DNA of 64,000 bases, taken from positions 248,001 through 312,000 of the forward strand of contig NZ_PDNV01000002.1 of assembly GCF_002849615.1 (NCBI RefSeq), written 5' to 3'. The notes below the pieces were generated by a model. It saw only the letters and a program-made list of their open reading frames with translations, ran no database searches and had not been told where the DNA came from. Shown one piece after another: positions 1 to 64,000 of the stretch; positions within the stretch are counted from its first letter, which is position 1, and every line of letters starts with the position of its first letter. A program made the position numbers and the translations under genes. This DNA is from Pollutimonas nitritireducens (GTDB lineage Bacteria > Pseudomonadota > Gammaproteobacteria > Burkholderiales > Burkholderiaceae_B).

Positions 1-1
1 C

Positions 2-1552
2 ACCGAAAAGAAGGCGGCAGAACAGGCCCTTTTTGAAAGCGAGCAACGATTTCGGCTATTGGTACACGGGATCCGCGACTATGCCATCTATATGCTTGAT
101 CCGAATGGATACGTGACTGACTGGAATGTCGGCGCCAAGCTGATCCACGGCTATCACTCGGATGAAATCACCGGCCGCCACTTCTCTTGCTTTTATATGC
201 AGGAAGACCGTGATCGTGGCGAACCTGAACGCAGTCTTGCCATTGCCTTGCAGCAGAATACCTTCCAGGAAGAAGGATGGCGTGTACGCAAAGATGGATC
301 GCGTTTCTGGGCCTGCATCGTTATTGATCCAATATATTCCGAAACCGGCAAACTGATCGGTTTTGCGAAGGTAACCCGCGATTTCACCGAACGCAGGCGC
401 GCACAGGAAGAACTCGACAGGCAAAAGGATATCTTGAGTCATACTCAAAAGTTGGAGGCCATAGGCCGGATAACAGGCGGCGTGGCACACGACTTCAATA
501 ATCTGCTTACGATCATCAGTTCTGCGGCCGACTTGCTGGGCATAGCCGGCCTGACGGCGGAAAAACGGTCGAAGTACGTTCAAATCATCGCCGACACCGC
601 CGGGCGAGCGGCGCTTTTGACCCAGCAATTGCTTGCCTTCGCGCGTGAGCAGCCACTACATCCCGAGGCGTTCGACATCGCCTCCCGTGTTCAGGGACTG
701 AAACATGTCATCGAGATGACCGTGGGTGCCGGCGTCAATGTGAACGTCGCGCTTCCGGCAGATTTATGGCCCATCCACGCCGATGCCAGTCAATTCGAGA
801 CCGCCGTCCTCAATCTCGTTATCAACGCACGCGATGCAATGTCGGCTGGCGGCACCTTGGATATCGGCGCGCGCAATGCGACCTCTTTGCCCTCGCTACA
901 CCGGGACGTCGGCGATGCCGGAATCGCCGGCGATTTTGTCGCCCTTACTATCCGCGATACCGGTTGCGGTATTGCTCCTGCGCTCATCGATCAAATCTTC
1001 GAGCCGTTCTTCACGACAAAAGAAGTGAACAAAGGTACTGGCCTGGGTCTCAGCCAGGTCTATGGATTCGCGAAACAATCGGGGGGCGAAGTCAGTGTGG
1101 AAAGCGAGGTAGGCAATGGCACGTCCTTTACGTTATACCTTCCATGTGCCAAGGCAGCGATCCGTTCGACGACTTCCAAAGCTATTGCTGATACGCCAAA
1201 AACCGTGGCGTCCACCCATGTATTGCTGGTGGAAGACAACGAGCTTGTCGGCGAGTTTGCGCAAACTGTACTCAGCGAGGTCGGCCATTATGTGACCTGG
1301 GTAGTAGACGGGGAAGCCGCACTTGACGTACTCGAAACACAACGCAGCCGCTACGACCTCGTTCTATCGGATGTCGTAATGCCCGGCATAAACGGAATCG
1401 AACTGGGAAAAGAGATCCGGCGTCGGTGGCCCGACTTGCGGGTGGTACTCAGCAGCGGCTACAGCCAGGCCCTGGTCCATGAAAGCGACCATGGGTTTGA
1501 ATTCCTGCAAAAACCCTATACGCTGGATCGCTTGCTTGCCGTAATACGATGA
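2..1552 (+). CDS. Hybrid PAS sensor histidine kinase/response regulator, 5' end outside window
   Basis: A two-component hybrid kinase that senses a signal through a PAS domain and autophosphorylates on histidine. The frame is open to the left edge, so the N-terminus is missing; the TTG at 59 lies inside the coding frame and is not a credible start. Domains in order: PAS (to about base 400), a dimerisation box GGVAHDFNNLL with the phospho-acceptor His at 488-490, an ATPase domain with N box (NLVINARDAM), G1 (DTGCGIAP) and G2 (KGTGLGLSQVYG), then a C-terminal receiver with its acceptor Asp at 1370-1372 (LSDVVMPG) and the conserved Lys in FLQKPYT. No transmembrane segment lies in the visible part. 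No output-domain partner is adjacent, so its target is unknown. Family assignment is firm; the signal is not known. Confidence 0.93.
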   Translation, partial: TEKKAAEQALFESEQRFRLLVHGIRDYAIYMLDPNGYVTDWNVGAKLIHGYHSDEITGRHFSCFYMQEDRDRGEPERSLAIALQQNTFQEEGWRVRKDGSRFWACIVIDPIYSETGKLIGFAKVTRDFTERRRAQEELDRQKDILSHTQKLEAIGRITGGVAHDFNNLLTIISSAADLLGIAGLTAEKRSKYVQIIADTAGRAALLTQQLLAFAREQPLHPEAFDIASRVQGLKHVIEMTVGAGVNVNVALPADLWPIHADASQFETAVLNLVINARDAMSAGGTLDIGARNATSLPSLHRDVGDAGIAGDFVALTIRDTGCGIAPALIDQIFEPFFTTKEVNKGTGLGLSQVYGFAKQSGGEVSVESEVGNGTSFTLYLPCAKAAIRSTTSKAIADTPKTVASTHVLLVEDNELVGEFAQTVLSEVGHYVTWVVDGEAALDVLETQRSRYDLVLSDVVMPGINGIELGKEIRRRWPDLRVVLSSGYSQALVHESDHGFEFLQKPYTLDRLLAVIR

Positions 1553-1862
1553 CGCGGGAATGACCGCAATATGATGCCGCGTAGTGTCGATGGCGCGGCA
1601 GGAGGGGCTCGAACGGTTATATGAGGTATGCATCGACCAAATAGAGCTCAGTCATGCCAGCGGGCTGGATTCTTATTTCGAGTCGATAGGTTATAGAAAA
1701 TCGCTCTTGCGGGAAAATATGCATCCAATTGCACATTCATAGCAATGCCCACCGTAAATCCACTTTGAATCGAAGTGGTCCATGTCTAAAAGTCCTCCTG
1801 GTGAACGAGATATTGACTCAGTAAGGCGATACCAGCCAAAAGACACTCGATCAGGGGCGTGG
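1553..1862. other. Intergenic stretch with one weak 50-codon ORF
   Basis: About 310 bases between the kinase and the MocR remnant. The only open frame with an ATG is 1590-1742 (50 codons, plus strand), ending in MHPIAHS. I recognise no family in it and see no convincing ribosome binding site. No terminator with a T run follows the kinase stop. An ATG at 1782 opens the frame that enters the MocR fragment, but the first 27 codons show no family similarity. Confidence 0.4.
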
Positions 1863-2126
1863 CTACGGGGCCAGCTCGATCGAAATCCTTGTGTGGTCGA
1901 ACGGCTTTATGACAAAGGTATCGCCGGCACCGATGTCATTACCCACAAGCACAATACCTTTCGGTGCGGGCTCAGCCGTATATTTTCGGCCAAGGATGCT
2001 TTCAATAATTGCCTGCGTCTGAACTATGGCCACGCCTGGGATGAACATGCGGAACAGGCACTGACCACGCTTGGCCGGCTATCGGGAATCTATCAGCGTT
2101 ACGTTACTGAAGCGACTTTACCTTAA
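1863..2126 (+). pseudogene. C-terminal remnant of a MocR/PLP-dependent aminotransferase-like protein
   Basis: The frame ends with FSAKDAFNNCLRLNYGHAWD followed by ALTTLGRL. This matches the C-terminal signature of MocR-type regulators and fold-type I aminotransferases (FSA..F.NCLRLN.G..W....E.AL..LG.L). Everything upstream is missing: there is no GntR helix-turn-helix, no PLP lysine and no substrate domain. The frame could formally start at ATG 1782, but those residues do not resemble the family. I read it as a decayed gene at the edge of the accessory region. A short functional protein cannot be excluded but is unlikely. Confidence 0.55.
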
Positions 2127-2152
2127 GCAGGGCCCTAGCTTATCGAGACAAA

Positions 2153-2184
2153 CCCACACAGGTCGGGCAAGTAAGCTGTGTGGG
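2153..2184. terminator. Hairpin with 9-bp stem, possible bidirectional terminator
   Basis: CCACACAG-type arms form a perfect 9-bp stem (2153-2161 with 2176-2184) and a 14-base loop, between the MocR remnant and the 3' end of the acyl-CoA synthetase operon. There is no strong T run on either side, so termination is an inference from position. Confidence 0.35.
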
Positions 2185-2319
2185 GGTCGAAATGGACTTC
2201 CAAGTTCGCGGGTGTATGGATTGACATCATTAAATCCGTAAACAAGGTAGCGTCTCCAGCCTCTACTTTCCTGCCGTTACGCTATTGAGAGAGGCCGGAG
2301 AATGGAGAGGTAAGATTTA

Positions 2320-4521
2320 CTAAGCTAGGACGGCTGCTCTGGATGATTCAAGCGCCTCGTGGCCACTTCTGCCGCCTCGGTCATGATGAGCGATGACCCG
2401 CTCTTCCAAATTACTTACAGCCCGAAGCACTCGCGCCATGTCGATGACTTCATCATATACGGCAATTCCCGATTGACGCGCAATGTCGATATACTCGCGA
2501 CGCATTGCATCTAAGGCTTCAGACCTGTCGCTGCGCAAGGCGAGAAGGAAATGAATATCTGCGCCCCGTTCTGCCCGCACCTCGGTGATCACGGAGATCA
2601 AGTTGGTGAGAGGGTTACTAGTTCCCCGGCCGACAAAAGCGGCTAAATTCAGATGCATCGCTATGGCGTCCGGCTTCGCCTTTTCATAGACGATATCCAA
2701 GATTTCTTTTGCGATGAATCCATCCTTCTCCTGCAGGCTCCTGACGGGGGTATCAATGGGATTAAGGACACTCGTCCCTGGGGGGAAACCTAGCGCCTCC
2801 AGCTCGGAGAGAACTTCCGGTCGGAAGGGCATGACACTGAGATCGGAACGGGCGAAGGCGTCAGCCCCAAGAACGCTGGAGCCCCCGCCGTTGCCAAAGA
2901 GCACGACATTTTTCGTAGGCGTAGTTATTCTCAGTTCAAGAAACTGCAAAGCCAACAGCAAGTTGATGAACTCGTCCACGGTGTCCACAAGCTCGACGAA
3001 TGTCTGTTTTGCAAGAGCCTCCCAAGCTTCTTGCCCGGAAGCCAGTGCGCCCGTATGGGATTGAGCGGCGAGCTGTCCCTGCTGAGTGGCGCCTCCCCTC
3101 AGAATGACCACCGGCTTCGGATTTGCCGTCGCGCGAAGTACATCGAAGAGTTCACGGCCATTTTTGACGTCTTCTATGTACATGCCAATTGCCTTCGTGC
3201 TGGGGTCGGCAAGGTAGTACTGAAGGAGTTCAACGGGTTTTACATCGATGCTGTTGCCAATCGTTGCCAGCCCGCTGAAGCGCAAGCCGCGCCACTGGCC
3301 CCGCTTGATAATGTCTGTCGACAGTCCACCTGACTGCGAAACGACACCAATGGATCCTGTTTCAAGGGGCGCATCTTTTGGGAAGGTAAGCCGACCCGCC
3401 GGCGAGTAAGTACCCAAGCAGTTGGGGCCCAGCAAGCGAATACCAGCCCCTCGCGCTGTTTCAAGCAGTCGAGCCTGCTGCCTCTTGCCATCGTCCGTCT
3501 CATCAAAACCTGAACTGATGATTTGTACAAAACGACACTTTCCAGGCGCAACGTCGAGCGAAGAAATAATGCGCCCGGCTCCAATGGCGACATAGGTATA
3601 GTCCACATCTTTTGGCGCATCCGCCAGACTAGGATATGCCTTGAGGCCTTCGACTGTTTCCGCCTTAGGATGGATGGGATAGATTTCCCCTTCGAATCCG
3701 AATTCACGTAAACGGCGGATAAAGGTGTTTGCGATCGTCACTTCTTTCGCTGACGCGCCCAGAACGGCCACTGTCTTTGGATAAAACAGTGGCTGGAAGT
3801 GTTCGAGTACTTCTTCGTCATTGCGACGCTCGGCGTGCGGAAGCGCCGGACGGTCGGTTCTCCGCGAGATGAATCTGGCGTCTACCGCCACAAGTCTGTC
3901 ACCGGTGTGGATCAGAGGATTGATGTCGAGTTCCTCGATGTTTTCTTGATGAGTCATAAACAGCGCTGACTCCCCGCCTATTTTCATCAAGGCCTGTACC
4001 AGCATCTCCTTGTCGTATACGGCTCCCCCACGGAAACCGTCAAAAAGTTTGGAGGTTTGCAGGTCGGCTACCATACTGCGCGCATCGGCCTCTGTAATTG
4101 GACACACCCGAAAAGTCACATCCTTTAAAAGCTCGATGTATATGCCACCCAGTCCGAGCATGATGATCGGACCGAATTGCGTATCATAGAATCCACCGAT
4201 GGCGATCTCCAAACCCGAAGGGACCATCTCCTCCACTAACCAGCCATCAATGCGAGCCTCGCTGATGGCTGGCAGCCGGCTCATGCGCTCAATAGCTGCG
4301 ACAACCTGCTCTGTTGTCTCTAGCCCAAGGGTCACTCCCCCGGCTTCAGATTTATGCAGTATGTCGCCTGAAACCACTTTGACGACATAGGGCGCCCGGA
4401 GGGCAGCGGTGCGCTTCGCAGCGTCCTGCGCGTTGAGAGCGACGAACGATTGTGGCGTGTCTACGCCAAATTGCTCGAGAAGTTCCTTCCCGGCCTTTTC
4501 ATTCAAATTCACTGGATTCAT
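2320..4521 (-). CDS. ADP-forming acyl-CoA synthetase, fused ATP-grasp and CoA-binding halves
   Basis: Activates a carboxylic acid to its CoA thioester with ATP, giving ADP and phosphate (acetate-CoA ligase ADP-forming/succinyl-CoA synthetase superfamily). The order is beta then alpha: ATP-grasp at residues 1-225 (YVVKVVSGDILHKSEAGGV), CoA-binding Rossmann domain at 245-375 (VAVLGASAKEVTIANTFI), then the succinyl-CoA-ligase-like domain (GVVSQSGGLSTDI). The likely phosphorylated His is H489 in QSHTGALASG. It has 733 residues. The ATG at 4521 is preceded by AGGAG at a good distance. It is the last gene of a minus operon behind the carboxyltransferase (36-base gap), so it probably supplies or recycles the CoA ester for that carboxylase. 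The acid cannot be predicted. Confidence 0.9.
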   Translation of the reverse strand: MNPVNLNEKAGKELLEQFGVDTPQSFVALNAQDAAKRTAALRAPYVVKVVSGDILHKSEAGGVTLGLETTEQVVAAIERMSRLPAISEARIDGWLVEEMVPSGLEIAIGGFYDTQFGPIIMLGLGGIYIELLKDVTFRVCPITEADARSMVADLQTSKLFDGFRGGAVYDKEMLVQALMKIGGESALFMTHQENIEELDINPLIHTGDRLVAVDARFISRRTDRPALPHAERRNDEEVLEHFQPLFYPKTVAVLGASAKEVTIANTFIRRLREFGFEGEIYPIHPKAETVEGLKAYPSLADAPKDVDYTYVAIGAGRIISSLDVAPGKCRFVQIISSGFDETDDGKRQQARLLETARGAGIRLLGPNCLGTYSPAGRLTFPKDAPLETGSIGVVSQSGGLSTDIIKRGQWRGLRFSGLATIGNSIDVKPVELLQYYLADPSTKAIGMYIEDVKNGRELFDVLRATANPKPVVILRGGATQQGQLAAQSHTGALASGQEAWEALAKQTFVELVDTVDEFINLLLALQFLELRITTPTKNVVLFGNGGGSSVLGADAFARSDLSVMPFRPEVLSELEALGFPPGTSVLNPIDTPVRSLQEKDGFIAKEILDIVYEKAKPDAIAMHLNLAAFVGRGTSNPLTNLISVITEVRAERGADIHFLLALRSDRSEALDAMRREYIDIARQSGIAVYDEVIDMARVLRAVSNLEERVIAHHDRGGRSGHEALESSRAAVLA

Positions 4522-4557
4522 TGGCGCGCTCCTTGATCTATTAACATACGTCGATAA

Positions 4558-6090
4558 TTAAAAGCTGGTTGGCCAAGTGCGCATCATCCGGTCTCCAACC
4601 CCTCCGGATAGACGACGCTCCTGCACCTCGAGCATATTGATCATGAACTTGCGCGTCTCTTGTGGTTTCACGACATCGTGAGCTGAGAAAATCCTAGCCA
4701 TGTCCCAGATTTCGAGATCCTTTTGAATATTCGCCAGGGCCTCTTCAAACCCTTCGTCCGCCGACGTTTTACTGTGAACAATATTGGTGGCGAAGACCGG
4801 ATCCATAAAACTGACTTCCGCCATGGGCCATGCGATCATAGTGTCGTTATGGGCGCCTCCTCCCATGGCCACGTATGCTCGACCGTATGCCTTTCTGCAC
4901 AACACCGTAATTTGCGGCACAGTTGTCAGGCACGTCGCATTCATAAAGTTCATGATCTGGCCGGGGGCGCCTTTGCGTTCCGCTTCTGTGCCGACCACGA
5001 ATCCCGGCGTATCGACGAACCGGATGAGCGGTATGTTGAAACTGTCGCACAGAACTGTAAAGTCCACGGCCTTGCGACATGCTTCCGCCGATAGTGCACC
5101 ACCGCCCGTAAGAGGATTATTAGCGATCACCCCGACCACGCGTCCATCAAGCCTTGCCAGACAGGTCACCAGCGACTTACCGAAGCGCGCCTTCAACTCC
5201 AACATGCTGCCCTTATCGAAAACGATTTCCAGAATTTTCTTCATGTTGTATACCTGCGTCCGACGCTCCGGCAAAATGTCCAGAATGGCGTCCTGGTCGG
5301 AGACAGCGTCATCGGCTACCACTGTCCGTGGGGAGAGCTCCTTGGCGTTGGAAGGCATGTAAGAAAGGAATTTCCGAATCGCCATCATCGCTTCTTCGTC
5401 AGTGTCAACGAAATAGTCGATAAGGCCTGTCTGCTCGGCGTGCAAGCGCCAGCCGCCTAGATCTTCCAGATTTACTTTCTCGCCAATCGCCATTGAGACC
5501 AGGCGTGGGCTCGAGACGGACATGATAGAGCCCTTCTTCATCACCGCGAAGTCGGAAACGCAGCAGAGCCACGCAGAAGAGCCAAACGACGTGTTAAGCG
5601 CAGAGGCAGCCCAGGGAACGTCACGGGTGCGGCGAAACTGAGTCGTATCATTCCCCAACATCTGTCCCATACCCTTCGAGCCCATTGCATCGGGCAAACG
5701 CGCGCCCGTGGACTCGCCAATATGAACGAATGGGATGCCGCGTTCGTTACATGTTTTGCGGATATAACCCATTTTCTTGGAGTTGGTGGTACTGGTGGAC
5801 GCACCTTTAGTAGTGAAGTCATTCACCACGACTCCGGCGTGCCGACCATCGATTTTTCCGAATCCGACGATCTTGCCGTCGCGGGGAGTAACGTCCTTAT
5901 CCTGTTCAAACGCCGAGGCGCCCAGCAGACCAACTTCGAAGAAGCTACCTGGATCGACCAGCTTGTCCAAGCGCTCTTGCGCATTGAGATCCCCAGACTC
6001 GCGGCGCTTTTCCAGCTTGCGCTCGCCTCCCATTTCGCAGGCGGCAGCGCGTCTTTCGTCCAGCTCTTTCAACAGCTCGCTATGTTTCAT
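4558..6090 (-). CDS. Acyl-CoA carboxylase, carboxyltransferase (beta) subunit
   Basis: Transfers CO2 from carboxybiotin to an acyl-CoA. At 510 residues it has the usual length of propionyl-/methylcrotonyl-CoA carboxylase beta chains, with N-terminal (ERLDKLVDPGSFFEVG, GESTGARLPDAMGSKG) and C-terminal crotonase-like halves (NNPLTGGGALSAEACRKA, FVDTPGFVVGTEAE). The second oxyanion region reads RKAYGRAYVAMGGG, where most relatives have YGGAY, so the acyl pocket may differ. The matching biotin carboxylase and biotin carrier are not adjacent; they lie at 14335-15946. It sits 12 bases downstream of the enolase-superfamily gene and upstream of the acyl-CoA synthetase, in one operon. Its substrate is unknown; an alpha,beta-unsaturated acyl-CoA is one possibility given the nearby hydratase and lyase. 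Confidence 0.9.
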   Translation of the reverse strand: MKHSELLKELDERRAAACEMGGERKLEKRRESGDLNAQERLDKLVDPGSFFEVGLLGASAFEQDKDVTPRDGKIVGFGKIDGRHAGVVVNDFTTKGASTSTTNSKKMGYIRKTCNERGIPFVHIGESTGARLPDAMGSKGMGQMLGNDTTQFRRTRDVPWAASALNTSFGSSAWLCCVSDFAVMKKGSIMSVSSPRLVSMAIGEKVNLEDLGGWRLHAEQTGLIDYFVDTDEEAMMAIRKFLSYMPSNAKELSPRTVVADDAVSDQDAILDILPERRTQVYNMKKILEIVFDKGSMLELKARFGKSLVTCLARLDGRVVGVIANNPLTGGGALSAEACRKAVDFTVLCDSFNIPLIRFVDTPGFVVGTEAERKGAPGQIMNFMNATCLTTVPQITVLCRKAYGRAYVAMGGGAHNDTMIAWPMAEVSFMDPVFATNIVHSKTSADEGFEEALANIQKDLEIWDMARIFSAHDVVKPQETRKFMINMLEVQERRLSGGVGDRMMRTWPTSF

Positions 6091-6102
6091 AAGCTTTGTT
6101 CC

Positions 6103-7179
6103 TTAATATTCGATAACGTGTTTTGCGACAGTAAGACGGTCTATCGCCTCTTCGTCAAGTGTGGGTCTGAAACCGGCCTTCAACTGAATACGCCCTCGGC
6201 TAAATGGCAGCGGATTACAGAAAAGCTTATCCTTATGCTTCAGGAACCCATTGAACTCACCTTTGGTCTTAATGAGCCGTGCCGCGACGGCTGCCTCCAT
6301 CCAGTTATTAATTTCGCTCCCTAATCCATCACCCAAGACGGCCAGCATGTCGTGGTCGTGGACGCATTGGATTCCCTCAGCCAAGGCTTGCAAACTACCA
6401 AAGCGCTTCAGCTTGACCTTGCAGAAGCGCACGTTCGGAATAGTTGCCGCTCGCTCGATATCAGCGATGCTGCAGATGGGCTCATCAAGCATCAAGGGAA
6501 CCTGACTCTCTCGCGCCACAGCCGCGTTGTCATCCCAGGAATCCGCCTCGCAAGGTTGTTCAAAAAGGTCTGCACCGGGGTACTTCAGTCCCTGAACAAA
6601 CCGAATAGCGTCTTCTCTGGAATACGCGCGGTTTGCATCCAAACGAATCGTCGCGCGGCCGTCAAGTAGACGAAGGGTAAGGTTGGCCCGTTCGATGTCT
6701 GCCGCCACGTCTTTGCCCACTTTCACTTTGAAGGTAGTGAAACCTTCCGAGAGAAGCTGGCCCAGCTCGTGCTCTATCCCCGCCTCATCCATCGCATTAA
6801 TCGGAACAATAAGCTCAAGTTCTGCATCGTCCTGAATATTCAGCCACTCACTTCTCTCCAAGGACTCAAACGCTGTCATGAGCAGCGTTGTTGCGACCTT
6901 GCTTCGGGCGAGTTGCGCCATAACATCGGTTTTGAACTCTTCGATGCTCTTCCCACGAAGTTCGGCGAGGCGTTGCTGACAGTAAGTCCACGCACCTTCT
7001 CGGGTTTCGGCACTCGAGCCCGGAGAGACGTGAGCATCGGAAAAGGATCGCCTGCCGTCAGCATGCTCAAGTTGCAGAACGAACGGCTCAAACTCTGTAA
7101 ATGTGCGGTACGAAAGTCGATAAGGTTGGTAAAGCGGCAGCCGGAGCCACCGGAGCGTTGCTTTGGTTATGTCTCCCAA
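6103..7179 (-). CDS. Mandelate racemase/muconate lactonizing enzyme family protein (enolase superfamily)
   Basis: An enolase-superfamily enzyme that abstracts a proton alpha to a carboxylate; the family includes racemases, epimerases, dehydratases and cycloisomerases. It has 358 residues with an N-terminal capping domain and a barrel. Visible catalytic elements are the KxK motif FKVKVGK, three metal ligands in LDANRAY, FEQPC and LDEPI, and the opposite-face KVKLKRFG, followed by GDGLGSEI. The start is a TTG at 7179 with AAGGA at 7186-7190; no nearby ATG fits. First gene of the minus operon leading to the carboxyltransferase and acyl-CoA synthetase. A putative operator (7190-7208) overlaps its leader. 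The exact reaction cannot be told from sequence alone. Confidence 0.85.
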   Translation of the reverse strand: MGDITKATLRWLRLPLYQPYRLSYRTFTEFEPFVLQLEHADGRRSFSDAHVSPGSSAETREGAWTYCQQRLAELRGKSIEEFKTDVMAQLARSKVATTLLMTAFESLERSEWLNIQDDAELELIVPINAMDEAGIEHELGQLLSEGFTTFKVKVGKDVAADIERANLTLRLLDGRATIRLDANRAYSREDAIRFVQGLKYPGADLFEQPCEADSWDDNAAVARESQVPLMLDEPICSIADIERAATIPNVRFCKVKLKRFGSLQALAEGIQCVHDHDMLAVLGDGLGSEINNWMEAAVAARLIKTKGEFNGFLKHKDKLFCNPLPFSRGRIQLKAGFRPTLDEEAIDRLTVAKHVIEY

Positions 7180-7189
7180 TGTCTTTCCT

Positions 7190-7208
7190 TAGTGGTTGTC
7201 ATTATCAC
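7190..7208 (-). promoter_or_regulatory. Putative operator, 19-bp site shared with the 10.25 kb promoter
   Basis: Read on the minus strand the site is GTGATAATGACAACCACTA. It matches 17 of 19 positions of the site at 10245-10263. It also lies in an inverted repeat, TTAGTGGT (7189-7196) and ACCACTAA (7207-7214). It is in the gap between the divergent enolase-superfamily and CitE-like genes, so a bound protein could affect both. It touches the ribosome binding site of the minus-strand gene. The regulator is unknown. Confidence 0.55.
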
Positions 7209-7265
7209 CACTAAAGTTTAAACTATCACTAAATTAAACACAAGAGCATGAATATGGAGGAATCA

Positions 7266-8129
7266 ATGAAACGATCGCTACGAAGTGTGCTGTATGTGCC
7301 GGGAATCAATGAAAAAGCAATGCGTAAGGCGGCGACCTTACCTGTAGACGCCATCGTGCTCGATCTTGAAGATAGTGTCCTGCATGAACGTAAAAGTGAA
7401 GCCAGGGATACGCTATCACGTTTCCTTACAGCTAATCGAAGCGGATTCCATGGCAAGTACGTCGTGGTGCGCGTCAACGGTCGCGACACCGAATTCTGGG
7501 ACGACGATCTGGACATGGTCACTCCAGCTCGGCCAGACGCTGTACTACTGCCTAAAGTCATCGACCCTGACATTCCGCGGAACGCCCGGGAAAAGTTGAA
7601 TAAGGGGGGATCCGAATCGACGGCAATCTGGTGCATGATTGAGAATCCCCTCGGGATTCTCAAGCTGGAGAGTATTGTCGAAAATGGGCGGGCGGATGGC
7701 GTGGAATGTCTCGTCCTGGGCACCAACGACCTTATTAAAGATAGTGATATTGACCCGGGCGAAGGGCGGAAAAATCTTATACCCTGGCTCGCACATGTCA
7801 CTCTCGTGGCCAAGTCGTTCAATATTCAGGTTATTGACGGAGTGCTAAACAACATCCACGACCTTGACGCTTTGAAGGCGGAATCTGAAGTTGCCAAGGC
7901 GATGGGCATGAGCGGAAAAACGATCATCCATCCACTCCAAGTCGAAACCGTTAATCGCTGCTTTAGTCCGAGCGTTGAAGAGCTGGATCATTGGCGGCGG
8001 ATTGTGCACGCTTATTCGCTGCCCGAGAATGTCGGTAAAGGGGTCATCAACCTCGACGGCGTTATGGTCGAGCGCCTTCATCTCGAGATCGCCAATAGAC
8101 AACTACGAGATTACGGCTCTGATGTTTAG
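7266..8129 (+). CDS. HpcH/HpaI-CitE family lyase, citramalyl-CoA/citrate lyase beta-like
   Basis: A TIM-barrel Mg-dependent C-C lyase of the CitE type, which cleaves or forms beta-hydroxyacyl-CoA esters such as citramalyl-CoA, malyl-CoA or citryl groups. Family marks: SVLYVPGINEKAMRKA at the N-terminus, AIVLDLEDSV with metal-binding acidic residues, VVVRVNG, AVLLPKV, WCMIENPLGIL (the conserved Glu) and GKTIIHPLQVE near the end. The start at ATG 7266 is chosen over ATG 7248 because GGAGG sits at 7256-7260; this gives 287 residues. It is transcribed alone, divergent from the carboxylase operon across a shared operator. With the HTD2-like hydratase at 16.1 kb it resembles the last steps of the itaconate or methylaspartate-type pathways, which is an inference. 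Confidence 0.85.
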   Translation: MKRSLRSVLYVPGINEKAMRKAATLPVDAIVLDLEDSVLHERKSEARDTLSRFLTANRSGFHGKYVVVRVNGRDTEFWDDDLDMVTPARPDAVLLPKVIDPDIPRNAREKLNKGGSESTAIWCMIENPLGILKLESIVENGRADGVECLVLGTNDLIKDSDIDPGEGRKNLIPWLAHVTLVAKSFNIQVIDGVLNNIHDLDALKAESEVAKAMGMSGKTIIHPLQVETVNRCFSPSVEELDHWRRIVHAYSLPENVGKGVINLDGVMVERLHLEIANRQLRDYGSDV

Positions 8130-8182
8130 GTAAAAGGTAAAGCGGTGGATAGTGCCAGGTGCTAAGTACATCATTCACTGCC

Positions 8183-8929
8183 TTACCTCGCATAAAGATA
8201 AATTCCTTGCGCCAGGTAGGCGCCGCCGACCACCATAAGGATGGACTTAGTCCATCGTCGAAACTGAGTATCGGAAAGTCTATCTAGAATGGTGCGACTC
8301 AGCGTGGTTCCAGCGACTGCCATAAAAATGCAGAGTCCAAAAATCCACGTGTCCACGCCCTCGCCACTAAGGGTGTGTCCGATTTGGAGAAAGTAAATCA
8401 ACTTCGCAAAGTGTGCCGCAGTCTGGCAGACAGCTTTGGTGGCAACAATTGTACGTCGATCAAACTCTGAACGAATGAAAAACGCATCCAGCACCGGTCC
8501 AGAAACGCCCGCCATGAACTGGAGCAAGACATTCAAGAAACCGCAAATCTCCGCACCAAACGGGCGGTCCGCCTGTGGAATTAGAGTGGGCGGTACCAAC
8601 ATAACCAAAAACGGCACGCAGCCGAGACAAATTAGGACAGTGGCACGGTCGGGCACGTAGCTCACAAAGAAAAAAAGCGCACAAGCAGCGAGCAAACCGC
8701 AAGTAAAACGCAGGAACACACGAAAATCTACGTAGCGCCGCCAAACAACACCGCGCCACCCATTCGACGTCATCTGTGTCACACCGTGCAGCACCATAGC
8801 CGTCGGCACGGGCAGGACGAGCAAGAGTGCACCCATCAAAATCATCCCCCCCGCCATGCCGAAAGCGCCCGAGATAAAGCCCGCGACCAGCACCGAAGCA
8901 CCGATAAATATAGTAACGAATACGTTCAT
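8183..8929 (-). CDS. TSUP/TauE-SafE family membrane exporter or permease
   Basis: A polytopic inner-membrane protein of the TauE/SafE (TSUP) family, whose members move sulfite, sulfonates, sulfoacetate or other small organic anions. It has 248 residues, and about eight hydrophobic segments can be seen. The N-terminal motif GFISGAFGMAGGMIL is typical of the repeated family half. ATG 8929 is preferred; a TTG at 8938 would add three residues. It lies 85 bases downstream of a Bug receptor gene on the same strand, so the two may be co-transcribed. The substrate is not predictable. Confidence 0.8.
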   Translation of the reverse strand: MNVFVTIFIGASVLVAGFISGAFGMAGGMILMGALLLVLPVPTAMVLHGVTQMTSNGWRGVVWRRYVDFRVFLRFTCGLLAACALFFFVSYVPDRATVLICLGCVPFLVMLVPPTLIPQADRPFGAEICGFLNVLLQFMAGVSGPVLDAFFIRSEFDRRTIVATKAVCQTAAHFAKLIYFLQIGHTLSGEGVDTWIFGLCIFMAVAGTTLSRTILDRLSDTQFRRWTKSILMVVGGAYLAQGIYLYAR

Positions 8930-9014
8930 ATACGCCAATAAATATAGAAACTAGTAGCAGAGGTACATGCGGTTCATATCCAGTCGCAGTCCAAACCTAA
9001 GTGAGTCGGCACGC

Positions 9015-10040
9015 CTACAACCCAAGGGTCCCGGCCAACGTTTGCCATTTTTTGTTTTCTTGCCGCATTAGAGCGGAGAGTTCCTCGGAACTACTGCTTC
9101 TCGGCACCAAGGCCAGTCGCTCAATGGCGGCGCGACTTCCGCTCGACGACACGACCTCTTCGACAGCCGCTTGTAACCGGGTAATGACGCGACGATCCAA
9201 TCCCGCGGGTGCCATCAAAGCGTACCAAGCGCCCCCAACCAATTCCGGAAATCCGCTCTCAGTCGTGGTCGGAACGCCCTCCATGCCCTTGACCCGATCC
9301 GGCGCCGCCATCGCGAGCGCCTTCAAGTTGCCAGCATCGATGAAGCTGCGCGCGACAAGAGGAGGCACAAACGCATAATCAATATGCCCGGCCACGAGAT
9401 CACTCACCGTAGCGGACATACCCTTATAGGGCACGTGGGTCACTTGGATTCCGGCCTCACTGTTCAGCTGCTCGCCTAGCAGATGGCTTGACGTGCCTGT
9501 GCCTGAAGAACCGAAATTGGCCGCTCCAGGGTTCGCCTTCACATACTCGACAAGCTCTGAGAGCGAGCTCGGCGGAAAGCCGGGACGAGCAACTACTACG
9601 TACGGCCCTCTTGCAACCTGCGATATCGGTTGCAGGTCTGTAAACGGGTCGTACTGCATCGACTCAAGAATCACCGGCGCGATAGTAAGCTCTGGATCCG
9701 ATGCGAAAAGAAGTGTGTAGCCATCGGGCGGCGCCTTACTCACTAAATTTGCAGCCACCGTTCCTCCCGCGCCTGGTTTGTTCTCCACAAGGAAGGGTGT
9801 ACCCAATGCAGCACTAAGCTGCTCAGCAACGAGTCGAGACAACACGTCGGTTCCGCCGCCAGGCGAATAGCCGACGATGAACCGAACCGGCCGCCCCTGC
9901 TCGGGCCATTCCGAGGCGTGCGCGGCCATTCCGATGCCGGCAGTGGCAAGAGAAGCAACAATTAAGGAAAAGGCTGCCGAGAGAAACCGGGACCGCGAGG
10001 TGTTGTGAAGATGTTGCGGATAGCGTTGAACGAAGCGCAT
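9015..10040 (-). CDS. Bug family tripartite tricarboxylate transporter receptor (TctC-like)
   Basis: A periplasmic solute-binding protein of the Bug/TctC family, which captures small carboxylates or amides for a TctAB permease. It has an N-terminal arginine stretch followed by a hydrophobic core ending ...AAHASEW, a likely signal peptide, then PVRFIVGYSPGGGTDVLSR, VENKPGAGGTVAANLV and THVPYKGMSATVSDL. The start at ATG 10040 is chosen because GGAGGAGAC precedes it; 341 residues. No TctAB gene is adjacent; the only pair in the window is at 23.7-25.7 kb. The 9-bp motif CAACCACTA lies 70 bases upstream (10110-10118). Confidence 0.9.
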   Translation of the reverse strand: MRFVQRYPQHLHNTSRSRFLSAAFSLIVASLATAGIGMAAHASEWPEQGRPVRFIVGYSPGGGTDVLSRLVAEQLSAALGTPFLVENKPGAGGTVAANLVSKAPPDGYTLLFASDPELTIAPVILESMQYDPFTDLQPISQVARGPYVVVARPGFPPSSLSELVEYVKANPGAANFGSSGTGTSSHLLGEQLNSEAGIQVTHVPYKGMSATVSDLVAGHIDYAFVPPLVARSFIDAGNLKALAMAAPDRVKGMEGVPTTTESGFPELVGGAWYALMAPAGLDRRVITRLQAAVEEVVSSSGSRAAIERLALVPRSSSSEELSALMRQENKKWQTLAGTLGL

Positions 10041-10109
10041 TTCAGGGTCTCCTCCTATGATTAGAAAGGCGAAAGGCCGGGTTACTTTCGCTTTTAGGCG
10101 TCTTATTTG

Positions 10110-10118
10110 CAACCACTA
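10110..10118 (+). promoter_or_regulatory. CAACCACTA motif upstream of the first Bug receptor gene
   Basis: One of four copies of this 9-mer found in intergenic parts of the catabolic island. The 19-base context (10100-10118) keeps 14 positions of the 10245-10263 site. It lies between the divergent receptor genes, about 70 bases upstream of the minus-strand start. Function inferred from recurrence only. Confidence 0.4.
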
Positions 10119-10214
10119 GCTGCCTGCATACTAAATCAATAACCGCTCCGCGACAATCAGCACTTCAATGAGCTGACAGGCCGGCCTGCAAAACAGTGGC
10201 TCGCTACAAAAATC

Positions 10215-10243
10215 TTGACACTCTGCTAGCGCTTCAATAGAGT
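10215..10243 (+). promoter_or_regulatory. Sigma-70-type promoter for the Bug receptor-amidase operon
   Basis: TTGACA at 10215-10220 is a perfect -35 box. A 17-base spacer separates it from TAGAGT at 10238-10243 (four of six -10 positions). The putative operator begins right at the -10 box, a position that suits repression. It lies 38 bases upstream of the chosen start codon. Confidence 0.6.
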
Positions 10244-10244
10244 A

Positions 10245-10263
10245 GTGATAAATACAACCACTA
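10245..10263 (+). promoter_or_regulatory. Putative operator overlapping the receptor-amidase promoter
   Basis: GTGATAAATACAACCACTA matches 17 of 19 bases of the site at 7190-7208. With the preceding TA it forms an inverted repeat, TAGTG (10243-10247) and CACTA (10259-10263). It sits immediately downstream of the -10 box and would block transcription if bound. Confidence 0.55.
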
Positions 10264-10280
10264 TTTATTGGAGACAAATT

Positions 10281-11273
10281 ATGCTCGCTTCATTGTCCCA
10301 GGCTTGTCTAATCGCGCGCGCCCTCGCCGTGTGCGCCGTCCTTGCTATGACGATACAGGCGCCTGTCAGTGCAGCGGAATGGCCAACCAAACCGGTGACA
10401 ATCATCGATCCGTACTCAGCCGGAGGCACGACCGACTTTATCGCACGGGTTCTTGCAAAGCACCTTAGCGAAACACTGAATCAGTCGTTCGTCGTGGAAA
10501 ACAGGGGCGGAGCGGGCGGCACTATCGGCACAGCCCGCATGGCTCAATCGGTTCCGGACGGCCACACGCTGCTGATCAACAATATGAGCATTGCTTTCAG
10601 CAAGGCGCTGTATCCCAGCCTTCCGTATGACACTGAGACCGACATAGCGCCAGTCGCCTTGATCGGCAGCACACCGACTATCTTGGCAGTCGCAAACTCG
10701 GTAAAGGCGGATTCAATTAAAGATCTCATCTCAATGGCCAAGACTGCCCCGGAAAGTCTGAATTTCGGTTCTGCAGGCATCGGAAGCACCGGACATATGG
10801 CTATGGTAGCTCTGCAGAGGACTGCTGATATCGAGATACAACACATCCCATACAAAGGAGCCGGCCAGGCGCTGACCGATCTCATCGGCGGGCGCATTGC
10901 CATCATGATGAACACGATTACGCCAATGGTCTCGAACGTAAAATCAGGGTCTATTCGCGGCCTTGCTAGTTCAGGCAGCTCTCGCTCCGCGGCACTGCCC
11001 GACGTCCCCACTGTGGCCGAATCCGGCTTACCAGGATTCTCGTATGCGCCCTGGTTCGCCTTCTTCGCACCGGCTGGTACCCCTCCAGATGTCGTCCAGA
11101 AAATTCATGCCGCAATCTACGAGGCTGTCGCAGACCCGGAAGTTTCGGCCAAGCTCTCCCAGCAAGGTATCGAACTCGAACGCATGAGCGTGGAGGAGTT
11201 TAAGACCCGTTACCATTCCGACATCGAGGAATGGACCGCGACGATTCATGAACTTGGCATAAAACTTCAATAG
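10281..11273 (+). CDS. Bug family tripartite tricarboxylate transporter receptor (TctC-like)
   Basis: The second periplasmic Bug receptor. ATG 10281 is preceded by GGAG at 10270-10273; the frame is open to 10245 but lacks a ribosome binding site there. It has 330 residues, with a signal peptide ending VSAAEW, then PVTIIDPYSAGGTTDFIAR, VENRGGAGGTIGTARM and HIPYKGAGQALTDLIGGR, all family marks. First gene of an operon with two amidases (10 and 6-base gaps). This suggests the ligand is, or becomes, an amidase substrate. It is divergent from the receptor at 9015-10040, and an operator overlaps its promoter. Confidence 0.9.
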   Translation: MLASLSQACLIARALAVCAVLAMTIQAPVSAAEWPTKPVTIIDPYSAGGTTDFIARVLAKHLSETLNQSFVVENRGGAGGTIGTARMAQSVPDGHTLLINNMSIAFSKALYPSLPYDTETDIAPVALIGSTPTILAVANSVKADSIKDLISMAKTAPESLNFGSAGIGSTGHMAMVALQRTADIEIQHIPYKGAGQALTDLIGGRIAIMMNTITPMVSNVKSGSIRGLASSGSSRSAALPDVPTVAESGLPGFSYAPWFAFFAPAGTPPDVVQKIHAAIYEAVADPEVSAKLSQQGIELERMSVEEFKTRYHSDIEEWTATIHELGIKLQ

Positions 11274-11283
11274 CGCTGCTTGT

Positions 11284-12624
11284 ATGGAAAAGTTAGAACC
11301 TGCAGCCAAGAACCCCAGCTGGATGCCTGGGGTTGCGCTCGGCGCGTGTGCGATTCGAGCTCACCTCGAATCGCGTGCATTTGACACCAAAACACTGATT
11401 TCAAGCCTGCTCGAAAAAATCAGACAGCATGAGCCAGTTACGCAAGCCTGGGAATGGCTGGACGAGGCTCAAGCGATATCTTCGGCGCGCGATCGGGACA
11501 CGCAGTACGCAGCGAGTCTAGCCCGCCCCCTGGAAGGTATCCCTTTCGGCATCAAAGATATCATCGAAACCCAGGGGGTGCCCACGCGAATGGGGTCACC
11601 GCTATTCGCCGACTACGTACCTGAAGAATCTGCGCCCGTGATCCGCGCCCTTGAAGACGCCGGCGCAATTATCCTTGGCAAAACTGTCACTACAGAGTTT
11701 GCTACTCAGTGTCCCGGCAAGACTCGCAACCCTTGGAATCAGGCTTATAGCCCTGGGGGTTCGTCTAGTGGGTCAGCGGCGGCAGTGGCGGCCGGTTTTG
11801 TACCTGCAGCCCTAGGAACACAGACGCGTGGATCAACTATTCGGCCGGCCGCGTTCTGTGGCGTCGTCGGATATAAACCCACGCTGGGCGCGATATCGAC
11901 GTCCGGAATATTCCCTACGAGCGTTACACTCGACCATGTTGGGATATTCGCTCGCTCGGTCGAGGACATTTCGTTAATCTCGTCGGTCTGTGTACCTGAT
12001 TCCAACGCCCTAGCACCCGCTCCAGGCAAGCCGCCTATTTTGGCGTTCGTGAAATCTCCATACTGGTCACGCGCTGAGCCCCCACAGCGGCGTTGCATTG
12101 AAGCGGCTCTACAGAGTTTCACAGCGGCAGGAGCACAGGTAAAACACGTTGAGCTACCACCGGCGTTTGATGGGGCGCTCAATGCTATCAACCAAATTCA
12201 GCGTTTTGAGCTTTTTCAGCTGCACGGTAACCGGCTCGAGGATTGGAGACCCGCCTTGAGCCGGCAATTTCTGGACTACATGGAATCGGGCAGACGCATA
12301 ACTGTGCCCCAGTATCGGGAAGCATTGGCGTACCGCGACAAGCTCATTGGAATGTATGACGACATCATTAGCCCATTCTCCGCAGTCGTGACTCCCCCTG
12401 CAAATGGCGAAGCTCCGGAAGGGTTGACGACAACAGGTGACGCGACATTTTGTGTGATCTGGACGCTTTGCGGTGCGCCCGCTATATCGCTGCCTGCCGG
12501 ACGTGGCCCTCACGGTTTACCGCTTGGCATCCAGTTGGTCGGACATCGGCACTATGACGGATCCCTACTTCAGACCGCGCTCTGGTGCGAAGCTGTGCTG
12601 CAACGCAGTCAATGCATCTACTGA
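11284..12624 (+). CDS. Amidase signature family protein
   Basis: An amidase-signature hydrolase (Ser-cisSer-Lys triad) that cleaves carboxamides to acid plus ammonia or amine. It has 446 residues. The triad elements are Lys in GIPFGIKDIIET, cis-Ser in GGSSSGSAAAVAAG and the nucleophile region GTQTRGSTIRPAAFCG. That last motif has Arg where most relatives have Gly or Ala just before the catalytic Gly-Ser, next to the oxyanion hole. Ten bases after the Bug receptor and six before a second amidase; clearly one operon. No signal peptide, so cytoplasmic. Substrate unknown. Confidence 0.88.
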   Translation: MEKLEPAAKNPSWMPGVALGACAIRAHLESRAFDTKTLISSLLEKIRQHEPVTQAWEWLDEAQAISSARDRDTQYAASLARPLEGIPFGIKDIIETQGVPTRMGSPLFADYVPEESAPVIRALEDAGAIILGKTVTTEFATQCPGKTRNPWNQAYSPGGSSSGSAAAVAAGFVPAALGTQTRGSTIRPAAFCGVVGYKPTLGAISTSGIFPTSVTLDHVGIFARSVEDISLISSVCVPDSNALAPAPGKPPILAFVKSPYWSRAEPPQRRCIEAALQSFTAAGAQVKHVELPPAFDGALNAINQIQRFELFQLHGNRLEDWRPALSRQFLDYMESGRRITVPQYREALAYRDKLIGMYDDIISPFSAVVTPPANGEAPEGLTTTGDATFCVIWTLCGAPAISLPAGRGPHGLPLGIQLVGHRHYDGSLLQTALWCEAVLQRSQCIY

Positions 12625-12630
12625 ATCACC

Positions 12631-14226
12631 ATGACGGAACTCCACGACCTCACAATCGCTCAAGCGAGCTCGGCCATTGCGAAGCGGGAAATTTCTCCCG
12701 TCGATCTCACGCGCGCGCTCATTGAGCGCATCACAGATTACGATGGTGGCATCCATTCGTTCATAACGCTGACGCCGGGCTTGGCATTACAGCAAGCCAA
12801 GAACGCCGAGCGCGAGATTTTCCGGGGAAATCGACGAAGCGCGCTGTGTGGAATCCCATTTGCCCTGAAAGATGTCTATGACACGGCCAGCATTCGGACA
12901 ACCGGCCACTCCAAGGTTTTCCAAAACAGAGTACCGAACGAGGACTCTGAATGCGCCCGCCGGCTGCTTGCGGCCGGCGGCATATTAATGGGAAAGCTTG
13001 CCACACATGAAATGGCACACGGCGGGCCATCGTTCGATCTGCCCTGGCCTCCGGCACGAAACCCGTGGAGTACGAGCTGCTTTACTGGCGGGTCCAGTAG
13101 CGGCAGTGGCGCGGCTATCGCAGCACGGTTTATACCAGCTGCATGTGGCACGGACACAGGAGGGTCCATCCGAGGGCCCGCGTCTCTTTGTGGGATTTCC
13201 GGCTTCATGCCGACTGCAGGCGTGATCAGCCGCCTAGGGGTCATTCCAAATTCTTTTACGTTCGATCGTTGCGGTCCTATGGCGAGGACCGTAGAAGACT
13301 GTGCTCTTCTCATGCAGGCTCTCGCAAGCCGCTGCGCCACTACGAATTCTCCACCCGGTTCGGATCCCGATACCGACTATACGACTGCGTTGTTGCCTCA
13401 TCTAAAAGGAAAACGTATAGGGGTGGTCAGAGCTTACTGGGAGGAAGAGACGCAACAGTCACCAGAAGTCATCGTAGCGATAGAAGAAGCACTCTCGACG
13501 CTGAAAGGACTTGGTGCTGAAGTCGAAGACGCGTCTTGGCTCCCGCTTCGTGACGCCCTCGACGTGAAAATAGGGATAGGTCAACCGGAAATTTTTTCCG
13601 TTCATGCTGAAGCACTACGTCGAGACCCCAGCCAGTTCGGGGCCGATTTCCAACAGAGAGTATTGCCTGCATGCCTCTTCACCGCTCGCGATCTTTTGAA
13701 CGCACGGCTGGCACACCAGCAAATGAAGTTAGTCGCGCTCGAGGCTTTCGAGCGGTACGACGCGCTGGTTACCATTTCGCAGGGAAGGGCTCCACTGCTG
13801 GCCGCTCATAAACCGATCGACTACTGGCGTCGCCTTAACACCTATGCACCGGCCAATGTTTCCGGTGGGCCGGCTCTGGTCGTCTGCGCCGGCTTTTCAG
13901 ACGGCCTACCCGTGGGGATGCAAATTATTGGCAAGCCACATGGTGACCTTGATGTGTTACGAATAGGGTACGCGTTTCAGCAGGCGACCCATTGGCACCT
14001 GCGCAGCCCGTTACTTTCGCAGCCAGAGAATAGCCCAGGCGTTGCTTTTTTTAACGGCGCGGAGGGCCAGCCCCGCGAACCGGACTCGGCCCTGTCCATC
14101 CTATGCGAACAAGCAGCTTTACGTGCCGGCCTGCCCGTCAATGAAAAGCTGATAGAAACGCTGTCTCGCGCGGCCCCTTTTGTATTCGCAATGTCTAGGC
14201 GCCTGGCAACACGGAAATCGCTGTAG
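12631..14226 (+). CDS. Amidase signature family protein, GatA-like, with C-terminal extension
   Basis: The second amidase of the operon, 531 residues, longer than its neighbour by about 85. The triad is canonical: Lys in GIPFALKDVYDT, cis-Ser in GGSSSGSGAAIAAR and nucleophile Ser in GTDTGGSIRGPASLCG. GMQIIGKPHGD marks the end of the core fold. The last roughly 75 residues (after about 455) go beyond the usual end and carry no motif I recognise. It starts with ATG 12631, six bases after the previous stop, so translation is probably coupled. It is not the tRNA amidotransferase subunit: no gatB or gatC is nearby. Confidence 0.88.
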   Translation: MTELHDLTIAQASSAIAKREISPVDLTRALIERITDYDGGIHSFITLTPGLALQQAKNAEREIFRGNRRSALCGIPFALKDVYDTASIRTTGHSKVFQNRVPNEDSECARRLLAAGGILMGKLATHEMAHGGPSFDLPWPPARNPWSTSCFTGGSSSGSGAAIAARFIPAACGTDTGGSIRGPASLCGISGFMPTAGVISRLGVIPNSFTFDRCGPMARTVEDCALLMQALASRCATTNSPPGSDPDTDYTTALLPHLKGKRIGVVRAYWEEETQQSPEVIVAIEEALSTLKGLGAEVEDASWLPLRDALDVKIGIGQPEIFSVHAEALRRDPSQFGADFQQRVLPACLFTARDLLNARLAHQQMKLVALEAFERYDALVTISQGRAPLLAAHKPIDYWRRLNTYAPANVSGGPALVVCAGFSDGLPVGMQIIGKPHGDLDVLRIGYAFQQATHWHLRSPLLSQPENSPGVAFFNGAEGQPREPDSALSILCEQAALRAGLPVNEKLIETLSRAAPFVFAMSRRLATRKSL

Positions 14227-14334
14227 ACGAAGCGGTGACGGCGCAGCAGCTCTACGAAGCTGCGCCGAATTAATGGAATGCTGACCACAGTGGCACTAGC
14301 ATTCCTTAGCCATCCGCGCCGGCTTGCCCAGCTT

Positions 14335-15714
14335 CTATGCGACCTTCGACTGTGCTTGCAGCAAGGTGGACTTGTGCTCTTCGACAAATCCGGTGCTGAC
14401 CTGCCCTGAGCGGAAAGCCGTGTGCTCCATGCAGGAGATGAGGAAGTCAAGATTCGTTTTGATACCTTGCACCCTTACTTTTGCCAGAGCGCCAAGCATT
14501 GCTTCGATTGCATCTGCCCTATCCGCACCGTAAGCGATGATTTTAGCGATCATAGGATCATAGAAAGGCGTAATTTCGCCTCCCTGCTCATATCCGGTTT
14601 CAATTCGGATCCGTTCGGAGTCGACCTCCGCCAAGTCAAATAAACTCAACTTACCCGGGGAAGGCATGAAGTTCTTCTCGGGGTTCTCAGCGTACAGCCG
14701 GCATTCGATCGCGTGACCGCTCTGCTGGATCTCGTCTTGCGTCATGGCCTGCAGCTCTCCTCCAGCGTACTGGAGCTGCATGGCGACAAGGTCCAGACCG
14801 GTAATCATTTCGGTCACAGGATGCTCGACTTGGATCCGCGTATTCATCTCCAGGAAGAAGAACTCTCCAGTATTCACATCGAAAATGAACTCAACCGTTC
14901 CTGCGCCCTGATATCCTACGGATACGGCGAGGTTAATCGCAGCTTTCTGCATTTCCTGGCGGACTTCCATTGGGATGTCAGGCGCCGGTGCCTCTTCAAT
15001 GATCTTCTGAAAGCGACGCTGTAGTGAGCAGTCGCGCTCATACATATGAACCGCGGTCGTATCGAAGCCAAAGACCTGCACTTCCACGTGGCGCGCACAA
15101 GGAATGAACCGCTCTAAGAAGATGTGATCGCTCCCGAATGCCGCCTTGGCTTGCGACTGCGTCGCCGCAGCAGCTTCGACGAGTTTCGACGGCTCGAAAA
15201 CCTGACGCATTCCTATACCGCCCCCTCCGGCGGCCGCCTTCACGAGTAGCGGAAATCCAATGCGCTCGGCTTCTGCAAGAAGCACTTCCGGATTGCTCGC
15301 ATCCATTCGGCCGGTGCCGGGAACCACTGGCACCCCTGCCCTTATCGCGAGGTCCCTCGCATTCTGTTTGTGCCCCATTGCTTGGATCGATTCAGGACGA
15401 GGTCCAATCCAGGCCAAGCCGTCGGAAATGACTGCTGCCGCAAAGTCGTAGTTCTCGGCAAGAAAGCCGTAGCCAGGATGCACTGCGTCTGCTCCAGTCT
15501 GACGGGCGGCATCCAGGATCTTTGCGCCGTCCAAGTAACTGAGCGTACTTCGTGAAGGTCCGATATGCACGCTTTCGTCGGCCATACGGACGTGCGGGGA
15601 GGCGGCATCCGCATCCGAATAGACGGCAACGGAGGCAACGCCTAGTTTCCGACACGCGCGGATGACACGGCAGGCGATCTCTCCCCTGTTAGCGATCAGT
15701 ATTTTCTTAAGCAT
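14335..15714 (-). CDS. Biotin carboxylase subunit of an acyl-CoA carboxylase (AccC-like)
   Basis: Carboxylates the biotin on its carrier protein using ATP and bicarbonate. It has 459 residues with the N-terminal biotin-carboxylase domain (KILIANRGEIACRVIRAC), an ATP-grasp glycine loop (KAAAGGGGIGMRQ), the catalytic FLEMNTRIQVEHPVTE, and a C-terminal domain (FMPSPGKLSLF). There is no fused carrier domain. It begins 10 bases after the biotin carrier gene and is preceded by GGAGAG. It probably pairs with the carboxyltransferase at 4558-6090, since this window shows no other partner. That makes a three-part carboxylase encoded in two places. It could also be mistaken for the fatty-acid AccC, but the context argues against that. 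Confidence 0.9.
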   Translation of the reverse strand: MLKKILIANRGEIACRVIRACRKLGVASVAVYSDADAASPHVRMADESVHIGPSRSTLSYLDGAKILDAARQTGADAVHPGYGFLAENYDFAAAVISDGLAWIGPRPESIQAMGHKQNARDLAIRAGVPVVPGTGRMDASNPEVLLAEAERIGFPLLVKAAAGGGGIGMRQVFEPSKLVEAAAATQSQAKAAFGSDHIFLERFIPCARHVEVQVFGFDTTAVHMYERDCSLQRRFQKIIEEAPAPDIPMEVRQEMQKAAINLAVSVGYQGAGTVEFIFDVNTGEFFFLEMNTRIQVEHPVTEMITGLDLVAMQLQYAGGELQAMTQDEIQQSGHAIECRLYAENPEKNFMPSPGKLSLFDLAEVDSERIRIETGYEQGGEITPFYDPMIAKIIAYGADRADAIEAMLGALAKVRVQGIKTNLDFLISCMEHTAFRSGQVSTGFVEEHKSTLLQAQSKVA

Positions 15715-15724
15715 CTTGCTCTCC

Positions 15725-15946
15725 TCAAACCTCGATGCGGGCTACGACAGTCCCCTCAGTAACTGTATCCCCCTCTTGAATCAGGATCTCCTTCACGGTG
15801 CCGCTCTCTACAGCCACCACGGGGATTTCCATCTTCATGGATTCCAAGATCATGATCGGTTCGTCTTCCCCTACTTGCGAACCGACTTGTTGAACGATCT
15901 TCCATACGTTACCCGTTATCTCGGTCTTGATATCAATTATTGCCAT
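15725..15946 (-). CDS. Minimal biotin carboxyl carrier protein
   Basis: A 73-residue protein made of little more than a biotinyl/lipoyl domain, with the biotin-acceptor Lys38 in ESMKME. The C-terminal half (GTVKEILIQEGDTVTEGTVV) is the second hairpin of the fold. It lacks the Pro/Ala linker and N-terminal domain of housekeeping AccB. Its ATG follows GGAG. It is the first gene of a two-gene operon with the biotin carboxylase. It is expected to shuttle carboxybiotin between that enzyme and the carboxyltransferase at 4.6-6.1 kb. Confidence 0.9.
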   Translation of the reverse strand: MAIIDIKTEITGNVWKIVQQVGSQVGEDEPIMILESMKMEIPVVAVESGTVKEILIQEGDTVTEGTVVARIEV

Positions 15947-16097
15947 GTTCTCCGTCCTGTCCTGTATATCGATAGTGTTTTATTTGTCTCTAGTAGGCGG
16001 CTAGGATACTGATCCGCCCCCGCCAGCGTGCTTGACAACTATCATATCTAAAATCTATAGTAGTTGCAATCACAACAACGAAATCCGGAGAAACTCG

Positions 16098-16973
16098 GTG
16101 ACTGCTACTAAAGAGCTGGATAAACACAACACGACAGGCAAGATTGAAGACTGGCAGGGCCGGCAAAGCACAACGACAGAAGTTATAGAGAAGTGGCCGC
16201 TCAATGGCCTTGGCAGCCTTATTGACGGCCGTTCCAACATATCGGCCGTTGACTCTTCGGGCGCGGTGCATCCCTGCGGCCATTGGCTTTACTTCGTCCC
16301 AGTCGTTGCGCAATCCGAGATAGACGCGGACGGACATCCTAAAAGGGGCGGCTTTATTCCTCCCCTACCGCACGCGCGGCGCATGTGGGCCAAAAGCGTC
16401 ATCACGTACCACGACGATCTGCTCGTCGGAGAACAAATTCATAAAACAGCGACGATTTCTAGTATTGAGCGAAAAACAGGCAAATCCGGTGAACTGGTTT
16501 TTCTTGGCATCAATAATCAGTATTCGCAGGAAGGCCGCATCCTCCGAGAGGAAGAGCAAACCATTGTCTACAGAGACCATCAAGATTACGACGACAACAT
16601 ATTCACACTGAAAGCTAAAGCGGCCGCCGACTGGTCGTTCTCAGGAAAGCTCAGCTCCACCGAACTGTTCCGCTATTCTGCTGTGACTTTTAACGGACAT
16701 CGTATTCACTACGATGCCGACTATACGCGGGAGGTAGAGAAGTATCCGGCGATCATCGTACAAGGTCAGCTAATAGCAACGCTGGTGTTAAGTCACGCTC
16801 TGGCAGCGGCAGGAGTAAACCGATGCAAGCGCTTTACTTTTAAGGCAGTCAAGCCGCTTTTCGTGGACCGACCATTCCTGATCGAAGGTATGCGACTTTT
16901 CGAAGGAAAAATAGAGGCTTGGGCTCGAGAGAAAGACGGGCGGGTCAATATGCTTGCTGAGATCGTCTTATAG
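16098..16973 (+). CDS. HTD2/MaoC-like hydratase, mesaconyl- or itaconyl-CoA hydratase-like
   Basis: A hot-dog-fold hydratase related to HTD2, mesaconyl-C4-CoA hydratase and itaconyl-CoA hydratase; these add water to unsaturated dicarboxyl-CoA esters. Marks: HPCGHWLYFVP, GGFIPPLPHARRMWA, then a second hot-dog with LFRYSAVTFNGHRIHYDADY, which carries the catalytic Asp/His region. The start is GTG 16098 with CGGAG at 16086-16090; an upstream TTG at 16032 lacks a ribosome binding site. This gives 291 residues. It is divergent from the biotin carrier/carboxylase operon. With the carboxylase and CitE-like lyase it completes a plausible carboxylation, hydration and cleavage series. The substrate is inferred only from relatives. 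Confidence 0.8.
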   Translation: MTATKELDKHNTTGKIEDWQGRQSTTTEVIEKWPLNGLGSLIDGRSNISAVDSSGAVHPCGHWLYFVPVVAQSEIDADGHPKRGGFIPPLPHARRMWAKSVITYHDDLLVGEQIHKTATISSIERKTGKSGELVFLGINNQYSQEGRILREEEQTIVYRDHQDYDDNIFTLKAKAAADWSFSGKLSSTELFRYSAVTFNGHRIHYDADYTREVEKYPAIIVQGQLIATLVLSHALAAAGVNRCKRFTFKAVKPLFVDRPFLIEGMRLFEGKIEAWAREKDGRVNMLAEIVL

Positions 16974-17220
16974 AGACAGGTGACCTTTTCGGCCGGCCAA
17001 TGAAACGCCAGCTTTTACGCCCCCACCGGCTCCGACTCACAACGCCATTACACGCTCTCTCGCGATAAACAATTCACGCAACACTGATCAAGCAGCGCAT
17101 CTAATAGTAGTTGTAGTTGCTGCCACTTTGAAATACCATTCCTATGATCAACCAAGCCTAATGCTTGGCACACCATCCTTACAACTATCGGCAAATACAA
17201 GTTGAAGGCAAGGAGACAAG

Positions 17221-18063
17221 ATGAGTGTGATTGAAGAATATAGAGGCGGCCCTGCCGTTTCTATGGCCACCGATTCGCAAGAAAGCTCCCATAGCGATGC
17301 GGCGGCTATAAGCATTCAAGGTGTGGAGGTTCGCTACGGCGAGTTACTAGCCTTACAAAAGGTTAATCTGCACATTCAGCCCCGGGAATTTATATGCTTG
17401 CTAGGCCCATCCGGCTGCGGCAAAACGACGCTTCTGAATGTTATTGCAGGCTTCGTGCACCCCACGAATGGACGGGCGCTCACGTACGGGCGTGCCATCG
17501 AAGAGCCCGGCCCTGACCGAGGAATGGTATTCCAAGAGTACGGCTTGTTCCCCTGGCTGACTGTCAGGAAAAATATTCAGTACGGACCTAAGCTTAAGGG
17601 CAGCTGCAGCACAGAGCTGGACGAGATTGCAAATAAATACAGCAAGATGGTAGGCCTTGAGCGATTTTGCGACAGCTACCCAGGCCAATTATCTGGCGGG
17701 ATGCGGCAGCGCGCAGCTATTGCGCGAGCGTTGGCCAATCAACCAAACATCCTGCTCATGGATGAGCCCTTTGGCGCGCTGGACGCTATGACACGGCAGT
17801 CTCTCCAAGAAGAACTTTTACAAATTTGGGAACTTGAGCGTAAGACCTTGGTGTTCGTTACGCACAGCATTGCCGAAGCGGTTTTTCTTGCTGACAAAAT
17901 TATTGTGATGTCTGCCCACCCTGGAAGAATCGAACACATTGTCGATAACACTATCGCGCGTCCCAGAAATCGAACGGCCGACGCACACTTTCAGATGTGT
18001 CGCCATATTGAACTGCTTTTCCAGGGAGCAGGCAAATGCGGCAACACACGTCCGGGAGAGTGA
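17221..18063 (+). CDS. ABC transporter ATP-binding protein, nitrate/sulfonate/taurine (SsuB/TauB) type
   Basis: The ATPase of an importer. Walker A GPSGCGKTTLLN, Q-loop MVFQEYGLFPWLT, signature LSGGMRQRAAIARAL, Walker B ILLMDEPFGALDA and the H-loop VFVTHSIAEAVFLAD are all present. It has 280 residues, with a 30-residue N-terminal extension. First gene of a plus operon; its stop overlaps the permease start by 28 bases. The leader at 17.1-17.2 kb carries repeated TAGTTG/CAACT elements. The WLTVRKNI pattern fits the TauB/SsuB/NrtD family; the ligand is unknown. Confidence 0.9.
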   Translation: MSVIEEYRGGPAVSMATDSQESSHSDAAAISIQGVEVRYGELLALQKVNLHIQPREFICLLGPSGCGKTTLLNVIAGFVHPTNGRALTYGRAIEEPGPDRGMVFQEYGLFPWLTVRKNIQYGPKLKGSCSTELDEIANKYSKMVGLERFCDSYPGQLSGGMRQRAAIARALANQPNILLMDEPFGALDAMTRQSLQEELLQIWELERKTLVFVTHSIAEAVFLADKIIVMSAHPGRIEHIVDNTIARPRNRTADAHFQMCRHIELLFQGAGKCGNTRPGE

Positions 18064-18878
18064 AAGTGACAGGTAACAGCGGCAATGGATTAGTTCCTAA
18101 GGCCACATTGGCTCACAGGGACACAATGGGAATGGGGCAGACTTCACTGGCCTTCCTTTCAATCAGCATCGTGCTTGTCCTGTGGTCAGCAGCAAGTCAC
18201 TTTGGCTTGCTTAATGCCACCCTCGTTCCCTCCCCGCTGGACGTAGCCAGGTCGGCCCTTGTAGCCATACGCGACGGAACACTGCTACACAACACAACTG
18301 TCAGTATCGGCAGGGTGCTCGTGGGATTTTTTCTAGCCCTGATCATTGCCATTCCTGCCGGTATGCTAATGAGCATGTCGCGATTAATTCAAGGCATGAC
18401 AGAGCCGCTCGTCGAACTACTAAGGCCTATCCCTCCGATTGCACTCATTCCCCTGGCTATCCTCTGGTTTGGTATTGGCGAAGCGTCCAAAGTCGCCATC
18501 ATTGCTTACGGCGCCTTTTTCCCAATTTTTGTTAGCACACTCGCCGGCTTTCGTGATGCCGACCCTGTGCACATCGGAGCCGCACGTACGCTCGGCGCAA
18601 ACCGCTACGAGGTATTTCGCGATGTCGTGTTGCCAACTGCTTACCCACAAATAGTGACCGGCGCCCGTCTAGGAATGAGCATGGCATTTATTGTCTTGGT
18701 AGCGGCTGAGCTGATCGCCTCAAGCGCCGGCTTGGGCCACATGATTAATTACGGACGCATTACCTTCAGAACCGATGAAATCTTCGTCGGTATTTCCACA
18801 ATTGGCATTCTTGGCTTTGCACTAAACAAGGGACTGCTCGTATTGGAAAGGAGAATTGTTCGATGGAAATTTCTATGA
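18036..18878 (+). CDS. ABC transporter permease, SsuC/TauC type
   Basis: Inner-membrane permease with about six hydrophobic segments and the coupling-helix EAA-type motif (GAARTLGANRYEVFRDVVLP). The start at ATG 18036 follows GGGAG; a GTG at 18066 is possible. It has 280 residues. It overlaps the ATPase gene upstream and the hydrolase gene downstream (16 bases), showing tight coupling. Confidence 0.88.
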   Translation: MRQHTSGRVKVTGNSGNGLVPKATLAHRDTMGMGQTSLAFLSISIVLVLWSAASHFGLLNATLVPSPLDVARSALVAIRDGTLLHNTTVSIGRVLVGFFLALIIAIPAGMLMSMSRLIQGMTEPLVELLRPIPPIALIPLAILWFGIGEASKVAIIAYGAFFPIFVSTLAGFRDADPVHIGAARTLGANRYEVFRDVVLPTAYPQIVTGARLGMSMAFIVLVAAELIASSAGLGHMINYGRITFRTDEIFVGISTIGILGFALNKGLLVLERRIVRWKFL

Positions 18879-19810
18879 TACGGACCTCACAACAGCAGAC
18901 CGACGACGCTGTTCGCACCGGATATTTTACGTGTGAAGATGGCGTACGCCTCTATTACGAAGACATTGGTAAAGGTGCTCCTATCATCTTTGCTCATGAA
19001 TTTGCAGGTGATATGCGCATCTGGGCGCCTCAGGTCAGCTATTTTTCGCGTGATTTCCGCGTGGTTACATTTAATGCTCGTGGTTACCCCCCTTCTGACG
19101 TGCCCACAGACCCATCACTCTATAGCCTTGACATCGCAGTACGTGATATCGCCACACTTATTAAGCATCTAGATCTAGGTAACGCGCATGTCGTCGGCTT
19201 CTCAATGGGTTCATTTGCTGCTTTGTTCCTAGGATTACGCTATCCGGATCTGGCGCGCTCAGTGACCCCCGTTTGTTGCGGCTATGGCGCCGAGAAGGCC
19301 TGGGGCGCCATTCATAAAAGCAACTTCCTGGAACTTGCAGGTTTACTGGAAAACGATGAGACGGCCGACCAAGCCTCTGATCGTTACGCCAATGGGGCGA
19401 CCCGGATGCAGTACAAACAAAAAGACCCAAAAGGCTGGGCAGAGTTTGCATTGCAGTTCAGACAGCTTTCTCGTAAGGGGCGGGCCATGACGTTACGCCA
19501 TGTTCTGGCCACTCGACCTTCTATTTACGAATTTGCGGACGATTTCAAGAACATGGAAGTACCCGTGCTGCTGATAACCGGCGATGAAGACGAGCAAACA
19601 CTTCAACCCGGCTTTTTCCTGAAAAAACATATCCCGAATCTGGGTCTTTGTGTGCTGCCACGATGTGGTCACACTGTCCACCTGGAAGAGCAAGGTGTTT
19701 TCAATAGCATTTTGTACGATTTTATTTCATCCATCGAAATGAACACATGGAAACCGCGTGCGCCAGGCTCGTTCGCCACGGCGCACTATCTGGAGCCCGA
19801 TCAGGCTTAA
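18863..19810 (+). CDS. Alpha/beta hydrolase
   Basis: A cytoplasmic alpha/beta-hydrolase of 315 residues. The nucleophile elbow is GFSMGS, with oxyanion region FAHEFAGDMRIW, acid in LLITGDED and His in PRCGHTVHLEE. AAGGAG precedes ATG 18863, which lies inside the permease gene. Its place between permease and amidase genes suggests it opens an ester, lactone or other hydrolysable bond in the imported compound. Family is firm; substrate unknown. Confidence 0.82.
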   Translation: MEISMIRTSQQQTDDAVRTGYFTCEDGVRLYYEDIGKGAPIIFAHEFAGDMRIWAPQVSYFSRDFRVVTFNARGYPPSDVPTDPSLYSLDIAVRDIATLIKHLDLGNAHVVGFSMGSFAALFLGLRYPDLARSVTPVCCGYGAEKAWGAIHKSNFLELAGLLENDETADQASDRYANGATRMQYKQKDPKGWAEFALQFRQLSRKGRAMTLRHVLATRPSIYEFADDFKNMEVPVLLITGDEDEQTLQPGFFLKKHIPNLGLCVLPRCGHTVHLEEQGVFNSILYDFISSIEMNTWKPRAPGSFATAHYLEPDQA

Positions 19811-19836
19811 GCGCACAAGGAAACATCTCCCGCATC

Positions 19837-20043
19837 ATGACCACTAATTCTGATTCCTCGTTAGACACGTCGGTTATCACGAGCTACCCGTCCGATCCCC
19901 AACGTTGTCAAAAAATCGCTCGCCGCACAACGCAACTTAGCGAGCGAGTGGCAATATTGGCCGAACAACTCTCGTTAGATCATGAGCCATGGGGCTACAC
20001 CGAAAAACTGCTTCACTTCGGAAAAGACCATGAGCGAGAATGA
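19837..20043 (+). CDS. Unrecognised 68-residue protein coupled to the third amidase
   Basis: ATG 19837 opens a 68-codon frame whose last 14 bases overlap the amidase start (ATG 20030). I do not recognise the family. The sequence is polar with a helical middle (CQKIARRTTQLSERVAILAE) and ends in YTEKLLHFGKDHERE; there is no signal peptide or membrane segment. An AAGGAAA at about 19817-19823 is a rather distant ribosome binding site. Size and position recall AtzG, the GatC-like partner that precedes and stabilises the amidase AtzE, but I cannot show similarity. It may instead be a leader for translational coupling. Confidence 0.5.
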   Translation: MTTNSDSSLDTSVITSYPSDPQRCQKIARRTTQLSERVAILAEQLSLDHEPWGYTEKLLHFGKDHERE

Positions 20044-21472
20044 TGATCTGCTCGCTCTAACTATTTCAGAGATATTTCCGCTGTTGATTCGTGGCGATAT
20101 ATGCGCGACAGGGTTGGTAGATGCAAGTCAAAAACGCATACATCAGCTAAACCCTACGCTGAATGCTGTGCTGAGCCTCCGACAGGCCGCGTCCAGCGAA
20201 GCTCAGGCTATCGACAAATTCCTTGAAGGCCAGACCCGCACCGCCCCCCTGGCCGGTATACCGCTGGCCCACAAAGACATGTTTTACAGAAAGGGCGAAA
20301 CCAGCACGTTCGGCGCCCATGAGGCATTCTGGAAAACAGGAGTTACCACTTCCACTGTCAAAACTAAACTGGATGATAGTCTTGCGGTTGATGTCGCAAC
20401 GTTACACATGGCCGAGTTTGCCTCCGGTCCCACAGGCGAGAATATCCATCACGGGCGATGCCTAAACCCATGGTCCATCGAGCATCTGAGCGGGGGCTCT
20501 TCAAGCGGTTCCGCAGTCGCCGTTGCCAGCAGAATGGTTTATGGCTCAATTGGCTCGGATACGGGTGGGTCGATACGAGTACCTTCTGCGCTATGTGGTG
20601 TCACCGGCCTGAAGCCTACGACAGGTCGTGTAAGCCGCTACGGAGCCATGGCCAGGGCCTGGACACAGGACAGTATCGGACCCATCGCGCGCTCAGCGGA
20701 AGATTGCGGCTTGTTGCTCGAAGCAATCACCGGCCCTGATCCTCGAGACCCCTTGTCCGCACTGAACGCCCCAAATCTTACTCTCCAAATGAGTCCTGAT
20801 CGAGTGATTCACATTGGTGTACTCGACGCTCTTATGGCAGAGGCCGACAGCGACGTACTACGTTGTGTCAGTAACGCAATAAAGGATCTCTCGAGCAAAA
20901 ACTTCCAGATTAAATCAGCCAACTGGGCGGATATTGAGAATGTTCAAGCGCTCGCTGAACTGACTCATAAAGCAGAATCAACGGCACTGCATGATCACTC
21001 AGTCAGAAAGTCACCTGATAAATACAGCGAGGCTATTCGACGACGATTTGAAGAAGGCACGATGATTTCAGCCGTACGTTACCTCCAAGCCCATTCGATG
21101 CGTTCGTTGATGACAGAACAGTTCGTGCGAGACGTCATGAAATCCTGTGATGTGATTGCAATTCCGACGGTGGCCTGCGTGGCTCCTGCAGCGCTGACCC
21201 TGACACGCGGCATTGACGGGAACGAACAATTGTTAGGTCGCTTGACCCGCTTCACCAGACCCTTTAACTACCTGGGCCTACCGGCTTTGACTATTCCTTG
21301 TGGATTTGGCCTTGGTAGCCTTCCTGTGGGGCTGCAATTAATCGGGCGTCCATTCGATGAAGCAATGCTGCTTTATGTTGGCCGCTTCTATCAAACTATT
21401 ACTGATTGGCACAAACATAAGCCAAATCCACCGTCCGTCGCGTGCGGCCAAAATCATGGCTCATCGGCGTAA
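20030..21472 (+). CDS. Amidase signature family protein, GatA-like
   Basis: The third amidase, 480 residues from ATG 20030. Triad: Lys in GIPLAHKDMFYRKG, cis-Ser in GGSSSGSAVAVASR and nucleophile Ser in GSDTGGSIRVPSALCG, followed by GLKPTTGRVSRYGAMA, all close to GatA/AtzE-type amidases. An upstream start at 19982 is possible but has no ribosome binding site; GGAAAAG precedes ATG 20030. It overlaps the 68-residue gene and is followed after 20 bases by the ABC binding protein. No gatB is present, so a catabolic amidase is more likely than tRNA amidotransferase. Confidence 0.88.
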   Translation: MSENDDLLALTISEIFPLLIRGDICATGLVDASQKRIHQLNPTLNAVLSLRQAASSEAQAIDKFLEGQTRTAPLAGIPLAHKDMFYRKGETSTFGAHEAFWKTGVTTSTVKTKLDDSLAVDVATLHMAEFASGPTGENIHHGRCLNPWSIEHLSGGSSSGSAVAVASRMVYGSIGSDTGGSIRVPSALCGVTGLKPTTGRVSRYGAMARAWTQDSIGPIARSAEDCGLLLEAITGPDPRDPLSALNAPNLTLQMSPDRVIHIGVLDALMAEADSDVLRCVSNAIKDLSSKNFQIKSANWADIENVQALAELTHKAESTALHDHSVRKSPDKYSEAIRRRFEEGTMISAVRYLQAHSMRSLMTEQFVRDVMKSCDVIAIPTVACVAPAALTLTRGIDGNEQLLGRLTRFTRPFNYLGLPALTIPCGFGLGSLPVGLQLIGRPFDEAMLLYVGRFYQTITDWHKHKPNPPSVACGQNHGSSA

Positions 21473-21492
21473 CATCACCCAGGAGATTAACC

Positions 21493-22488
21493 ATGTTGCA
21501 ATCAATCTTGTCCCTTGCGCTTAGCATGTGCGTACTCATGACAACCAGCTATGTCAACGCAGCCACGGTCAACGTTGGAACATCCAGAGATCCAAACAAT
21601 GGAGCACAAGTGCTTATTGCAGAACAGAAAGGATTCTTCGAAGCCGCCGGGCTCGATGTGTCTGTAAAGTACTTTCCCTCCGGAGGTGACCTCATGAGCG
21701 CCTTTGTTGGTGGCAGTATTGATTACGGCAGCTCCGGTGCGATTCCCATACTCACAGTACGCGCTCGTCCATTTCCCTTAAAAGTCATCGCTCAGATGTC
21801 GGATATTTCCGGTGCACAGCATCTGATAGTCAAAGAGGGTACGAAAAGCCTCGACGAGCTTAAGGGTAAGAAAATTGGCGTCATGCTGGGTACCGCGTCC
21901 GAGGCGTTCTATAAAGTCATCATCGAGAAATATGAGCTGGACGCCGACAGTCTGACCGTCGTCAACATGGACCCGACTGATATGACCACAGCATTTATCC
22001 GGGGCGACGTAGAAGCCATCGTGCTTTGGGAGCCAGTCGCCACCAACGCTCGTAAGTTGGGCAAAGGAAAAACGCTAATCAGCGCCACCAACGACTATCG
22101 CGGCGCCACACCCGAAGCCAAGCGAATATATGGCGATCACAGCCTCCTGTTTGCCAACGAAAAAACCATTGAGAGTCAACCAGAAGTAGCCTCCGCAATG
22201 ATTGAGGCCCTCAAAAAGGCGTCTGAGTTCATCCAGAATAATCGTGATGAGGCCGTTGCCATCATGGCAAAAACCTACGTACTACAGCCACACGAAATGA
22301 ATGCCATTCTCGATATGAATAAGTATTCACTGGAAATCAGCGATCAGCTCATCAGCGACCTGGAAGTGTTGACAGACTTTCTCGTCACGAGCAAGCGCAT
22401 AAAGAAGGAGACAGATCCGCGCCAGATGATCGATACATCTGTCCTGAAAAAAGTCGACGCCGCTTTGGTGACTTGCTCTGGCTGCTAG
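21493..22488 (+). CDS. ABC transporter substrate-binding protein, NrtA/SsuA/TauA type
   Basis: Periplasmic binding protein for the ATPase and permease at 17.2-18.9 kb. ATG 21493 follows AGGAG. The signal peptide ends at about SYVNAAT; 331 residues. Marks of the NMT1/SsuA fold: LIAEQKGFFEAAGLDV, FPSGGDLMSAFVGGSIDYG, LKGKKIGVMLGTASE and IVLWEPVATNA. It is the last gene of the operon, an unusual place for the binding protein. No lipobox Cys is seen near the signal peptide end. Confidence 0.88.
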   Translation: MLQSILSLALSMCVLMTTSYVNAATVNVGTSRDPNNGAQVLIAEQKGFFEAAGLDVSVKYFPSGGDLMSAFVGGSIDYGSSGAIPILTVRARPFPLKVIAQMSDISGAQHLIVKEGTKSLDELKGKKIGVMLGTASEAFYKVIIEKYELDADSLTVVNMDPTDMTTAFIRGDVEAIVLWEPVATNARKLGKGKTLISATNDYRGATPEAKRIYGDHSLLFANEKTIESQPEVASAMIEALKKASEFIQNNRDEAVAIMAKTYVLQPHEMNAILDMNKYSLEISDQLISDLEVLTDFLVTSKRIKKETDPRQMIDTSVLKKVDAALVTCSGC

Positions 22489-22552
22489 CCCATTAAGATG
22501 GTGACCCCCCACCGCTACACCCCTTGGTAAGTCGAGTCTAAATAGTATCCTG

Positions 22553-22581
22553 CCATCCGTCATCATTGCGACGACGGATGG
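22553..22581. terminator. Hairpin between convergent genes, possible terminator
   Basis: CCATCCGTC (22553-22561) pairs perfectly with GACGGATGG (22573-22581) around an 11-base loop. It lies between the binding-protein stop and the 3' end of the TrmB-type regulator, so it could end both transcripts. The flanks are only mildly T-rich. Confidence 0.45.
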
Positions 22582-22599
22582 CGTTGTGTTACAGGAGGA

Positions 22600-23493
22600 T
22601 TACCGTTCCAAGCCGGTATTCTCATAAAATGAATCTATTTGGTCCGGTGTGTAGGCGTCGAGCCTTAATCGAGCCAGATAACGGCCGAACTCTGCCGTTA
22701 TCTGGTCTCCGAACTTCTGAAAGATCTCGGCCATATAATAATCGTGCCGTATCAGTGACGACGCCATGGTGACGATGGCAGGGCTTCGGGTACGGGCACC
22801 AACATACTGATCGGAAGCGTTCACGGTAATCATTTCGTTGAAGTCGATAACAATCGTGAAAAGGTTGTCTGCCTTCCCCATTCGTGTCCCATCATTTTCG
22901 TGAATGTAAACACGGCAGTTTTCGCTAAACTCGAACTCGGATTTATCTCTCCCGAACAGCACAATCATCACGCGCATGCCCTTCTTACGTGCAGCTTTTT
23001 TTAGCGCTGCTGCATGGTTTCGCAGGACGCTGTCAGACGCCTTAATCCAAATCGACGTTGTGGCCGAGCCGAGAAGTTTGTTTATTTCGTCAGCAGTACT
23101 TTCTTCACCGCGGAGAACCCAGACATACTGGTTCTCTACCTTTGGCGCGAGTCGCTCTAGGTTTGTCGCTGCGCGATTACAGGTGACCGCTGTCTGGGAG
23201 GCGAGCGATTCGAGCATGCTTCTTGGGTTCGCAGCCACATAGCATGTCGGATTCTCTGTAACGGGCAAGACGGCGCCCTTGCGTGCGAGCACTCCGAGCG
23301 CGCTATATGTGTTAGAGCGAGGAACCCCCGATGCCTTTGAGATTTCATAGGCCGTTTTTGGGACGCCAGCGGCCAACAACGTCTCAAGGTAGATCTTGGC
23401 TTCATACTCTGTGAAGCCTAAGGACTTTAAATCAGCAATCATATTATTATCACTAGCCAGCATCGGGCTGCTGGAGTCTTGCGATCCGCGCAA
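22600..23493 (-). CDS. TrmB-family transcriptional regulator
   Basis: A DNA-binding regulator with an N-terminal TrmB-type winged helix (LKSLGFTEYEAKIYLETLL, then YEISKASGVPRSNTYSALGVL). The C-terminal part resembles the phospholipase-D-like sensor domain of such regulators (VWVLRGEESTADEINKLL; IWIKASDSVLRNHAAALKKA). The start is uncertain: TTG 23493 has GAGAGG upstream, while ATG 23463 and ATG 23442 lack ribosome binding sites; the family usually begins near the 23442 Met. It is 276 to 297 residues. A dyad at 23518-23538 is a candidate autoregulatory site. It lies between the ABC/amidase operon and the TctCBA operon, so it may control either or both; the effector is unknown. Confidence 0.78.
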   Translation of the reverse strand: MRGSQDSSSPMLASDNNMIADLKSLGFTEYEAKIYLETLLAAGVPKTAYEISKASGVPRSNTYSALGVLARKGAVLPVTENPTCYVAANPRSMLESLASQTAVTCNRAATNLERLAPKVENQYVWVLRGEESTADEINKLLGSATTSIWIKASDSVLRNHAAALKKAARKKGMRVMIVLFGRDKSEFEFSENCRVYIHENDGTRMGKADNLFTIVIDFNEMITVNASDQYVGARTRSPAIVTMASSLIRHDYYMAEIFQKFGDQITAEFGRYLARLRLDAYTPDQIDSFYENTGLER

Positions 23494-23517
23494 ATTTTAC
23501 CTCTCTGAGCTCTACGG

Positions 23518-23538
23518 TAGTATCCGGAGAGAATACTA
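23518..23538. promoter_or_regulatory. Inverted repeat upstream of the TrmB-type regulator
   Basis: TAGTAT and ATACTA form perfect 6-bp arms around a 9-base centre, 25 bases upstream of the TTG start of the regulator. This suits autoregulation. It also faces the 172-base gap towards the TctA gene, whose 3' end is nearby. Function inferred. Confidence 0.4.
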
Positions 23539-23665
23539 TAAATCTAAAGCCGTATTACTGATTGTACTTGTCAGTGGTGATTTTCGCCTTATCTTATTGG
23601 AAAGGGCTTATTGTTGAGAGCGGCCGACCCTGTGGACCGCTCTCTAGTTGGCTTCGCGTGAAGGC

Positions 23666-25174
23666 TTACCCAGCCAAAGCAGGCTGTCGTTCCCCTCGTT
23701 CTCGCCGGTACCGCTTTATTAGCGGCACCAGGAATGACAAGACAGCGGCAAGCAGCAAGATAAGGCTGATCGGGCTGAGGAAGAAAATCGTGTGACTCCC
23801 GTCGGCCACCACAAGCGCCCTGCGGTAATTGGACTCCGCCATTGGAACCAGGACGAGTGCGAGAACAATCGGTGCGGTCGGAACATCTACTTTACGAAGA
23901 ATATACCCAATGATGCCGAAGATAAGCGTCACGTACACGGGAAACATCGAATTTGTAGAAGAGTAAGCACCAACGATCGATATTCCGATCACGATCGCCG
24001 CTAGAAGAGACTGAGGCACCTCGACAACTTTCACCCACAGCTTGGCTCCCATCAAGCCCACAACCACCATGAGTGGTACGCCGATAAGCAGAGAAGCAAA
24101 GATCGAATAAGGAATCTCTGGGTTGCTAATAAAAAGCATAGGCCCGGGTTGTATGCCCTGGATCATTAGCGCACCAATCAAGACAGCGGCAGTGGCGGAG
24201 CCTGGGACACCTAACGCCAGTAAAGGAGCGAGGGACCCCGAAACAGCAGCGTTATTAGCGGCTTCGGAGGCCGCGACACCGGCTGGATTACCTTCCCCGA
24301 ATGCCGGCAGGGCAGCTCCGTTTCGTCCCTTGGCATGGCCGTAAGCAATCAAAGAAGCGATTGTTGCGCCAGCACCCGGAATAACACCTATAAAGTACCC
24401 GATGCCGGAGCTACGCAGGATGGTACCGAGCAACGGCCGATAGCGCGAAAGATGGAGAGACCATACGTTTCCAATGCTCACCTTCAACGTTCTCGCAGCA
24501 GAACCCTCTAACATATATAGTGCTTCAGAGACCGCGTATAAGCCAAGGAGCATAGGTACTAACGGAATCCCTTCGAAGAAATCCGGAGTGGCCGCAAATC
24601 TGGGAATTCCCGTGACGGGATCCATGCCGATTACTGCTATACCGATTCCCAGAAAAAGCGCAAGTAATCCGCGTAGCACGGAGCTCCCGCCGAGGCTCGT
24701 CACCAAGCTTAAGCCGAACAATGCAAGAGCGAAGTACTCTGGCGGTCCGAACCTCAAAGCAAACTCCGAGAGCGGTACTGCGGTGCCGATCAACAGAACG
24801 GCGCTCAGAAAGGCTCCAATCCCTGAACTTATAATGGACACATGCAGCGCCCACCCCGCCTCGCCATTCTTGGCCATTGGGTAACCGTCCCAGGCTGTCG
24901 CAACTGCGGCAGCGGTGCCGGGTGTATTCAGTAGTACCGCGGTTATTGCCCCTGCGTATTCGGCGGCCATATAGAGGCCAATTAGGCCCACCATCGCTAC
25001 GACAGGATCAACGCCGTACGTGAACGGCACCAGGAGCGCTACGCCCAAGCTTGGTCCTAAACCGGGCATCGCGCCTATCACATAGCCAATCAGTGTGCCA
25101 CCAAACAGGGCAAGCAAGACATATGGACTGAGTACCAATCCAAATCCTGTAATAAGACTCTCTATCAAAGCCAA
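23666..25174 (-). CDS. Tripartite tricarboxylate transporter large permease TctA
   Basis: The large membrane subunit of a TTT importer, 502 residues with about 11-12 hydrophobic segments. Family motifs are GTLIGYVIGAMPGLGPSL near the N-terminus and IGVIPGAGATIASLIAYG in the middle, the two pseudo-symmetrical PGxGP/PGAG signatures. It lies three bases downstream of tctB on the minus strand; order tctC-tctB-tctA. It may also serve the two Bug receptors at 9-11 kb, which have no permease beside them. Confidence 0.92.
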   Translation of the reverse strand: MALIESLITGFGLVLSPYVLLALFGGTLIGYVIGAMPGLGPSLGVALLVPFTYGVDPVVAMVGLIGLYMAAEYAGAITAVLLNTPGTAAAVATAWDGYPMAKNGEAGWALHVSIISSGIGAFLSAVLLIGTAVPLSEFALRFGPPEYFALALFGLSLVTSLGGSSVLRGLLALFLGIGIAVIGMDPVTGIPRFAATPDFFEGIPLVPMLLGLYAVSEALYMLEGSAARTLKVSIGNVWSLHLSRYRPLLGTILRSSGIGYFIGVIPGAGATIASLIAYGHAKGRNGAALPAFGEGNPAGVAASEAANNAAVSGSLAPLLALGVPGSATAAVLIGALMIQGIQPGPMLFISNPEIPYSIFASLLIGVPLMVVVGLMGAKLWVKVVEVPQSLLAAIVIGISIVGAYSSTNSMFPVYVTLIFGIIGYILRKVDVPTAPIVLALVLVPMAESNYRRALVVADGSHTIFFLSPISLILLLAAVLSFLVPLIKRYRRERGERQPALAG

Positions 25175-25177
25175 CTC

Positions 25178-25696
25178 CTAGGGAAACTCGATGTCCAGCA
25201 GGAAAGAGAAGCACAGGTGCACAAATACCACGAAGCCAACAGCAGCCGAAACCAGCATGAGGGGGCGTCGCTCGCCGCCGGCGAACATGATAAGAGGCAC
25301 TACGACGCCGGAAGCGAAGTAAAACCCCATGCGGGGCATAGCTTCCACCCATAGGATAGTAAACAAAAGTGCAGCGAATACCCCGAGCGGCTTTCGTATA
25401 GCGACAGGTGGCATGTAGTTGGATTTCTGTCGAAACGCATGTACGATCAAGCCCAAACCAGTCAAAATTCCGCCGGCGGAAGCGATAAGCGGAACTCGAG
25501 CAGGGCCGACCTCTGCGTTATTAAATGGATCGGGAAAAGCCATGCTTAGCCATGCCATCCAGACAAAGCAGCATAGACTAATAATTGCTACGGCGACCAA
25601 CATGGCCCGTCCGTTCAAAAGCAATGTTGGTGGCGCTCTGTCCATTGATTCGGTCGTTACCGGTTTCACTGAGTGATCCCCAATTTGGTTAGCCAC
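25178..25696 (-). CDS. Tripartite tricarboxylate transporter small permease TctB
   Basis: The small membrane subunit, 172 residues with four clear hydrophobic segments and the TctB-like C-terminal half (VSAAVGFVVFVHLCFSFLL). Its start overlaps the receptor gene end by 31 bases, and its stop is three bases before tctA. The sequence is divergent, as usual for TctB; assignment rests on topology and gene order. Confidence 0.85.
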   Translation of the reverse strand: MANQIGDHSVKPVTTESMDRAPPTLLLNGRAMLVAVAIISLCCFVWMAWLSMAFPDPFNNAEVGPARVPLIASAGGILTGLGLIVHAFRQKSNYMPPVAIRKPLGVFAALLFTILWVEAMPRMGFYFASGVVVPLIMFAGGERRPLMLVSAAVGFVVFVHLCFSFLLDIEFP

Positions 25697-26652
25697 TGTT
25701 GCGTTGCTTTCGCTGTCTCGTCGATGAACTGCGGGTACTCGTCGGGACCGAGATTTCCTGATTCCAAGGCAGAACGTTTCATATACTCTTTAAATCGTGG
25801 TGTTTCCATGGCCTTAAAGAAGCCGTCGGCGAGTTTCTCTTGGATATCCATAGGGATGTCTTTCGGACCGTACAATCCTCGTATCTGCTTCCAGGAGGTA
25901 TCGACGTCGTAGCCCGCCTCTGCGTAAGTCGGGACGTCAGGCAAGCTGCTCACTCGGTTCTCATTCATCACCGCAAGGATTCTTATGCGTCCTGCAGATA
26001 CGAAGGCAAGCGTACCGCCTGGGTTAATACTGACAGCGTCTATATGCTTTCCTAACACTGCAGTCGCTGCGTCACCCGAGCCCGGATAACTCACCCAAGT
26101 GATGGGCATACCGGCTTTCTCGGCGAGAATTTGCACTGCGATGTTATGGGACGCACCCACCGCACCATAACCACCAATCTTCACTCGCTCACCTCCTTTT
26201 GCAGCCTCAACCAGGTCCTTGAGAGACTTATAAGGGCTGTCAACGTGAACGGCGAGAATATAAGGGTCGATCTGATTGAGCATAATCCATGAAAAGTCTT
26301 TTGGGGTGTAGGTTCCTTTTAAATTCGTCAGCATTGCTGTAACGTGTGACCCTGTATTCACCCCTACGGTATAGCCATCCGGCTCCGCCGAATTGATGAA
26401 TGACATCTGAGTAGCACCGCTACCGCCCGGCCTATTAACAACAACGACCGGTTTGCCAAAAATTGGAGCTGCTGCCAAAGCGAGCTCTCGCGCAAACAGA
26501 TCCGTGGAAGAGCCTGCGGCCGTATGAGCGACAATGGTAATGGGCTTAGTTGGAAAGTTTTGCGCCAGTGCAGTGAACGGCAAAAGCGCTACGCAGCCTG
26601 CAAATACGGCCAACGCGCTAACCCGCTGCAGCCCTTTTTTAAGATATTTCAT
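25666..26652 (-). CDS. Bug family receptor (TctC) of the tripartite transporter
   Basis: Periplasmic receptor cognate to the TctBA genes that follow. ATG 26652 is preceded by AGGGG; the frame is open to 26730, but the extra 26 residues look like leader. It has 328 residues. The signal peptide ends FTALAQNF, followed by PTKPITIVAHTAAGSSTDLFA, VNRPGGSGATQMSF and the WVSYPGSGDAATAVLGKH region. It is the third Bug receptor in the window, but the only one next to its permease. The palindrome at 26720-26732 lies 68 bases upstream. Confidence 0.9.
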   Translation of the reverse strand: MKYLKKGLQRVSALAVFAGCVALLPFTALAQNFPTKPITIVAHTAAGSSTDLFARELALAAAPIFGKPVVVVNRPGGSGATQMSFINSAEPDGYTVGVNTGSHVTAMLTNLKGTYTPKDFSWIMLNQIDPYILAVHVDSPYKSLKDLVEAAKGGERVKIGGYGAVGASHNIAVQILAEKAGMPITWVSYPGSGDAATAVLGKHIDAVSINPGGTLAFVSAGRIRILAVMNENRVSSLPDVPTYAEAGYDVDTSWKQIRGLYGPKDIPMDIQEKLADGFFKAMETPRFKEYMKRSALESGNLGPDEYPQFIDETAKATQQWLTKLGITQ

Positions 26653-26719
26653 ATAAACGTTGTCCCCTTTCTGTGCGGTCCTTCTCGCATTTGCAGTACG
26701 GTCGCCCCAACCTTTGAGG

Positions 26720-26732
26720 CTGTGAATCACAG
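26720..26732. promoter_or_regulatory. Palindrome upstream of the tctCBA operon
   Basis: CTGTGAATCACAG is a perfect inverted repeat with 6-bp arms and one central base, 68 bases upstream of the receptor start. A regulator-binding site is plausible; it resembles no factor I can name with confidence. Confidence 0.35.
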
Positions 26733-26739
26733 TATTGAG

Positions 26740-27645
26740 TAAAGCCGCTATACATTAAATTGGCTCGTGCCGCGTTGAAGTTGCAACGATGAAAGTCTAA
26801 CTACAGCGCTCCGGCCAGCCCATAGCCAAGCCTAGAATACACAACGGTTGCTGCGATTACAACCACTATAAAATACATAAAAACCCTTGGTTCGTACGTT
26901 GTTAGACCACCGAAAAGACGGGTTTCTCCGTCAAGTAGGCTGCGGTAACAGGCGAGATGTGTTTCGCGTGCCCATCCATCCTGGCGCAGCGTCTGTGAGT
27001 GCAAGCGTGATGTGTCGCACATTTGGCATGCCCGCCACCATACCGGCGATCGCATTGCTTACCGGCTTCTTATCAGCAGCGTACGCAGCAGAAACAAAGG
27101 GCCTGGCCAACTCAGATACCGCGCGGACAACGTCGAGTGCTGGACTGGGGTTGAACATAGAACCGATCGCACTTATCAGTGATGTCAACAGGCGACTCAA
27201 CAAGCAAGGCGGCGATCATTTCCGGACGCTCCGAGCAAAGCAAAACGATTTCCCGCTTTAACCCCTTCCTAATCTCATCGGGCGAATTGGCAGCGGCACG
27301 CGACCATGGCATTTTTTGGCATACGCGCGCACGGTTCGAGTCGCTGCTATCGGGCACCCACGATCGCATCGCATCACGGCACGCCGATGGCGAACTCCAG
27401 ACGCTGGTCGGTTCGGGCGAAGAGCCCATACTGCGCACGGTCAATGAAGCGCTCATTGCCATCATGACCGCCGACTTGCCGCTGCCAGTAATCGTCAAGC
27501 TAGTTGTCGCTCGGTGGAACGGATTCATGCAACCTGCCTTACGACCTCAGAAAGGGGCTGGCATGGCGTGGCTGTACTTTCGGGATTCAGATGAACGACG
27601 GCCACCCGGGACCAGTCGCGAACGGCGCCGCTCCACCGCTCGGGC
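26740..27645. other. About 0.9 kb with no recognisable gene
   Basis: Several overlapping frames exist on both strands: 27179-27712 plus, 27112-27528 minus, 26887-27261 plus and 26801-27055 minus. None shows a family I recognise, a convincing ribosome binding site or a dominant coding frame. The plus frame at 27179 runs into the antisense of the transposase fragment, so it cannot be intact as read. The stretch is probably decayed sequence between the TTT operon and the IS remnant. Confidence 0.45.
26860..26868 (+). promoter_or_regulatory. CAACCACTA motif, fourth copy
   Basis: The 9-mer seen at three other intergenic places in the island occurs here about 200 bases upstream of the tctC start. 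Its 19-base context keeps 13 positions of the 10245-10263 site. It could belong to the tctCBA promoter region or be a remnant. Confidence 0.35.
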
Positions 27646-28236
27646 CTACGCGCTTCGCTCACAGATGTCCTGGACTACTTCGCTAGCCAGCGTGCTGCTC
27701 TCGGTGTTGTAAATCTGCCAGCCTACGATTTTCCGGCTAAACAGATCCATGAATAGATACAGATAAAAGTAAACGCCTTTGCTGCGGGTGGGCAGATAAG
27801 TGATATCCCAGCTAAACAGTTGGTTTGGTCCGCTCGCCCGCGGCGTACGTGGTTTGGTGCGCGCCTGCGACGGACGCTCGGCACCGCGATGCTTAAGCTG
27901 GTTTGCCGCCTTGAGCACGCGGTAAAAGGTTGACTCACTCGCAATGTACTGACCCTGGTCGGCCAGGATGGGAACAATCTGGCTGGGCGGCAGATCGCCG
28001 AACTCCTTGGAGTTGGCCACGGCCAGCACGCGTTGGCGCTCAAGCGCACTCAGCTTGTTGATGGGTGCCTGCACCCGTTGCGGGCGCCCGTCGCCCACAG
28101 CCGGAGCCAGCCTCCAGCGCTGCAGCGTGCGCGCGCTCAAGGATATGGTCTGACAGGCGCGCGCTTGGCGAGCCCCCGCCACAACTGCTTGATCCACCAG
28201 GGCTACGATCTGGACGCGCTGTACGAATGAGGTCAT
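27646..28236 (-). pseudogene. IS3-family transposase OrfB, truncated at the C-terminus
   Basis: From ATG 28236 the product begins TSFVQRVQIVALVDQAV, an IS3-group OrfB N-terminus, and continues into the integrase core with FSWDITYLPT and YLYLFMDLFSRKIVGWQIY (first catalytic Asp and core strands). It stops soon after ASEVVQDICERSA, before the second Asp and the Glu, so no active transposase can be made. The start overlaps the OrfA stop, as in intact IS3 elements. Confidence 0.85.
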
Positions 28237-28370
28237 TTGTCCTCGTCCTCCCACAGCGCCTGGTACTTTTTTTCAGTATCACCAACGCCGCCGCCTCGGC
28301 CAAGGCCTTTTCTTTGCGAGCCAATTCCCGCTTGAGCTTGGTGTTTTCAGCTTTAGCGCGCGGCTCTCAG
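28233..28370 (-). pseudogene. IS3-family OrfA remnant with a disrupted A7 run
   Basis: On the minus strand the frame reads LKRELARKEKALAEAAAL, the usual C-terminal helix of OrfA. After a run of seven A (28267-28273) the expected ending KKYQALWEDEDK is in another frame and stops at 28233. The run may be one base too long, or may have been the slippery site. The N-terminal two thirds of OrfA are missing. Confidence 0.7.
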
Positions 28371-28586
28371 CAACCGCCGGCGACTCCGCCGTTGAGCAAA
28401 AAGCGGCGCGCCCTGCGGGCTTGTCCAATTTAGATTTATTTTCTTGGCAATCCAGATAAGTGACATGCGAAGGAAAAGCTGGCCTACGCCTTGTAAGGGC
28501 GGAGCTCCGCCAGTGTTGGACACTCCTAAGCGGATACCCCCTTGAACCCGCTGCTCGCGACGAGCGCTTTCATAAGGGGTGAAATG

Positions 28587-28660
28587 TGCGACGTAGAGGG
28601 ATCGAACCTCTGACCCCGGGCTTAGAAGGCCCGTGCTCTATCCAACTGAGCTAACGTCGC
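28587..28660 (-). tRNA. tRNA-Arg(TCT)
   Basis: Read on the minus strand, the 5' acceptor strand GCGACGT pairs with ACGTCGC and is followed by discriminator A. The D loop AGCTCAGTTGGATAGAGC, a 5-bp anticodon stem with loop CTTCTAA (anticodon TCT) and T arm AGAGGTTCGATCCCTCT are intact. CCA is not encoded. The 3' end faces the IS remnant and catabolic island. Confidence 0.95.
28612..28644. repeat. 33-bp direct repeat, copy 1, inside tRNA-Arg
   Basis: Covers the anticodon arm and part of the D arm of the intact tRNA-Arg. It is identical to 28721-28753, with starts 109 bases apart. Confidence 0.85.
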
Positions 28661-28712
28661 ATTGACTGGACACAAGTCGATTGTAATATGCAACCACATC
28701 GACCTTAAATAA

Positions 28713-28769
28713 GAACCCCCGACCCCGGGCTTAGAAGGCCCGTGCTCTATCCAGCTGAGCTACTGCCGC
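28713..28769 (-). pseudogene. Truncated second tRNA-Arg(TCT)
   Basis: On the minus strand it begins with acceptor strand GCGGCAG, D arm AGCTCAGCTGGATAGAGC and the same TCT anticodon arm as its neighbour. It ends in the T loop at GGGGGTTC; the 3' half of the T stem and the acceptor strand are missing. The acceptor stem differs from the intact copy, so it was a separate gene, not a simple local duplication. It cannot fold into a working tRNA. Confidence 0.75.
28721..28753. repeat. 33-bp direct repeat, copy 2, inside the truncated tRNA
   Basis: Identical to 28612-28644. Such a repeat can serve as a recombination or attachment site. Confidence 0.85.
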
Positions 28770-28952
28770 ATTGTGCAAAACCATATTGGAGCGCAATTTT
28801 AGCGCGTTGCAACAGAAAGCGGAAAAACGTCACATAACGGGCACTTACAGTATTCGTAACTATTTCACCACACGCTTACATTGGGTAGCGTTGATAACAA
28901 TCCCAAATGCTACAGTTTCCCGGGTATCAATAAGAAACCCAGATAACCTCCC

Positions 28953-30257
28953 ATGAAATTTACGTACTCATCGCTGAAAAGCAGCCTATGCGCCACGGCG
29001 CTTGCAAGCAGCGCGCTCCTCGTTTTCCCCGCCAGTGCCGGCCTTAGCTACAAGCTGGATCGTCCCCAGGCCCTGCCGGGAGATACGATTAATATCGACG
29101 GTCTGCTTTTCAACGATACGGCAACAGCCATCACGTGGAACGCTCCCAGGCAATTGGTCATCCAGTGGCGCAATCAGGAAGGAAAAGCAATCCGCAGCCT
29201 GGCATACCTGTCCCAAGGCGAGCAGGCGACAGTTCCCGTCAACAACTTTGTGAAGTTCACATGGCGCGCTGTGGTGCCTACCGGCGTTCAGGGCTTGCAG
29301 GCCGTCAATATTGAAGGCGAGACCACCTTGCTTGCGCTGGACACCAGCCCGCTTGAAAACAGTACCATTTCAGGCACGCCCGCCGTCGGCCCTGTCGTCG
29401 ATGCAGGCGCGGCTACCGGTTCACAAGGACACGACCCTGCCCTGCCCGAGAATGTGGTGGCCACAACCGGGGCGTCCATATCCCAGGGCCCGGCCGTTAC
29501 GACGGCGCAGCAACCCCCGGCACGAGCCACTGGCTTAGCGAGGTATACCAGTGCCATTTCAGCCTACGAACCCATCTATTTCGACGTGGGGAATAAGGGT
29601 GGGCGAAATGCGCGCTATCAGGTCAGTTTCAAGTACCGCCTGTTCACGCCGAACGATGCGAATAATCCCGAATTCGAAGATCATTTCTTCCTTGGTTACA
29701 CTCAGACGGCACTATGGGACTTGCACTCGGATTCCAGTCCTTTTGTCGACACCTCGTTCAAGCCCAGCCTTTTCTGGCGCAAGGATGCGATATGGCAATC
29801 ACCTGAAAAAAACGTTTTTCTTGGTCTAGCCAGCGGAATCGAGCATGAATCCAATGGAAAGGGCGAGGAAGATTCGCGCTCACTCAATTTTGCCTATATA
29901 CAGCCCGAATTCAATTATCGTTTCGGAGGCGGAAGCACGCTTACTTTTGCACCCCGCGTCAAGACCTACTTTTCTACCGGAAACAGAAACTCAGACTACT
30001 CCGACTATGCTGGTCATGTCGATTGGAAATTGCGATGGGCGCAGGATAACGGCCTGGTATTGTCAGCCTTGCACCGCCATGGCGACGGAGGTCGCACGAC
30101 AAATCAGCTGGAAGCGGCATGGCCGTTGAAACGTACCGTCCTGAACATGAACGGCTACCTGCATGTGCAGTATTTCAAGGGCTACGGCGAGACGCTGCTC
30201 GGCTACAACCATAAAAGCGAGCCCCAGGTCCGTGTCGGTATTTCGCTGATTCCATAA
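28953..30257 (+). CDS. pldA: Outer-membrane phospholipase A
   Basis: Hydrolyses acyl chains of phospholipids that reach the outer leaflet of the outer membrane. It has 434 residues, a signal peptide ending FPASAG, and an N-terminal beta-rich region (residues 30-125). A Pro/Ala/Thr-rich linker (about 130-190) follows, then the 12-strand barrel domain. The catalytic block EHESNGKGEEDSRSLN gives the His-Ser pair of OMPLA, and the barrel ends in the typical terminal strand VRVGISLIP. It is longer than the enterobacterial enzyme by the N-terminal region. It is followed 17 bases later by the convergent LysR gene. Confidence 0.92.
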   Translation: MKFTYSSLKSSLCATALASSALLVFPASAGLSYKLDRPQALPGDTINIDGLLFNDTATAITWNAPRQLVIQWRNQEGKAIRSLAYLSQGEQATVPVNNFVKFTWRAVVPTGVQGLQAVNIEGETTLLALDTSPLENSTISGTPAVGPVVDAGAATGSQGHDPALPENVVATTGASISQGPAVTTAQQPPARATGLARYTSAISAYEPIYFDVGNKGGRNARYQVSFKYRLFTPNDANNPEFEDHFFLGYTQTALWDLHSDSSPFVDTSFKPSLFWRKDAIWQSPEKNVFLGLASGIEHESNGKGEEDSRSLNFAYIQPEFNYRFGGGSTLTFAPRVKTYFSTGNRNSDYSDYAGHVDWKLRWAQDNGLVLSALHRHGDGGRTTNQLEAAWPLKRTVLNMNGYLHVQYFKGYGETLLGYNHKSEPQVRVGISLIP

Positions 30258-30274
30258 AGAAAGGTGCCGCCCGC

Positions 30275-31231
30275 TCAACGAATGCGCGCGGCGGTTCTCT
30301 GAACCGGCGCCGAAGATGTTCCACTCTCGGTCTCGCAGGCGTGAATCAAAAACTGCCTGAATACGTCGACGAGTCCGGAAGGCTGCCGGGTGCTGGGCCA
30401 TAGCAGGCCAACATCCATGGGCGCAAGCGAATCGCTGACCGGGATGGCCATGATTTTCTTTCCTTCCAGGGACCACGGCCTGTACACCAAGTCGGACAAT
30501 ATCGAAATCCCAAAGCCGTAGGCGACCAGGCCTCGCAGGGCTTCCAGCGAACTGGTGCGCATCGCTATGTTGAGGGCGGCCCCCGCCGGCCCCCAGTGCC
30601 GCATGGCCGCGGCTTCCGCATCATCGACAGTCAGCAATATATAAGGACAGCGTTCAACGTCGGAGAGACTGACGATCGCTTGCCGCGCAAGCGGATGGCT
30701 GGCCGCCATCCAGACCCGGCGGCGCGAGCGGACAAGAAGGTGATGCCCATAGCGCTGCGGCATCTCGATATTCGACAGCAGCGCCACGCCCAAGTCTATT
30801 GTGCTATCGGCCAACGCCCGTTCGAGCGCAGGCCTGTCCATATCAATCAGATCAATTTCGACCTGCGGGTAACTGCGCTTGAAACGGCTGAGCAAGTCAG
30901 GCAGGAAGTAACCCAGCACCGTATACGTAGCCGCCAGGCGTATGGTGCCGGTCGCGGTTTGTGGAAGCAGGCTGGCATGGCGCATGGCATCGTTGACCGA
31001 ATCCATGACGTGCCGCGCATGATGAAAGAAAACCTGCCCTTCGGCGGTCAATATTACGCCATGAGGCAAGCGGTCGAACAGCCGCACCTTCAGTTGTTTT
31101 TCAAGGCTTTGTACGGCACTGGTGATCGCGGACTGGGACACGTGTTCAGACAGGGCGGCAGCGGAAAACTGTCCGGTGGTGGCAGCGGCAATAAAGTAAC
31201 GGAATTGCCTTAACGTGACGTGGTCCTTCAT
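30275..31231 (-). CDS. LysR-type transcriptional regulator
   Basis: The N-terminal winged helix (LRQFRYFIAAATTGQFSAAA, then SQSAITSAVQSLEKQL) and a periplasmic-binding-like effector domain (TIRLAATYTVLGYFLPDLL, IDLGVALLSNIEMP) give a 318-residue LysR protein. It is divergent from the IorAB-like gene, and the two coding frames are separated by 75 bases, the classic arrangement in which such a regulator controls its neighbour. The inducer is unknown, but an aromatic amino acid catabolite would fit the target. Confidence 0.9.
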   Translation of the reverse strand: MKDHVTLRQFRYFIAAATTGQFSAAALSEHVSQSAITSAVQSLEKQLKVRLFDRLPHGVILTAEGQVFFHHARHVMDSVNDAMRHASLLPQTATGTIRLAATYTVLGYFLPDLLSRFKRSYPQVEIDLIDMDRPALERALADSTIDLGVALLSNIEMPQRYGHHLLVRSRRRVWMAASHPLARQAIVSLSDVERCPYILLTVDDAEAAAMRHWGPAGAALNIAMRTSSLEALRGLVAYGFGISILSDLVYRPWSLEGKKIMAIPVSDSLAPMDVGLLWPSTRQPSGLVDVFRQFLIHACETESGTSSAPVQRTAARIR

Positions 31232-31306
31232 CTATTTTTCCAATACCTGTTAGCTGAAAAATTGATTTTACGATATCAAGATAAGCTCATACACTGGAAA
31301 GACAAC

Positions 31307-34300
31307 ATGATTCCTACTGGAGACAACCTGGTGAACGCTCCTCTCGATCCGGCTTTGCTTTCGGCACTGGCCACGGTATCTCTCGACGACAAGTACACGC
31401 TGGAACACGGCCGGGCCTATATGAGCGGCACCCAGGCGCTGGTACGGCTGCCCATGCTGCAAAAAGCGCGCGACCGACTGGCGGGCCTTAACACTGCCGG
31501 TTTCATATCGGGCTATCGGGGCTCTCCCCTTGGGGCGCTGGATCAGGCCCTATGGAAAGCCAAGAAGCATCTCGCCGACAACGAGATTGTGTTCCAGCCC
31601 GGATTGAATGAGGACCTGGCGGCCACGTCGATATGGGGAACCCAGCAGGTCACCCTTTATCCGGATGCCACCCACGAGGGCGTATTCGGCATGTGGTACG
31701 GCAAGGGGCCGGGCGTGGACCGCTCCATGGACGTCTTCAAGCACGCGAACTCGGCGGGAACGGCCCGCCACGGCGGGGTGCTGGTCCTGGCCGGCGATGA
31801 CCATGGCGCCAAATCGTCCACCGTCGCGCATCAATCGGAACATGCATTCCAGGCCGCGGGCATACCGGTACTGTATCCGTCCAATGTTCAGGAATACTTG
31901 GATTACGGTTTGCACGGCTGGGCCATGAGCCGCTACTCGGGTCTCTGGGTGGCCATGAAGTGCGTCACCGAGGTCGTCGAATCGACGGCATCGGTCGACA
32001 TCGATCCCGATCGCGCACGCATTGTCATTCCCGACGATTTCCTGCTGCCGCCGGACGGCTTGAGCATTCGATGGCCCGATCCACCGCTGGTCCAGGAAGC
32101 ACGGCTGATCGACTACAAATGGTATGCCGCCATCGCCTATACGCGTGCCAACAAGCTGAATCGTATTGTCATTGACTCTCCCCGCGCACGTTTTGGCATC
32201 ATGACCGCCGGCAAGGCCTATCTGGACACGCGCCAGGCTTTGGCCGATCTCGGGTTGGACGAAACCACGTGTGCCCGCATCGGCATCCGCTTGATGAAAG
32301 TCGGCTGCGTCTGGCCGCTGAATGCCCAGGATGCGCGCGAATTCGCCACAGGACTGGAAGAAATACTGGTCATTGAAGAAAAGCGCCAGATACTGGAATA
32401 TGCGCTGAAAGAAGAACTCTATAACTGGCGCGACGATGTCCGACCTCGGGTTTTCGGCAAATTTGATGAAAAAGACAATGCCGGGGGTGAATGGTCTGTA
32501 CCGCGCGGGCACTGGCTATTGCCGGCTGCCGCCGAGCTGTCTCCGGCACTCATCGCCAGGGCCATAGCCCGGCGCCTCGAAAAGGCCGACCTTCCCGCGG
32601 AAGTTCAAAGCCGCATTGCCGCACGCATAGCCATCATCGACGCCAAAGACCGGGAACTGCGCAAACCCGTTATCACCACCGAACGCAAACCTTGGTTCTG
32701 TTCCGGCTGCCCGCACAATACGTCGACCAATGTGCCCGAAGGTTCGCGTGCGCTGGCCGGCATAGGCTGCCACTACATGTCCATCTGGATGGACCGCAAG
32801 ACCGAGACCTTCAGCCACATGGGCGGCGAAGGCGCGGCATGGATAGGCCAGAAATCGTTCACCAACGAGAAACACGTATTCGCCAACCTGGGCGATGGCA
32901 CCTATTTCCATTCCGGCGTGCTTGCAATCCGGGCTTCGATCGCCGCCAATTCCAATATCACCTACAAGATTCTGTACAACGATGCGGTTGCCATGACGGG
33001 CGGCCAGCCAGTCGACGGCATACTCAAGGTCACGGACGTCATTGCGCAAGTCCACGCCGAGGGTGCCAAGAAAGTCGTGGTAGTCACCGACGAGCCGCAA
33101 AAGTATAAAGGCGTCGCGCTGACCGGTAATCCGCCGGTCTATCACCGCGACGAACTCGATCGTGTGCAGCGCGAACTGCGTGACATCGAAGGCACCACCG
33201 TACTGGTGTATGACCAGACCTGTGCCACCGAGAAAAGACGTCGCCGTAAACGCGGTGCGTATCCCGACCCGGCACGTCGCGTATTCATCAATGATGCCGT
33301 CTGTGAAGGCTGCGGCGACTGTTCTGTGAAATCCAACTGCCTGTCGGTCGAACCGCTGCATACGCCGGTGGGCGTGAAACGCAAGATCAATCAGTCGTCA
33401 TGCAATAAAGATTACTCCTGTGTCAACGGCTTCTGCCCCAGCTTCATCACCGCTGAAGGCGCACAGGTCAAAAAGCCGGCGCTGAACCGGGAAGCCTTCG
33501 ATGCGCCAGCCGCGCTTCTCGCCGGCCTGCCGCTGCCCGTGCTGCCTGCGATTCAAAACAGCTACGGCATACTGGTCACCGGAATAGGCGGCACGGGCGT
33601 CGTCACCATAGGCGGCTTGCTGGGCATGGCGGCACACCTGGAAAGAAAAGGCGTAACCGTGCTGGACATGGCAGGTCTGGCACAAAAAGGCGGCGCCGTG
33701 CTGAGCCATGTCCAAATTGCCGCGCAACCCGCCGACCTGCATGCCACCCGCATTGCCACCGGCGAGGCCCGACTGATCATCGGCTGCGATGCGATCGTGA
33801 CGACCTCGGCCGATGTCTTGTCCAAAGCCCAGAAAAATGTGACGCATGCCGCGGTGAACAGCGCCCCTATTCCCACCGCCGACATCATTCATAACGCAAA
33901 GTGGCAATATCCGGCAGCGGCGGCAGCCGATGACTTGACCGAAGCGATCGGTAAAAACTGCGAGTTTTTAAATGCCAATGCCCTGGCCACCAAACTGCTG
34001 GGCGACGCCATCTATGCGAACCCGCTGCTGCTGGGCTATTCGTGGCAAAAGGGCTGGATACCGTTATCGTACGAAAGTCTCACACGCGCCATCGAGCTCA
34101 ATGGCGTCATGGTAGAGAAAAACCAGTCCGCCTTCGAATGGGGCCGCGCGGCTGCCCACCACGGCCCGGAGGCGATTGCGCCAGAACGGGATACCAAGGA
34201 TGCCGCGGCCACCGTGATTGCCATGCCTGAAACACTGGCCGGCATAATCGAGCGCAACACGCAGTGGCTGACGCAGTATCAAGACGCAGACTACGCTGCC

Positions 34301-34900
34301 CGTTATGTCAATGCCATCGACCGGATACAAAAAAAAGAAGCCTCACTGGCCTCAGCCAGTACTTTGCGTCTGACACGCGCGGTCGCGACCAACCTGGCTA
34401 AGCTGATGGCGTACAAAGATGAGTACGAAGTTGCCCGGCTCTATGTGGACCCAGCCTTCGCCGACAAGTTGCGGACCCAGTTCGAAGGCGAACCCGGGCG
34501 CGATTATCAGCTGCATTTCCATCTGGCGCCGCCGCTGTTTTCCAGACGCAACGACAAGGGTGAGCTCGTCAAGAAAAAGTTCGGTCCCTGGGTGATGTCG
34601 GTCTTTAAGATACTCGCGGCGCTCAGGGGGCTGCGGGGCACGGCGTTCGACGTATTCGGCAAGACGGCCGAGCGTCGCCAAGAACGCCAGCTGGTACGCG
34701 AATACCTCGAATTGATCGATGAACTAGCGGGTAGCCTGACGGAGCAGAACCTGGCCGTCGCTATTGAACTGGCCAACCTTCCCGATGATATTCGCGGCTT
34801 CGGACACGTGAAGGAAAAAAGTGTGCTGGCCGCCCAGACACGGCGCGGTGAACTGTTGAATGGCTTGCGGACGGCGGTTCCGCTGGGGCGCGCGGCCTGA
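31307..34900 (+). CDS. Fused indolepyruvate ferredoxin oxidoreductase-type enzyme (IorA-IorB)
   Basis: Oxidatively decarboxylates 2-oxo acids, likely aryl pyruvates, to acyl-CoA with electrons passed to ferredoxin. It has 1197 residues from ATG 31307 (GGAAAG upstream); GTG 31331 with GGAG is an alternative. In order: an N-terminal pyrimidine-binding domain (FISGYRGSPLGALDQAL); a TPP domain with the FCSGCPHNTSTN entry and the LGDGTYFHSGVLAIRASI motif; a ferredoxin-like CEGCGDCSVKSNC cluster; the gamma/IorB domain (GIGGTGVVTIGGLLGMA, GLAQKGGAVLSHVQIA); and a C-terminal extension. Aerobic betaproteobacteria carry this fused form. The convergent LIV-type ABC operon could supply the amino acid precursors. 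Confidence 0.9.
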   Translation: MIPTGDNLVNAPLDPALLSALATVSLDDKYTLEHGRAYMSGTQALVRLPMLQKARDRLAGLNTAGFISGYRGSPLGALDQALWKAKKHLADNEIVFQPGLNEDLAATSIWGTQQVTLYPDATHEGVFGMWYGKGPGVDRSMDVFKHANSAGTARHGGVLVLAGDDHGAKSSTVAHQSEHAFQAAGIPVLYPSNVQEYLDYGLHGWAMSRYSGLWVAMKCVTEVVESTASVDIDPDRARIVIPDDFLLPPDGLSIRWPDPPLVQEARLIDYKWYAAIAYTRANKLNRIVIDSPRARFGIMTAGKAYLDTRQALADLGLDETTCARIGIRLMKVGCVWPLNAQDAREFATGLEEILVIEEKRQILEYALKEELYNWRDDVRPRVFGKFDEKDNAGGEWSVPRGHWLLPAAAELSPALIARAIARRLEKADLPAEVQSRIAARIAIIDAKDRELRKPVITTERKPWFCSGCPHNTSTNVPEGSRALAGIGCHYMSIWMDRKTETFSHMGGEGAAWIGQKSFTNEKHVFANLGDGTYFHSGVLAIRASIAANSNITYKILYNDAVAMTGGQPVDGILKVTDVIAQVHAEGAKKVVVVTDEPQKYKGVALTGNPPVYHRDELDRVQRELRDIEGTTVLVYDQTCATEKRRRRKRGAYPDPARRVFINDAVCEGCGDCSVKSNCLSVEPLHTPVGVKRKINQSSCNKDYSCVNGFCPSFITAEGAQVKKPALNREAFDAPAALLAGLPLPVLPAIQNSYGILVTGIGGTGVVTIGGLLGMAAHLERKGVTVLDMAGLAQKGGAVLSHVQIAAQPADLHATRIATGEARLIIGCDAIVTTSADVLSKAQKNVTHAAVNSAPIPTADIIHNAKWQYPAAAAADDLTEAIGKNCEFLNANALATKLLGDAIYANPLLLGYSWQKGWIPLSYESLTRAIELNGVMVEKNQSAFEWGRAAAHHGPEAIAPERDTKDAAATVIAMPETLAGIIERNTQWLTQYQDADYAARYVNAIDRIQKKEASLASASTLRLTRAVATNLAKLMAYKDEYEVARLYVDPAFADKLRTQFEGEPGRDYQLHFHLAPPLFSRRNDKGELVKKKFGPWVMSVFKILAALRGLRGTAFDVFGKTAERRQERQLVREYLELIDELAGSLTEQNLAVAIELANLPDDIRGFGHVKEKSVLAAQTRRGELLNGLRTAVPLGRAA

Positions 34901-34905
34901 CACCG

Positions 34906-34931
34906 AAGCCTGCGCGATGTCGCGCAGGCTT
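34906..34931. terminator. GC-rich hairpin between convergent genes
   Basis: AAGCCTGCGCG (34906-34916) pairs with CGCGCAGGCTT (34921-34931) around ATGT. It lies just past the IorAB stop and overlaps the livF stop codon. There is no T tract, but the position between converging genes suits a bidirectional terminator. Confidence 0.5.
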
Positions 34932-35682
34932 ACAACGACAAATAAGAGCGTCGGACCTGCTCGTCTTCGGCCAGTTCCGACATCGACCCGCTGTAACGGA
35001 TGGCGCCCTTCTCCAGCACGTAGGCACGATCGGCGACAAGTCGGGCGAAGTGTATGTTCTGTTCGGAAAGCAGAACACTGGCGCCACGGGATTTGAGGGT
35101 CAGGATCATCGCGACCATCTGTTCTATGATGACCGGCGCCACGCCTTCGGAGGGCTCGTCCAGCAACAGCATGTAGGGATTACCCATCAGTGTGCGCGCC
35201 ACCGTCAGCATCTGTTGTTCGCCTCCACTGATCGCGCCGGCCGGACGCTCTTTCATGCCGGCCAGATTTGGAAACAGCTCATCGATAGCCTGCACGGTCC
35301 AGTTCAATCCTGGCCGTCCGTCCGGCCACGTTCTGTTGGCCTGCCGGCCTGTGATCAAATTTTCCTTGACCGTCAGTTCGGTGAAGATACGTCGATCTTC
35401 GGGTACGTAGCCCAGGCCCAGTCGCGCCACCTCGTAGGGTTGGCATTTTTCAAGCGCGTGCCCCATGAATCGTATCCGTCCGTCACGCCTGGGTCCCAGG
35501 CCCATGATGGCCTTGAGTGTCGTGGATTTACCGGCGCCATTGCGCCCCATCAATGCCACGACCTCCCCCTGGCCGACCTCCAGCGAAACAGCGTGCAGGA
35601 TGTGTGCGGCACCATACCAGGCGTTGACCCCGCTGAGCGTCAATAAGGGCGCCGGGACTGTGCCATCGTGTGCTTGTCTCAT
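34930..35682 (-). CDS. livF: Branched-chain amino-acid-type ABC transporter ATPase LivF
   Basis: Second ATPase of a HAAT-family importer, 250 residues. Walker A GRNGAGKSTTLK, signature SGGEQQMLTVARTL and Walker B MLLLDEPSEGVAPVI; the VPEDRRIFTELTVKENL stretch is typical of LivF. Four bases overlap links it to livG. Last gene of the livK-HM-G-F operon. Ligand specificity cannot be read from the ATPase. Confidence 0.92.
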   Translation of the reverse strand: MRQAHDGTVPAPLLTLSGVNAWYGAAHILHAVSLEVGQGEVVALMGRNGAGKSTTLKAIMGLGPRRDGRIRFMGHALEKCQPYEVARLGLGYVPEDRRIFTELTVKENLITGRQANRTWPDGRPGLNWTVQAIDELFPNLAGMKERPAGAISGGEQQMLTVARTLMGNPYMLLLDEPSEGVAPVIIEQMVAMILTLKSRGASVLLSEQNIHFARLVADRAYVLEKGAIRYSGSMSELAEDEQVRRSYLSL

Positions 35683-36458
35683 GACGCCTCGCCTCCGGGC
35701 GCCACAGCCTCGAAAGTCTTGCCGGTTCCGAAATAGACAGCCTGCACCTCGGGATGGGCGCGCACATGTTCGGCGTTGCCCTGCGCGATCAAGCGGCCGC
35801 GCGCCAACACGATGATACGGTCGGCATAGGCAAAAACCACGTCCATACTGTGCTCGGTGAACAGGACTGCCATGTTTCTTTTGACTACCAGGCTTTTTAC
35901 CAACGCCACCAGCGCATTGCGCTCGGCCGGGGCCATGCCAGCCGTGGGCTCATCCATCAACAGCAACCTTGGTTGTCCGGCCAGACTCATGGCCAGCTCC
36001 ACCCGTTTGACATCGCCATAAGCCAACTCGCTGCAGGGGCGGGAAGCCTGATTGTGCATTCCCACCTGCTCCAGCAGATCCAGCGCTTCGCTGCGAAACC
36101 GATGGGTAGCCGCGCGCCAGAACGAATAGACCTTGCGGTGATGGGACAGCAGGGCCATCTGAACATTTTCGAGCACGGTCAACGATGCGAACGTCGCCGC
36201 AATCTGGAATGTGCGGCCCACCCCCATATGGGCGATCCGGTAGGATGGCGTCCCCAGCAGTTCGCGCCCGTCGAACCGGATGGAACCCGCACTGGCTGTC
36301 AGTTGCCCGCCCACCATATTGAAGGTGGTGGATTTTCCAGCACCATTGGGACCTATCAGCGCCAGCAACTCGCCGGCGGCCAGGTCGAAGCTGATGTCGT
36401 CAACGGCGGTGTTGCCACCAAAGTGCTTGGCCAGGTTGCGCACTTCCAGCAGGCTCAT
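35679..36458 (-). CDS. livG: Branched-chain amino-acid-type ABC transporter ATPase LivG
   Basis: First ATPase of the importer, 259 residues from ATG 36458. Walker A GPNGAGKSTTFN, a signature region reading ELAYGDVKRVELAM (LAYGD in place of LSGGQ, normal for LivG), Walker B LLLMDEPTAGMAP and H-loop VLFTEHSMDV. The frame is open much further upstream, but that part is out of register with the permease gene it overlaps. Four-base overlaps tie it to both neighbours. Confidence 0.92.
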   Translation of the reverse strand: MSLLEVRNLAKHFGGNTAVDDISFDLAAGELLALIGPNGAGKSTTFNMVGGQLTASAGSIRFDGRELLGTPSYRIAHMGVGRTFQIAATFASLTVLENVQMALLSHHRKVYSFWRAATHRFRSEALDLLEQVGMHNQASRPCSELAYGDVKRVELAMSLAGQPRLLLMDEPTAGMAPAERNALVALVKSLVVKRNMAVLFTEHSMDVVFAYADRIIVLARGRLIAQGNAEHVRAHPEVQAVYFGTGKTFEAVAPGGEAS

Positions 36459-38341
36459 GAGCGCTTTTCCTTGTCTTGCATCAGCAAGCCGAAATGACCT
36501 GCAATGCCTTGCGGGAAGGCCAGCACGATCAGGAGTATGACTGCACCGAACAGGGCTCGCCAATACTCGGTGATACCAATGAAGTAATCCTGCAGTATCG
36601 TGAAGCTGGCCGCACCCACCACGGGACCGAACAAGGTCTGTATGCCGCCGAGCATAACCATGATGAGCGCATCGACGGACTTGGCGACGGTGATGACTTC
36701 GGGCGACGTGCTGCCTTTCGAAAATACATACAGCCCCCCCGCCAGCCCTGCCAAAAGGCCGGCGACGATAAAAGCAAGCCATTGCACTCGCTTGACATTG
36801 ATGCCTGTCGCGTCCGCACGCAAGGCTGAATCGCGGGAGGCTCGCAGGGCATAGCCGAAAGGCGCGAACACCATACGTCGTACTGCGACGATGGCCATGA
36901 TCACGATGGCCAGCGTGAAGTAATAGTATGCATCGCCCGACAACCATTCTTCAGGCCATATGCCGATGATGCCATTGGAGCCACCCGTGACCGCATCCCA
37001 TTGGTACACGATAGACCAGGTGATTTGCGCGAAAGCCAGTGTAAGCATGGCCAGGTAAACCCCCGAAAGCCGGATACAGAACCAGCCGAAAACAATTGCC
37101 GCCAGGGCTGCCGCCAGCGGCGCTAAAAATAATGCGCCTCCCATGCCGGTCCATTGCGACTGGAACAACAACGCTGTTGCATACGCGCCAATTCCGAAAT
37201 AGGCGGCATGACCGAATGATGCCATGCCCCCCAGGCCCATCATGAAGTGCAGACTGACGGCAAACAGAACGGCTACCAGAATGTCTTGAGCCAATACTGT
37301 TGCATACGGCAAGGTGCCCGACAGCAAGGGCAGGACGGCGAAAAGGGCGATAAGCGACATTGCCAGCCATTTGAACCCGGTGCCGGCGGTACGCAAGGGT
37401 GCGTCCGGCCTGCCGATATGGCGTATGGTCGCCAGCGGCTTGCCCCGAAGACCCCACGGTCGGAACACCAGGACAAAAGCCATGAAGATGAATTCGACCA
37501 CCAGCGTCAGCTTGGGAAAGGCGATGCTCATGCCGCCTATTTCCATGACGCCCAGGGCGATGCAGAGGGCCTTGAGCTGGGCGATGATCAAGGCGGCCAG
37601 ATAAGCACCTGGAATCGACCCCATGCCGCCCACGACGACCACGACGAAGGCATCACCGATAACGCTCAAGTCCAGCATCAAGCTGGCAGGCTGGCGTGGA
37701 ATCTGGATTGCCCCGCCCAGTCCCGCAAGGAAGGCGCCAAGAGCAAATACGCTGGTAAAAAGCCAGCCCTGGTTCACCCCCAGCGCCCCAAGCATTTCAC
37801 GATCTTGCGTGGCAGCGCGGACCATTGTTCCCCAGCGAGTACGCGTCAGCAACAGCCACAAAGCCAGCAACACGGCAGGTCCGATCACCATGAGAGCTAG
37901 ATCATATACCGGCAGATAGCGCCCCAGAATCGATACCGACCCGTTCAGACCTGGGGCAAGTGGGCCCAGCAAATCATCTGGACCCCATATCCACAAGGCG
38001 GCATCATTGAACACCAGTACCAGCGCAAACGTGGCAAGCAACTGGTACATCTCCGGCGCCTTGTAGATGCGTCGAAGCAATACCATTTCCACCAATGCCC
38101 CCAGGGCGGCCACCACAAGCGATGCGGCCACCAGGGCGACCCAGAAACCGAAAGCTGTCTGCCCCCACTGCTGGACGATGGAGTAGGCAACATAAATGCC
38201 CAGCATGTAGAACGAGCCATGCGCAAAATTGACGATGCGGCTGACGCCGAAAATCAGTGAAAGACCCGCGGCCACCAGAAACAGGGAAGACGCCTCGGCC
38301 AGGCCGTTCAGGAACTGAACGATAAAACCAGTAAGCTGCAT
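36455..38341 (-). CDS. Fused LivH-LivM permease of a branched-chain amino-acid-type ABC transporter
   Basis: One 628-residue polytopic protein that carries both permease subunits, which are usually separate. The LivH half (residues 1-300) has LSLIFGVSRIVNFAHGSFYM and GGMGSIPGAYLAALIIAQL. The LivM half (from about 330) has HFMMGLGGMASFGHAAYFGI and YALRASRDSALRADATGI. The link is around residues 305-330. About 18 hydrophobic segments. It lies 42 bases downstream of the binding-protein gene, with a hairpin in between. Confidence 0.9.
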   Translation of the reverse strand: MQLTGFIVQFLNGLAEASSLFLVAAGLSLIFGVSRIVNFAHGSFYMLGIYVAYSIVQQWGQTAFGFWVALVAASLVVAALGALVEMVLLRRIYKAPEMYQLLATFALVLVFNDAALWIWGPDDLLGPLAPGLNGSVSILGRYLPVYDLALMVIGPAVLLALWLLLTRTRWGTMVRAATQDREMLGALGVNQGWLFTSVFALGAFLAGLGGAIQIPRQPASLMLDLSVIGDAFVVVVVGGMGSIPGAYLAALIIAQLKALCIALGVMEIGGMSIAFPKLTLVVEFIFMAFVLVFRPWGLRGKPLATIRHIGRPDAPLRTAGTGFKWLAMSLIALFAVLPLLSGTLPYATVLAQDILVAVLFAVSLHFMMGLGGMASFGHAAYFGIGAYATALLFQSQWTGMGGALFLAPLAAALAAIVFGWFCIRLSGVYLAMLTLAFAQITWSIVYQWDAVTGGSNGIIGIWPEEWLSGDAYYYFTLAIVIMAIVAVRRMVFAPFGYALRASRDSALRADATGINVKRVQWLAFIVAGLLAGLAGGLYVFSKGSTSPEVITVAKSVDALIMVMLGGIQTLFGPVVGAASFTILQDYFIGITEYWRALFGAVILLIVLAFPQGIAGHFGLLMQDKEKRS

Positions 38342-38351
38342 TGCGGATTAC

Positions 38352-38374
38352 GGCGCCCAGGGCGCCGCGCCCTG
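38352..38374. repeat. Two competing hairpins between livK and livHM
   Basis: GGCGCCC-A-GGGCGCC (38352-38366) and CAGGGCG-CCG-CGCCCTG (38358-38374) overlap and cannot both form. Such stems after a binding-protein gene often stabilise its mRNA and lower downstream expression; here that is inference. Confidence 0.45.
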
Positions 38375-38382
38375 TGACAGGA

Positions 38383-39594
38383 TTAATCGGCCGACACGGG
38401 CCGCCATTGCCTGACCTGTTCGTCGGTGGGTTGTACGCTCGCGCCGTCCACATAGGTGAAGTCCGTCATGACGCCCTTGCCATCCTTGATGGCCAACGTG
38501 CCAACATAAGCGCCCATCGTGGACTGGTGGTCGTTGGCACGGTACTGGACGCGTCCGAAGGGAGTATCGACTTCAAGGCCTTTGAATGCCTGGACCAGGG
38601 CTTCTGTATCGGCGCTGCCGGCTTTCTTGATGCCCGCCGCCAAGGACAGGATTGCGTTGTAGCCGACCACGCTGCCTAATCGGGGGTAGTCGTTGTGGCG
38701 CTGCTGGTAGGCTTTCAGGAATGCATCATGTTCGGGTGTGTCGATGGCATACCACGGATAGCCAGTCACCACCCAGCCCACGGGCGTCTCGCTGCCAAGC
38801 GCATCGAGATATTCAGGCTCGCCGGTAAGCATGCTGACCACCGGCAATCCCTCGAAGAAATTACGCTGCGTCCCCGCACGGACGAATTTCGAGAGGTCTG
38901 TAGCGAACAATACGTTGAACATGGCTTGCGGCTTGGCATCGGCCAGCGCTTGCACGACGCTGCCCGCATCGATCTTGCCCAGCGGCGCCGCCTGCTCTGC
39001 CACGAATTCGACATCCGGCTGTGCCTGCTTGAGCAGCGTCTTGAAGGTGGCGACTGCCGACTGTCCGTATTCGTAATTGGGATAAACAATAGCCCAGCGC
39101 TTCTTGTTCATCTTCACTGCCGCGGGTATCAACATCGCCACCTGCATATAGGTGGAGTTGCGCAGTCGGTAGGTGTAGCGGTTTCCGTCAGCCCAGACTA
39201 TTTTGTCGGTCAGCGGCTCGCTGGCAAGAAAGAAGACTTTCTTGTGCTTGGCGAAATCGGTGACCGCCAGACCGATGTGCGAGAGGAACGTCCCGGTGAG
39301 AACATCGACCTTGTCGCGAGTCAGCAGCTCTTGCGCCGCGCGGACCGCGTCGCCCGGATTGGAGTTGTCATCGCGGATGATCAATTCAAGTTTCTTGCCA
39401 TTCACTCCGCCGGCGGCGTTGATCTGTTCCAGGGCCAGTTCCATGCCCTTTTTGTAGGGCCCTAGAAAGGCAGGCTGGGTCTTGTAGCTGTTGAGCTCGC
39501 CAATTCTGATGACATCTTGCGCCCACGCCGAAGTGACCGCCAGGGCCAGGGCGGCAGCGCCAAACAATTTTGCATAAGGGCGGGGAATGGTCAT
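38383..39594 (-). CDS. LIV-type ABC transporter substrate-binding protein
   Basis: Periplasmic receptor of the LivK/Peripla_BP_6 family, 403 residues from ATG 39594 (AGGAAC upstream). The signal peptide ends TSAWAQDV. Family marks include RIGELNSYKTQPAFLGPYKKGMEL (seen in parts), INAAGGVNGKKLELI and AQELLTRDKVDVLTGTF. First gene of the importer operon. The sequence resembles binding proteins for aromatic or other amide compounds as much as those for leucine, so the ligand is left open. Confidence 0.9.
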   Translation of the reverse strand: MTIPRPYAKLFGAAALALAVTSAWAQDVIRIGELNSYKTQPAFLGPYKKGMELALEQINAAGGVNGKKLELIIRDDNSNPGDAVRAAQELLTRDKVDVLTGTFLSHIGLAVTDFAKHKKVFFLASEPLTDKIVWADGNRYTYRLRNSTYMQVAMLIPAAVKMNKKRWAIVYPNYEYGQSAVATFKTLLKQAQPDVEFVAEQAAPLGKIDAGSVVQALADAKPQAMFNVLFATDLSKFVRAGTQRNFFEGLPVVSMLTGEPEYLDALGSETPVGWVVTGYPWYAIDTPEHDAFLKAYQQRHNDYPRLGSVVGYNAILSLAAGIKKAGSADTEALVQAFKGLEVDTPFGRVQYRANDHQSTMGAYVGTLAIKDGKGVMTDFTYVDGASVQPTDEQVRQWRPVSAD

Positions 39595-39708
39595 GTGAGT
39601 TCCTGTGCTGGACGGATCAGGGAGTAATCGCAATAAATTGTACGCAATATGCAGGTCTATGGTCGCAACCATTACACTACGCGGTTAACTGATCTTTAAA
39701 TACTAGCA

Positions 39709-41598
39709 ATGCGCGATTTGACCCTGACTTTTATCATATCCAGCTTGGGCCTGCTGATGTTGAGCCGTGGCATGCTCGCAGCGTGGCAATGGCAGCGGGT
39801 GAAACAGGCCGGTGGCATTCTGCCCATACTGATCGGCGGCTTGCGCATCGATGCAAACCAGATAGCCATTATTGCGGGAATCCCCGCGGTGCTCTCCCCC
39901 TGGATCGGGCACATCCCGCTGGCGGTCGCGATCACGGGATGGTGGTTCATGTTCGCGTGGCTGTTATTGGTACTGCTAGAGGTCTCGACCCCGCAATTCA
40001 TCCATGAATATGATACCCGTCCGAACCGTCTTTATGTGGAATACCTGAAGCATCCAAACGAAGTGTTTGGCATGCTCTGGAAAGGCTACAAGACGGTCAT
40101 ATTCGGCGGCGTCGCTGTGCTCGCGCTATCGGCGTGGATTGCCTATACCCTGTTCATCGCTGTTCCGCCCGATATCAAAATGGTGTGGTGGGCACGTCCC
40201 TTGGTGTCCCTGGCCGCCGCCGTCGCAACATTCCTGGCCATACGCGGCACGCTGGGCCATCGACCCATCAATCCGTCTACCGTCGCCTATTGCAGCGACA
40301 GTATGCTCAATGCGTTACCGCTCAATTCCCTGTATTCGGTCAGCTATGCCTTGTACAGCATGAAAAATGAACGTTCGGCGGAAGACGTCTATGGCAAGAT
40401 AGAACCCGACGAAATGAATGCCTTGGTCAGGCAAGGCGCAGGCATTGACCAATGCAGTGTCGACATCCCGACACTGCATGCGCAACACCCCAGTTCCAAG
40501 CGCTCGCGCCCGCTCAATGTCGTGATGATCGTCCAGGAAAGCCTGGGCGCGCAGTACGTGGGCAATCTTGGCGGTGCCCAGCTTACGCCATGCCTGGACG
40601 CGCTGTCACGTACCGGATGGAATTTTACGCGTGCCTACGCCACGGGCACCCGCTCAGTACGTGGGCTCGAAGCCGTGGTTGCCAGCTTTCCGCCCACCGT
40701 CTCTGATGCCGTCCTGCGTCTTTCCGGTGCGCAAAGCCACTTTTTCACCCTGGCGCAGGTTTTGAAGCAACAAGGCTATCGATCCAGCTTCATCTATGGC
40801 GGCGAGGCTCATTTCGACAACATGAAGAGCTTCTTCCTGGGCAACGGCTTCGATGACCTTCATGATCTTCCGACATTCAAGAACCCTGCCTTCGTCGGCA
40901 CATGGGGCGCCAGCGATGAAGACATGTTCAACAAGCTGGACCAGGTCCTGCAAGCCACACCCGATCAACCCACTTTCACGCTCGCGTTTTCGGTCAGTAA
41001 TCATTCACCCTGGGAATACCCGAGCGGCCGGATAGATCCCGACGGTAACCCGGCCACTGTCGAGAATACAGTACGCTACGCGGACTGGGCGATCGGCCAG
41101 TTTTTTGACCGGGCCCGGCAATCCGACTACTGGGACAACACGGTGTTCCTGATCGTAGCCGACCATGACTCGCGCGTCGGCGGCGCCAGTCTTGTTCCCT
41201 TGCGCCATTTTCATATTCCCGCGTTGATTCTCGGTGCCGACGTGGCGCCGCGCAGCGACAACAGGTTGATCAGCCAGATAGACCTGCCAACCACGCTGCT
41301 GTCGATTATGGGGGTGGAGTGCGAACATCCCATGATAGGACACGACCTGACAAAAAAAGGCGGGGGGCGCGCCATGATGCAATACGGCGAAAACTACGGC
41401 TATTTGAAAGGCGACACATTGATGGTGCTGGAGCCACATCGCGACCCCAGCCAGTACACATATCAGGCGCCCTCCAGCTATATTCCGGTACGCGCAGACG
41501 CCGAGCTTGCACGGGAAGCGCTCGCGCACGCGGTATGGCCCAGCTGGGTATATCAGAATCAGGCCTATACGCTTCCACACTTGCAGGCAAAAAAATAA
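39709..41598 (+). CDS. LTA-synthase-like sulfatase/phosphoglycerol transferase
   Basis: A membrane-anchored alkaline-phosphatase-superfamily transferase of the LtaS/OpgB type, 629 residues. Five hydrophobic segments fill the first 190 residues; the catalytic domain follows, with IVQESLGAQYVG (metal-binding Glu), the TGTRSVRGLEAV block holding the Thr nucleophile, and FLIVADHDSRVG (Asp-His metal ligands). In Gram-negative bacteria relatives move phosphoglycerol or phosphoethanolamine onto periplasmic glycans. It ends six bases before the convergent DJ-1/PfpI gene. The acceptor is unknown. Confidence 0.85.
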   Translation: MRDLTLTFIISSLGLLMLSRGMLAAWQWQRVKQAGGILPILIGGLRIDANQIAIIAGIPAVLSPWIGHIPLAVAITGWWFMFAWLLLVLLEVSTPQFIHEYDTRPNRLYVEYLKHPNEVFGMLWKGYKTVIFGGVAVLALSAWIAYTLFIAVPPDIKMVWWARPLVSLAAAVATFLAIRGTLGHRPINPSTVAYCSDSMLNALPLNSLYSVSYALYSMKNERSAEDVYGKIEPDEMNALVRQGAGIDQCSVDIPTLHAQHPSSKRSRPLNVVMIVQESLGAQYVGNLGGAQLTPCLDALSRTGWNFTRAYATGTRSVRGLEAVVASFPPTVSDAVLRLSGAQSHFFTLAQVLKQQGYRSSFIYGGEAHFDNMKSFFLGNGFDDLHDLPTFKNPAFVGTWGASDEDMFNKLDQVLQATPDQPTFTLAFSVSNHSPWEYPSGRIDPDGNPATVENTVRYADWAIGQFFDRARQSDYWDNTVFLIVADHDSRVGGASLVPLRHFHIPALILGADVAPRSDNRLISQIDLPTTLLSIMGVECEHPMIGHDLTKKGGGRAMMQYGENYGYLKGDTLMVLEPHRDPSQYTYQAPSSYIPVRADAELAREALAHAVWPSWVYQNQAYTLPHLQAKK

Positions 41599-41604
41599 GA
41601 TTGG

Positions 41605-42186
41605 CTATTCGTGCGTAATGCGCGTTCCAAGCACCGCCAGAAACTGCGCCATCCAGGCGGGATGCGCAGGCCATGCGGGAGCGGTGACCAGATTTCCGTC
41701 GGTATGTGCTTGGTCTATTCCTATTTCCGCGAAAGTGCCACCAGCCAGCCGGACCTCGGCGGCGCACGCCGGATAAGCTGAACACGTACGGCCTTTCAGT
41801 ACGCCTGCCGCCGCCAATATTTGCGCGCCATGGCACACGGCGGCTATGGGCTTACGGGCGGAATCGAACTGCCGGACGATCTCGAGTACTCTGTCATTCA
41901 TGCGCAGATATTCGGGGGCGCGGCCGCCCGGAATAACGAGCCCATCGTAATCATTGACGTCGACATCATCAAAATCGTGGTTCAACGCAAAACGGTGGCC
42001 CGGCTTCTCGCTATAGGTTTGCGCGCCTTCGAAATCGTGGATGGCGGTCGCGACCGTATCGCCCGCCTTTTTATCCGGGCAAACCGCATGCACTGTGTGG
42101 CCCACGGTAAGCAGTGTCTGGAACGGCACCATCGTTTCGTAGTCTTCAGCGTAATCGCCGACCAGCATTAACAGTTTTTTGCTCAT
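41605..42186 (-). CDS. DJ-1/PfpI family protein
   Basis: A class-I glutamine-amidotransferase-like protein of 193 residues from ATG 42186 (GAGGCA upstream). The nucleophile elbow [10 protein letters not shown] has the conserved Cys-His, and [12 protein letters not shown] carries the conserved Glu region. Members act as glyoxalases, deglycase-like or stress proteins; several have no known substrate. No clear partner gene adjoins it. Confidence 0.88.
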
Positions 42187-42323
42187 GATTTGCCTCGCCA
42201 TGGATTTACTTGCTTAATGACACGCCGCCCGCAAGTGATCAGCGGCGCCTTGCCGGCAAAGGCCGGCGCATCATCTTCGATCGAAACGCATGAAATTACA
42301 AGCTCATCGGGCATCTGACCCTA

Positions 42324-42338
42324 GAGTGAATTTCACTC
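42324..42338. promoter_or_regulatory. 15-bp palindrome upstream of the TerC-CBS gene
   Basis: GAGTGAA-T-TTCACTC is a perfect inverted repeat, 74 bases before the start codon. A TATAAT at 42379-42384 lies between them. Possible operator; the regulator is unknown. Confidence 0.4.
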
Positions 42339-42411
42339 AGCTTCTGGCAATTACTGCCAAGCCTGTCCAAATGCCACCTATAATTGTCATTTTTTCATTG
42401 GAAGCCCCCTA

Positions 42412-43998
42412 ATGGAGCTGTTGCTTGACCCCGCCGCGTGGGTCGGCCTGTTAACACTTGTCGTCCTTGAAATCGTACTGGGCATCGACAACCTGATTTT
42501 CATTGCCATATTGGCGGACAAGCTTCCGCCCGCGCAGCGAGACCGCGCACGCGTCATTGGCTTGTCGCTCGCCCTTGTCATGCGTCTGGGCCTGCTATCC
42601 GGCATCTCATGGCTGTTCAAGCTTACCGAGCCGCTATTCTTCGTAGGCTCTTCCGCTTTTTCGGGACGCGATCTTATTCTGATTGCGGGCGGCTTCTTTC
42701 TGGTGTTCAAGGGCACCATGGAAATGCACGAAAGGATCGAAGGCAAGGCGGCCAGTATGTCCGGATCGCGCATGTACCCCGGTTTCTGGATCATAGTGAC
42801 GCAAATTGTGGTGCTGGACGCGGTCTTTTCGCTGGATGCCGTCATTACCGCGGTGGGCATGGTGGACAGGCTGGAAATCATGATGGCCGCCGTAATTATC
42901 GCAATCGGCATCATGCTGGTCGCGTCCAAGCCATTGACGCGCTTCGTCAATGCGCATCCCACCGTGGTCGTCCTGTGCCTGGGATTCCTGCTGATGATAG
43001 GTTTCGCGCTCGTCGCCGAAGGTTTCGGCTTCAAAGTGCCCAAAGGCTACCTCTATGCCGCCATCGGGTTTTCAGTGGCCATCGAAACACTCAATCAAGT
43101 TGCCCGGCGCAATCTGATCAATCTGGACACACCCCGTCCCATGCGCGAACGCACCGCTGAAGGCATCCTGCGCATGTTGGGCAAGCGTCCCGTCTATTCC
43201 GACAATACCGGCGATCACCCGCCTTCGGATCCTTCCAACACACCCTTTGCCGTCGAAGAACGCAATATGGTCAGCGGAGTGCTCAGGCTGGCTGATCGCA
43301 ACGTGCATTCCATCATGACGCCCCGCACGGATATTACATGGATCAACCTGGAAGACGAGCCCGAGGCCATACGTCAGGAAATTAACAATACGCCGCACGG
43401 TTTTTTCCCCGTGTGCCGCGGATCGTTGGACGAAATTGTAGGCATAGGCCGTGCCAAAGACATGATTGCCGACCTGATCACACATGGCACGTTGAATGAG
43501 AAAGTCTTCCGCCCCCCCATCATCGTTCATGAAACCGTCCGCATACTCGACCTGATCGATACGCTCAAGGCAGCCCGCGGACAACTGGTCATTGTCATCA
43601 ATGAATTCGGCACCGTCGAGGGCCTGGTCACGCCCATTGATGTTTTCGAAGCCATAGCGGGCGATTTCCCGGACGAAGACGAAACGCCTGACATCATCAC
43701 CGCCGGCGAGAACCGGTGGATCGTCGACGGTGCGGCCGACATGCACCACTTCCAGCAAACACTCGACCTCGAAGGCTTGATCGAAGAGTCGGACGAATAC
43801 AGCACGGTGGCCGGCTACCTGCTGCGCCAGTTCGAACGCCTGCCAGAGGTGGGCGAAGAGCTCACCTTGAAGCATCACAATGCCGCCTTCGTGTTCCGCA
43901 TACTCGAACTGGAGGGTCGCCGTATCGCCAAGCTGAGTGTGGAAAAACGCGGCCTCGATGAAAACAATGACGAGGTTGGCCCAATCATCGCATCATGA
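42412..43998 (+). CDS. TerC family membrane protein with CBS and CorC/HlyC domains
   Basis: A 528-residue protein: a TerC-type membrane domain with seven or so helices (residues 1-230; [33 protein letters not shown]), a CBS pair (about 290-420; [27 protein letters not shown]) and a transporter-associated CorC/HlyC domain at the C-terminus. The acidic residues of the two TerC motifs are those proposed to bind metals. Related proteins (E. coli YegH/YoaE) are thought to export or sense divalent metals such as manganese. Followed by tRNA-Pro on the same strand. Confidence 0.9.
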
Positions 43999-44049
43999 TC
44001 CATTTTGTATGTTATAGTAGCTGGCTGTTGTAAGCAGTGAACAAAAATT

Positions 44050-44126
<77 letters not shown>

Positions 44127-44131
44127 ATACT

Positions 44132-44174
44132 AAAGCGGCTTAGCAAGTTTTCTTGCTAAGCCGCTTTTCTTTTG
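44132..44174 (+). terminator. Strong rho-independent terminator after tRNA-Pro
   Basis: A perfect 16-bp stem, 44132-44147 with 44152-44167, loop TTTT, followed by TCTTTT. It starts six bases after the tRNA. It also stands beyond the end of the acyl-CoA ligase gene on the minus strand. Confidence 0.9.
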
Positions 44175-44246
44175 CTGTGATCCGAATACCGGCGATCTGA
44201 TGGGAATCGCGCGCAATCGCACGCGCCCGGGTCATTTGCCAACGGC

Positions 44247-45896
44247 TTATGCCTTCCCTTGCGATGCGCGCCATTGCGCCACGGTGTCGCGCAATTCCCG
44301 CCTGATCACCTTGCCTGTCGTCGTCATCGGCAATTCATCCACGAAAAAAATCTCGCGTGGATACTCGTGCGCTGCCAGTCGAACTTTCACGTGCTCCTGG
44401 ATTTCCCGCTTCAGGGCGTCGCCGGGCTGCTGGTTTTCGTGCAAGACCACCACCGCGACGACGATCTCGGTCCGCTGGGAGTCCGGTGCTCCGACCACGG
44501 CGGCCATTTTCACGGCGGGATGCTGCAGAATGCTGTCTTCGATCTCGCCCGGTCCGATACGATAGCCGGCCGAGGTGATGACATCATCATTGCGTCCCAC
44601 GAAGCGTATATAGCCGTCGCCATCCATCGCGCCCAGATCGCCAGTAAGCAGCCAATCACCGATGAATTTCTGCTCGGTTGCCTCCAGGTTATTCCAGTAT
44701 TGCAGGAACATGACCGGATCCGGCCGCAATACGGCAATATTGCCGGTTGCACCGGCGTTGACCATCGCACCTTGATCGTCGACGATGGCAACGCGGTGTC
44801 CGGGCACTGGGCGCCCTATCGAGCCGGCACGAATGGGCATGAGATCGGTGCATGACGAAACCGTCATATTGCACTCCGTCTGACCATAGAACTCGTTGAT
44901 GGTCAGCCCAAAACTACGTCGACCCCAATCCAGCAGCTCTGACCCCAGCGTCTCGCCTCCGCTGGCCACTGACCTAAGGCGATAGGACCAGCGCCGTTCG
45001 GGATTGGCCACGGAACGCATCATCTTCAGGGCAGTGGGAGGCAGAAATGTATTGCGTATCTCGAAATCCTGCAGCAGCTGGAAAGCCGCTTCCGGCGTGA
45101 ATTTCTGAAAGCGATGCGCGACTACAGCAATACCGTGGTGCCAGGCGGGAAGCAACACATCGAAAAGCCCGCCGATCCATGCCCAATCGGCAGGCGTCCA
45201 CATCCGGTCGCCCTCCTGCGGGAACAAATTATGGGATATCTCCACGCCCGGCAAATGACCCAGCAGTACCCGGTGAGCATGCAGCGCACCCTTGGGCTGG
45301 CCGGTTGTCCCCGATGTATAGATAATGACCGCGGGATCGTCGGCGGCCGTATCGATGGCGGTGAAGTCGTTACTATGGCCGGCCAACTCGCGGTGCAGGT
45401 CCATAGTGCCGGACAATGCGCCTTCTGTAGTGAACACCGCCTGCAAATCCGGCAGGCGATCACGAATCTCGAACAGCTTCGCCGCGCCTTCGCTGTTGGT
45501 GACGACCACTTTCGCTCCACTGTCGGCAAGTCTAAATTGCAGGGCTTCGGCACCAAACAGCGAAAACAGCGGAATGGCGATGCATCCGGATTTATAGATG
45601 CCGATATGCGCCATGGCGGTTTCGGGCGCCTGGGGCAGGAGCACGCCAACTCTGTCGCCAGGCGCCACGCCCACACTGCGCAGCAGGTTGGCGAAGCGAT
45701 TGGAGGTTTCATGTATCTGGCCGAAGGTGTAGTTGCTGGCCTTCCCGTCATGTCCAACCTGAATCAGCGCGAGGCGGCCGGGATCCTGCTCGGCCCACTT
45801 GGTGCACACATCGGCACCAATGTTGTAGCGCGGCGGAATAGACCACTTGAAACGTTTGCATAGGTCATCGTAGTCTGCTGGTGCTGTTGGTAACAT
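44247..45896 (-). CDS. Acyl-CoA synthetase, AMP-forming
   Basis: Activates a carboxylate through an acyl-adenylate to its CoA ester. It has 549 residues from ATG 45896 (GGAGAAGGG upstream); the frame is open to 46061, but those residues are out-of-gene. A3 motif IIYTSGTTGQPKGALHAHR, A5 EFYGQTECN, A7 WLLTGDLGAMD and A8 FVGRNDDVITSAGYRIGPGE with the C-terminal catalytic Lys in TTTGKVIRREL. It is close to acetyl-CoA/medium-chain synthetases (AcsA/MACS group). It is the third gene after an enoyl-CoA hydratase and a GST on the same strand. Confidence 0.9.
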   Translation of the reverse strand: MLPTAPADYDDLCKRFKWSIPPRYNIGADVCTKWAEQDPGRLALIQVGHDGKASNYTFGQIHETSNRFANLLRSVGVAPGDRVGVLLPQAPETAMAHIGIYKSGCIAIPLFSLFGAEALQFRLADSGAKVVVTNSEGAAKLFEIRDRLPDLQAVFTTEGALSGTMDLHRELAGHSNDFTAIDTAADDPAVIIYTSGTTGQPKGALHAHRVLLGHLPGVEISHNLFPQEGDRMWTPADWAWIGGLFDVLLPAWHHGIAVVAHRFQKFTPEAAFQLLQDFEIRNTFLPPTALKMMRSVANPERRWSYRLRSVASGGETLGSELLDWGRRSFGLTINEFYGQTECNMTVSSCTDLMPIRAGSIGRPVPGHRVAIVDDQGAMVNAGATGNIAVLRPDPVMFLQYWNNLEATEQKFIGDWLLTGDLGAMDGDGYIRFVGRNDDVITSAGYRIGPGEIEDSILQHPAVKMAAVVGAPDSQRTEIVVAVVVLHENQQPGDALKREIQEHVKVRLAAHEYPREIFFVDELPMTTTGKVIRRELRDTVAQWRASQGKA

Positions 45897-45949
45897 GGCC
45901 CTTCTCCGCGCTGAATTGGTATCGTGATTGAATGAAACGTGGCCCCGCG

Positions 45950-46618
45950 CTATGGAGTGGTCAAGGGTGCGGGGACGACCGAAACTTTTTGCTCGACAGC
46001 AGCCCTGTACTGGGAGTCCAGGGCCATCCGATAACCATCGCGATTCTTCAGTCTTCTCCAATACTCGCGAACGGTTGCCGGAAATTCCGGTTCCATGTCA
46101 AGGAACTCGGCAAGCATCAGGGCATAACCCACCGAGATGTCTGCGGCAGTGAACCGGTCTGCACACAGAAATTCGTGCTCGGACAACACGGCGTCCACGG
46201 CCCGCAGACGCGCCAGAAACCAACGCCTGTAGTCCGCCTCAACTTGAGGATTGCGGCGTTCCGGCGTCTCGAAACGTCCGTATCGAAGGACTATCGTCTG
46301 CGGAAATGTGAGCGTAGCCTCGCCAAAATGCAGCCAGTTCAGGTAAGCACCGAAGCATGCTTCGTCCGGCTTCACATCCATCGAAGCTGGACCGTATAGG
46401 GCCGCGATATATTGGCACATTGCCGCCGATTCCGTCATTCGGACCTGGTCATCAAAAAGCGCGGGAACCGTGCCAAGGGAATTGATCTGCAAGTATTCGC
46501 GGGCAGCATACCGGGGCGGAAAGGGAAGCATTTTGAGTTCATAGGGAATGCCACACTCTTCCAGCGTCCACAAGGGACGGAACGATCGGGCGCTGACGCA
46601 GTGATATAAGAGGATCAT
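45950..46618 (-). CDS. Glutathione S-transferase family protein
   Basis: A 222-residue GST-like protein: thioredoxin-like N-terminal domain (FRPLWTLEECGIPYELK, NSLGTVPALFDD, then MTESAAMCQYIAALYG with the cis-Pro/ESxA pattern) and an all-helical C-terminal domain (FTAADISVGYALML). Its ATG 46618 overlaps the hydratase stop by four bases, so translation is coupled. The frame is open further upstream within the hydratase gene; the ATG at the overlap is the natural start. The reaction is unknown. Confidence 0.88.
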   Translation of the reverse strand: MILLYHCVSARSFRPLWTLEECGIPYELKMLPFPPRYAAREYLQINSLGTVPALFDDQVRMTESAAMCQYIAALYGPASMDVKPDEACFGAYLNWLHFGEATLTFPQTIVLRYGRFETPERRNPQVEADYRRWFLARLRAVDAVLSEHEFLCADRFTAADISVGYALMLAEFLDMEPEFPATVREYWRRLKNRDGYRMALDSQYRAAVEQKVSVVPAPLTTP

Positions 46619-47460
46619 GAATCCGTCACCTCGTTGCTGGAACCGGCTGACATAGAGACCGAAGGCGCCTTGGCAATTCGGGCAACCCATTCCGGTTCTC
46701 GCCTGTCCAAAAAAGCGGTCATTCCCTCTTTTGCCTCTGGCTGGGAACGCAGCACGGCAATCCGTCGCGCTGTATCTTCCAGCACGGTATCGTCGACGCG
46801 TTGCTCGGCCACATTACGAATCAGGTCTTTGGCGGCACTTTGCGCTGAGGGTCCACCCAGCAACAGGGCATCCACGATCTCTTGCACCTTGCTATCGAGA
46901 TGCTCGGGCGCCACGACCTCGTGCACCAATCCCAATTGCGCAGCACGCTCGGCAGACAGGCGTTCTGCCGTCTGGAAATAACGGTAGGCCTGGCGCTGTC
47001 CGATCGCGCGTATGACATACGGACTGATTGCCGCAGGAATCAGGCCGAGGCGAACCTCGGATGTCGCAAAACTGGCCGTCGACGACGCAATGCAGATATC
47101 GCAGGCCGACACCAGGCCCATGCCACCACCCAGCGCCGCGCCATGCACCCGCGCGATGGTCGGTTTGGAGATCTCTGACAGCGTGCGCAACATGGTAGCC
47201 AGCCGGCGCGCATCATCGTGGTTTGAAAGGGAATCCGCATCGGCGGTTTCCCGCATCCAATTCAGGTCGCCTCCCGCTGAAAAGCTCTTGCCGCGGCCGG
47301 CCAGCACAATAACGCGCAGCGACGTGTCGGCATCCAGGACATTGCAGGCGGCGGTGAGCTCTCGAATAAAGGTGGCATTGAACGCATTATGCACGGCCGG
47401 ACGGTTCATCCAGACCGTTGCGACCGGGGCATCGACGTGAATATCCAGGGTTTCGTACAT
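46615..47460 (-). CDS. Enoyl-CoA hydratase/isomerase family protein
   Basis: A crotonase-fold enzyme, 281 residues from ATG 47460 (GGAACC upstream). Oxyanion elements are GKSFSAGGDLNWM and HGAALGGGMGLVSACDI; catalytic region SEVRLGLIPAAISPYVI with the Glu in SEVRLG. The GDLNWM segment and overall sequence resemble methylglutaconyl-CoA hydratases of leucine breakdown, but other members look alike. First gene of a three-gene minus operon with the GST and acyl-CoA ligase. Confidence 0.9.
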   Translation of the reverse strand: MYETLDIHVDAPVATVWMNRPAVHNAFNATFIRELTAACNVLDADTSLRVIVLAGRGKSFSAGGDLNWMRETADADSLSNHDDARRLATMLRTLSEISKPTIARVHGAALGGGMGLVSACDICIASSTASFATSEVRLGLIPAAISPYVIRAIGQRQAYRYFQTAERLSAERAAQLGLVHEVVAPEHLDSKVQEIVDALLLGGPSAQSAAKDLIRNVAEQRVDDTVLEDTARRIAVLRSQPEAKEGMTAFLDRREPEWVARIAKAPSVSMSAGSSNEVTDS

Positions 47461-47494
47461 AGGTTCCACTAATGGTTATCTCGATAAGGCGCAA

Positions 47495-48109
47495 TCAGGA
47501 CATCAGTCCACGGTCCGTCATGTACTTGTGTACACACTCCAGCCGCCAGACGGGGTCCTGCAAAGCAAGTAATCGTAGCTTCTCTTCGGTACCCAGTGGC
47601 AATAATTCGCACCATCGGTCGGCTACCCAGGCACTTTCATCGAGACGAAACGGTGGCGCTATGGGCATCTCGGAGACCGGCACTCCGTCTTTTTGAAGCT
47701 GTGCAATGATTTTACCCAGGGCATCGGCACTACGCTGGAGTGACGCCGGTATTGGCACTAGCGGATCGTCGGCGACAGGCAGGATGGTTCCCATCCATAA
47801 ACCGTATTTGGCTTTTGCGCTGGACAGCAGATGGAAACGCGACGTACCTGTGCACCGCAAATGCAATAGCGCAGGCATCGGGGCGGTCCATTCGTCGATG
47901 CGCGCCATGGTCCCGACCGTTGCCAATTCTTCGCCGCCTTGCGGCTGGCGGACTTCGCTGCCGCTGATCAACGTGACGACGCCGAACTCTGTCTTATCGG
48001 CAATGCACTTCCTGATCATATCGAGGTAACGCACTTCGAAGATACGCAATGTCAGCAGACCTGCCGGAAACAGCGTGGTGCTGAGGGGAAACAGGGGTAC
48101 GGAGTTCAT
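47495..48109 (-). CDS. Stand-alone Lon N-terminal (substrate-binding) domain protein
   Basis: A 204-residue cytoplasmic protein made of the Lon protease N-terminal domain only (VPLFPLSTTLFPAGLLTLRIFE and YLDMIRKCIA), without ATPase or protease parts. ATG 48109 follows AGGA. Such proteins are common in proteobacteria; the function is not established. It ends near the hydratase operon and follows the nucleosidase gene. Confidence 0.9.
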   Translation of the reverse strand: MNSVPLFPLSTTLFPAGLLTLRIFEVRYLDMIRKCIADKTEFGVVTLISGSEVRQPQGGEELATVGTMARIDEWTAPMPALLHLRCTGTSRFHLLSSAKAKYGLWMGTILPVADDPLVPIPASLQRSADALGKIIAQLQKDGVPVSEMPIAPPFRLDESAWVADRWCELLPLGTEEKLRLLALQDPVWRLECVHKYMTDRGLMS

Positions 48110-48141
48110 GGATCGTAGTCCTTCTGAATAAGCGAGGCGAC

Positions 48142-48915
48142 TTATCGACCTTGACTGGAGCAATGCATAAGGAAACGCGTGAGGATTCCTGCAGAATAAA
48201 AGCGGGCCACCTGGGTCAGGAATGTAGTGAAATCGATGCCGGCCGTATCGTCGGCCCGGTCGGATATCGTCCTCAATACGCCGCAGGGCACCCCATATTC
48301 ATAGCATATCTGTGCCACCGCCGCCCCTTCCATTTCGACGCATAGGGCATCAGGCAAGGCGCTACGCAGCACGGCAACCGCGGACGTATCGCAGACAAAG
48401 CAATCGCCGCTGATGATGGTGCCGCAATACACTTTCGGATCGTCGATGCCGAACGCGCCTCGCGTGGCGGAAAGCACTTCCCCGGCGAGGTCCGAACCGA
48501 GGTAGTCGTTTGCACATTCGCTCAGCAAGGCGACCATCTGCGCGTCGGCGTCGAAATAGCTGCGGCCCAGCAAGGGAACTTCGTAGCGGGAAAACAAGGG
48601 CCTGGCATCGAGGTCGTGCTGCAGCAGCGTCCGGGCTACCACGACATCCCCAACGCGCACGTGTTCCGCCACGGCCCCCGCCAGACCGGTAAAGACAACC
48701 ACGGTTACGCGGAATTCGCGTATGAGCGTCACGGCAGTCGCCGCGGCGGCGACCTTGCCGACACGAGCGAGTACAAGCACACAGCGGCGCCCCGACAGCC
48801 GCCCCTCGTAATATATGCGCTGGCCGATATGGCGCATGACAACATCAGGCCCCATTGCCGTCAGCAATGTCGCAATCTCTTCCTGCAGGGCCGCAAGGAT
48901 GCCAATGGTGCTCAT
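48142..48915 (-). CDS. mtnN: 5'-methylthioadenosine/S-adenosylhomocysteine nucleosidase
   Basis: Cleaves the glycosidic bond of MTA and SAH to recycle adenine and the thioribose. It has 257 residues. Active-site marks: IGILAALQEEI (Glu near the N-terminus), VFTGLAGAVAEHVRVGDVVVA, CVEMEGAAVAQICYEYG (ribose-binding Met-Glu) and RTISDRADDTAGIDF with the catalytic Asp. The GLAGA segment replaces the usual GSAGG. Slightly longer than E. coli MtnN. Confidence 0.9.
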   Translation of the reverse strand: MSTIGILAALQEEIATLLTAMGPDVVMRHIGQRIYYEGRLSGRRCVLVLARVGKVAAAATAVTLIREFRVTVVVFTGLAGAVAEHVRVGDVVVARTLLQHDLDARPLFSRYEVPLLGRSYFDADAQMVALLSECANDYLGSDLAGEVLSATRGAFGIDDPKVYCGTIISGDCFVCDTSAVAVLRSALPDALCVEMEGAAVAQICYEYGVPCGVLRTISDRADDTAGIDFTTFLTQVARFYSAGILTRFLMHCSSQGR

Positions 48916-49015
48916 TTACCGTATTCCCAGGTCAAAACGTGCAATATGCATTTAACCACGGTCACACAGAACAAGCTCTCGGGCTAAAATTCGCTTTTTT
49001 GCCTTGCGTGCCGCC

Positions 49016-49507
49016 ATGAAACACCTATTTGCCTTCATCGTTCTGGCTGCCGCCAGCATCCTGGGTAATACCGCCCATGCTGCGGAAGTAGGTTGCGTCA
49101 GCACCACTTGGCGTGTGCTCAACAACGACAAGGTCTGCGTACAGTCATTCAAGGATCCCGGCGTCGACGGCGTGGTCTGTCATGTTTCCTACGCACAGAC
49201 GGGCGGCATATCCGGCGCCTTGGGCTTTGCAGAAGATCCTTCACGGTTTTCCATTGCATGCCGTCAGGTCGGTCCCATCCAGGGCAAGAAGCCCGTGCGC
49301 CAGGCAGAAGAAAATGTCTTCACCCAACGCATGAGCTTCCTGTTCAAGGGATTGAATGTGTCTCGGCTGGTGGACCAGGAGAACAACTCGCTGGTATACC
49401 TGGTGGTCAGCGAGAAGGTTATCGAGGGTTCGCCGTTCAACGCCATTTCATCGGTTCCCCTCATGCCGTGGAACGATCAGCCACCCAGGCTCGATGTGAA
49501 AAAGTGA
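49016..49507 (+). CDS. creA: CreA family periplasmic protein
   Basis: A secreted protein of the CreA family, 163 residues from ATG 49016. The signal peptide ends NTAHAAEV. Body: CVSTTWRVLNNDKVCVQSF, GVVCHVSYAQTGGISGALG and IACRQVGPI, with four conserved Cys. Function unknown in the family. Confidence 0.92.
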   Translation: MKHLFAFIVLAAASILGNTAHAAEVGCVSTTWRVLNNDKVCVQSFKDPGVDGVVCHVSYAQTGGISGALGFAEDPSRFSIACRQVGPIQGKKPVRQAEENVFTQRMSFLFKGLNVSRLVDQENNSLVYLVVSEKVIEGSPFNAISSVPLMPWNDQPPRLDVKK

Positions 49508-49517
49508 CCGCTTTTTT

Positions 49518-50255
49518 CTAGGTTCCCTGCATCCAGCTCTGCAGGCCATCCACCCATGACTCGGCCGGCAAGCCTAATGTGGCCCGAATCATCGCGGCCC
49601 GCTGGTACAAGTCGGTGAAGTCGATCGACGGTGCAGTCTTGAAGCCAATGGCAACGACATTGCCGTCGTGCACTTCGGGCAACCAGGCGATGGCCCCGAA
49701 ACCGGCTTCCATGGCCTCCAGGTTTTTGCCGTGATCGGGAGCGTCACAAAACAGGTTGACCGTCAGGATGCCATGAGGCGCAAGACAGTCCGCGCACGCC
49801 TGATAAAAGGCTGGCGACTCGTACACCGGGCCTCGCGCCTGGGCGTCGTACAAATCCACCTGCAAGACATCGACTGTTCCATGATTTTGAACGTCCTGGA
49901 CAAACGCCATGGCATCCATCTGCAACACCCTGAGCCGTTCATCGTCGGACAGTAAAAAGAACTGGGACCGGCAGGCAGCGATCACCGCAGCATCAAGCTC
50001 GATGGCGGTCACTTTCGCCGTCGCGAAATGGCGGTGGCAGAATTTGGTCAAGGCGCCGGCGCCCAAGCCCAGTTGCACGATGTGCTGAGGTGTCGCATTA
50101 AACAACGTCCACATCATCATTTGCTGGACATACTCCAGATCGATCGCATACGGATCCGCAATTTTCATCGATCCCTGCACCCATTGAGTGCCGAAGCGCA
50201 GAAACCTTACGCCGTTCTCTTCTGTCACTGTTATGCCGCTCATGCGTGCACGCAT
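49518..50255 (-). CDS. Spermidine synthase-like methyltransferase-fold protein
   Basis: A 245-residue Rossmann protein of the polyamine synthase/SAM-dependent fold. HIVQLGLGAGALTKFCHRHF is the nucleotide-binding loop, VTAIELDAAVIAACRSQF the acidic ribose contact and VDVLQVDLYDAQARGPVY the following motif. Housekeeping SpeE needs a DD/D-type active site, here changed to DLYDA, so true spermidine synthesis is uncertain. Convergent with creA (10-base gap). Confidence 0.8.
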   Translation of the reverse strand: MRARMSGITVTEENGVRFLRFGTQWVQGSMKIADPYAIDLEYVQQMMMWTLFNATPQHIVQLGLGAGALTKFCHRHFATAKVTAIELDAAVIAACRSQFFLLSDDERLRVLQMDAMAFVQDVQNHGTVDVLQVDLYDAQARGPVYESPAFYQACADCLAPHGILTVNLFCDAPDHGKNLEAMEAGFGAIAWLPEVHDGNVVAIGFKTAPSIDFTDLYQRAAMIRATLGLPAESWVDGLQSWMQGT

Positions 50256-50336
50256 CCATTGTTGAACAATTCGACCGCCATAGTGCTCTATCCTGTATGA
50301 AAAACACCTGCGCCGCGCGCAGGGAACTTAAGGTTC

Positions 50337-51275
50337 ATGACACTGCTCTTATTATCTCGCACCTTCTTCCTGCCCGAGACCATGCCCACCCGATTACGTT
50401 TCTTCCTGCTTGCCACGATCTGCAGCCTGCTCCTTGCCGCCGTTGGCTATGAGGCGCTCGATCGATGGCAGCGCGCAACAATATTTTCAATCGAGCTGGG
50501 CGAAGGCCGCTGGTGGCGCGAACCTCCCTCCAGAACGGAAATTTTCGACATCAATCTGGCCGGAAATGGCACGGTCCGTGCCTGGTACCTTGCACACGCT
50601 GATCCCAAGGCACCCACCGTCCTTTACCTTCATGGCTCGCGTTGGAACCTCAATGGCAGTGTGTTCCGCATTGAACGATGGCTGGAAATGGGATTTTCCG
50701 TGCTTGCAATCGACTATCGCGGCTTTGGCGAGTCGAGCCCATTGCTGCCCTCTCAGGCCAGCGCAACGGAAGATGCGATTGCCGCACTGCACGAACTCGA
50801 GCAGCGCCAGCCCGATCCGTCGCGCCGCTACGTATATGGGCATAGCCTTGGCGGCGCCATCGCCGTCTCCATGGCAGCCCACACGACACACCCCGCATTT
50901 GCGGGACTCATCCTGGAGTCCACTTTCACCAACATCCAAGACATGATCCCCACCACCGGGTATTCGGCCATACCGGGACTCCATCGCCTGGTCACGCAGC
51001 CGTTCGACTCCGTCGGGTCAATAAACCAGGTGCGCAGCCCGATTCTGTTCCTACACGGCACGAACGACCAGATCGTACCGCACACCATGAGCGACCTTTT
51101 ATTTGGCGCAGCCAGAAACCGTACTGACACCATCCAGCAACTGGTCAAGATACCAGGCGCCTCGCACTCGGGCGTAAGCCGCAGCGGTTCGTCCTACGAA
51201 AAAGCCATAATGAATTTCGTCGGCCTGACCTCGTCGTCGACGAACGACGCGGCAAGATATCAGGCTCACCGCTGA
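50337..51275 (+). CDS. Alpha/beta hydrolase, membrane-anchored
   Basis: A serine hydrolase of up to 312 residues with an N-terminal hydrophobic segment (FLLATICSLLLAAVGYEAL) that probably anchors it in the inner membrane facing the periplasm. Nucleophile elbow YGHSLGGA, acid in LHGTNDQIVP, His in GASHSG; LYLHGSRWNLN forms the oxyanion hole. The start is either ATG 50337 or ATG 50382, the latter with GAGACC upstream. Resembles BEM46/FrsA-like hydrolases; substrate unknown. Confidence 0.82.
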   Translation: MTLLLLSRTFFLPETMPTRLRFFLLATICSLLLAAVGYEALDRWQRATIFSIELGEGRWWREPPSRTEIFDINLAGNGTVRAWYLAHADPKAPTVLYLHGSRWNLNGSVFRIERWLEMGFSVLAIDYRGFGESSPLLPSQASATEDAIAALHELEQRQPDPSRRYVYGHSLGGAIAVSMAAHTTHPAFAGLILESTFTNIQDMIPTTGYSAIPGLHRLVTQPFDSVGSINQVRSPILFLHGTNDQIVPHTMSDLLFGAARNRTDTIQQLVKIPGASHSGVSRSGSSYEKAIMNFVGLTSSSTNDAARYQAHR

Positions 51276-51378
51276 ATCGAAGCGTCTGCCTCGGCGTGGC
51301 AGCAAATGAACCGAAGCCACGCGAAACAGTTACCAGAAGCTATACTCGGCGCATATTATCTTTTCAAAGGCCGTCAGC

Positions 51379-51807
51379 ATGCAGCTTACACTTGAAATTC
51401 TGGAAAAACTGGCACTACAACATGGCGACGACATCGCCATCGAAGACGCAAGCACTCAGGTCAGCTATTCAGAACTCGTCACCGCGGTGAACGCGCTGGC
51501 GGTCGCACTGCAGTCCAAAGACCCGGTACCCGGATCACGCGTGGGGTTATGCGCTGCGAATTCAATGGAATATATCGTGAGCATGCTGGCGATATTGGCG
51601 GCAGGAAAAACGCTTGTTCCCATGAACTGCCACGGCACGTCCGAACAGATGCTGCAAATTCTGATGGACACCCATCCCGGCACCGTGCTTGTCGATGACA
51701 TCGGCGATGCCCTGGTCAAAAGCGAAGATGACTTGAAAATCCCTTTCTCGCAGTTTCCGGGGCTGGTCCTGACCTATCGGGACCAGAAACCGGCAATTAC
51801 ATCGTAG
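51379..51807 (+). CDS. Stand-alone N-terminal AMP-binding domain fragment, 142 residues
   Basis: Resembles only the first 140 residues of adenylate-forming ligases: LEILEKLALQHGDDIAIE, SYSELVTAVNALAVALQ and GLCAANSMEYIVSMLAILAAGKTLVPMN. The P-loop TSGTTG, ATP and acyl motifs are absent, so it cannot make an adenylate alone. The frame ends with its own stop, which overlaps the 3' end of the BCCT gene by 11 bases. It may be the remnant of a ligase cut by rearrangement, or a small conserved binding or accessory protein. Confidence 0.7.
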   Translation: MQLTLEILEKLALQHGDDIAIEDASTQVSYSELVTAVNALAVALQSKDPVPGSRVGLCAANSMEYIVSMLAILAAGKTLVPMNCHGTSEQMLQILMDTHPGTVLVDDIGDALVKSEDDLKIPFSQFPGLVLTYRDQKPAITS

Positions 51808-53776
51808 TACCGGGGTCGAGCGAATAAAGATAGTGGCGGAAACGGTCGTAGTGATTGATGATATCGGCCACCACCTGATCGGCATGATATCCATAGATAT
51901 CGTAGCCCCGCCCACCCTTGTTCAAAAATACCTCGGTACGATAAAAGCGACGTTTTTCGCCATCCCTGCGCGCGGCATCGGTCAGCGCAAATGCAGGAAT
52001 GGGCTGGCCGACCATGCGGACCGCATAGGTGAAGTCCTGGACCTCGTCGGCATGGCGGATCACCAGTTGCATGCCGTCGTCGAGGCGCACCGAGTCGGCG
52101 TCGATCTGGCGCTTCCTCAGCTCCGAAGCAACGGTCTCGAATGCTTCGGCAACAGTCTGGTCAATGAATCCGCTGGCCTGTTTTCTGGTGGGATGGCTCA
52201 CGATACTGGCCAGACGCTGGCGCAAGGACAATCCACCTTGGCCGCTGACCAGCGGCGCAATCGGCAAATTGCGGCTCGCCTGGATGGACACCTCATCGCG
52301 CAAGCCCTTGAGTATGCCGTAGCACATCAACAGCATCACCACGCATAACGGCAGCGCCGCAATGACGGCGACTGATTGCACCGCCTCCAGTCCTCCCGCC
52401 ACCAGTAGTCCGGCCGCAACACCGCCGCAAGTCAAAGCCCAGAATATCCGCAACCATAGTGGTGGTTCTTCTTCTCCTTTGGAGGTAATCATGGCGATGA
52501 CGAGGGCTCCCGCATCGGATGCGGTGACAAAATAGACCGCGACCAGCAGGCCGGTGACCCAGGCGAGGAAGTTGGACCATGGCAAATAATCGAATACCGT
52601 GAACAGGGCCAGGGGAAGATTCGCCGCAACCGTTTCGGATATCTGTCCGTTCGCTACGTTGAGATCCAGCCATATGGCCAGATTGCCGAAAATCGTGAAC
52701 CAGACAAAGCTGAAACCGGCGGGCGCGAACAGCACACCCAGCAGGAACTGGCGTATTGTGCGGCCGCGCGAGATCCGCGCGATGAACATGCCGACAAACG
52801 GCGACCAGGAAATCCACCAGCCCCAATAAAACAGCGTCCAGTCACCCACCCAGGCAGTGGGTTCGTACGCATAAGTATGGAAAGTTCGCGCGACAAACGC
52901 ATGAATATAAAGGCCGATGTTCTCGACGAAAACGCGCAACAAATAGGTTGTGGGGCCAAGCGCCACGATCAGGATCATCAGAAAGGCCGAGACGATCAGT
53001 ATCGATTCGCTAAGTCTCCTTATGCCGTTGTCCAGTCCGGTGGCGACCGTGAATGTGGCAAGCAGCGTGACAATGCCGATGAGCAGCAATTGAACGGTCA
53101 GGCTTTGGGGCAGGCCAAAGAGATAGTTCATGCTGGCATTCAGTTGCGCTACGCCCAACCCCAGCGAAGTGGCCAGTCCGGCAAGTGTGCCGACAACGCC
53201 GAAGATATCGATGAAGTCGCCTATTGGCCCGTGAATACGATCACCAATGATGGGATGAAAAGCAGACCGCAGGGCCAACGGCTGTCCGCGCCGATAGCCA
53301 AAATAGGCCAGAGCCAGTCCAAGTACTGCATAAATTGCCCAGGCGTGGATGCCCCAGTGGAAGAAGGTGATTTCCATCGCGTCGGCTGCCGCTTGAGCGG
53401 TGCGCGGCGGCGCATCCGGGGGGTGGGCAAAATGCATGATAGGTTCCGCCACACCATAGAACACTATCCCTATCCCCATCCCGGCGCTGAACAACATGGC
53501 CACCCAGGTGCCGAACTTGTAGTCAGGTACCGAGTCGTCAGGCCCCAGTTTGACCTTGCCGAGACTACTCATGGTTAGACCGAGCAGAAATATGACGAAG
53601 ATGCCCACCGACAGCATGTAGAACCAGCCGATCTCGCGAATGATCCATTTGTTGGCACCATTGAACAGTGCCGCCGAGCCTTTGGGCTCAAACATGGCGA
53701 AGCCTATGAGTCCCAGCGCAATAAGTGCTGAACCGAAGAATGTCACGGGGGCAACACCGCTGAAGTTAATACGCAA
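51797..53776 (-). CDS. BCCT family transporter (choline/betaine/carnitine type)
   Basis: A sodium- or proton-coupled importer of quaternary ammonium compounds, about 659 residues with 12 hydrophobic segments. Family marks are GMGIGIVFYGVAEPIMHFA and WWISWSPFVGMFIARISRGRT (seen in parts), then the long hydrophilic C-terminus of BetT-type proteins (residues about 510-660) that senses osmolarity. The start is placed at TTG 53776 because AGGAG sits six bases before it; ATG 53806 is the alternative. No choline oxidation genes adjoin. Confidence 0.9.
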   Translation of the reverse strand: MRINFSGVAPVTFFGSALIALGLIGFAMFEPKGSAALFNGANKWIIREIGWFYMLSVGIFVIFLLGLTMSSLGKVKLGPDDSVPDYKFGTWVAMLFSAGMGIGIVFYGVAEPIMHFAHPPDAPPRTAQAAADAMEITFFHWGIHAWAIYAVLGLALAYFGYRRGQPLALRSAFHPIIGDRIHGPIGDFIDIFGVVGTLAGLATSLGLGVAQLNASMNYLFGLPQSLTVQLLLIGIVTLLATFTVATGLDNGIRRLSESILIVSAFLMILIVALGPTTYLLRVFVENIGLYIHAFVARTFHTYAYEPTAWVGDWTLFYWGWWISWSPFVGMFIARISRGRTIRQFLLGVLFAPAGFSFVWFTIFGNLAIWLDLNVANGQISETVAANLPLALFTVFDYLPWSNFLAWVTGLLVAVYFVTASDAGALVIAMITSKGEEEPPLWLRIFWALTCGGVAAGLLVAGGLEAVQSVAVIAALPLCVVMLLMCYGILKGLRDEVSIQASRNLPIAPLVSGQGGLSLRQRLASIVSHPTRKQASGFIDQTVAEAFETVASELRKRQIDADSVRLDDGMQLVIRHADEVQDFTYAVRMVGQPIPAFALTDAARRDGEKRRFYRTEVFLNKGGRGYDIYGYHADQVVADIINHYDRFRHYLYSLDPGTTM

Positions 53777-53921
53777 GTTATGCTCCTGTCTGATGCTGCA
53801 GCTCATGGCCGGATACGTCCGCCCAATTCACTGCCAGATAAGTCGCTGCTTCGCATCGTCTGTTCTACTTCTATAATGACGCGACGCGCTACCGCACTTA
53901 TCATTACCACGGGATCCGAAC

Positions 53922-54332
53922 ATGTCCACCGCTACTCAGGAAGACCTGGCCAAGCTTATTCTGCGCCTGGCCATCGGCATATTCATAGTACTGCATGGCA
54001 TTGCCAAAATGATCAACGGCGTAGGCCCTATCGAAGGCATGATGGTTGCGCGCGGCCTACCGGCCTTTTTTGCCTGGGCCGTCTATATTGGCGAAGTGCT
54101 CGCACCACTGATGCTGATACTGGGCCTGTACACGCGACTGGGCGCCTTGCTGATCGCGCTTAACATGGTCGTCGCCGTCGCGCTGGCACACAGCGGCCAA
54201 CTGATGCAGCTGGGTGGCAGCGGTGGATGGCGGCTGGAACTCCAGGGCCTCTTCCTGTTCGGCAGCATCGCCATTGCCTTGCTGGGCGCCGGGCGTTTCA
54301 GTGTAGGCGGCAGGGGCGGAAGCTGGAACTGA
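53922..54332 (+). CDS. DoxX family membrane protein
   Basis: A 136-residue inner-membrane protein with four hydrophobic segments; LAIGIFIVLHGIAKMING is the DoxX N-terminal signature and YIGEVLAPLMLILGLYTRLGA the second half. Related proteins take part in redox or quinone-linked stress functions; here no role can be assigned. Followed 42 bases later by the patatin gene. Confidence 0.88.
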   Translation: MSTATQEDLAKLILRLAIGIFIVLHGIAKMINGVGPIEGMMVARGLPAFFAWAVYIGEVLAPLMLILGLYTRLGALLIALNMVVAVALAHSGQLMQLGGSGGWRLELQGLFLFGSIAIALLGAGRFSVGGRGGSWN

Positions 54333-54374
54333 ACCCGCCCTTCCTTCCTGCCTGGCGTCCTTATGGGAGCAACC

Positions 54375-55289
54375 ATGCATAAACACGTGCGCCAGCCCCG
54401 TATAGGCTTGGCGCTGGGTAGCGGATCGGCCCGTGGCTGGGCTCATATTGGTGTCATTCATGCTCTGGCGAAGGCAGGCATTCGGCCCGATATCGTTTGC
54501 GGCACGTCGATTGGGGCGCTTGTGGGCGCAGCCCATGCCGTCGGCGAACTCGACCGGTTCGAGCAATGGGTAATAGGTTTGGGTATCAAGGATGTGGTCG
54601 CTTTCATGGATTTCCGCCTGAACGGCGGCATGCTCAAAGGCGAGCGCCTGATGGATTTCTTTCGCCGCAACTTCATTGACCAGCCCATTGAAACGCTCGG
54701 AATGCCGTTCGGCGCCGTCGCCACGGCGCTGCATACCGGCAATGAAGTATGGTTGCGCAATGGATCCACCGTTGACGCCGTGCGTGCTTCCCTGGCCTTG
54801 CCCGGCCTATTTTCCCCCGTATGGCATGATGGGCAATTGCTCGTCGATGGAGGACTGGTCAACCCGGTACCGGTTTCGCTGGCGCGTGCCATGGGAGCCG
54901 ACTTCGTCATTGCCATTGACTTGAACTCCGATATCCTGAGCCGCCATACCAGCCGTGCCGCCGCACCCGTCCCACAAACCACAGGCACCGTCGGGTCCGA
55001 ATGGATGCGCAAACTGCAGATGAACCTGAGTTCATTCCTGCCTGAATCCGTCCCACCCGAGCTGCGCCTCCCATCCATGCTGGACGTAGTCGCCGCCAGC
55101 ATCAATATCATGCAGGTACGCATCACGCGCAGCCGCATGGCAGGCGAGCCGGCCGATATCGTCATTTCACCCCGACTGGCGCACCTGGGACTGCTGGACT
55201 TTCATCGCGCAAAAGTGGCTATTGACGAAGGTCAGCGGGCGGCCGAAGCTAGCATTCCAAGTTTCGTGGAACTGGGATTGATAAGCTGA
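54375..55289 (+). CDS. Patatin-like phospholipase
   Basis: A 304-residue RssA/YchK-type patatin. Oxyanion GLALGSGSARGWAHIGV, nucleophile Ser in CGTSIGALVGAAHA and catalytic Asp in LVDGGLVNPVPVSLAR. The start is ATG 54375, because GGGAG at 54365-54369 fits it; ATG 54363 is possible. No signal peptide; probably cytoplasmic, membrane-associated. Confidence 0.9.
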   Translation: MHKHVRQPRIGLALGSGSARGWAHIGVIHALAKAGIRPDIVCGTSIGALVGAAHAVGELDRFEQWVIGLGIKDVVAFMDFRLNGGMLKGERLMDFFRRNFIDQPIETLGMPFGAVATALHTGNEVWLRNGSTVDAVRASLALPGLFSPVWHDGQLLVDGGLVNPVPVSLARAMGADFVIAIDLNSDILSRHTSRAAAPVPQTTGTVGSEWMRKLQMNLSSFLPESVPPELRLPSMLDVVAASINIMQVRITRSRMAGEPADIVISPRLAHLGLLDFHRAKVAIDEGQRAAEASIPSFVELGLIS

Positions 55290-55304
55290 TTGCGCACAGC
55301 CTGC

Positions 55305-55541
55305 TCAATTGCCGGGGTGCCCGCCCAGCGGCCCGACCTCGCGCGATGCCTCGACATGGCGCACGCCCAGTATATGGCCGAGACTGCCGATGCGCGTTTC
55401 GTCCACCGTGCCATAAATGACGCCAATTGAGGTCATCTGGCGCTGCACAGCCATGCCGACGTCTATGCAGCGGTCGACGACCTCCGAAAACCGCCCAAGG
55501 TAATCGTCGTCCACAAGCACAGTTACCAGGATTCGGGTCAT
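55305..55541 (-). CDS. Small protein with an I9-propeptide-like pattern, partner of the S8 protease
   Basis: A 78-residue protein 18 bases downstream of the subtilisin-like gene on the same strand. MTRILVTVLVDDDYLGRFSEVV, GVIYGTVDETRIGSLGHI and GVRHVEASREV give an alternating strand-helix-strand-strand-helix-strand layout like the inhibitor I9/subtilisin propeptide fold. In subtilisins this domain is normally fused ahead of the protease; here the protease lacks it. I infer a separate inhibitor or folding chaperone. I can state no established function. Confidence 0.6.
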   Translation of the reverse strand: MTRILVTVLVDDDYLGRFSEVVDRCIDVGMAVQRQMTSIGVIYGTVDETRIGSLGHILGVRHVEASREVGPLGGHPGN

Positions 55542-55559
55542 GGATTGGAACGCCTCATG

Positions 55560-56873
55560 TCAGGGTGCCTGGACAAGTCCTGCGCCGACATCGCGGGAAG
55601 GCTGGGTCAGGCGCCTTGCTGTCTGCACGAGAATATTGAGCAAGGCTCGACTGCGCAATGCCGGATCCGACTGGGCGTGGAGCGCGGCGATTCCGGCCAC
55701 GAAAGGTGTTGCCATGCTGGTACCGCTCAGGGTGTTGTGCCGCTGCGGTACAGGCCATGACGATAGAACCTGGACTCCTGGACCCGCGATGTCGACCTGG
55801 CCGCCGTCGGGGACTAGCCCTGCGCATGAAAACGAGGCAGTCTGCAACGCCTGATCAACGGCTCCTACCGCAAAAATCGATGGGCAATTTGCCGGATGAG
55901 ACACTGGCGCTATCAGCTCGGGCCGCCGGCTTTCGTTGCCTGCGGCGGCAATGATGACAGTACCCGCGGCCAGTGCGCGCCGCGCCACTTCTTCAAATAC
56001 CTTGGAATAGTTCTGGCCGGACTCCAGCGAACTGCCCAGCGACATGGATATGATGTGACAGCCATGCTCTATCGCCCAATTGATTCCTTCAAGCACGCTA
56101 CCGTCTGCACCACCACCCTGGTCACCAAGGACTTTACCGATATATAGCTCGACCTCGCCCGCCACACCGTAACGGGGTCCGGCGGAGGGACGTGCGGGGC
56201 CACCTGCGATGCCTGCGCAATGAGTGCCGTGCCCGTTCCCATCCTGGACCGACTCGCCGTCGACGAAAGAGCGCGACACAATCTGTCGCGCCGCGAAATC
56301 GGGGTGTGTCAGGTCCAGCCCGGTATCCAGGACAGCAAGCTTCACGCCCCTGCCGTTATACGTCGAAACGGCGGAACGTGTCACATGCACTCCCCAGGAC
56401 ATGGATGCCTCGTCCGGTGGCGTGGAAGGCGGATGCACGATCGCTGCCGGCCCCTGCCGCTCAAGCGCTCGGTCCACGATTTCATTGACCGCATCCCGAT
56501 ACCCTTTCAAGTAAGCGGCCAATGACTCCGGATCGTTGGAAGGCGTGACCGGAATGCCAATGTCCTTGGGCCTTGCCATGGCCCTGACCTGCCTTTCCAG
56601 TTCTATCGCTAGAATTGCCGGATTGCTTTCCTGGGCCGCCATGGCCAACAAGCGTCGCTTTTCCTCGCCGCAACGTAGCAGGGCCACGCCTATCCGGTCG
56701 AACACAACGGCACATTGATCGGTCAATTGAGCGCGAGGCAGCTCGCCGTCCGGTGCAAGGGTGGCGATGCTGGTCACCTGGCCGCCTGTCAGCTCTTTCA
56801 GGGCTCTGAAGGCTTCCTGCTTCCGGTCCTGGCACAACAGGACCAGATAGCGCCTGCTAGGGATCGGATCCAT
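55560..56873 (-). CDS. S8 family (subtilisin-like) serine peptidase, no signal peptide
   Basis: A 437-residue subtilase. Catalytic triad: Asp in LAVLDTGLDLTHPDF, His in GNGHGTHCAGIAGG and Ser in LSGTSMATPFVAGIAALH; oxyanion Asn in IIAAAGNES. The N-terminal 130 residues are soluble, with ERQVRAMARPKDIGIP and similar, not a signal peptide or standard I9 propeptide, so it is expected in the cytoplasm. Preceded by GGAG. The 78-residue gene follows in the same unit. Substrate unknown. Confidence 0.88.
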   Translation of the reverse strand: MDPIPSRRYLVLLCQDRKQEAFRALKELTGGQVTSIATLAPDGELPRAQLTDQCAVVFDRIGVALLRCGEEKRRLLAMAAQESNPAILAIELERQVRAMARPKDIGIPVTPSNDPESLAAYLKGYRDAVNEIVDRALERQGPAAIVHPPSTPPDEASMSWGVHVTRSAVSTYNGRGVKLAVLDTGLDLTHPDFAARQIVSRSFVDGESVQDGNGHGTHCAGIAGGPARPSAGPRYGVAGEVELYIGKVLGDQGGGADGSVLEGINWAIEHGCHIISMSLGSSLESGQNYSKVFEEVARRALAAGTVIIAAAGNESRRPELIAPVSHPANCPSIFAVGAVDQALQTASFSCAGLVPDGGQVDIAGPGVQVLSSWPVPQRHNTLSGTSMATPFVAGIAALHAQSDPALRSRALLNILVQTARRLTQPSRDVGAGLVQAP

Positions 56874-56935
56874 ATTGACACTCCTGGATATCTGCAGGCG
56901 GCCCCTTACCTACGGCCGAGGATCGCCTGGCGGAC

Positions 56936-56972
56936 GGCGTCCCCCCGAATGGCCGACCCAAAGAGGGACGCC
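56936..56972. terminator. Hairpin downstream of pstB
   Basis: GGCGTCCC (56936-56943) pairs with GGGACGCC (56965-56972) around a 21-base loop in the 158-base gap between pstB and the protease gene. It lies about 60 bases past the pstB stop on the minus strand. Weak T content; a terminator is possible. Confidence 0.3.
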
Positions 56973-57031
56973 CCTTACAGCATGCAATGCAGACCGGGAG
57001 GCGTCAAGCCGCAAATACTACATTTGGTGTC

Positions 57032-57811
57032 TTATCCGAAACGGCCCGTTATGTAGTCCTCTGTTTCCTTGCGGCCCGGCTTGACGAAGATCTGGTCGGT
57101 CTCGCCGAATTCCATCAGTTCGCCCAGGTACATATAGGCTGTGTAGTCCGAACAGCGGGCGGCCTGCTGCATGTTGTGAGTCACGATGACCACGGTGTAA
57201 TCGGACTTCAGTTCGGCAATGAGTTCTTCAATTTTGGCCGTGGAAATGGGATCAAGGGCCGAACATGGTTCGTCCAACAAAAGGATTTCCGGCTTGATGG
57301 CTACGCCCCGTGCAATACACAAGCGTTGTTGCTGGCCGCCAGAGAGGCTGTTGCCGCTTTGGTTCAGCTTGTCCTTGACTTCGGTCCACAAAGCCGCCTT
57401 GGACAGCGCCCATTCGACGCGCTCATCCATTTCGCCCTTGCTGAGCCGTTCGAACAGACGCACACCAAAGGCGATATTATCGTAGATGCTCATGGGAAAA
57501 GGTGTGGGCTTTTGGAAGACCATGCCGATCTTGGCCCTGAGCAAGGAGATATCGGTTTTGGATGCCAAGAGATTTTCGCCGTCGAGAATGATTTCGCCCT
57601 CGGCACGTTGACCCGGATAAAGCTCGAACATGCGGTTGAACGTGCGCAGCAGCGTAGACTTTCCGCAACCCGAAGGACCGATAAAAGCAGTGACCTTGTG
57701 CTCTTTGATGGACAGGTTCACGTCTTTGATCGCCTGGTACTTTCCATAATAAAAGTTCAGGTTCTTGACTTCCAGCTTCGTGCGTTCGGGTGTGAGCGTA
57801 GTGTGTGGCAT
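57032..57811 (-). CDS. pstB: Phosphate ABC transporter ATP-binding protein
   Basis: ATPase of the high-affinity phosphate importer, 259 residues. Walker [18 protein letters not shown], signature [16 protein letters not shown], Walker [15 protein letters not shown] and the PstB-specific [15 protein letters not shown] start. Last gene of pstSCAB. No phoU follows; the next gene is a protease on the same strand 158 bases away. Confidence 0.97.
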
Positions 57812-57850
57812 AAGGATTTCCCGGTGGAAGCAGGGCTTCCAGCCATATTG

Positions 57851-58711
57851 TCATTTACGGAACAGGCTGCGCGCGGCAATGTTGATGCCCAACACCAGCA
57901 ATGTGATCAGGACAGCGCCCGCCCACGCCAGTCGATTCCAGTCTTCGTAGGGGCTGGCTGCATACTGGAAGATAACCACAGGAAGGTTGGCGATAGGCGC
58001 ATTCATATTCATGGACATGAACTGGTTATTCAGCGCGGTAAACAATAAAGGCGCGGTTTCGCCTGAAATACGTGCAATTGCAAGCAAGATGCCAGTGATG
58101 ATGCCGGAGCGTGCGGCCCGATATGAAATGTTCATCACGATGCGCCACTGGGGGCATCCCAGCGCCGCGGCCGCCTCGCGCAGGCTGTTGGGAACGAGTA
58201 GCAACATATTGTCGGTGGAACGCACAACGACCGGGATGACCAGTATGGAAAGCGCCAGTGCGCCCGCCCAGCCCGAATAATGTCCGACCTGCGCCACGTA
58301 GATTGCATAAATGAACAAGCCAATGACGATGGAAGGCGCCGACAATAACACGTCGTTGAGAAAGCGGGTGGCGGGGGCCAGCCAGCCGCGCTGACCGTAC
58401 TCGGCCAGGTACGTGCCCGCCAGCACGCCGATCGGCGTACCAATAAGCGTACCCACCGCGGCCATCATGATGCTGCCCAGAATGGCGTTGAGCAGGCCAC
58501 CGTCGGCGCCCGGTGGGGGCGTGGCCTCGGTGAACAGCGTTAACGATAAGGCCGAGCCGCCTTTGATGAACAAGGTAAGGATGATCCAGCAAAGCCAGAA
58601 TAAGCCAAATATGACGGCAACGGAAGACAGCCCCAGCATTATCCGGTTGAAACGCTGTCGCTTTTTGAAGACCGGGTTGGACAGGTTGACGACGGAATCA
58701 GAAGTAAACAT
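57851..58711 (-). CDS. pstA: Phosphate ABC transporter permease PstA
   Basis: Permease subunit, 286 residues with six hydrophobic segments. PstA marks: [37 protein letters not shown] and the coupling helix [20 protein letters not shown]. Fourteen bases downstream of pstC and 39 before pstB. Confidence 0.96.
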
Positions 58712-58725
58712 GGCTTATGGCTCGG

Positions 58726-59664
58726 TTAGTGCGAGGTCCCTTCGCCCTTGGACAGGCGAAGAAGCAGGAGTTTCGAGAAAGCCAGCACGACGGTGGTGAT
58801 CAGGAACAGGATCAGTCCTAGTTCCAGGAGCGCGGCCTTCTGCATGCCGCCCGCCTCGTTGAACTCGTTGGCCAGCGCCGACGCTATGGAATTCGAGGGC
58901 GAAAATATCGAGGAAGGCAAGTTGAAAGCGTTGCCGATGACGAAAGTAACCGCCATGGTTTCGCCCAAGGCACGCCCCAGGCCCAGCATGATGCCGCCTA
59001 TTACGCCGGTTTTGGTATACGGCAGCACGACCCTCCAGACCACCTCCCAGGTTGTGCTTCCCAGGCCATAGGCCGATTCCTTGAGCAGAGGCGGAACCAG
59101 TTCGAATACATCGCGCATCACGGCCGTAATGAACGGAATCACCATGATGGAGAGAATGAGGCCAGCCGTGAACACGCCTATGCCGAAAGGCGGGCCGGCA
59201 AAGACATCGCCCAGTACCGGAATGCCGGCGAACAAGTCAATGACATGCGGCTGTATGTACTGCTGGAATATGGGCACGAACACGAACAGTCCCCACATCC
59301 CGTAGATAATGGATGGAATGGCCGCGAGCATTTCGATGGCAGTGCCAAGCGGCCGGCGCAGCCAGACCGGGGAGAGCTCGGTCAGGAACATGGCAATACC
59401 GAAAGACACAGGTACCGCGATGACCAGCGCAATGAATGATGTAAGCAGAGTGCCCACAATGGGTACCATTGCCCCATAGACGTTCTGCACGGGATCCCAG
59501 TTATTGGTCCACAAGAAGGCAATGCCATGCGCTGCTATTGATTCACGACTTCCATAGAGCAGCGATACCATGATGGCCGCCAGCAGTATGAATACCAGAA
59601 ACGCAAAGGTGCGCGTCAGGTTCTTGAACAGAACGTCCATGACCGCGCTTCGATTATTTTTCAT
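58726..59664 (-). CDS. pstC: Phosphate ABC transporter permease PstC
   Basis: Permease subunit, 312 residues with six or seven hydrophobic segments. Marks: [33 protein letters not shown] and the coupling helix [20 protein letters not shown]. The start ATG 59664 is clear; 121 bases after pstS, separated by a hairpin. Confidence 0.96.
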
Positions 59665-59716
59665 GTCGGCTTTTTAGCGTTTCGTGGAAAGACCATGAGT
59701 ATAAAACCACATAATA

Positions 59717-59746
59717 AGGACGGTGCCATCTGCACAGCACCGTCCT
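59717..59746 (-). terminator. Hairpin between pstS and pstC, partial terminator
   Basis: AGGACGGTGC (59717-59726) pairs with GCACCGTCCT (59737-59746). On the minus strand it follows the pstS stop by 40 bases and is followed by a T-rich stretch. Such a stem would let the binding protein be made in excess over the permease; inferred from position. Confidence 0.55.
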
Positions 59747-59785
59747 GGTATGACTTGCGAGAAGATCGAAAACCGATTTTACCTG

Positions 59786-60829
59786 TTACTTCCAGATGGC
59801 ACTGCCGTCAGCAGCCTTGATTTCGGTTTTCCATGCTTCGGCGATCTGGCTGGTCACGTTGGCAGGCATAGGAACATAGTCCAGTTCCTCGGCCATTTTG
59901 CCGCCCTTCTTGAAGGCCCAGTCAAAGAAAGCAAGCGTGGCCTTGCCATTTTCCGGCTTATCCTGCTTTTTATGTACCAGGATGAAACTGGCCGACGTTA
60001 CAGGCCATGATTCGGCGCCGGGCTCTTCGGTAAGTACTACGCCCATTCCGGGTGCGCTTTTCCAGTCGGCATTGGCGGCCGCTGCGGCAAATGCCGACTG
60101 CGTGGGCTGAACGAATTTTCCGTCCTTGTTCTTGAGCTGGGTCCAGGACAGATTGTTCTGCTTGGCATAGGCATACTCGACATAACCGATCGAGTTCTTC
60201 AGCTGGCGAACATAGGCCGCGACGCCTTCATTGCCCTTTCCGCCCTGACCGGTGGGCCACTTTACTGCCTTGCCTTCGCCGACTTGCTCTTTCCAGGCAG
60301 GAGAAACCTTGGACAGATAATTGGTCCAGCCGAACGTCGTACCGGAGCCGTCGGAGCGGTGTACCACGATGATGGAAGCGCTAGGCAGCTTCACATCAGG
60401 GTTCATCGCCTTGATGGCCGGATCATCCCACTTGGTGATTTTGCCAAGAAAGATATCCGCAAGCACAGGGCCCGAGAACTTCAGTTCGCCGGGCTTGATG
60501 CCGGCAATATTGATGACGGGAACCGTTCCACCGACAATTGCCGGAAACTGGAACAAGTTATTCTTTTCGAGCGCGTCGGCCTTCATCGGATCGTCTGACG
60601 CACCGAAATCAACAGTCTTCGCAATGATCTGTTGTTGTCCGCCGCCCGAGCCTATGGACTGGTAATTGATGCGGTTGCCGGTTTCTTTATTGTATTGGTC
60701 GGCCCATTTGGCATAGATGGGATACGGGAACGAAGCGCCTGCACCGGTAATGTCGGCAGCATGCGCTGTCAGGGAAGCTGCAGCAAAGGCGACGCCGACT
60801 GACACCTGTAAAAAAACGCGTTTGAACAT
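59786..60829 (-). CDS. pstS: Phosphate ABC transporter substrate-binding protein
   Basis: Periplasmic phosphate receptor, 347 residues from ATG 60829 (GGATTTCTCC upstream). The signal peptide ends LTAHAADI. Phosphate-binding residues are in TGAGASFPYPIYAKW, FGASDDPM and VVHRSDGSGTTFGWTNYL. First gene of pstSCAB; a Pho box lies 73-90 bases upstream. Confidence 0.97.
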   Translation of the reverse strand: MFKRVFLQVSVGVAFAAASLTAHAADITGAGASFPYPIYAKWADQYNKETGNRINYQSIGSGGGQQQIIAKTVDFGASDDPMKADALEKNNLFQFPAIVGGTVPVINIAGIKPGELKFSGPVLADIFLGKITKWDDPAIKAMNPDVKLPSASIIVVHRSDGSGTTFGWTNYLSKVSPAWKEQVGEGKAVKWPTGQGGKGNEGVAAYVRQLKNSIGYVEYAYAKQNNLSWTQLKNKDGKFVQPTQSAFAAAAANADWKSAPGMGVVLTEEPGAESWPVTSASFILVHKKQDKPENGKATLAFFDWAFKKGGKMAEELDYVPMPANVTSQIAEAWKTEIKAADGSAIWK

Positions 60830-60901
60830 GGAGAAATCCTCTTGACCTTGCACTAGTTAAGACAGGGTGACCCTGCACAGACGCTATATTAAGTACGAAA
60901 T

Positions 60902-60919
60902 ATGACATGTTCGTGACAG
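60902..60919 (-). promoter_or_regulatory. Pho box (PhoB-binding site) upstream of pstS
   Basis: On the minus strand the site reads CTGTCAC-GAAC-ATGTCAT, two 7-base repeats with a 4-base spacer; each matches six of seven positions of the CTGTCAT consensus. A TAATAT follows ten bases later, where a -10 box is expected. This implies induction under phosphate limitation. Confidence 0.8.
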
Positions 60920-60932
60920 TCACGTACGTTGT

Positions 60933-63005
60933 TCAGGGACCGAGTTGCTTCATAAGGTGATGATGGAGGTTGAACGGTTTTCCGCGGCCTTTCACCTTCA
61001 CATACGTGCCGTTGGGCAACGCGCGCCAAGCCAATTGGTTGTCGCGCAGGGCATAGGTGAACGATTCATTGATGACACGTCGCTTGAGAATTTTGTCCAG
61101 TATTGGAAAACTGACCTCCACACGGCGGAAAAAATTGCGATCCATCCAGTCGGCGGACGACAAATATACGTTTTCAGCTCCGCCATTATAAAAGTAGAAA
61201 ACGCGCGAATGCTCGAGAAACTGGCCAATGATGGAGCGCACCCGGATATTCTCCGACATCCCCGGCACCCCCGCCCTCAATGCGCAGGCGCCCCGAACGA
61301 TAAGGTCGATTCTCACGCCTGCCTGGCTGGCCTTGTACAGCGCCTCGATTACGATAGGTTCGAGCAAAGAATTCATTTTAGCCATGATGCGGGCCTTTTT
61401 ACCCGCCCTGGCATTGACCGCCTCACCCCGGATAAGCGCAACCATGGTTTCATGCATGGTGAACGGTGCCTGAAGCAGCAGCTTCAGGGGCCGTCTTGCA
61501 CCCAGGCCGGTCAATAACGAAAATACTTTATCCATGTCCTCGCACATACGCTGATCGGCGGTCAGCAGGCCAAAATCGGTATACAGTCGGGCAGTACGCG
61601 GATGATAGTTGCCCGTGCCCAGATGACCATAACGCCGGATATGTCCACGCTCGCGTCGCAATACCAGCGACATCTTGGCGTGGGTTTTGTGTCCCACTAC
61701 GCCATAGCTGACGTGTGCGCCCACTTCCTCCAGCTTGGCTGCCCAGTTTATATTGGTTTGCTCATCGAAGCGCGCCATGAGTTCCACCACCACCGTGACC
61801 TCTTTACCGGCCTTGGCCGCTGCCACCAGCAACCGCATGAGCTCGGAGTCTTCGCCTGTGCGGTAGATCGTCTGCTTGATGGCCACCACAGACGGGTCCA
61901 GCGCCGCGGCAGTCAGGAAGTTGAGCACCGGCTGGAACGCCTGATAAGGGTGATGCAGCAGACGGTCTTTCTCGGCGATGGCGGCAAAAAGCTCCGCAGG
62001 TCTGTCCGCCACCATGTCGAAAGGCGGCGGCATCCTGGGACGGTAGTCGGGAAACAGAAGCTCCGGGCGTTCAATCACATTGCACAACTGCATCAGGCGG
62101 GATAGATTAACCGGCCCGCTGACCCGGTAGGTATCCTGCGGCGAGAGCTGGAATTCCTTTTCGAGAAAGGTGGCAAGCGCCACCGGCATGACGTGATCGA
62201 TCTCGAGCCGTACCGCTGCCCCGAAATTTCGCTGAGAAAGCTCTCCCTGCAATGCCAGCCGCAGGTTCGTAATTTCTTCCTCGTCGACAAACAGGTCGCT
62301 GTTGCGGGTCACGCGCCACTGATAACAGCCTTTCACGTCGAGACCCGGGAACAACTCACCCACGAACGTACTGATCAATGCCGTCAGCAATATATAGCCG
62401 TGGGGAATGCCGCAAATCTCGGCAGGCACCTTGATGACCCGCGGCAATGCGCGCGGCGCCTGAACAATGGCGATTGAGGCACTTCGCCCGAAGGCGTCCT
62501 GGCCATGCAGTGAGACGATGAAGTTCAGGCTCTTGTTGTATACGCGCGGAAAGGGATGTGCGGGATCGAGACCGATGGGTGTAAGCATGGGCATGACTTC
62601 ACGATGAAAGCCTGCTTGGGCCCAGCCTAATAGTTCCTCACTCCAATCTGCGGGATCAAGCAGCGCGATGCCTTCTTTCCTGAGCCTGGGAAGCACGTCG
62701 TGCGTAAGCAGGAAGTTTTGCCGATCGACCAGTTCGTGAGTCGCGACATGCACGCGTTCGAACGCTTCGCCCGGGGTGTAACCGTCGCTGCCGATCTGGT
62801 TGGGATTCTGGCGCTGCTGCTCCTTAAGGCTGGAAATGCGTATCTCGAAAAATTCGTCCAGGTTAGAACTCACAATGCAGAGGTAACGCAAGCGTTCAAG
62901 CAGCGGTGTATCGGGATTCTCAGCCATGGCTAAGACCCGTTCGTTGAACTTGAGTAGGGAAAGCTCCCGATTCAGCAAAGTGGGATCAGACGACGAAGGA
63001 AGCAT
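60933..63005 (-). CDS. ppk: Polyphosphate kinase 1
   Basis: Reversibly builds polyphosphate from ATP, 690 residues. N domain LLNRELSLLKFNERVLAMA and SNLDEFFEIRI; catalytic His region GVVGHKTHAKMSLVLRRE; C domains GTGNYHPRTARLYTDFG and NLEPIVIEAL-type segments. It lies upstream of pstS on the same strand with the Pho box between them, and divergent from ppx. Confidence 0.96.
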   Translation of the reverse strand: MLPSSSDPTLLNRELSLLKFNERVLAMAENPDTPLLERLRYLCIVSSNLDEFFEIRISSLKEQQRQNPNQIGSDGYTPGEAFERVHVATHELVDRQNFLLTHDVLPRLRKEGIALLDPADWSEELLGWAQAGFHREVMPMLTPIGLDPAHPFPRVYNKSLNFIVSLHGQDAFGRSASIAIVQAPRALPRVIKVPAEICGIPHGYILLTALISTFVGELFPGLDVKGCYQWRVTRNSDLFVDEEEITNLRLALQGELSQRNFGAAVRLEIDHVMPVALATFLEKEFQLSPQDTYRVSGPVNLSRLMQLCNVIERPELLFPDYRPRMPPPFDMVADRPAELFAAIAEKDRLLHHPYQAFQPVLNFLTAAALDPSVVAIKQTIYRTGEDSELMRLLVAAAKAGKEVTVVVELMARFDEQTNINWAAKLEEVGAHVSYGVVGHKTHAKMSLVLRRERGHIRRYGHLGTGNYHPRTARLYTDFGLLTADQRMCEDMDKVFSLLTGLGARRPLKLLLQAPFTMHETMVALIRGEAVNARAGKKARIMAKMNSLLEPIVIEALYKASQAGVRIDLIVRGACALRAGVPGMSENIRVRSIIGQFLEHSRVFYFYNGGAENVYLSSADWMDRNFFRRVEVSFPILDKILKRRVINESFTYALRDNQLAWRALPNGTYVKVKGRGKPFNLHHHLMKQLGP

Positions 63006-63170
63006 ATAAGGGGAAGCCTGTGCGAAAAGTTAACCCAATCTTTTACTTCATTTTTCTTACGGTTATGTGACAAGCAAAAAGTAGGCCTCTTTTTGGCCCC
63101 ACAAATAGTGATTATCGCTGTTTTTCCCTTAATTAAGTCCCGCACGGTCCGCTGTGCCCCGCGGGATCCT

Positions 63171-63176
63171 TATAAT
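63171..63176 (+). promoter_or_regulatory. Possible -10 box for ppx
   Basis: A perfect TATAAT 29 bases before the ppx start. No good -35 box is seen 16-18 bases upstream, so it is only a candidate. The 199-base ppk-ppx gap has one isolated half Pho site but no full box. Confidence 0.35.
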
Positions 63177-63204
63177 CGCAAGGTACTCATCAAAAACTGT
63201 CACA

Positions 63205-64000
63205 ATGGACTACCTACTTGCCGCCGTTGACCTCGGATCAAACAGTTTCCGTCTTTCAATCGGACGTGTTGTACAACAGGATGGCGCCGCCCAGATTTAC
63301 GCGATCGACCGGCTGAAAGAATCAGTCCGGCTCGCGGCAGGTCTCGATGACAACAACGTCATCAGTGAAGAAGCCATTGAACGGGCCATCACGGTGCTGC
63401 AACGCTTCGGAGAGCGCCTGGCCGGTTTCCACCCGAACCGGGTTCGCGCCGTGGCGACCAATACCTTTCGTGTCGCGAAGAACGTAGCTGAAATATTGCC
63501 GCGTGCCGAAGCGGCCCTGGGTTTTCCAATCGAAGTGATTGCCGGACAGGAAGAAGCCCGGCTCATTTTCTCGGGCATAGCGAACGAGCTTCCACCCTCG
63601 CCGAATCGCCGGCTCATGATAGATATTGGAGGTGGATCCACCGAGGTCATCATAGGAAAAGGCTTTCAGCCCATGCATATGTCCTCCCTTTTCATGGGAT
63701 GCGTGAGCTATACGCGCCAGTTTTTCTCCGACGGACGCATTACAGAGTCTAGAATGCAACAAGCCGAGCTTGCCGCAAGACGGGAGTTCGAAGCGATTTC
63801 GAAGCAGTATCGCAGGACCGGGTGGCAAGAGGCTTATGGGTCATCTGGAACCGCCAAGGGCTTGCTGGCAGTCCTTACCGAAGGAGGCATGTCAAAGAAA
63901 GGCATCACCCTGGAAGGAATGGAAAAGCTCAAAGCCAAGCTAGTCAAAGATGGCAAGGTGATCATGAGCGAGCTGCCTGGCCTCAAGCACGATCGCTCGT
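63205..64000 (+). CDS. ppx: Exopolyphosphatase/Ppx-GppA phosphatase, 3' end outside window
   Basis: Releases phosphate from polyphosphate ends (or converts pppGpp). ATG 63205 opens a frame that runs to the right edge, 265 codons seen. It has the ASKHA fold: phosphate-1 loop AAVDLGSNSFRLSIGRV, AVATNTFRVAKN, catalytic Glu in IAGQEEARLIF and phosphate-2 loop MIDIGGGSTEVIIGKG. Divergent from ppk, as often found. Confidence 0.95.
   Translation, partial: MDYLLAAVDLGSNSFRLSIGRVVQQDGAAQIYAIDRLKESVRLAAGLDDNNVISEEAIERAITVLQRFGERLAGFHPNRVRAVATNTFRVAKNVAEILPRAEAALGFPIEVIAGQEEARLIFSGIANELPPSPNRRLMIDIGGGSTEVIIGKGFQPMHMSSLFMGCVSYTRQFFSDGRITESRMQQAELAARREFEAISKQYRRTGWQEAYGSSGTAKGLLAVLTEGGMSKKGITLEGMEKLKAKLVKDGKVIMSELPGLKHDRS

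Follow-up and report, generated by a model that had tools for sequence, protein, structure and literature searches.

Gene content and organization of the island

Profile searches over the window (the whole stretch of 64,000 nucleotides analysed here) show that the island is real, with the named genes at or near the positions first given for them and with strong family matches. Matches to the expected families confirm the predicted ADP-forming acyl-CoA synthetase (ACS), three-part carboxylase, hydratase-like (HTD), CitE-type and enolase-superfamily (ENO) genes. The island, however, runs from 2.3 to about 26.9 kb of the window and thus exceeds the range of 2320-16973 to which it had been assigned; the extension past 16973 consists of an SsuABC/TauABC-like transporter, an alpha/beta hydrolase, amidase 3, a TrmB-type regulator and TctABC. 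Three amidases had been counted and three were found, but only two of them lie inside that range, the third being located at 19982-21472. The features are as follows:

2320-4521, minus: ACS, ADP-forming acyl-CoA synthetase, 733 aa, beta-alpha fused (PF13549, PF13380, PF13607; ATP-grasp_5, CoA_binding_2, Succ_CoA_lig)
4558-6090, minus: CT, biotin-dependent acyl-CoA carboxyltransferase, divergent subfamily (PF01039, E 2.4e-91)
6103-7179, minus: ENO, enolase superfamily, muconate-lactonizing-like (PF13378; aligned to 2p88 and 1wuf)
7191-7212: predicted operator between ENO and CitE (score 0.90; whole-genome scan)
7248-8129, plus: CitE-like CoA-ester lyase (PF03328, E 3.9e-35; TIGR01588 and RipC_Ccl below cut-off)
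8183-8938, minus: TauE/SafE-family exporter by homology (PF01925, E 9e-19), 85 bp behind TctC1 on the same strand
9015-10040, minus: TctC1 binding protein (PF03401; start by codon scoring)
10096-10117: weaker operator-like site upstream of TctC1 (score 0.74; missing from the whole-genome pattern scan)
10241-10262: predicted operator upstream of TctC2-Ami1-Ami2 (score 0.83; whole-genome scan)
10281-11273, plus: TctC2 binding protein (PF03401; start ATG 10281 read in sequence)
11284-12624, plus: amidase 1 (PF01425)
12631-14226, plus: amidase 2 (PF01425)
14335-15714, minus: BC, biotin carboxylase (PF00289, PF02786, PF02785)
15725-15946, minus: BCCP, 73-aa biotin carrier (PF00364; ESMKM site read in sequence)
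16059-16080: predicted operator between BCCP and HTD (score 0.79; whole-genome scan)
16098-16973, plus: HTD, itaconyl-CoA-hydratase-like, MaoC type (8khg, E 2.3e-51; aligned to the near-identical entry 8huc)
17106-17127: predicted operator upstream of the SsuABC-like operon (score 0.78; whole-genome scan)
17221-18063, plus: ABC ATPase, nitrate/taurine type (PF00005; best NCBIfam matches below cut-off)
18036-18878, plus: ABC permease, TauC-like (PF00528; 187 bits to PRK10160, short of the cut-off of 342)
18863-19810, plus: alpha/beta hydrolase (PF00561)
19982-21472, plus: amidase 3 (PF01425)
21442-22488, plus: SsuA-family substrate-binding protein (TIGR01728 165.8 bits, only just over the cut-off of 163.5)
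22600-23493, minus: TrmB-type regulator (PF01978; with the core in 36 of 41 places)
23666-25174, minus: TctA (PF01970)
25178-25696, minus: TctB (PF07331)
25666-26652, minus: TctC3 (PF03401; start by codon scoring)
26846-26867: predicted operator upstream of TctC3-TctB-TctA (score 0.79; whole-genome scan)

The biotin-dependent acyl-CoA carboxylase is complete, comprising BC, BCCP with its MKM site, and CT. HTD lies within an open reading frame at 16032-16973 on the plus strand; as 16059-16080 is taken up by the operator, its likely start was placed at GTG 16098.

A common operator and recurrence of the core

A 22-bp palindromic operator precedes nearly every operon of the island, including those of the amidases and the SsuABC-like transporter, and the small divergent operons over which the genes had been described as split are indeed real and share it. 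In the window, six sites score 0.74 or more, all of them within the island and none at 30-64 kb. A scan of the whole window genome allowing up to 3 mismatches returned five distinct matches, all in the island, as against one for the reversed-pattern control. Elsewhere, a site precedes a cluster gene in 24 of 39 other loci, and 20 of the 21 distinct sites found with up to 2 mismatches in 18 other carrier genomes fall within the cluster (38 matches for the operator pattern versus 5 for the reversed control). The island is a single dedicated regulon. The TrmB-type protein, conserved with the core, is its putative regulator; the window scan found no predicted operator upstream of the TrmB gene itself. 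Together, operator and regulator offer an experimental handle on the substrate, namely the compound that releases the regulator.

In whole or in part, this gene set recurs in 39 other loci, which answers the co-occurrence check proposed with the original prediction, and the grouping is therefore not due to chance. The core consists of ENO, CT, ACS, BC, the 73-aa carrier, the TrmB-type regulator and usually TctABC, and it is distributed patchily in alpha- and betaproteobacteria. In 14 of 41 places it is found together with HTD and CitE. One relative (G444) carries the core with neither HTD, CitE, exporter nor operator in the stretch read, and at L019 and L038 CT and ACS are present while ENO was not found. 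These exceptions weigh against the organosulfonate reading given below. The amidases lie outside the conserved core, as unrelated insertions would, but for the window genome the shared operator speaks against that view.

Catalytic domains and their relatives

All NCBIfam matches of ACS are far below the equivalog cut-offs; in the PDB it matches 3-hydroxypropionate-CoA ligase (9y43) with an E-value of 2e-92. CT scores 281 bits against propionyl-CoA carboxylases and 163 or less against methylcrotonyl-CoA carboxylases, so alpha-carboxylation is more likely, judging by these similarities, than a leucine-type reaction, which is correspondingly disfavoured. The three-part biotin enzyme and a CT of the propionyl-CoA carboxylase beta type are features shared with propionyl-/acetyl-CoA carboxylases, but the AGGA and GGAY motifs of the aligned chains, which form the oxyanion holes, are absent from CT: in the alignment GSSA stands in place of AGGA and GRAYV in place of GGAY, and both GSSAW and GRAYV are present in all 40 CT orthologues. 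CT with these altered motifs may still carboxylate. The leucine pathway (methylcrotonyl-CoA carboxylase, methylglutaconyl-CoA hydratase, HMG-CoA lyase) follows the same logic of carboxylation, hydration and cleavage, but the island CT is not of the methylcrotonyl-CoA carboxylase kind and the island lyase belongs to another family.

Aligned to 2p88, ENO keeps the features of the muconate-lactonizing subgroup, namely the KxK motif, the metal ligands D181, E207 and D232, and the second-strand Lys. R25, R259 and K314 are invariant across 37 homologues, and the third metal ligand is Asp in 36 of the 37 rows and Tyr in L036.

HTD, with a hydratase motif conserved in 14 homologues, is by alignment related to itaconyl-CoA hydratase. 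CitE retains the conserved blocks of its family. Itaconate degradation (Ict, Ich, Ccl/RipC) likewise begins with CoA activation, and HTD resembles Ich as CitE resembles Ccl; the island, in contrast, has an ADP-forming synthetase and no CoA transferase, and carries a carboxylase, ENO and an exporter in addition. One could suppose that ACS, HTD and CitE form an itaconate/mesaconate-type pathway converting a C5-dicarboxylate to pyruvate and acetyl-CoA, the carboxylase and ENO being merely co-regulated for a second purpose. The HTD match to itaconyl-CoA hydratase (E 2.3e-51) and the 121 bits of CitE against RipC_Ccl speak for this, and ACS could replace the CoA transferase. We nevertheless consider it quite improbable: the CitE score is below the curated RipC cut-off of 375 bits, many loci hold ENO-CT-ACS with BC and BCCP and no HTD or CitE nearby, and the sulfite-related genes described below would be left unexplained.

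Association with sulfite-disposal genes

Genes of the TauE, YeiH and SoeABC families lie in or beside the cluster at 19 of 40 places and never two together (YeiH 12, TauE 3, SoeA-like 4, in non-overlapping sets), the 3 TauE and the 4 SoeA cases each coming from related lineages; all three families are absent from 21 of the 40 places, six loci being shorter than 12 kb. In 32 outer stretches totalling 560 kb, probes for TauE, YeiH and SoeA gave no match, with the proviso that the probes derive from cluster loci and might overlook diverged flanking relatives. AbrB, for its part, turned up in 2 outer stretches as well. Seven of the 23 YeiH-family genes or fragments in 19 whole genomes are at the cluster, and in 4 of these genomes the cluster copy is the sole one. 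The cluster YeiH proteins score 89-138, far below the NCBIfam YeiH cut-off of 232.6, and would export sulfite on grounds of homology. The linkage is of the operon type: in the Advenella locus (L006) a TauE-family gene lies 45 bp behind BC, in L031 the f22 gene overlaps YeiH just behind an operator, and L014, L020 and L043 have the gene order HTD-f17-f9-SoeA. TauE-family genes are common in bacteria. A role in exporting 3-sulfopropionate has also been assigned to TauE (PMC11489063). The window island holds one, and its regulon includes an SsuA-family binding protein and a TauC-like permease.

The presence at the cluster of sulfite-disposal genes of three unrelated families, not found in the outer flanks probed, therefore suggests catabolism of an organosulfonate with release of sulfite. 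We consider it slightly better than an even chance that the island is a regulon devoted to importing and degrading an anionic organosulfonate that bears at least one carboxylate. The original prediction had missed this sulfur signal, which, with the TauE-family gene in the island, YeiH- and SoeABC-like genes in relatives and the SsuA-family protein, points to a sulfonated acid. It had favoured an amide- or nitrogen-bearing substrate, and a sulfur-free, probably amide-derived acid could be activated, carboxylated, hydrated and cleaved by the confirmed gene set, the exporter genes being incidental. The amidases under the common operator in the window and the likeness of HTD and CitE to itaconate-pathway enzymes fit such an acid. 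The position of the amidases outside the core, the recurrence of the three sulfite-disposal families with the core and the share of YeiH-family genes found at the cluster, however, make it unlikely.

Among the families of the island proteins there is no recognised C-S-cleaving enzyme (Xsc, SuyAB, CuyA or glycyl-radical lyase), and the only match of an Xsc probe in relatives is in an outer flank (L100). In SuyAB (sulfolactate sulfo-lyase) and CuyA (cysteate sulfo-lyase) routes with TauE/CuyZ exporters, sulfite is eliminated and exported as we propose for the island, but our candidate for the elimination step is ENO, an enolase-superfamily enzyme, and no sulfo-lyase of that superfamily is known to us.

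Sulfoacetate-type clusters (TctABC, aldehyde dehydrogenase, ADP-forming CoA ligase, SoeABC and xsc; for example L121 from Azospirillum brasilense p4, which judging by its genes presumably serves sulfoacetate) have in common with the island a TTT importer and ADP-forming CoA activation, and with some of its relatives SoeABC-type genes; a 67% SoeA relative sits in an Azospirillum cluster of order TctCBA-aldehyde dehydrogenase-CoA ligase-SoeABC-xsc. The island differs in having neither aldehyde dehydrogenase nor Xsc and in possessing a biotin carboxylase system, ENO, a hydratase and a CitE lyase. Its transporter and ligase are only distantly related: TctABC shares just some 28-42% identity with its sulfoacetate-type counterpart and the match of ACS to the corresponding CoA ligase is marginal, which rules both out as orthologues. 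The same regulon might serve a simpler sulfonate, 3-sulfopropionate or sulfoacetate, with ACS making a sulfoacyl-CoA, CT carboxylating it, and HTD and CitE acting on later or other intermediates. This overlaps with the reading that we prefer. For both acids, ADP-forming CoA ligases are known (PMC12890257, PMC11489063), and in Azospirillum one cluster unites TctABC, such a ligase, SoeABC and xsc. CitE chemistry, however, is hard to reconcile with a C2 or C3 skeleton, and this, with the distant TctABC, the lack of Xsc and aldehyde dehydrogenase in the window island and the confinement of the Xsc match to an outer flank, makes a simpler sulfonate less likely than not.

A proposed route for organosulfonate breakdown

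For the preferred organosulfonate, the compound would be imported by TctABC and, in the window, the SsuABC-like ABC system, where the amidases and the alpha/beta hydrolase may act first, releasing the acid from an amide or ester. ACS would form the CoA ester with ATP, and BC, BCCP and CT would carboxylate the alpha carbon to a malonyl-CoA-type intermediate, from which ENO would take the proton beside the carboxylate and expel sulfite from the neighbouring carbon, in an enolase-superfamily beta-elimination. The unsaturated CoA ester would be hydrated by HTD, for which AcnA-like or PrpD-like enzymes may stand in among relatives, CitE would cleave the beta-hydroxyacyl-CoA to a 2-oxo acid and an acyl-CoA, and sulfite would leave the cell through TauE. 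Our guess for the substrate is a sulfosuccinate-like C4 acid, the simplest compound using all the enzymes, with glyoxylate and malonyl-CoA as products. That desulfonation depends on carboxylation, with ATP spent twice (for CoA and for biotin carboxylation) and ENO expelling sulfite from a sulfonated malonyl-CoA-type intermediate, is put forward tentatively and with less than even confidence; desulfonation of sulfosuccinate without carboxylation is conceivable in principle. The activation, carboxylation, hydration and cleavage originally envisaged is partly supported.

Searches of open-licence papers, including those on sulfosuccinate, 3-sulfopropionate and sulfoacetate routes, turned up no description of this gene set, in agreement with the original prediction, whose author knew of no described pathway having it. 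New here are the common operator and the link to sulfite-disposal families, and the enzyme combination would be new for such compounds. Known bacterial desulfonation relies on a short list of enzymes, and a regulon tied to sulfite-disposal genes that lacks all of these enzymes but has a full biotin carboxylase and an enolase-superfamily enzyme would extend the organic sulfur cycle by a further route. Carboxylation-dependent desulfonation, if true, would be a new mode of C-S bond breakage, in a new pathway that has a carboxyltransferase subfamily and a regulator to itself. The GSSAW/GRAYV motifs of CT and the 22-bp operator could serve as markers when genomes and metagenomes are searched for the pathway.

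Two other associations were set aside. PhnCDE-, PhnN- and PhnM-like genes, noticed by eye around the cluster at G444 alone, were not taken as a phosphonate link, and MetK was dropped as a core member, being present in only 5 of 41 places; at G597, it is the only copy found in that genome.

The genes of the island alternate between strands within the window and are arranged as follows:

2320-4521, minus strand, ADP-forming acyl-CoA synthetase (ACS)
4558-6090, minus strand, biotin-dependent carboxyltransferase (CT)
6103-7179, minus strand, enolase-superfamily enzyme (ENO)
7248-8129, plus strand, CitE-like CoA-ester lyase (CitE)
8183-8938, minus strand, TauE/SafE-family protein
minus strand, binding protein TctC1
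plus strand, binding protein TctC2, amidase 1 and amidase 2
minus strand, biotin carboxylase (BC) and biotin carrier (BCCP)
plus strand, itaconyl-CoA-hydratase-like protein (HTD)
17221-22488, plus strand, SsuABC/TauABC-like transporter with an alpha/beta hydrolase and amidase 3
22600-23493, minus strand, TrmB-type regulator
23666-26652, minus strand, TctA-TctB-TctC

The gene set originally predicted to activate, carboxylate, hydrate and cleave an acid (2320-16973) is borne out, and the island reaches further, to about 26.9 kb. Just beyond it lie a transposase/integrase-core fragment (27646-28254) and a tRNA-Arg gene (28586-28660).

Recurrence of the cluster

A CT-based genome scan identified 38 loci (L006-L043), and a plasmid search added an annotated Sulfitobacter copy of 75% identity (L044). 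Over 41 places, namely these 39 loci, genome G444 and the window (excluding L110, a duplicate of L027, and plasmid loci L045-L047), ACS is present in 40, ENO in 38, BC, BCCP and a TrmB-type regulator in 36 each, TctA in 28, HTD and CitE in 16 each (14 places have both); 12 places carry an additional AcnA-like aconitase. These counts are lower bounds, because six loci span under 12 kb and only part of the genomes had outer flanks included. ENO, CT and ACS are tightly consecutive, and their ends overlap in some loci. The distribution is patchy across the genomes sampled. Among 200 genomes of the family, 23 have a CT match of any identity at E 1e-150 or better, and 7, one of them the window's own, have CT at 80% identity or higher; the four other same-genus genomes listed have no match. 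Across the phylum CT was found in 2 of 398 genomes (the window's own and one at 50%). For ENO, the order of carrier G597 yielded a single genome among 390 (G597 itself), and that of G600 yielded 4 among 397, G600 counted. Acquisition of the island by transfer is only suggested, because GC content is 0.51-0.57 across the island, rises to 0.59-0.60 at 30-36 kb and drops again to 0.55 at the window end.

A sister family of CT, about 50% identical, is found on Variovorax and Cupriavidus plasmids (L045, L046, L047) beside CoA transferases, TctC and another carboxyltransferase type, and in Cupriavidus also MaoC proteins. In G444 (L079, L080) the core is flanked by genes resembling, by eye, those for phosphonate uptake and C-P lyase; the stretch read there lacks HTD, CitE, exporter and operator.

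A shared operator

Comparison of the window's intergenic regions revealed a recurrent palindrome close to AGTRGTTGYNATNRCAACYACT, with sites starting at 7191, 10096 (weak), 10241, 16059, 17106 and 26846. The scan consensus was drawn by eye from these sites, which match it by construction, so that the informative results are those from relatives and the remaining genome sequence. The consensus scan found no site at window positions 30-64 kb or upstream of the TrmB gene itself. Run on ten first-order Markov sequences as long as the window, it averaged 0.6 hits per sequence with the lower threshold (0.70) and found none with 0.75. In the whole genome, all five distinct matches with up to three mismatches lie inside the island (reversed-pattern control, one). 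At least one operator precedes a cluster gene in 24 of the 39 other loci, and the outer flanks (32 stretches, 560.5 kb) contain three hits, including one between BCCP and HTD (L103) and one adjoining TctC of the Advenella locus L006 (L114). Allowing two mismatches, 16 of 18 other carrier genomes have a match (G444 and G605 have none), 20 of the 21 distinct sites are in the cluster, with one outside (G597:C29), and the reversed pattern gave 5 matches vs 38. The island is real, conserved and a single regulon, of which the amidases and ABC system are members in the window; both are absent from the conserved core of relatives. Being the only regulator family seen in most places, the TrmB-type protein likely reads the operator.

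Putative sulfite-disposal genes

Probing the 39 loci and the window (40 places) with the cluster's own proteins identified YeiH relatives in 12, TauE in three (window, L006, L007) and a SoeA-like molybdoenzyme in four; these sets are mutually exclusive and together cover 19 places. None was found in the 32 outer stretches with these cluster-derived probes, which diverged relatives may escape; the SoeB and SoeC hits there (L095, L097) are extensions of the SoeA operon. The genes of all three families form part of cluster operons: TauE lies 45 bp behind BC (L006), YeiH between CitE and AbrB (L012, L041) or overlapping f22 directly behind an operator (L031), and SoeA behind HTD-f17-f9 (L014, L020, L043). 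The NCBIfam YeiH model, read manually over 19 whole genomes (18 carriers and the window's own), gave 23 genes or fragments, seven of them at the cluster (G597, G598, G599, G602, G603, G605, G611) and the genome's sole copy in G598, G599, G602 and G603. The cluster copies score 89-138 bits vs a cut-off of 232.6, and the only gene above it, in G444, is located away from the cluster; the count strengthens the linkage, and the low scores weaken the YeiH name about equally.

SoeA was identified from an Azospirillum cluster (TctCBA, aldehyde dehydrogenase, ATP-grasp and CoA-binding subunits, SoeABC-like genes, xsc), whose counterpart is about 67% identical, from SoeB/SoeC-like genes behind the cluster SoeA, and from soeABC of Ruegeria pomeroyi, listed with locus tags, adjoining pta and near tauR, in PMC4334477. 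NCBIfam gives it distant molybdoenzyme matches only. In L023, a gene set that includes xsc is located some 21 kb away from CT. The window's ABC binding protein is narrowly above the SsuA-family cut-off (165.8 vs 163.5); the best match of the permease is TauC, yet under that model's cut-off. TauE is cited as a sulfite exporter (PMC12421959), and a TauE is termed a probable 3-sulfopropionate exporter (PMC11489063). L025 shares the strain name Merri with the sulfofucose-degrading Paracoccus of PMC12421959, in whose main text the terms enolase and carboxylase are absent.

Enzymes and putative pathway

The cluster resembles sulfonate dissimilation systems, but with a CoA-ester lyase ending. It belongs to none of the described systems tested, because no known C-S cleaving enzyme was recognised in the island, CitE is under the RipC/Ccl cut-off and the CT motifs are unlike the PCC-type chains aligned (GSSA for AGGA, GRAYV for GGAY). 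In similarity CT is closest to PCC beta chains (281 bits to 1vrg vs at most 163 to MCC chains); GSSAW and GRAYV are present in 40 of 40 orthologues, and the L045-L047 CTs differ in them. ENO retains KxK, D181, E207, D232 and the second lysine, the D232 position being Asp in 36 of 37 rows and Tyr in L036. HTD matches itaconyl-CoA hydratase, and CitE scores equally against malyl-CoA/beta-methylmalyl-CoA lyase and mitochondrial citrate-lyase-beta-like protein in the PDB. An ADP-forming ACS is in keeping with a sulfonate, since such ligases are known for sulfoacetate and 3-sulfopropionate (PMC12890257, PMC11489063). ACS is distant from the Azospirillum ADP-forming ligase pair. Searches of mostly open-licence literature turned up no account of the gene set.

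The cluster is very probably catabolic and most likely serves a sulfonated acid, with the exact substrate and step order putative. Import, activation and alpha-carboxylation are predicted from the enzyme families. CitE-type lyases require a beta-hydroxyacyl-CoA that carries a carboxylate, a compound which HTD-type hydratases form out of an unsaturated precursor, and enolase-superfamily enzymes deprotonate the carbon adjacent to a carboxylate and can eliminate a group from the neighbouring carbon; by this family chemistry, ENO would expel sulfite and HTD and CitE would follow. A sulfosuccinate-like acid would be converted to sulfosuccinyl-CoA, then to its alpha-carboxylated form, from which a sulfite-free unsaturated tricarboxylate CoA ester would arise, whose hydrate would be cleaved to glyoxylate and malonyl-CoA. 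Against such a substrate, carboxylation should not strictly be needed for sulfosuccinate.

Accessory genes in relatives

The AcnA-like and PrpD-type genes of relatives suit a polycarboxylate intermediate. The former (L012, L018, L022-L025, L027, L033, L035, L040, L041) are mostly at loci without HTD, both occurring together in L027 and L041, and in G597, G601, G602, G603 and G612 they exist besides a higher-scoring aconitase copy; their product may act as a hydratase of the pathway or be a resistant isozyme. MmgE/PrpD-type genes are found in L029 and L031 and, recognised by eye, in L017 and L021. L024, L029 and L031 encode, close to the cluster, a repeated-rhodanese-domain family protein (Pfam-checked in L029). 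Cluster operons of several lineages include a methionine adenosyltransferase gene, which overlaps ENO in Sulfitobacter (L044:17742-18908), follows HTD and an operator at a distance of 17 bp in L103 (3747-4865), stands beside TctA in the TctCBA run of L034/L042 and is also present at L018:17356-18522. A second copy is located elsewhere in G599, G603 and G611; in G597 the near-cluster gene is the only copy found.
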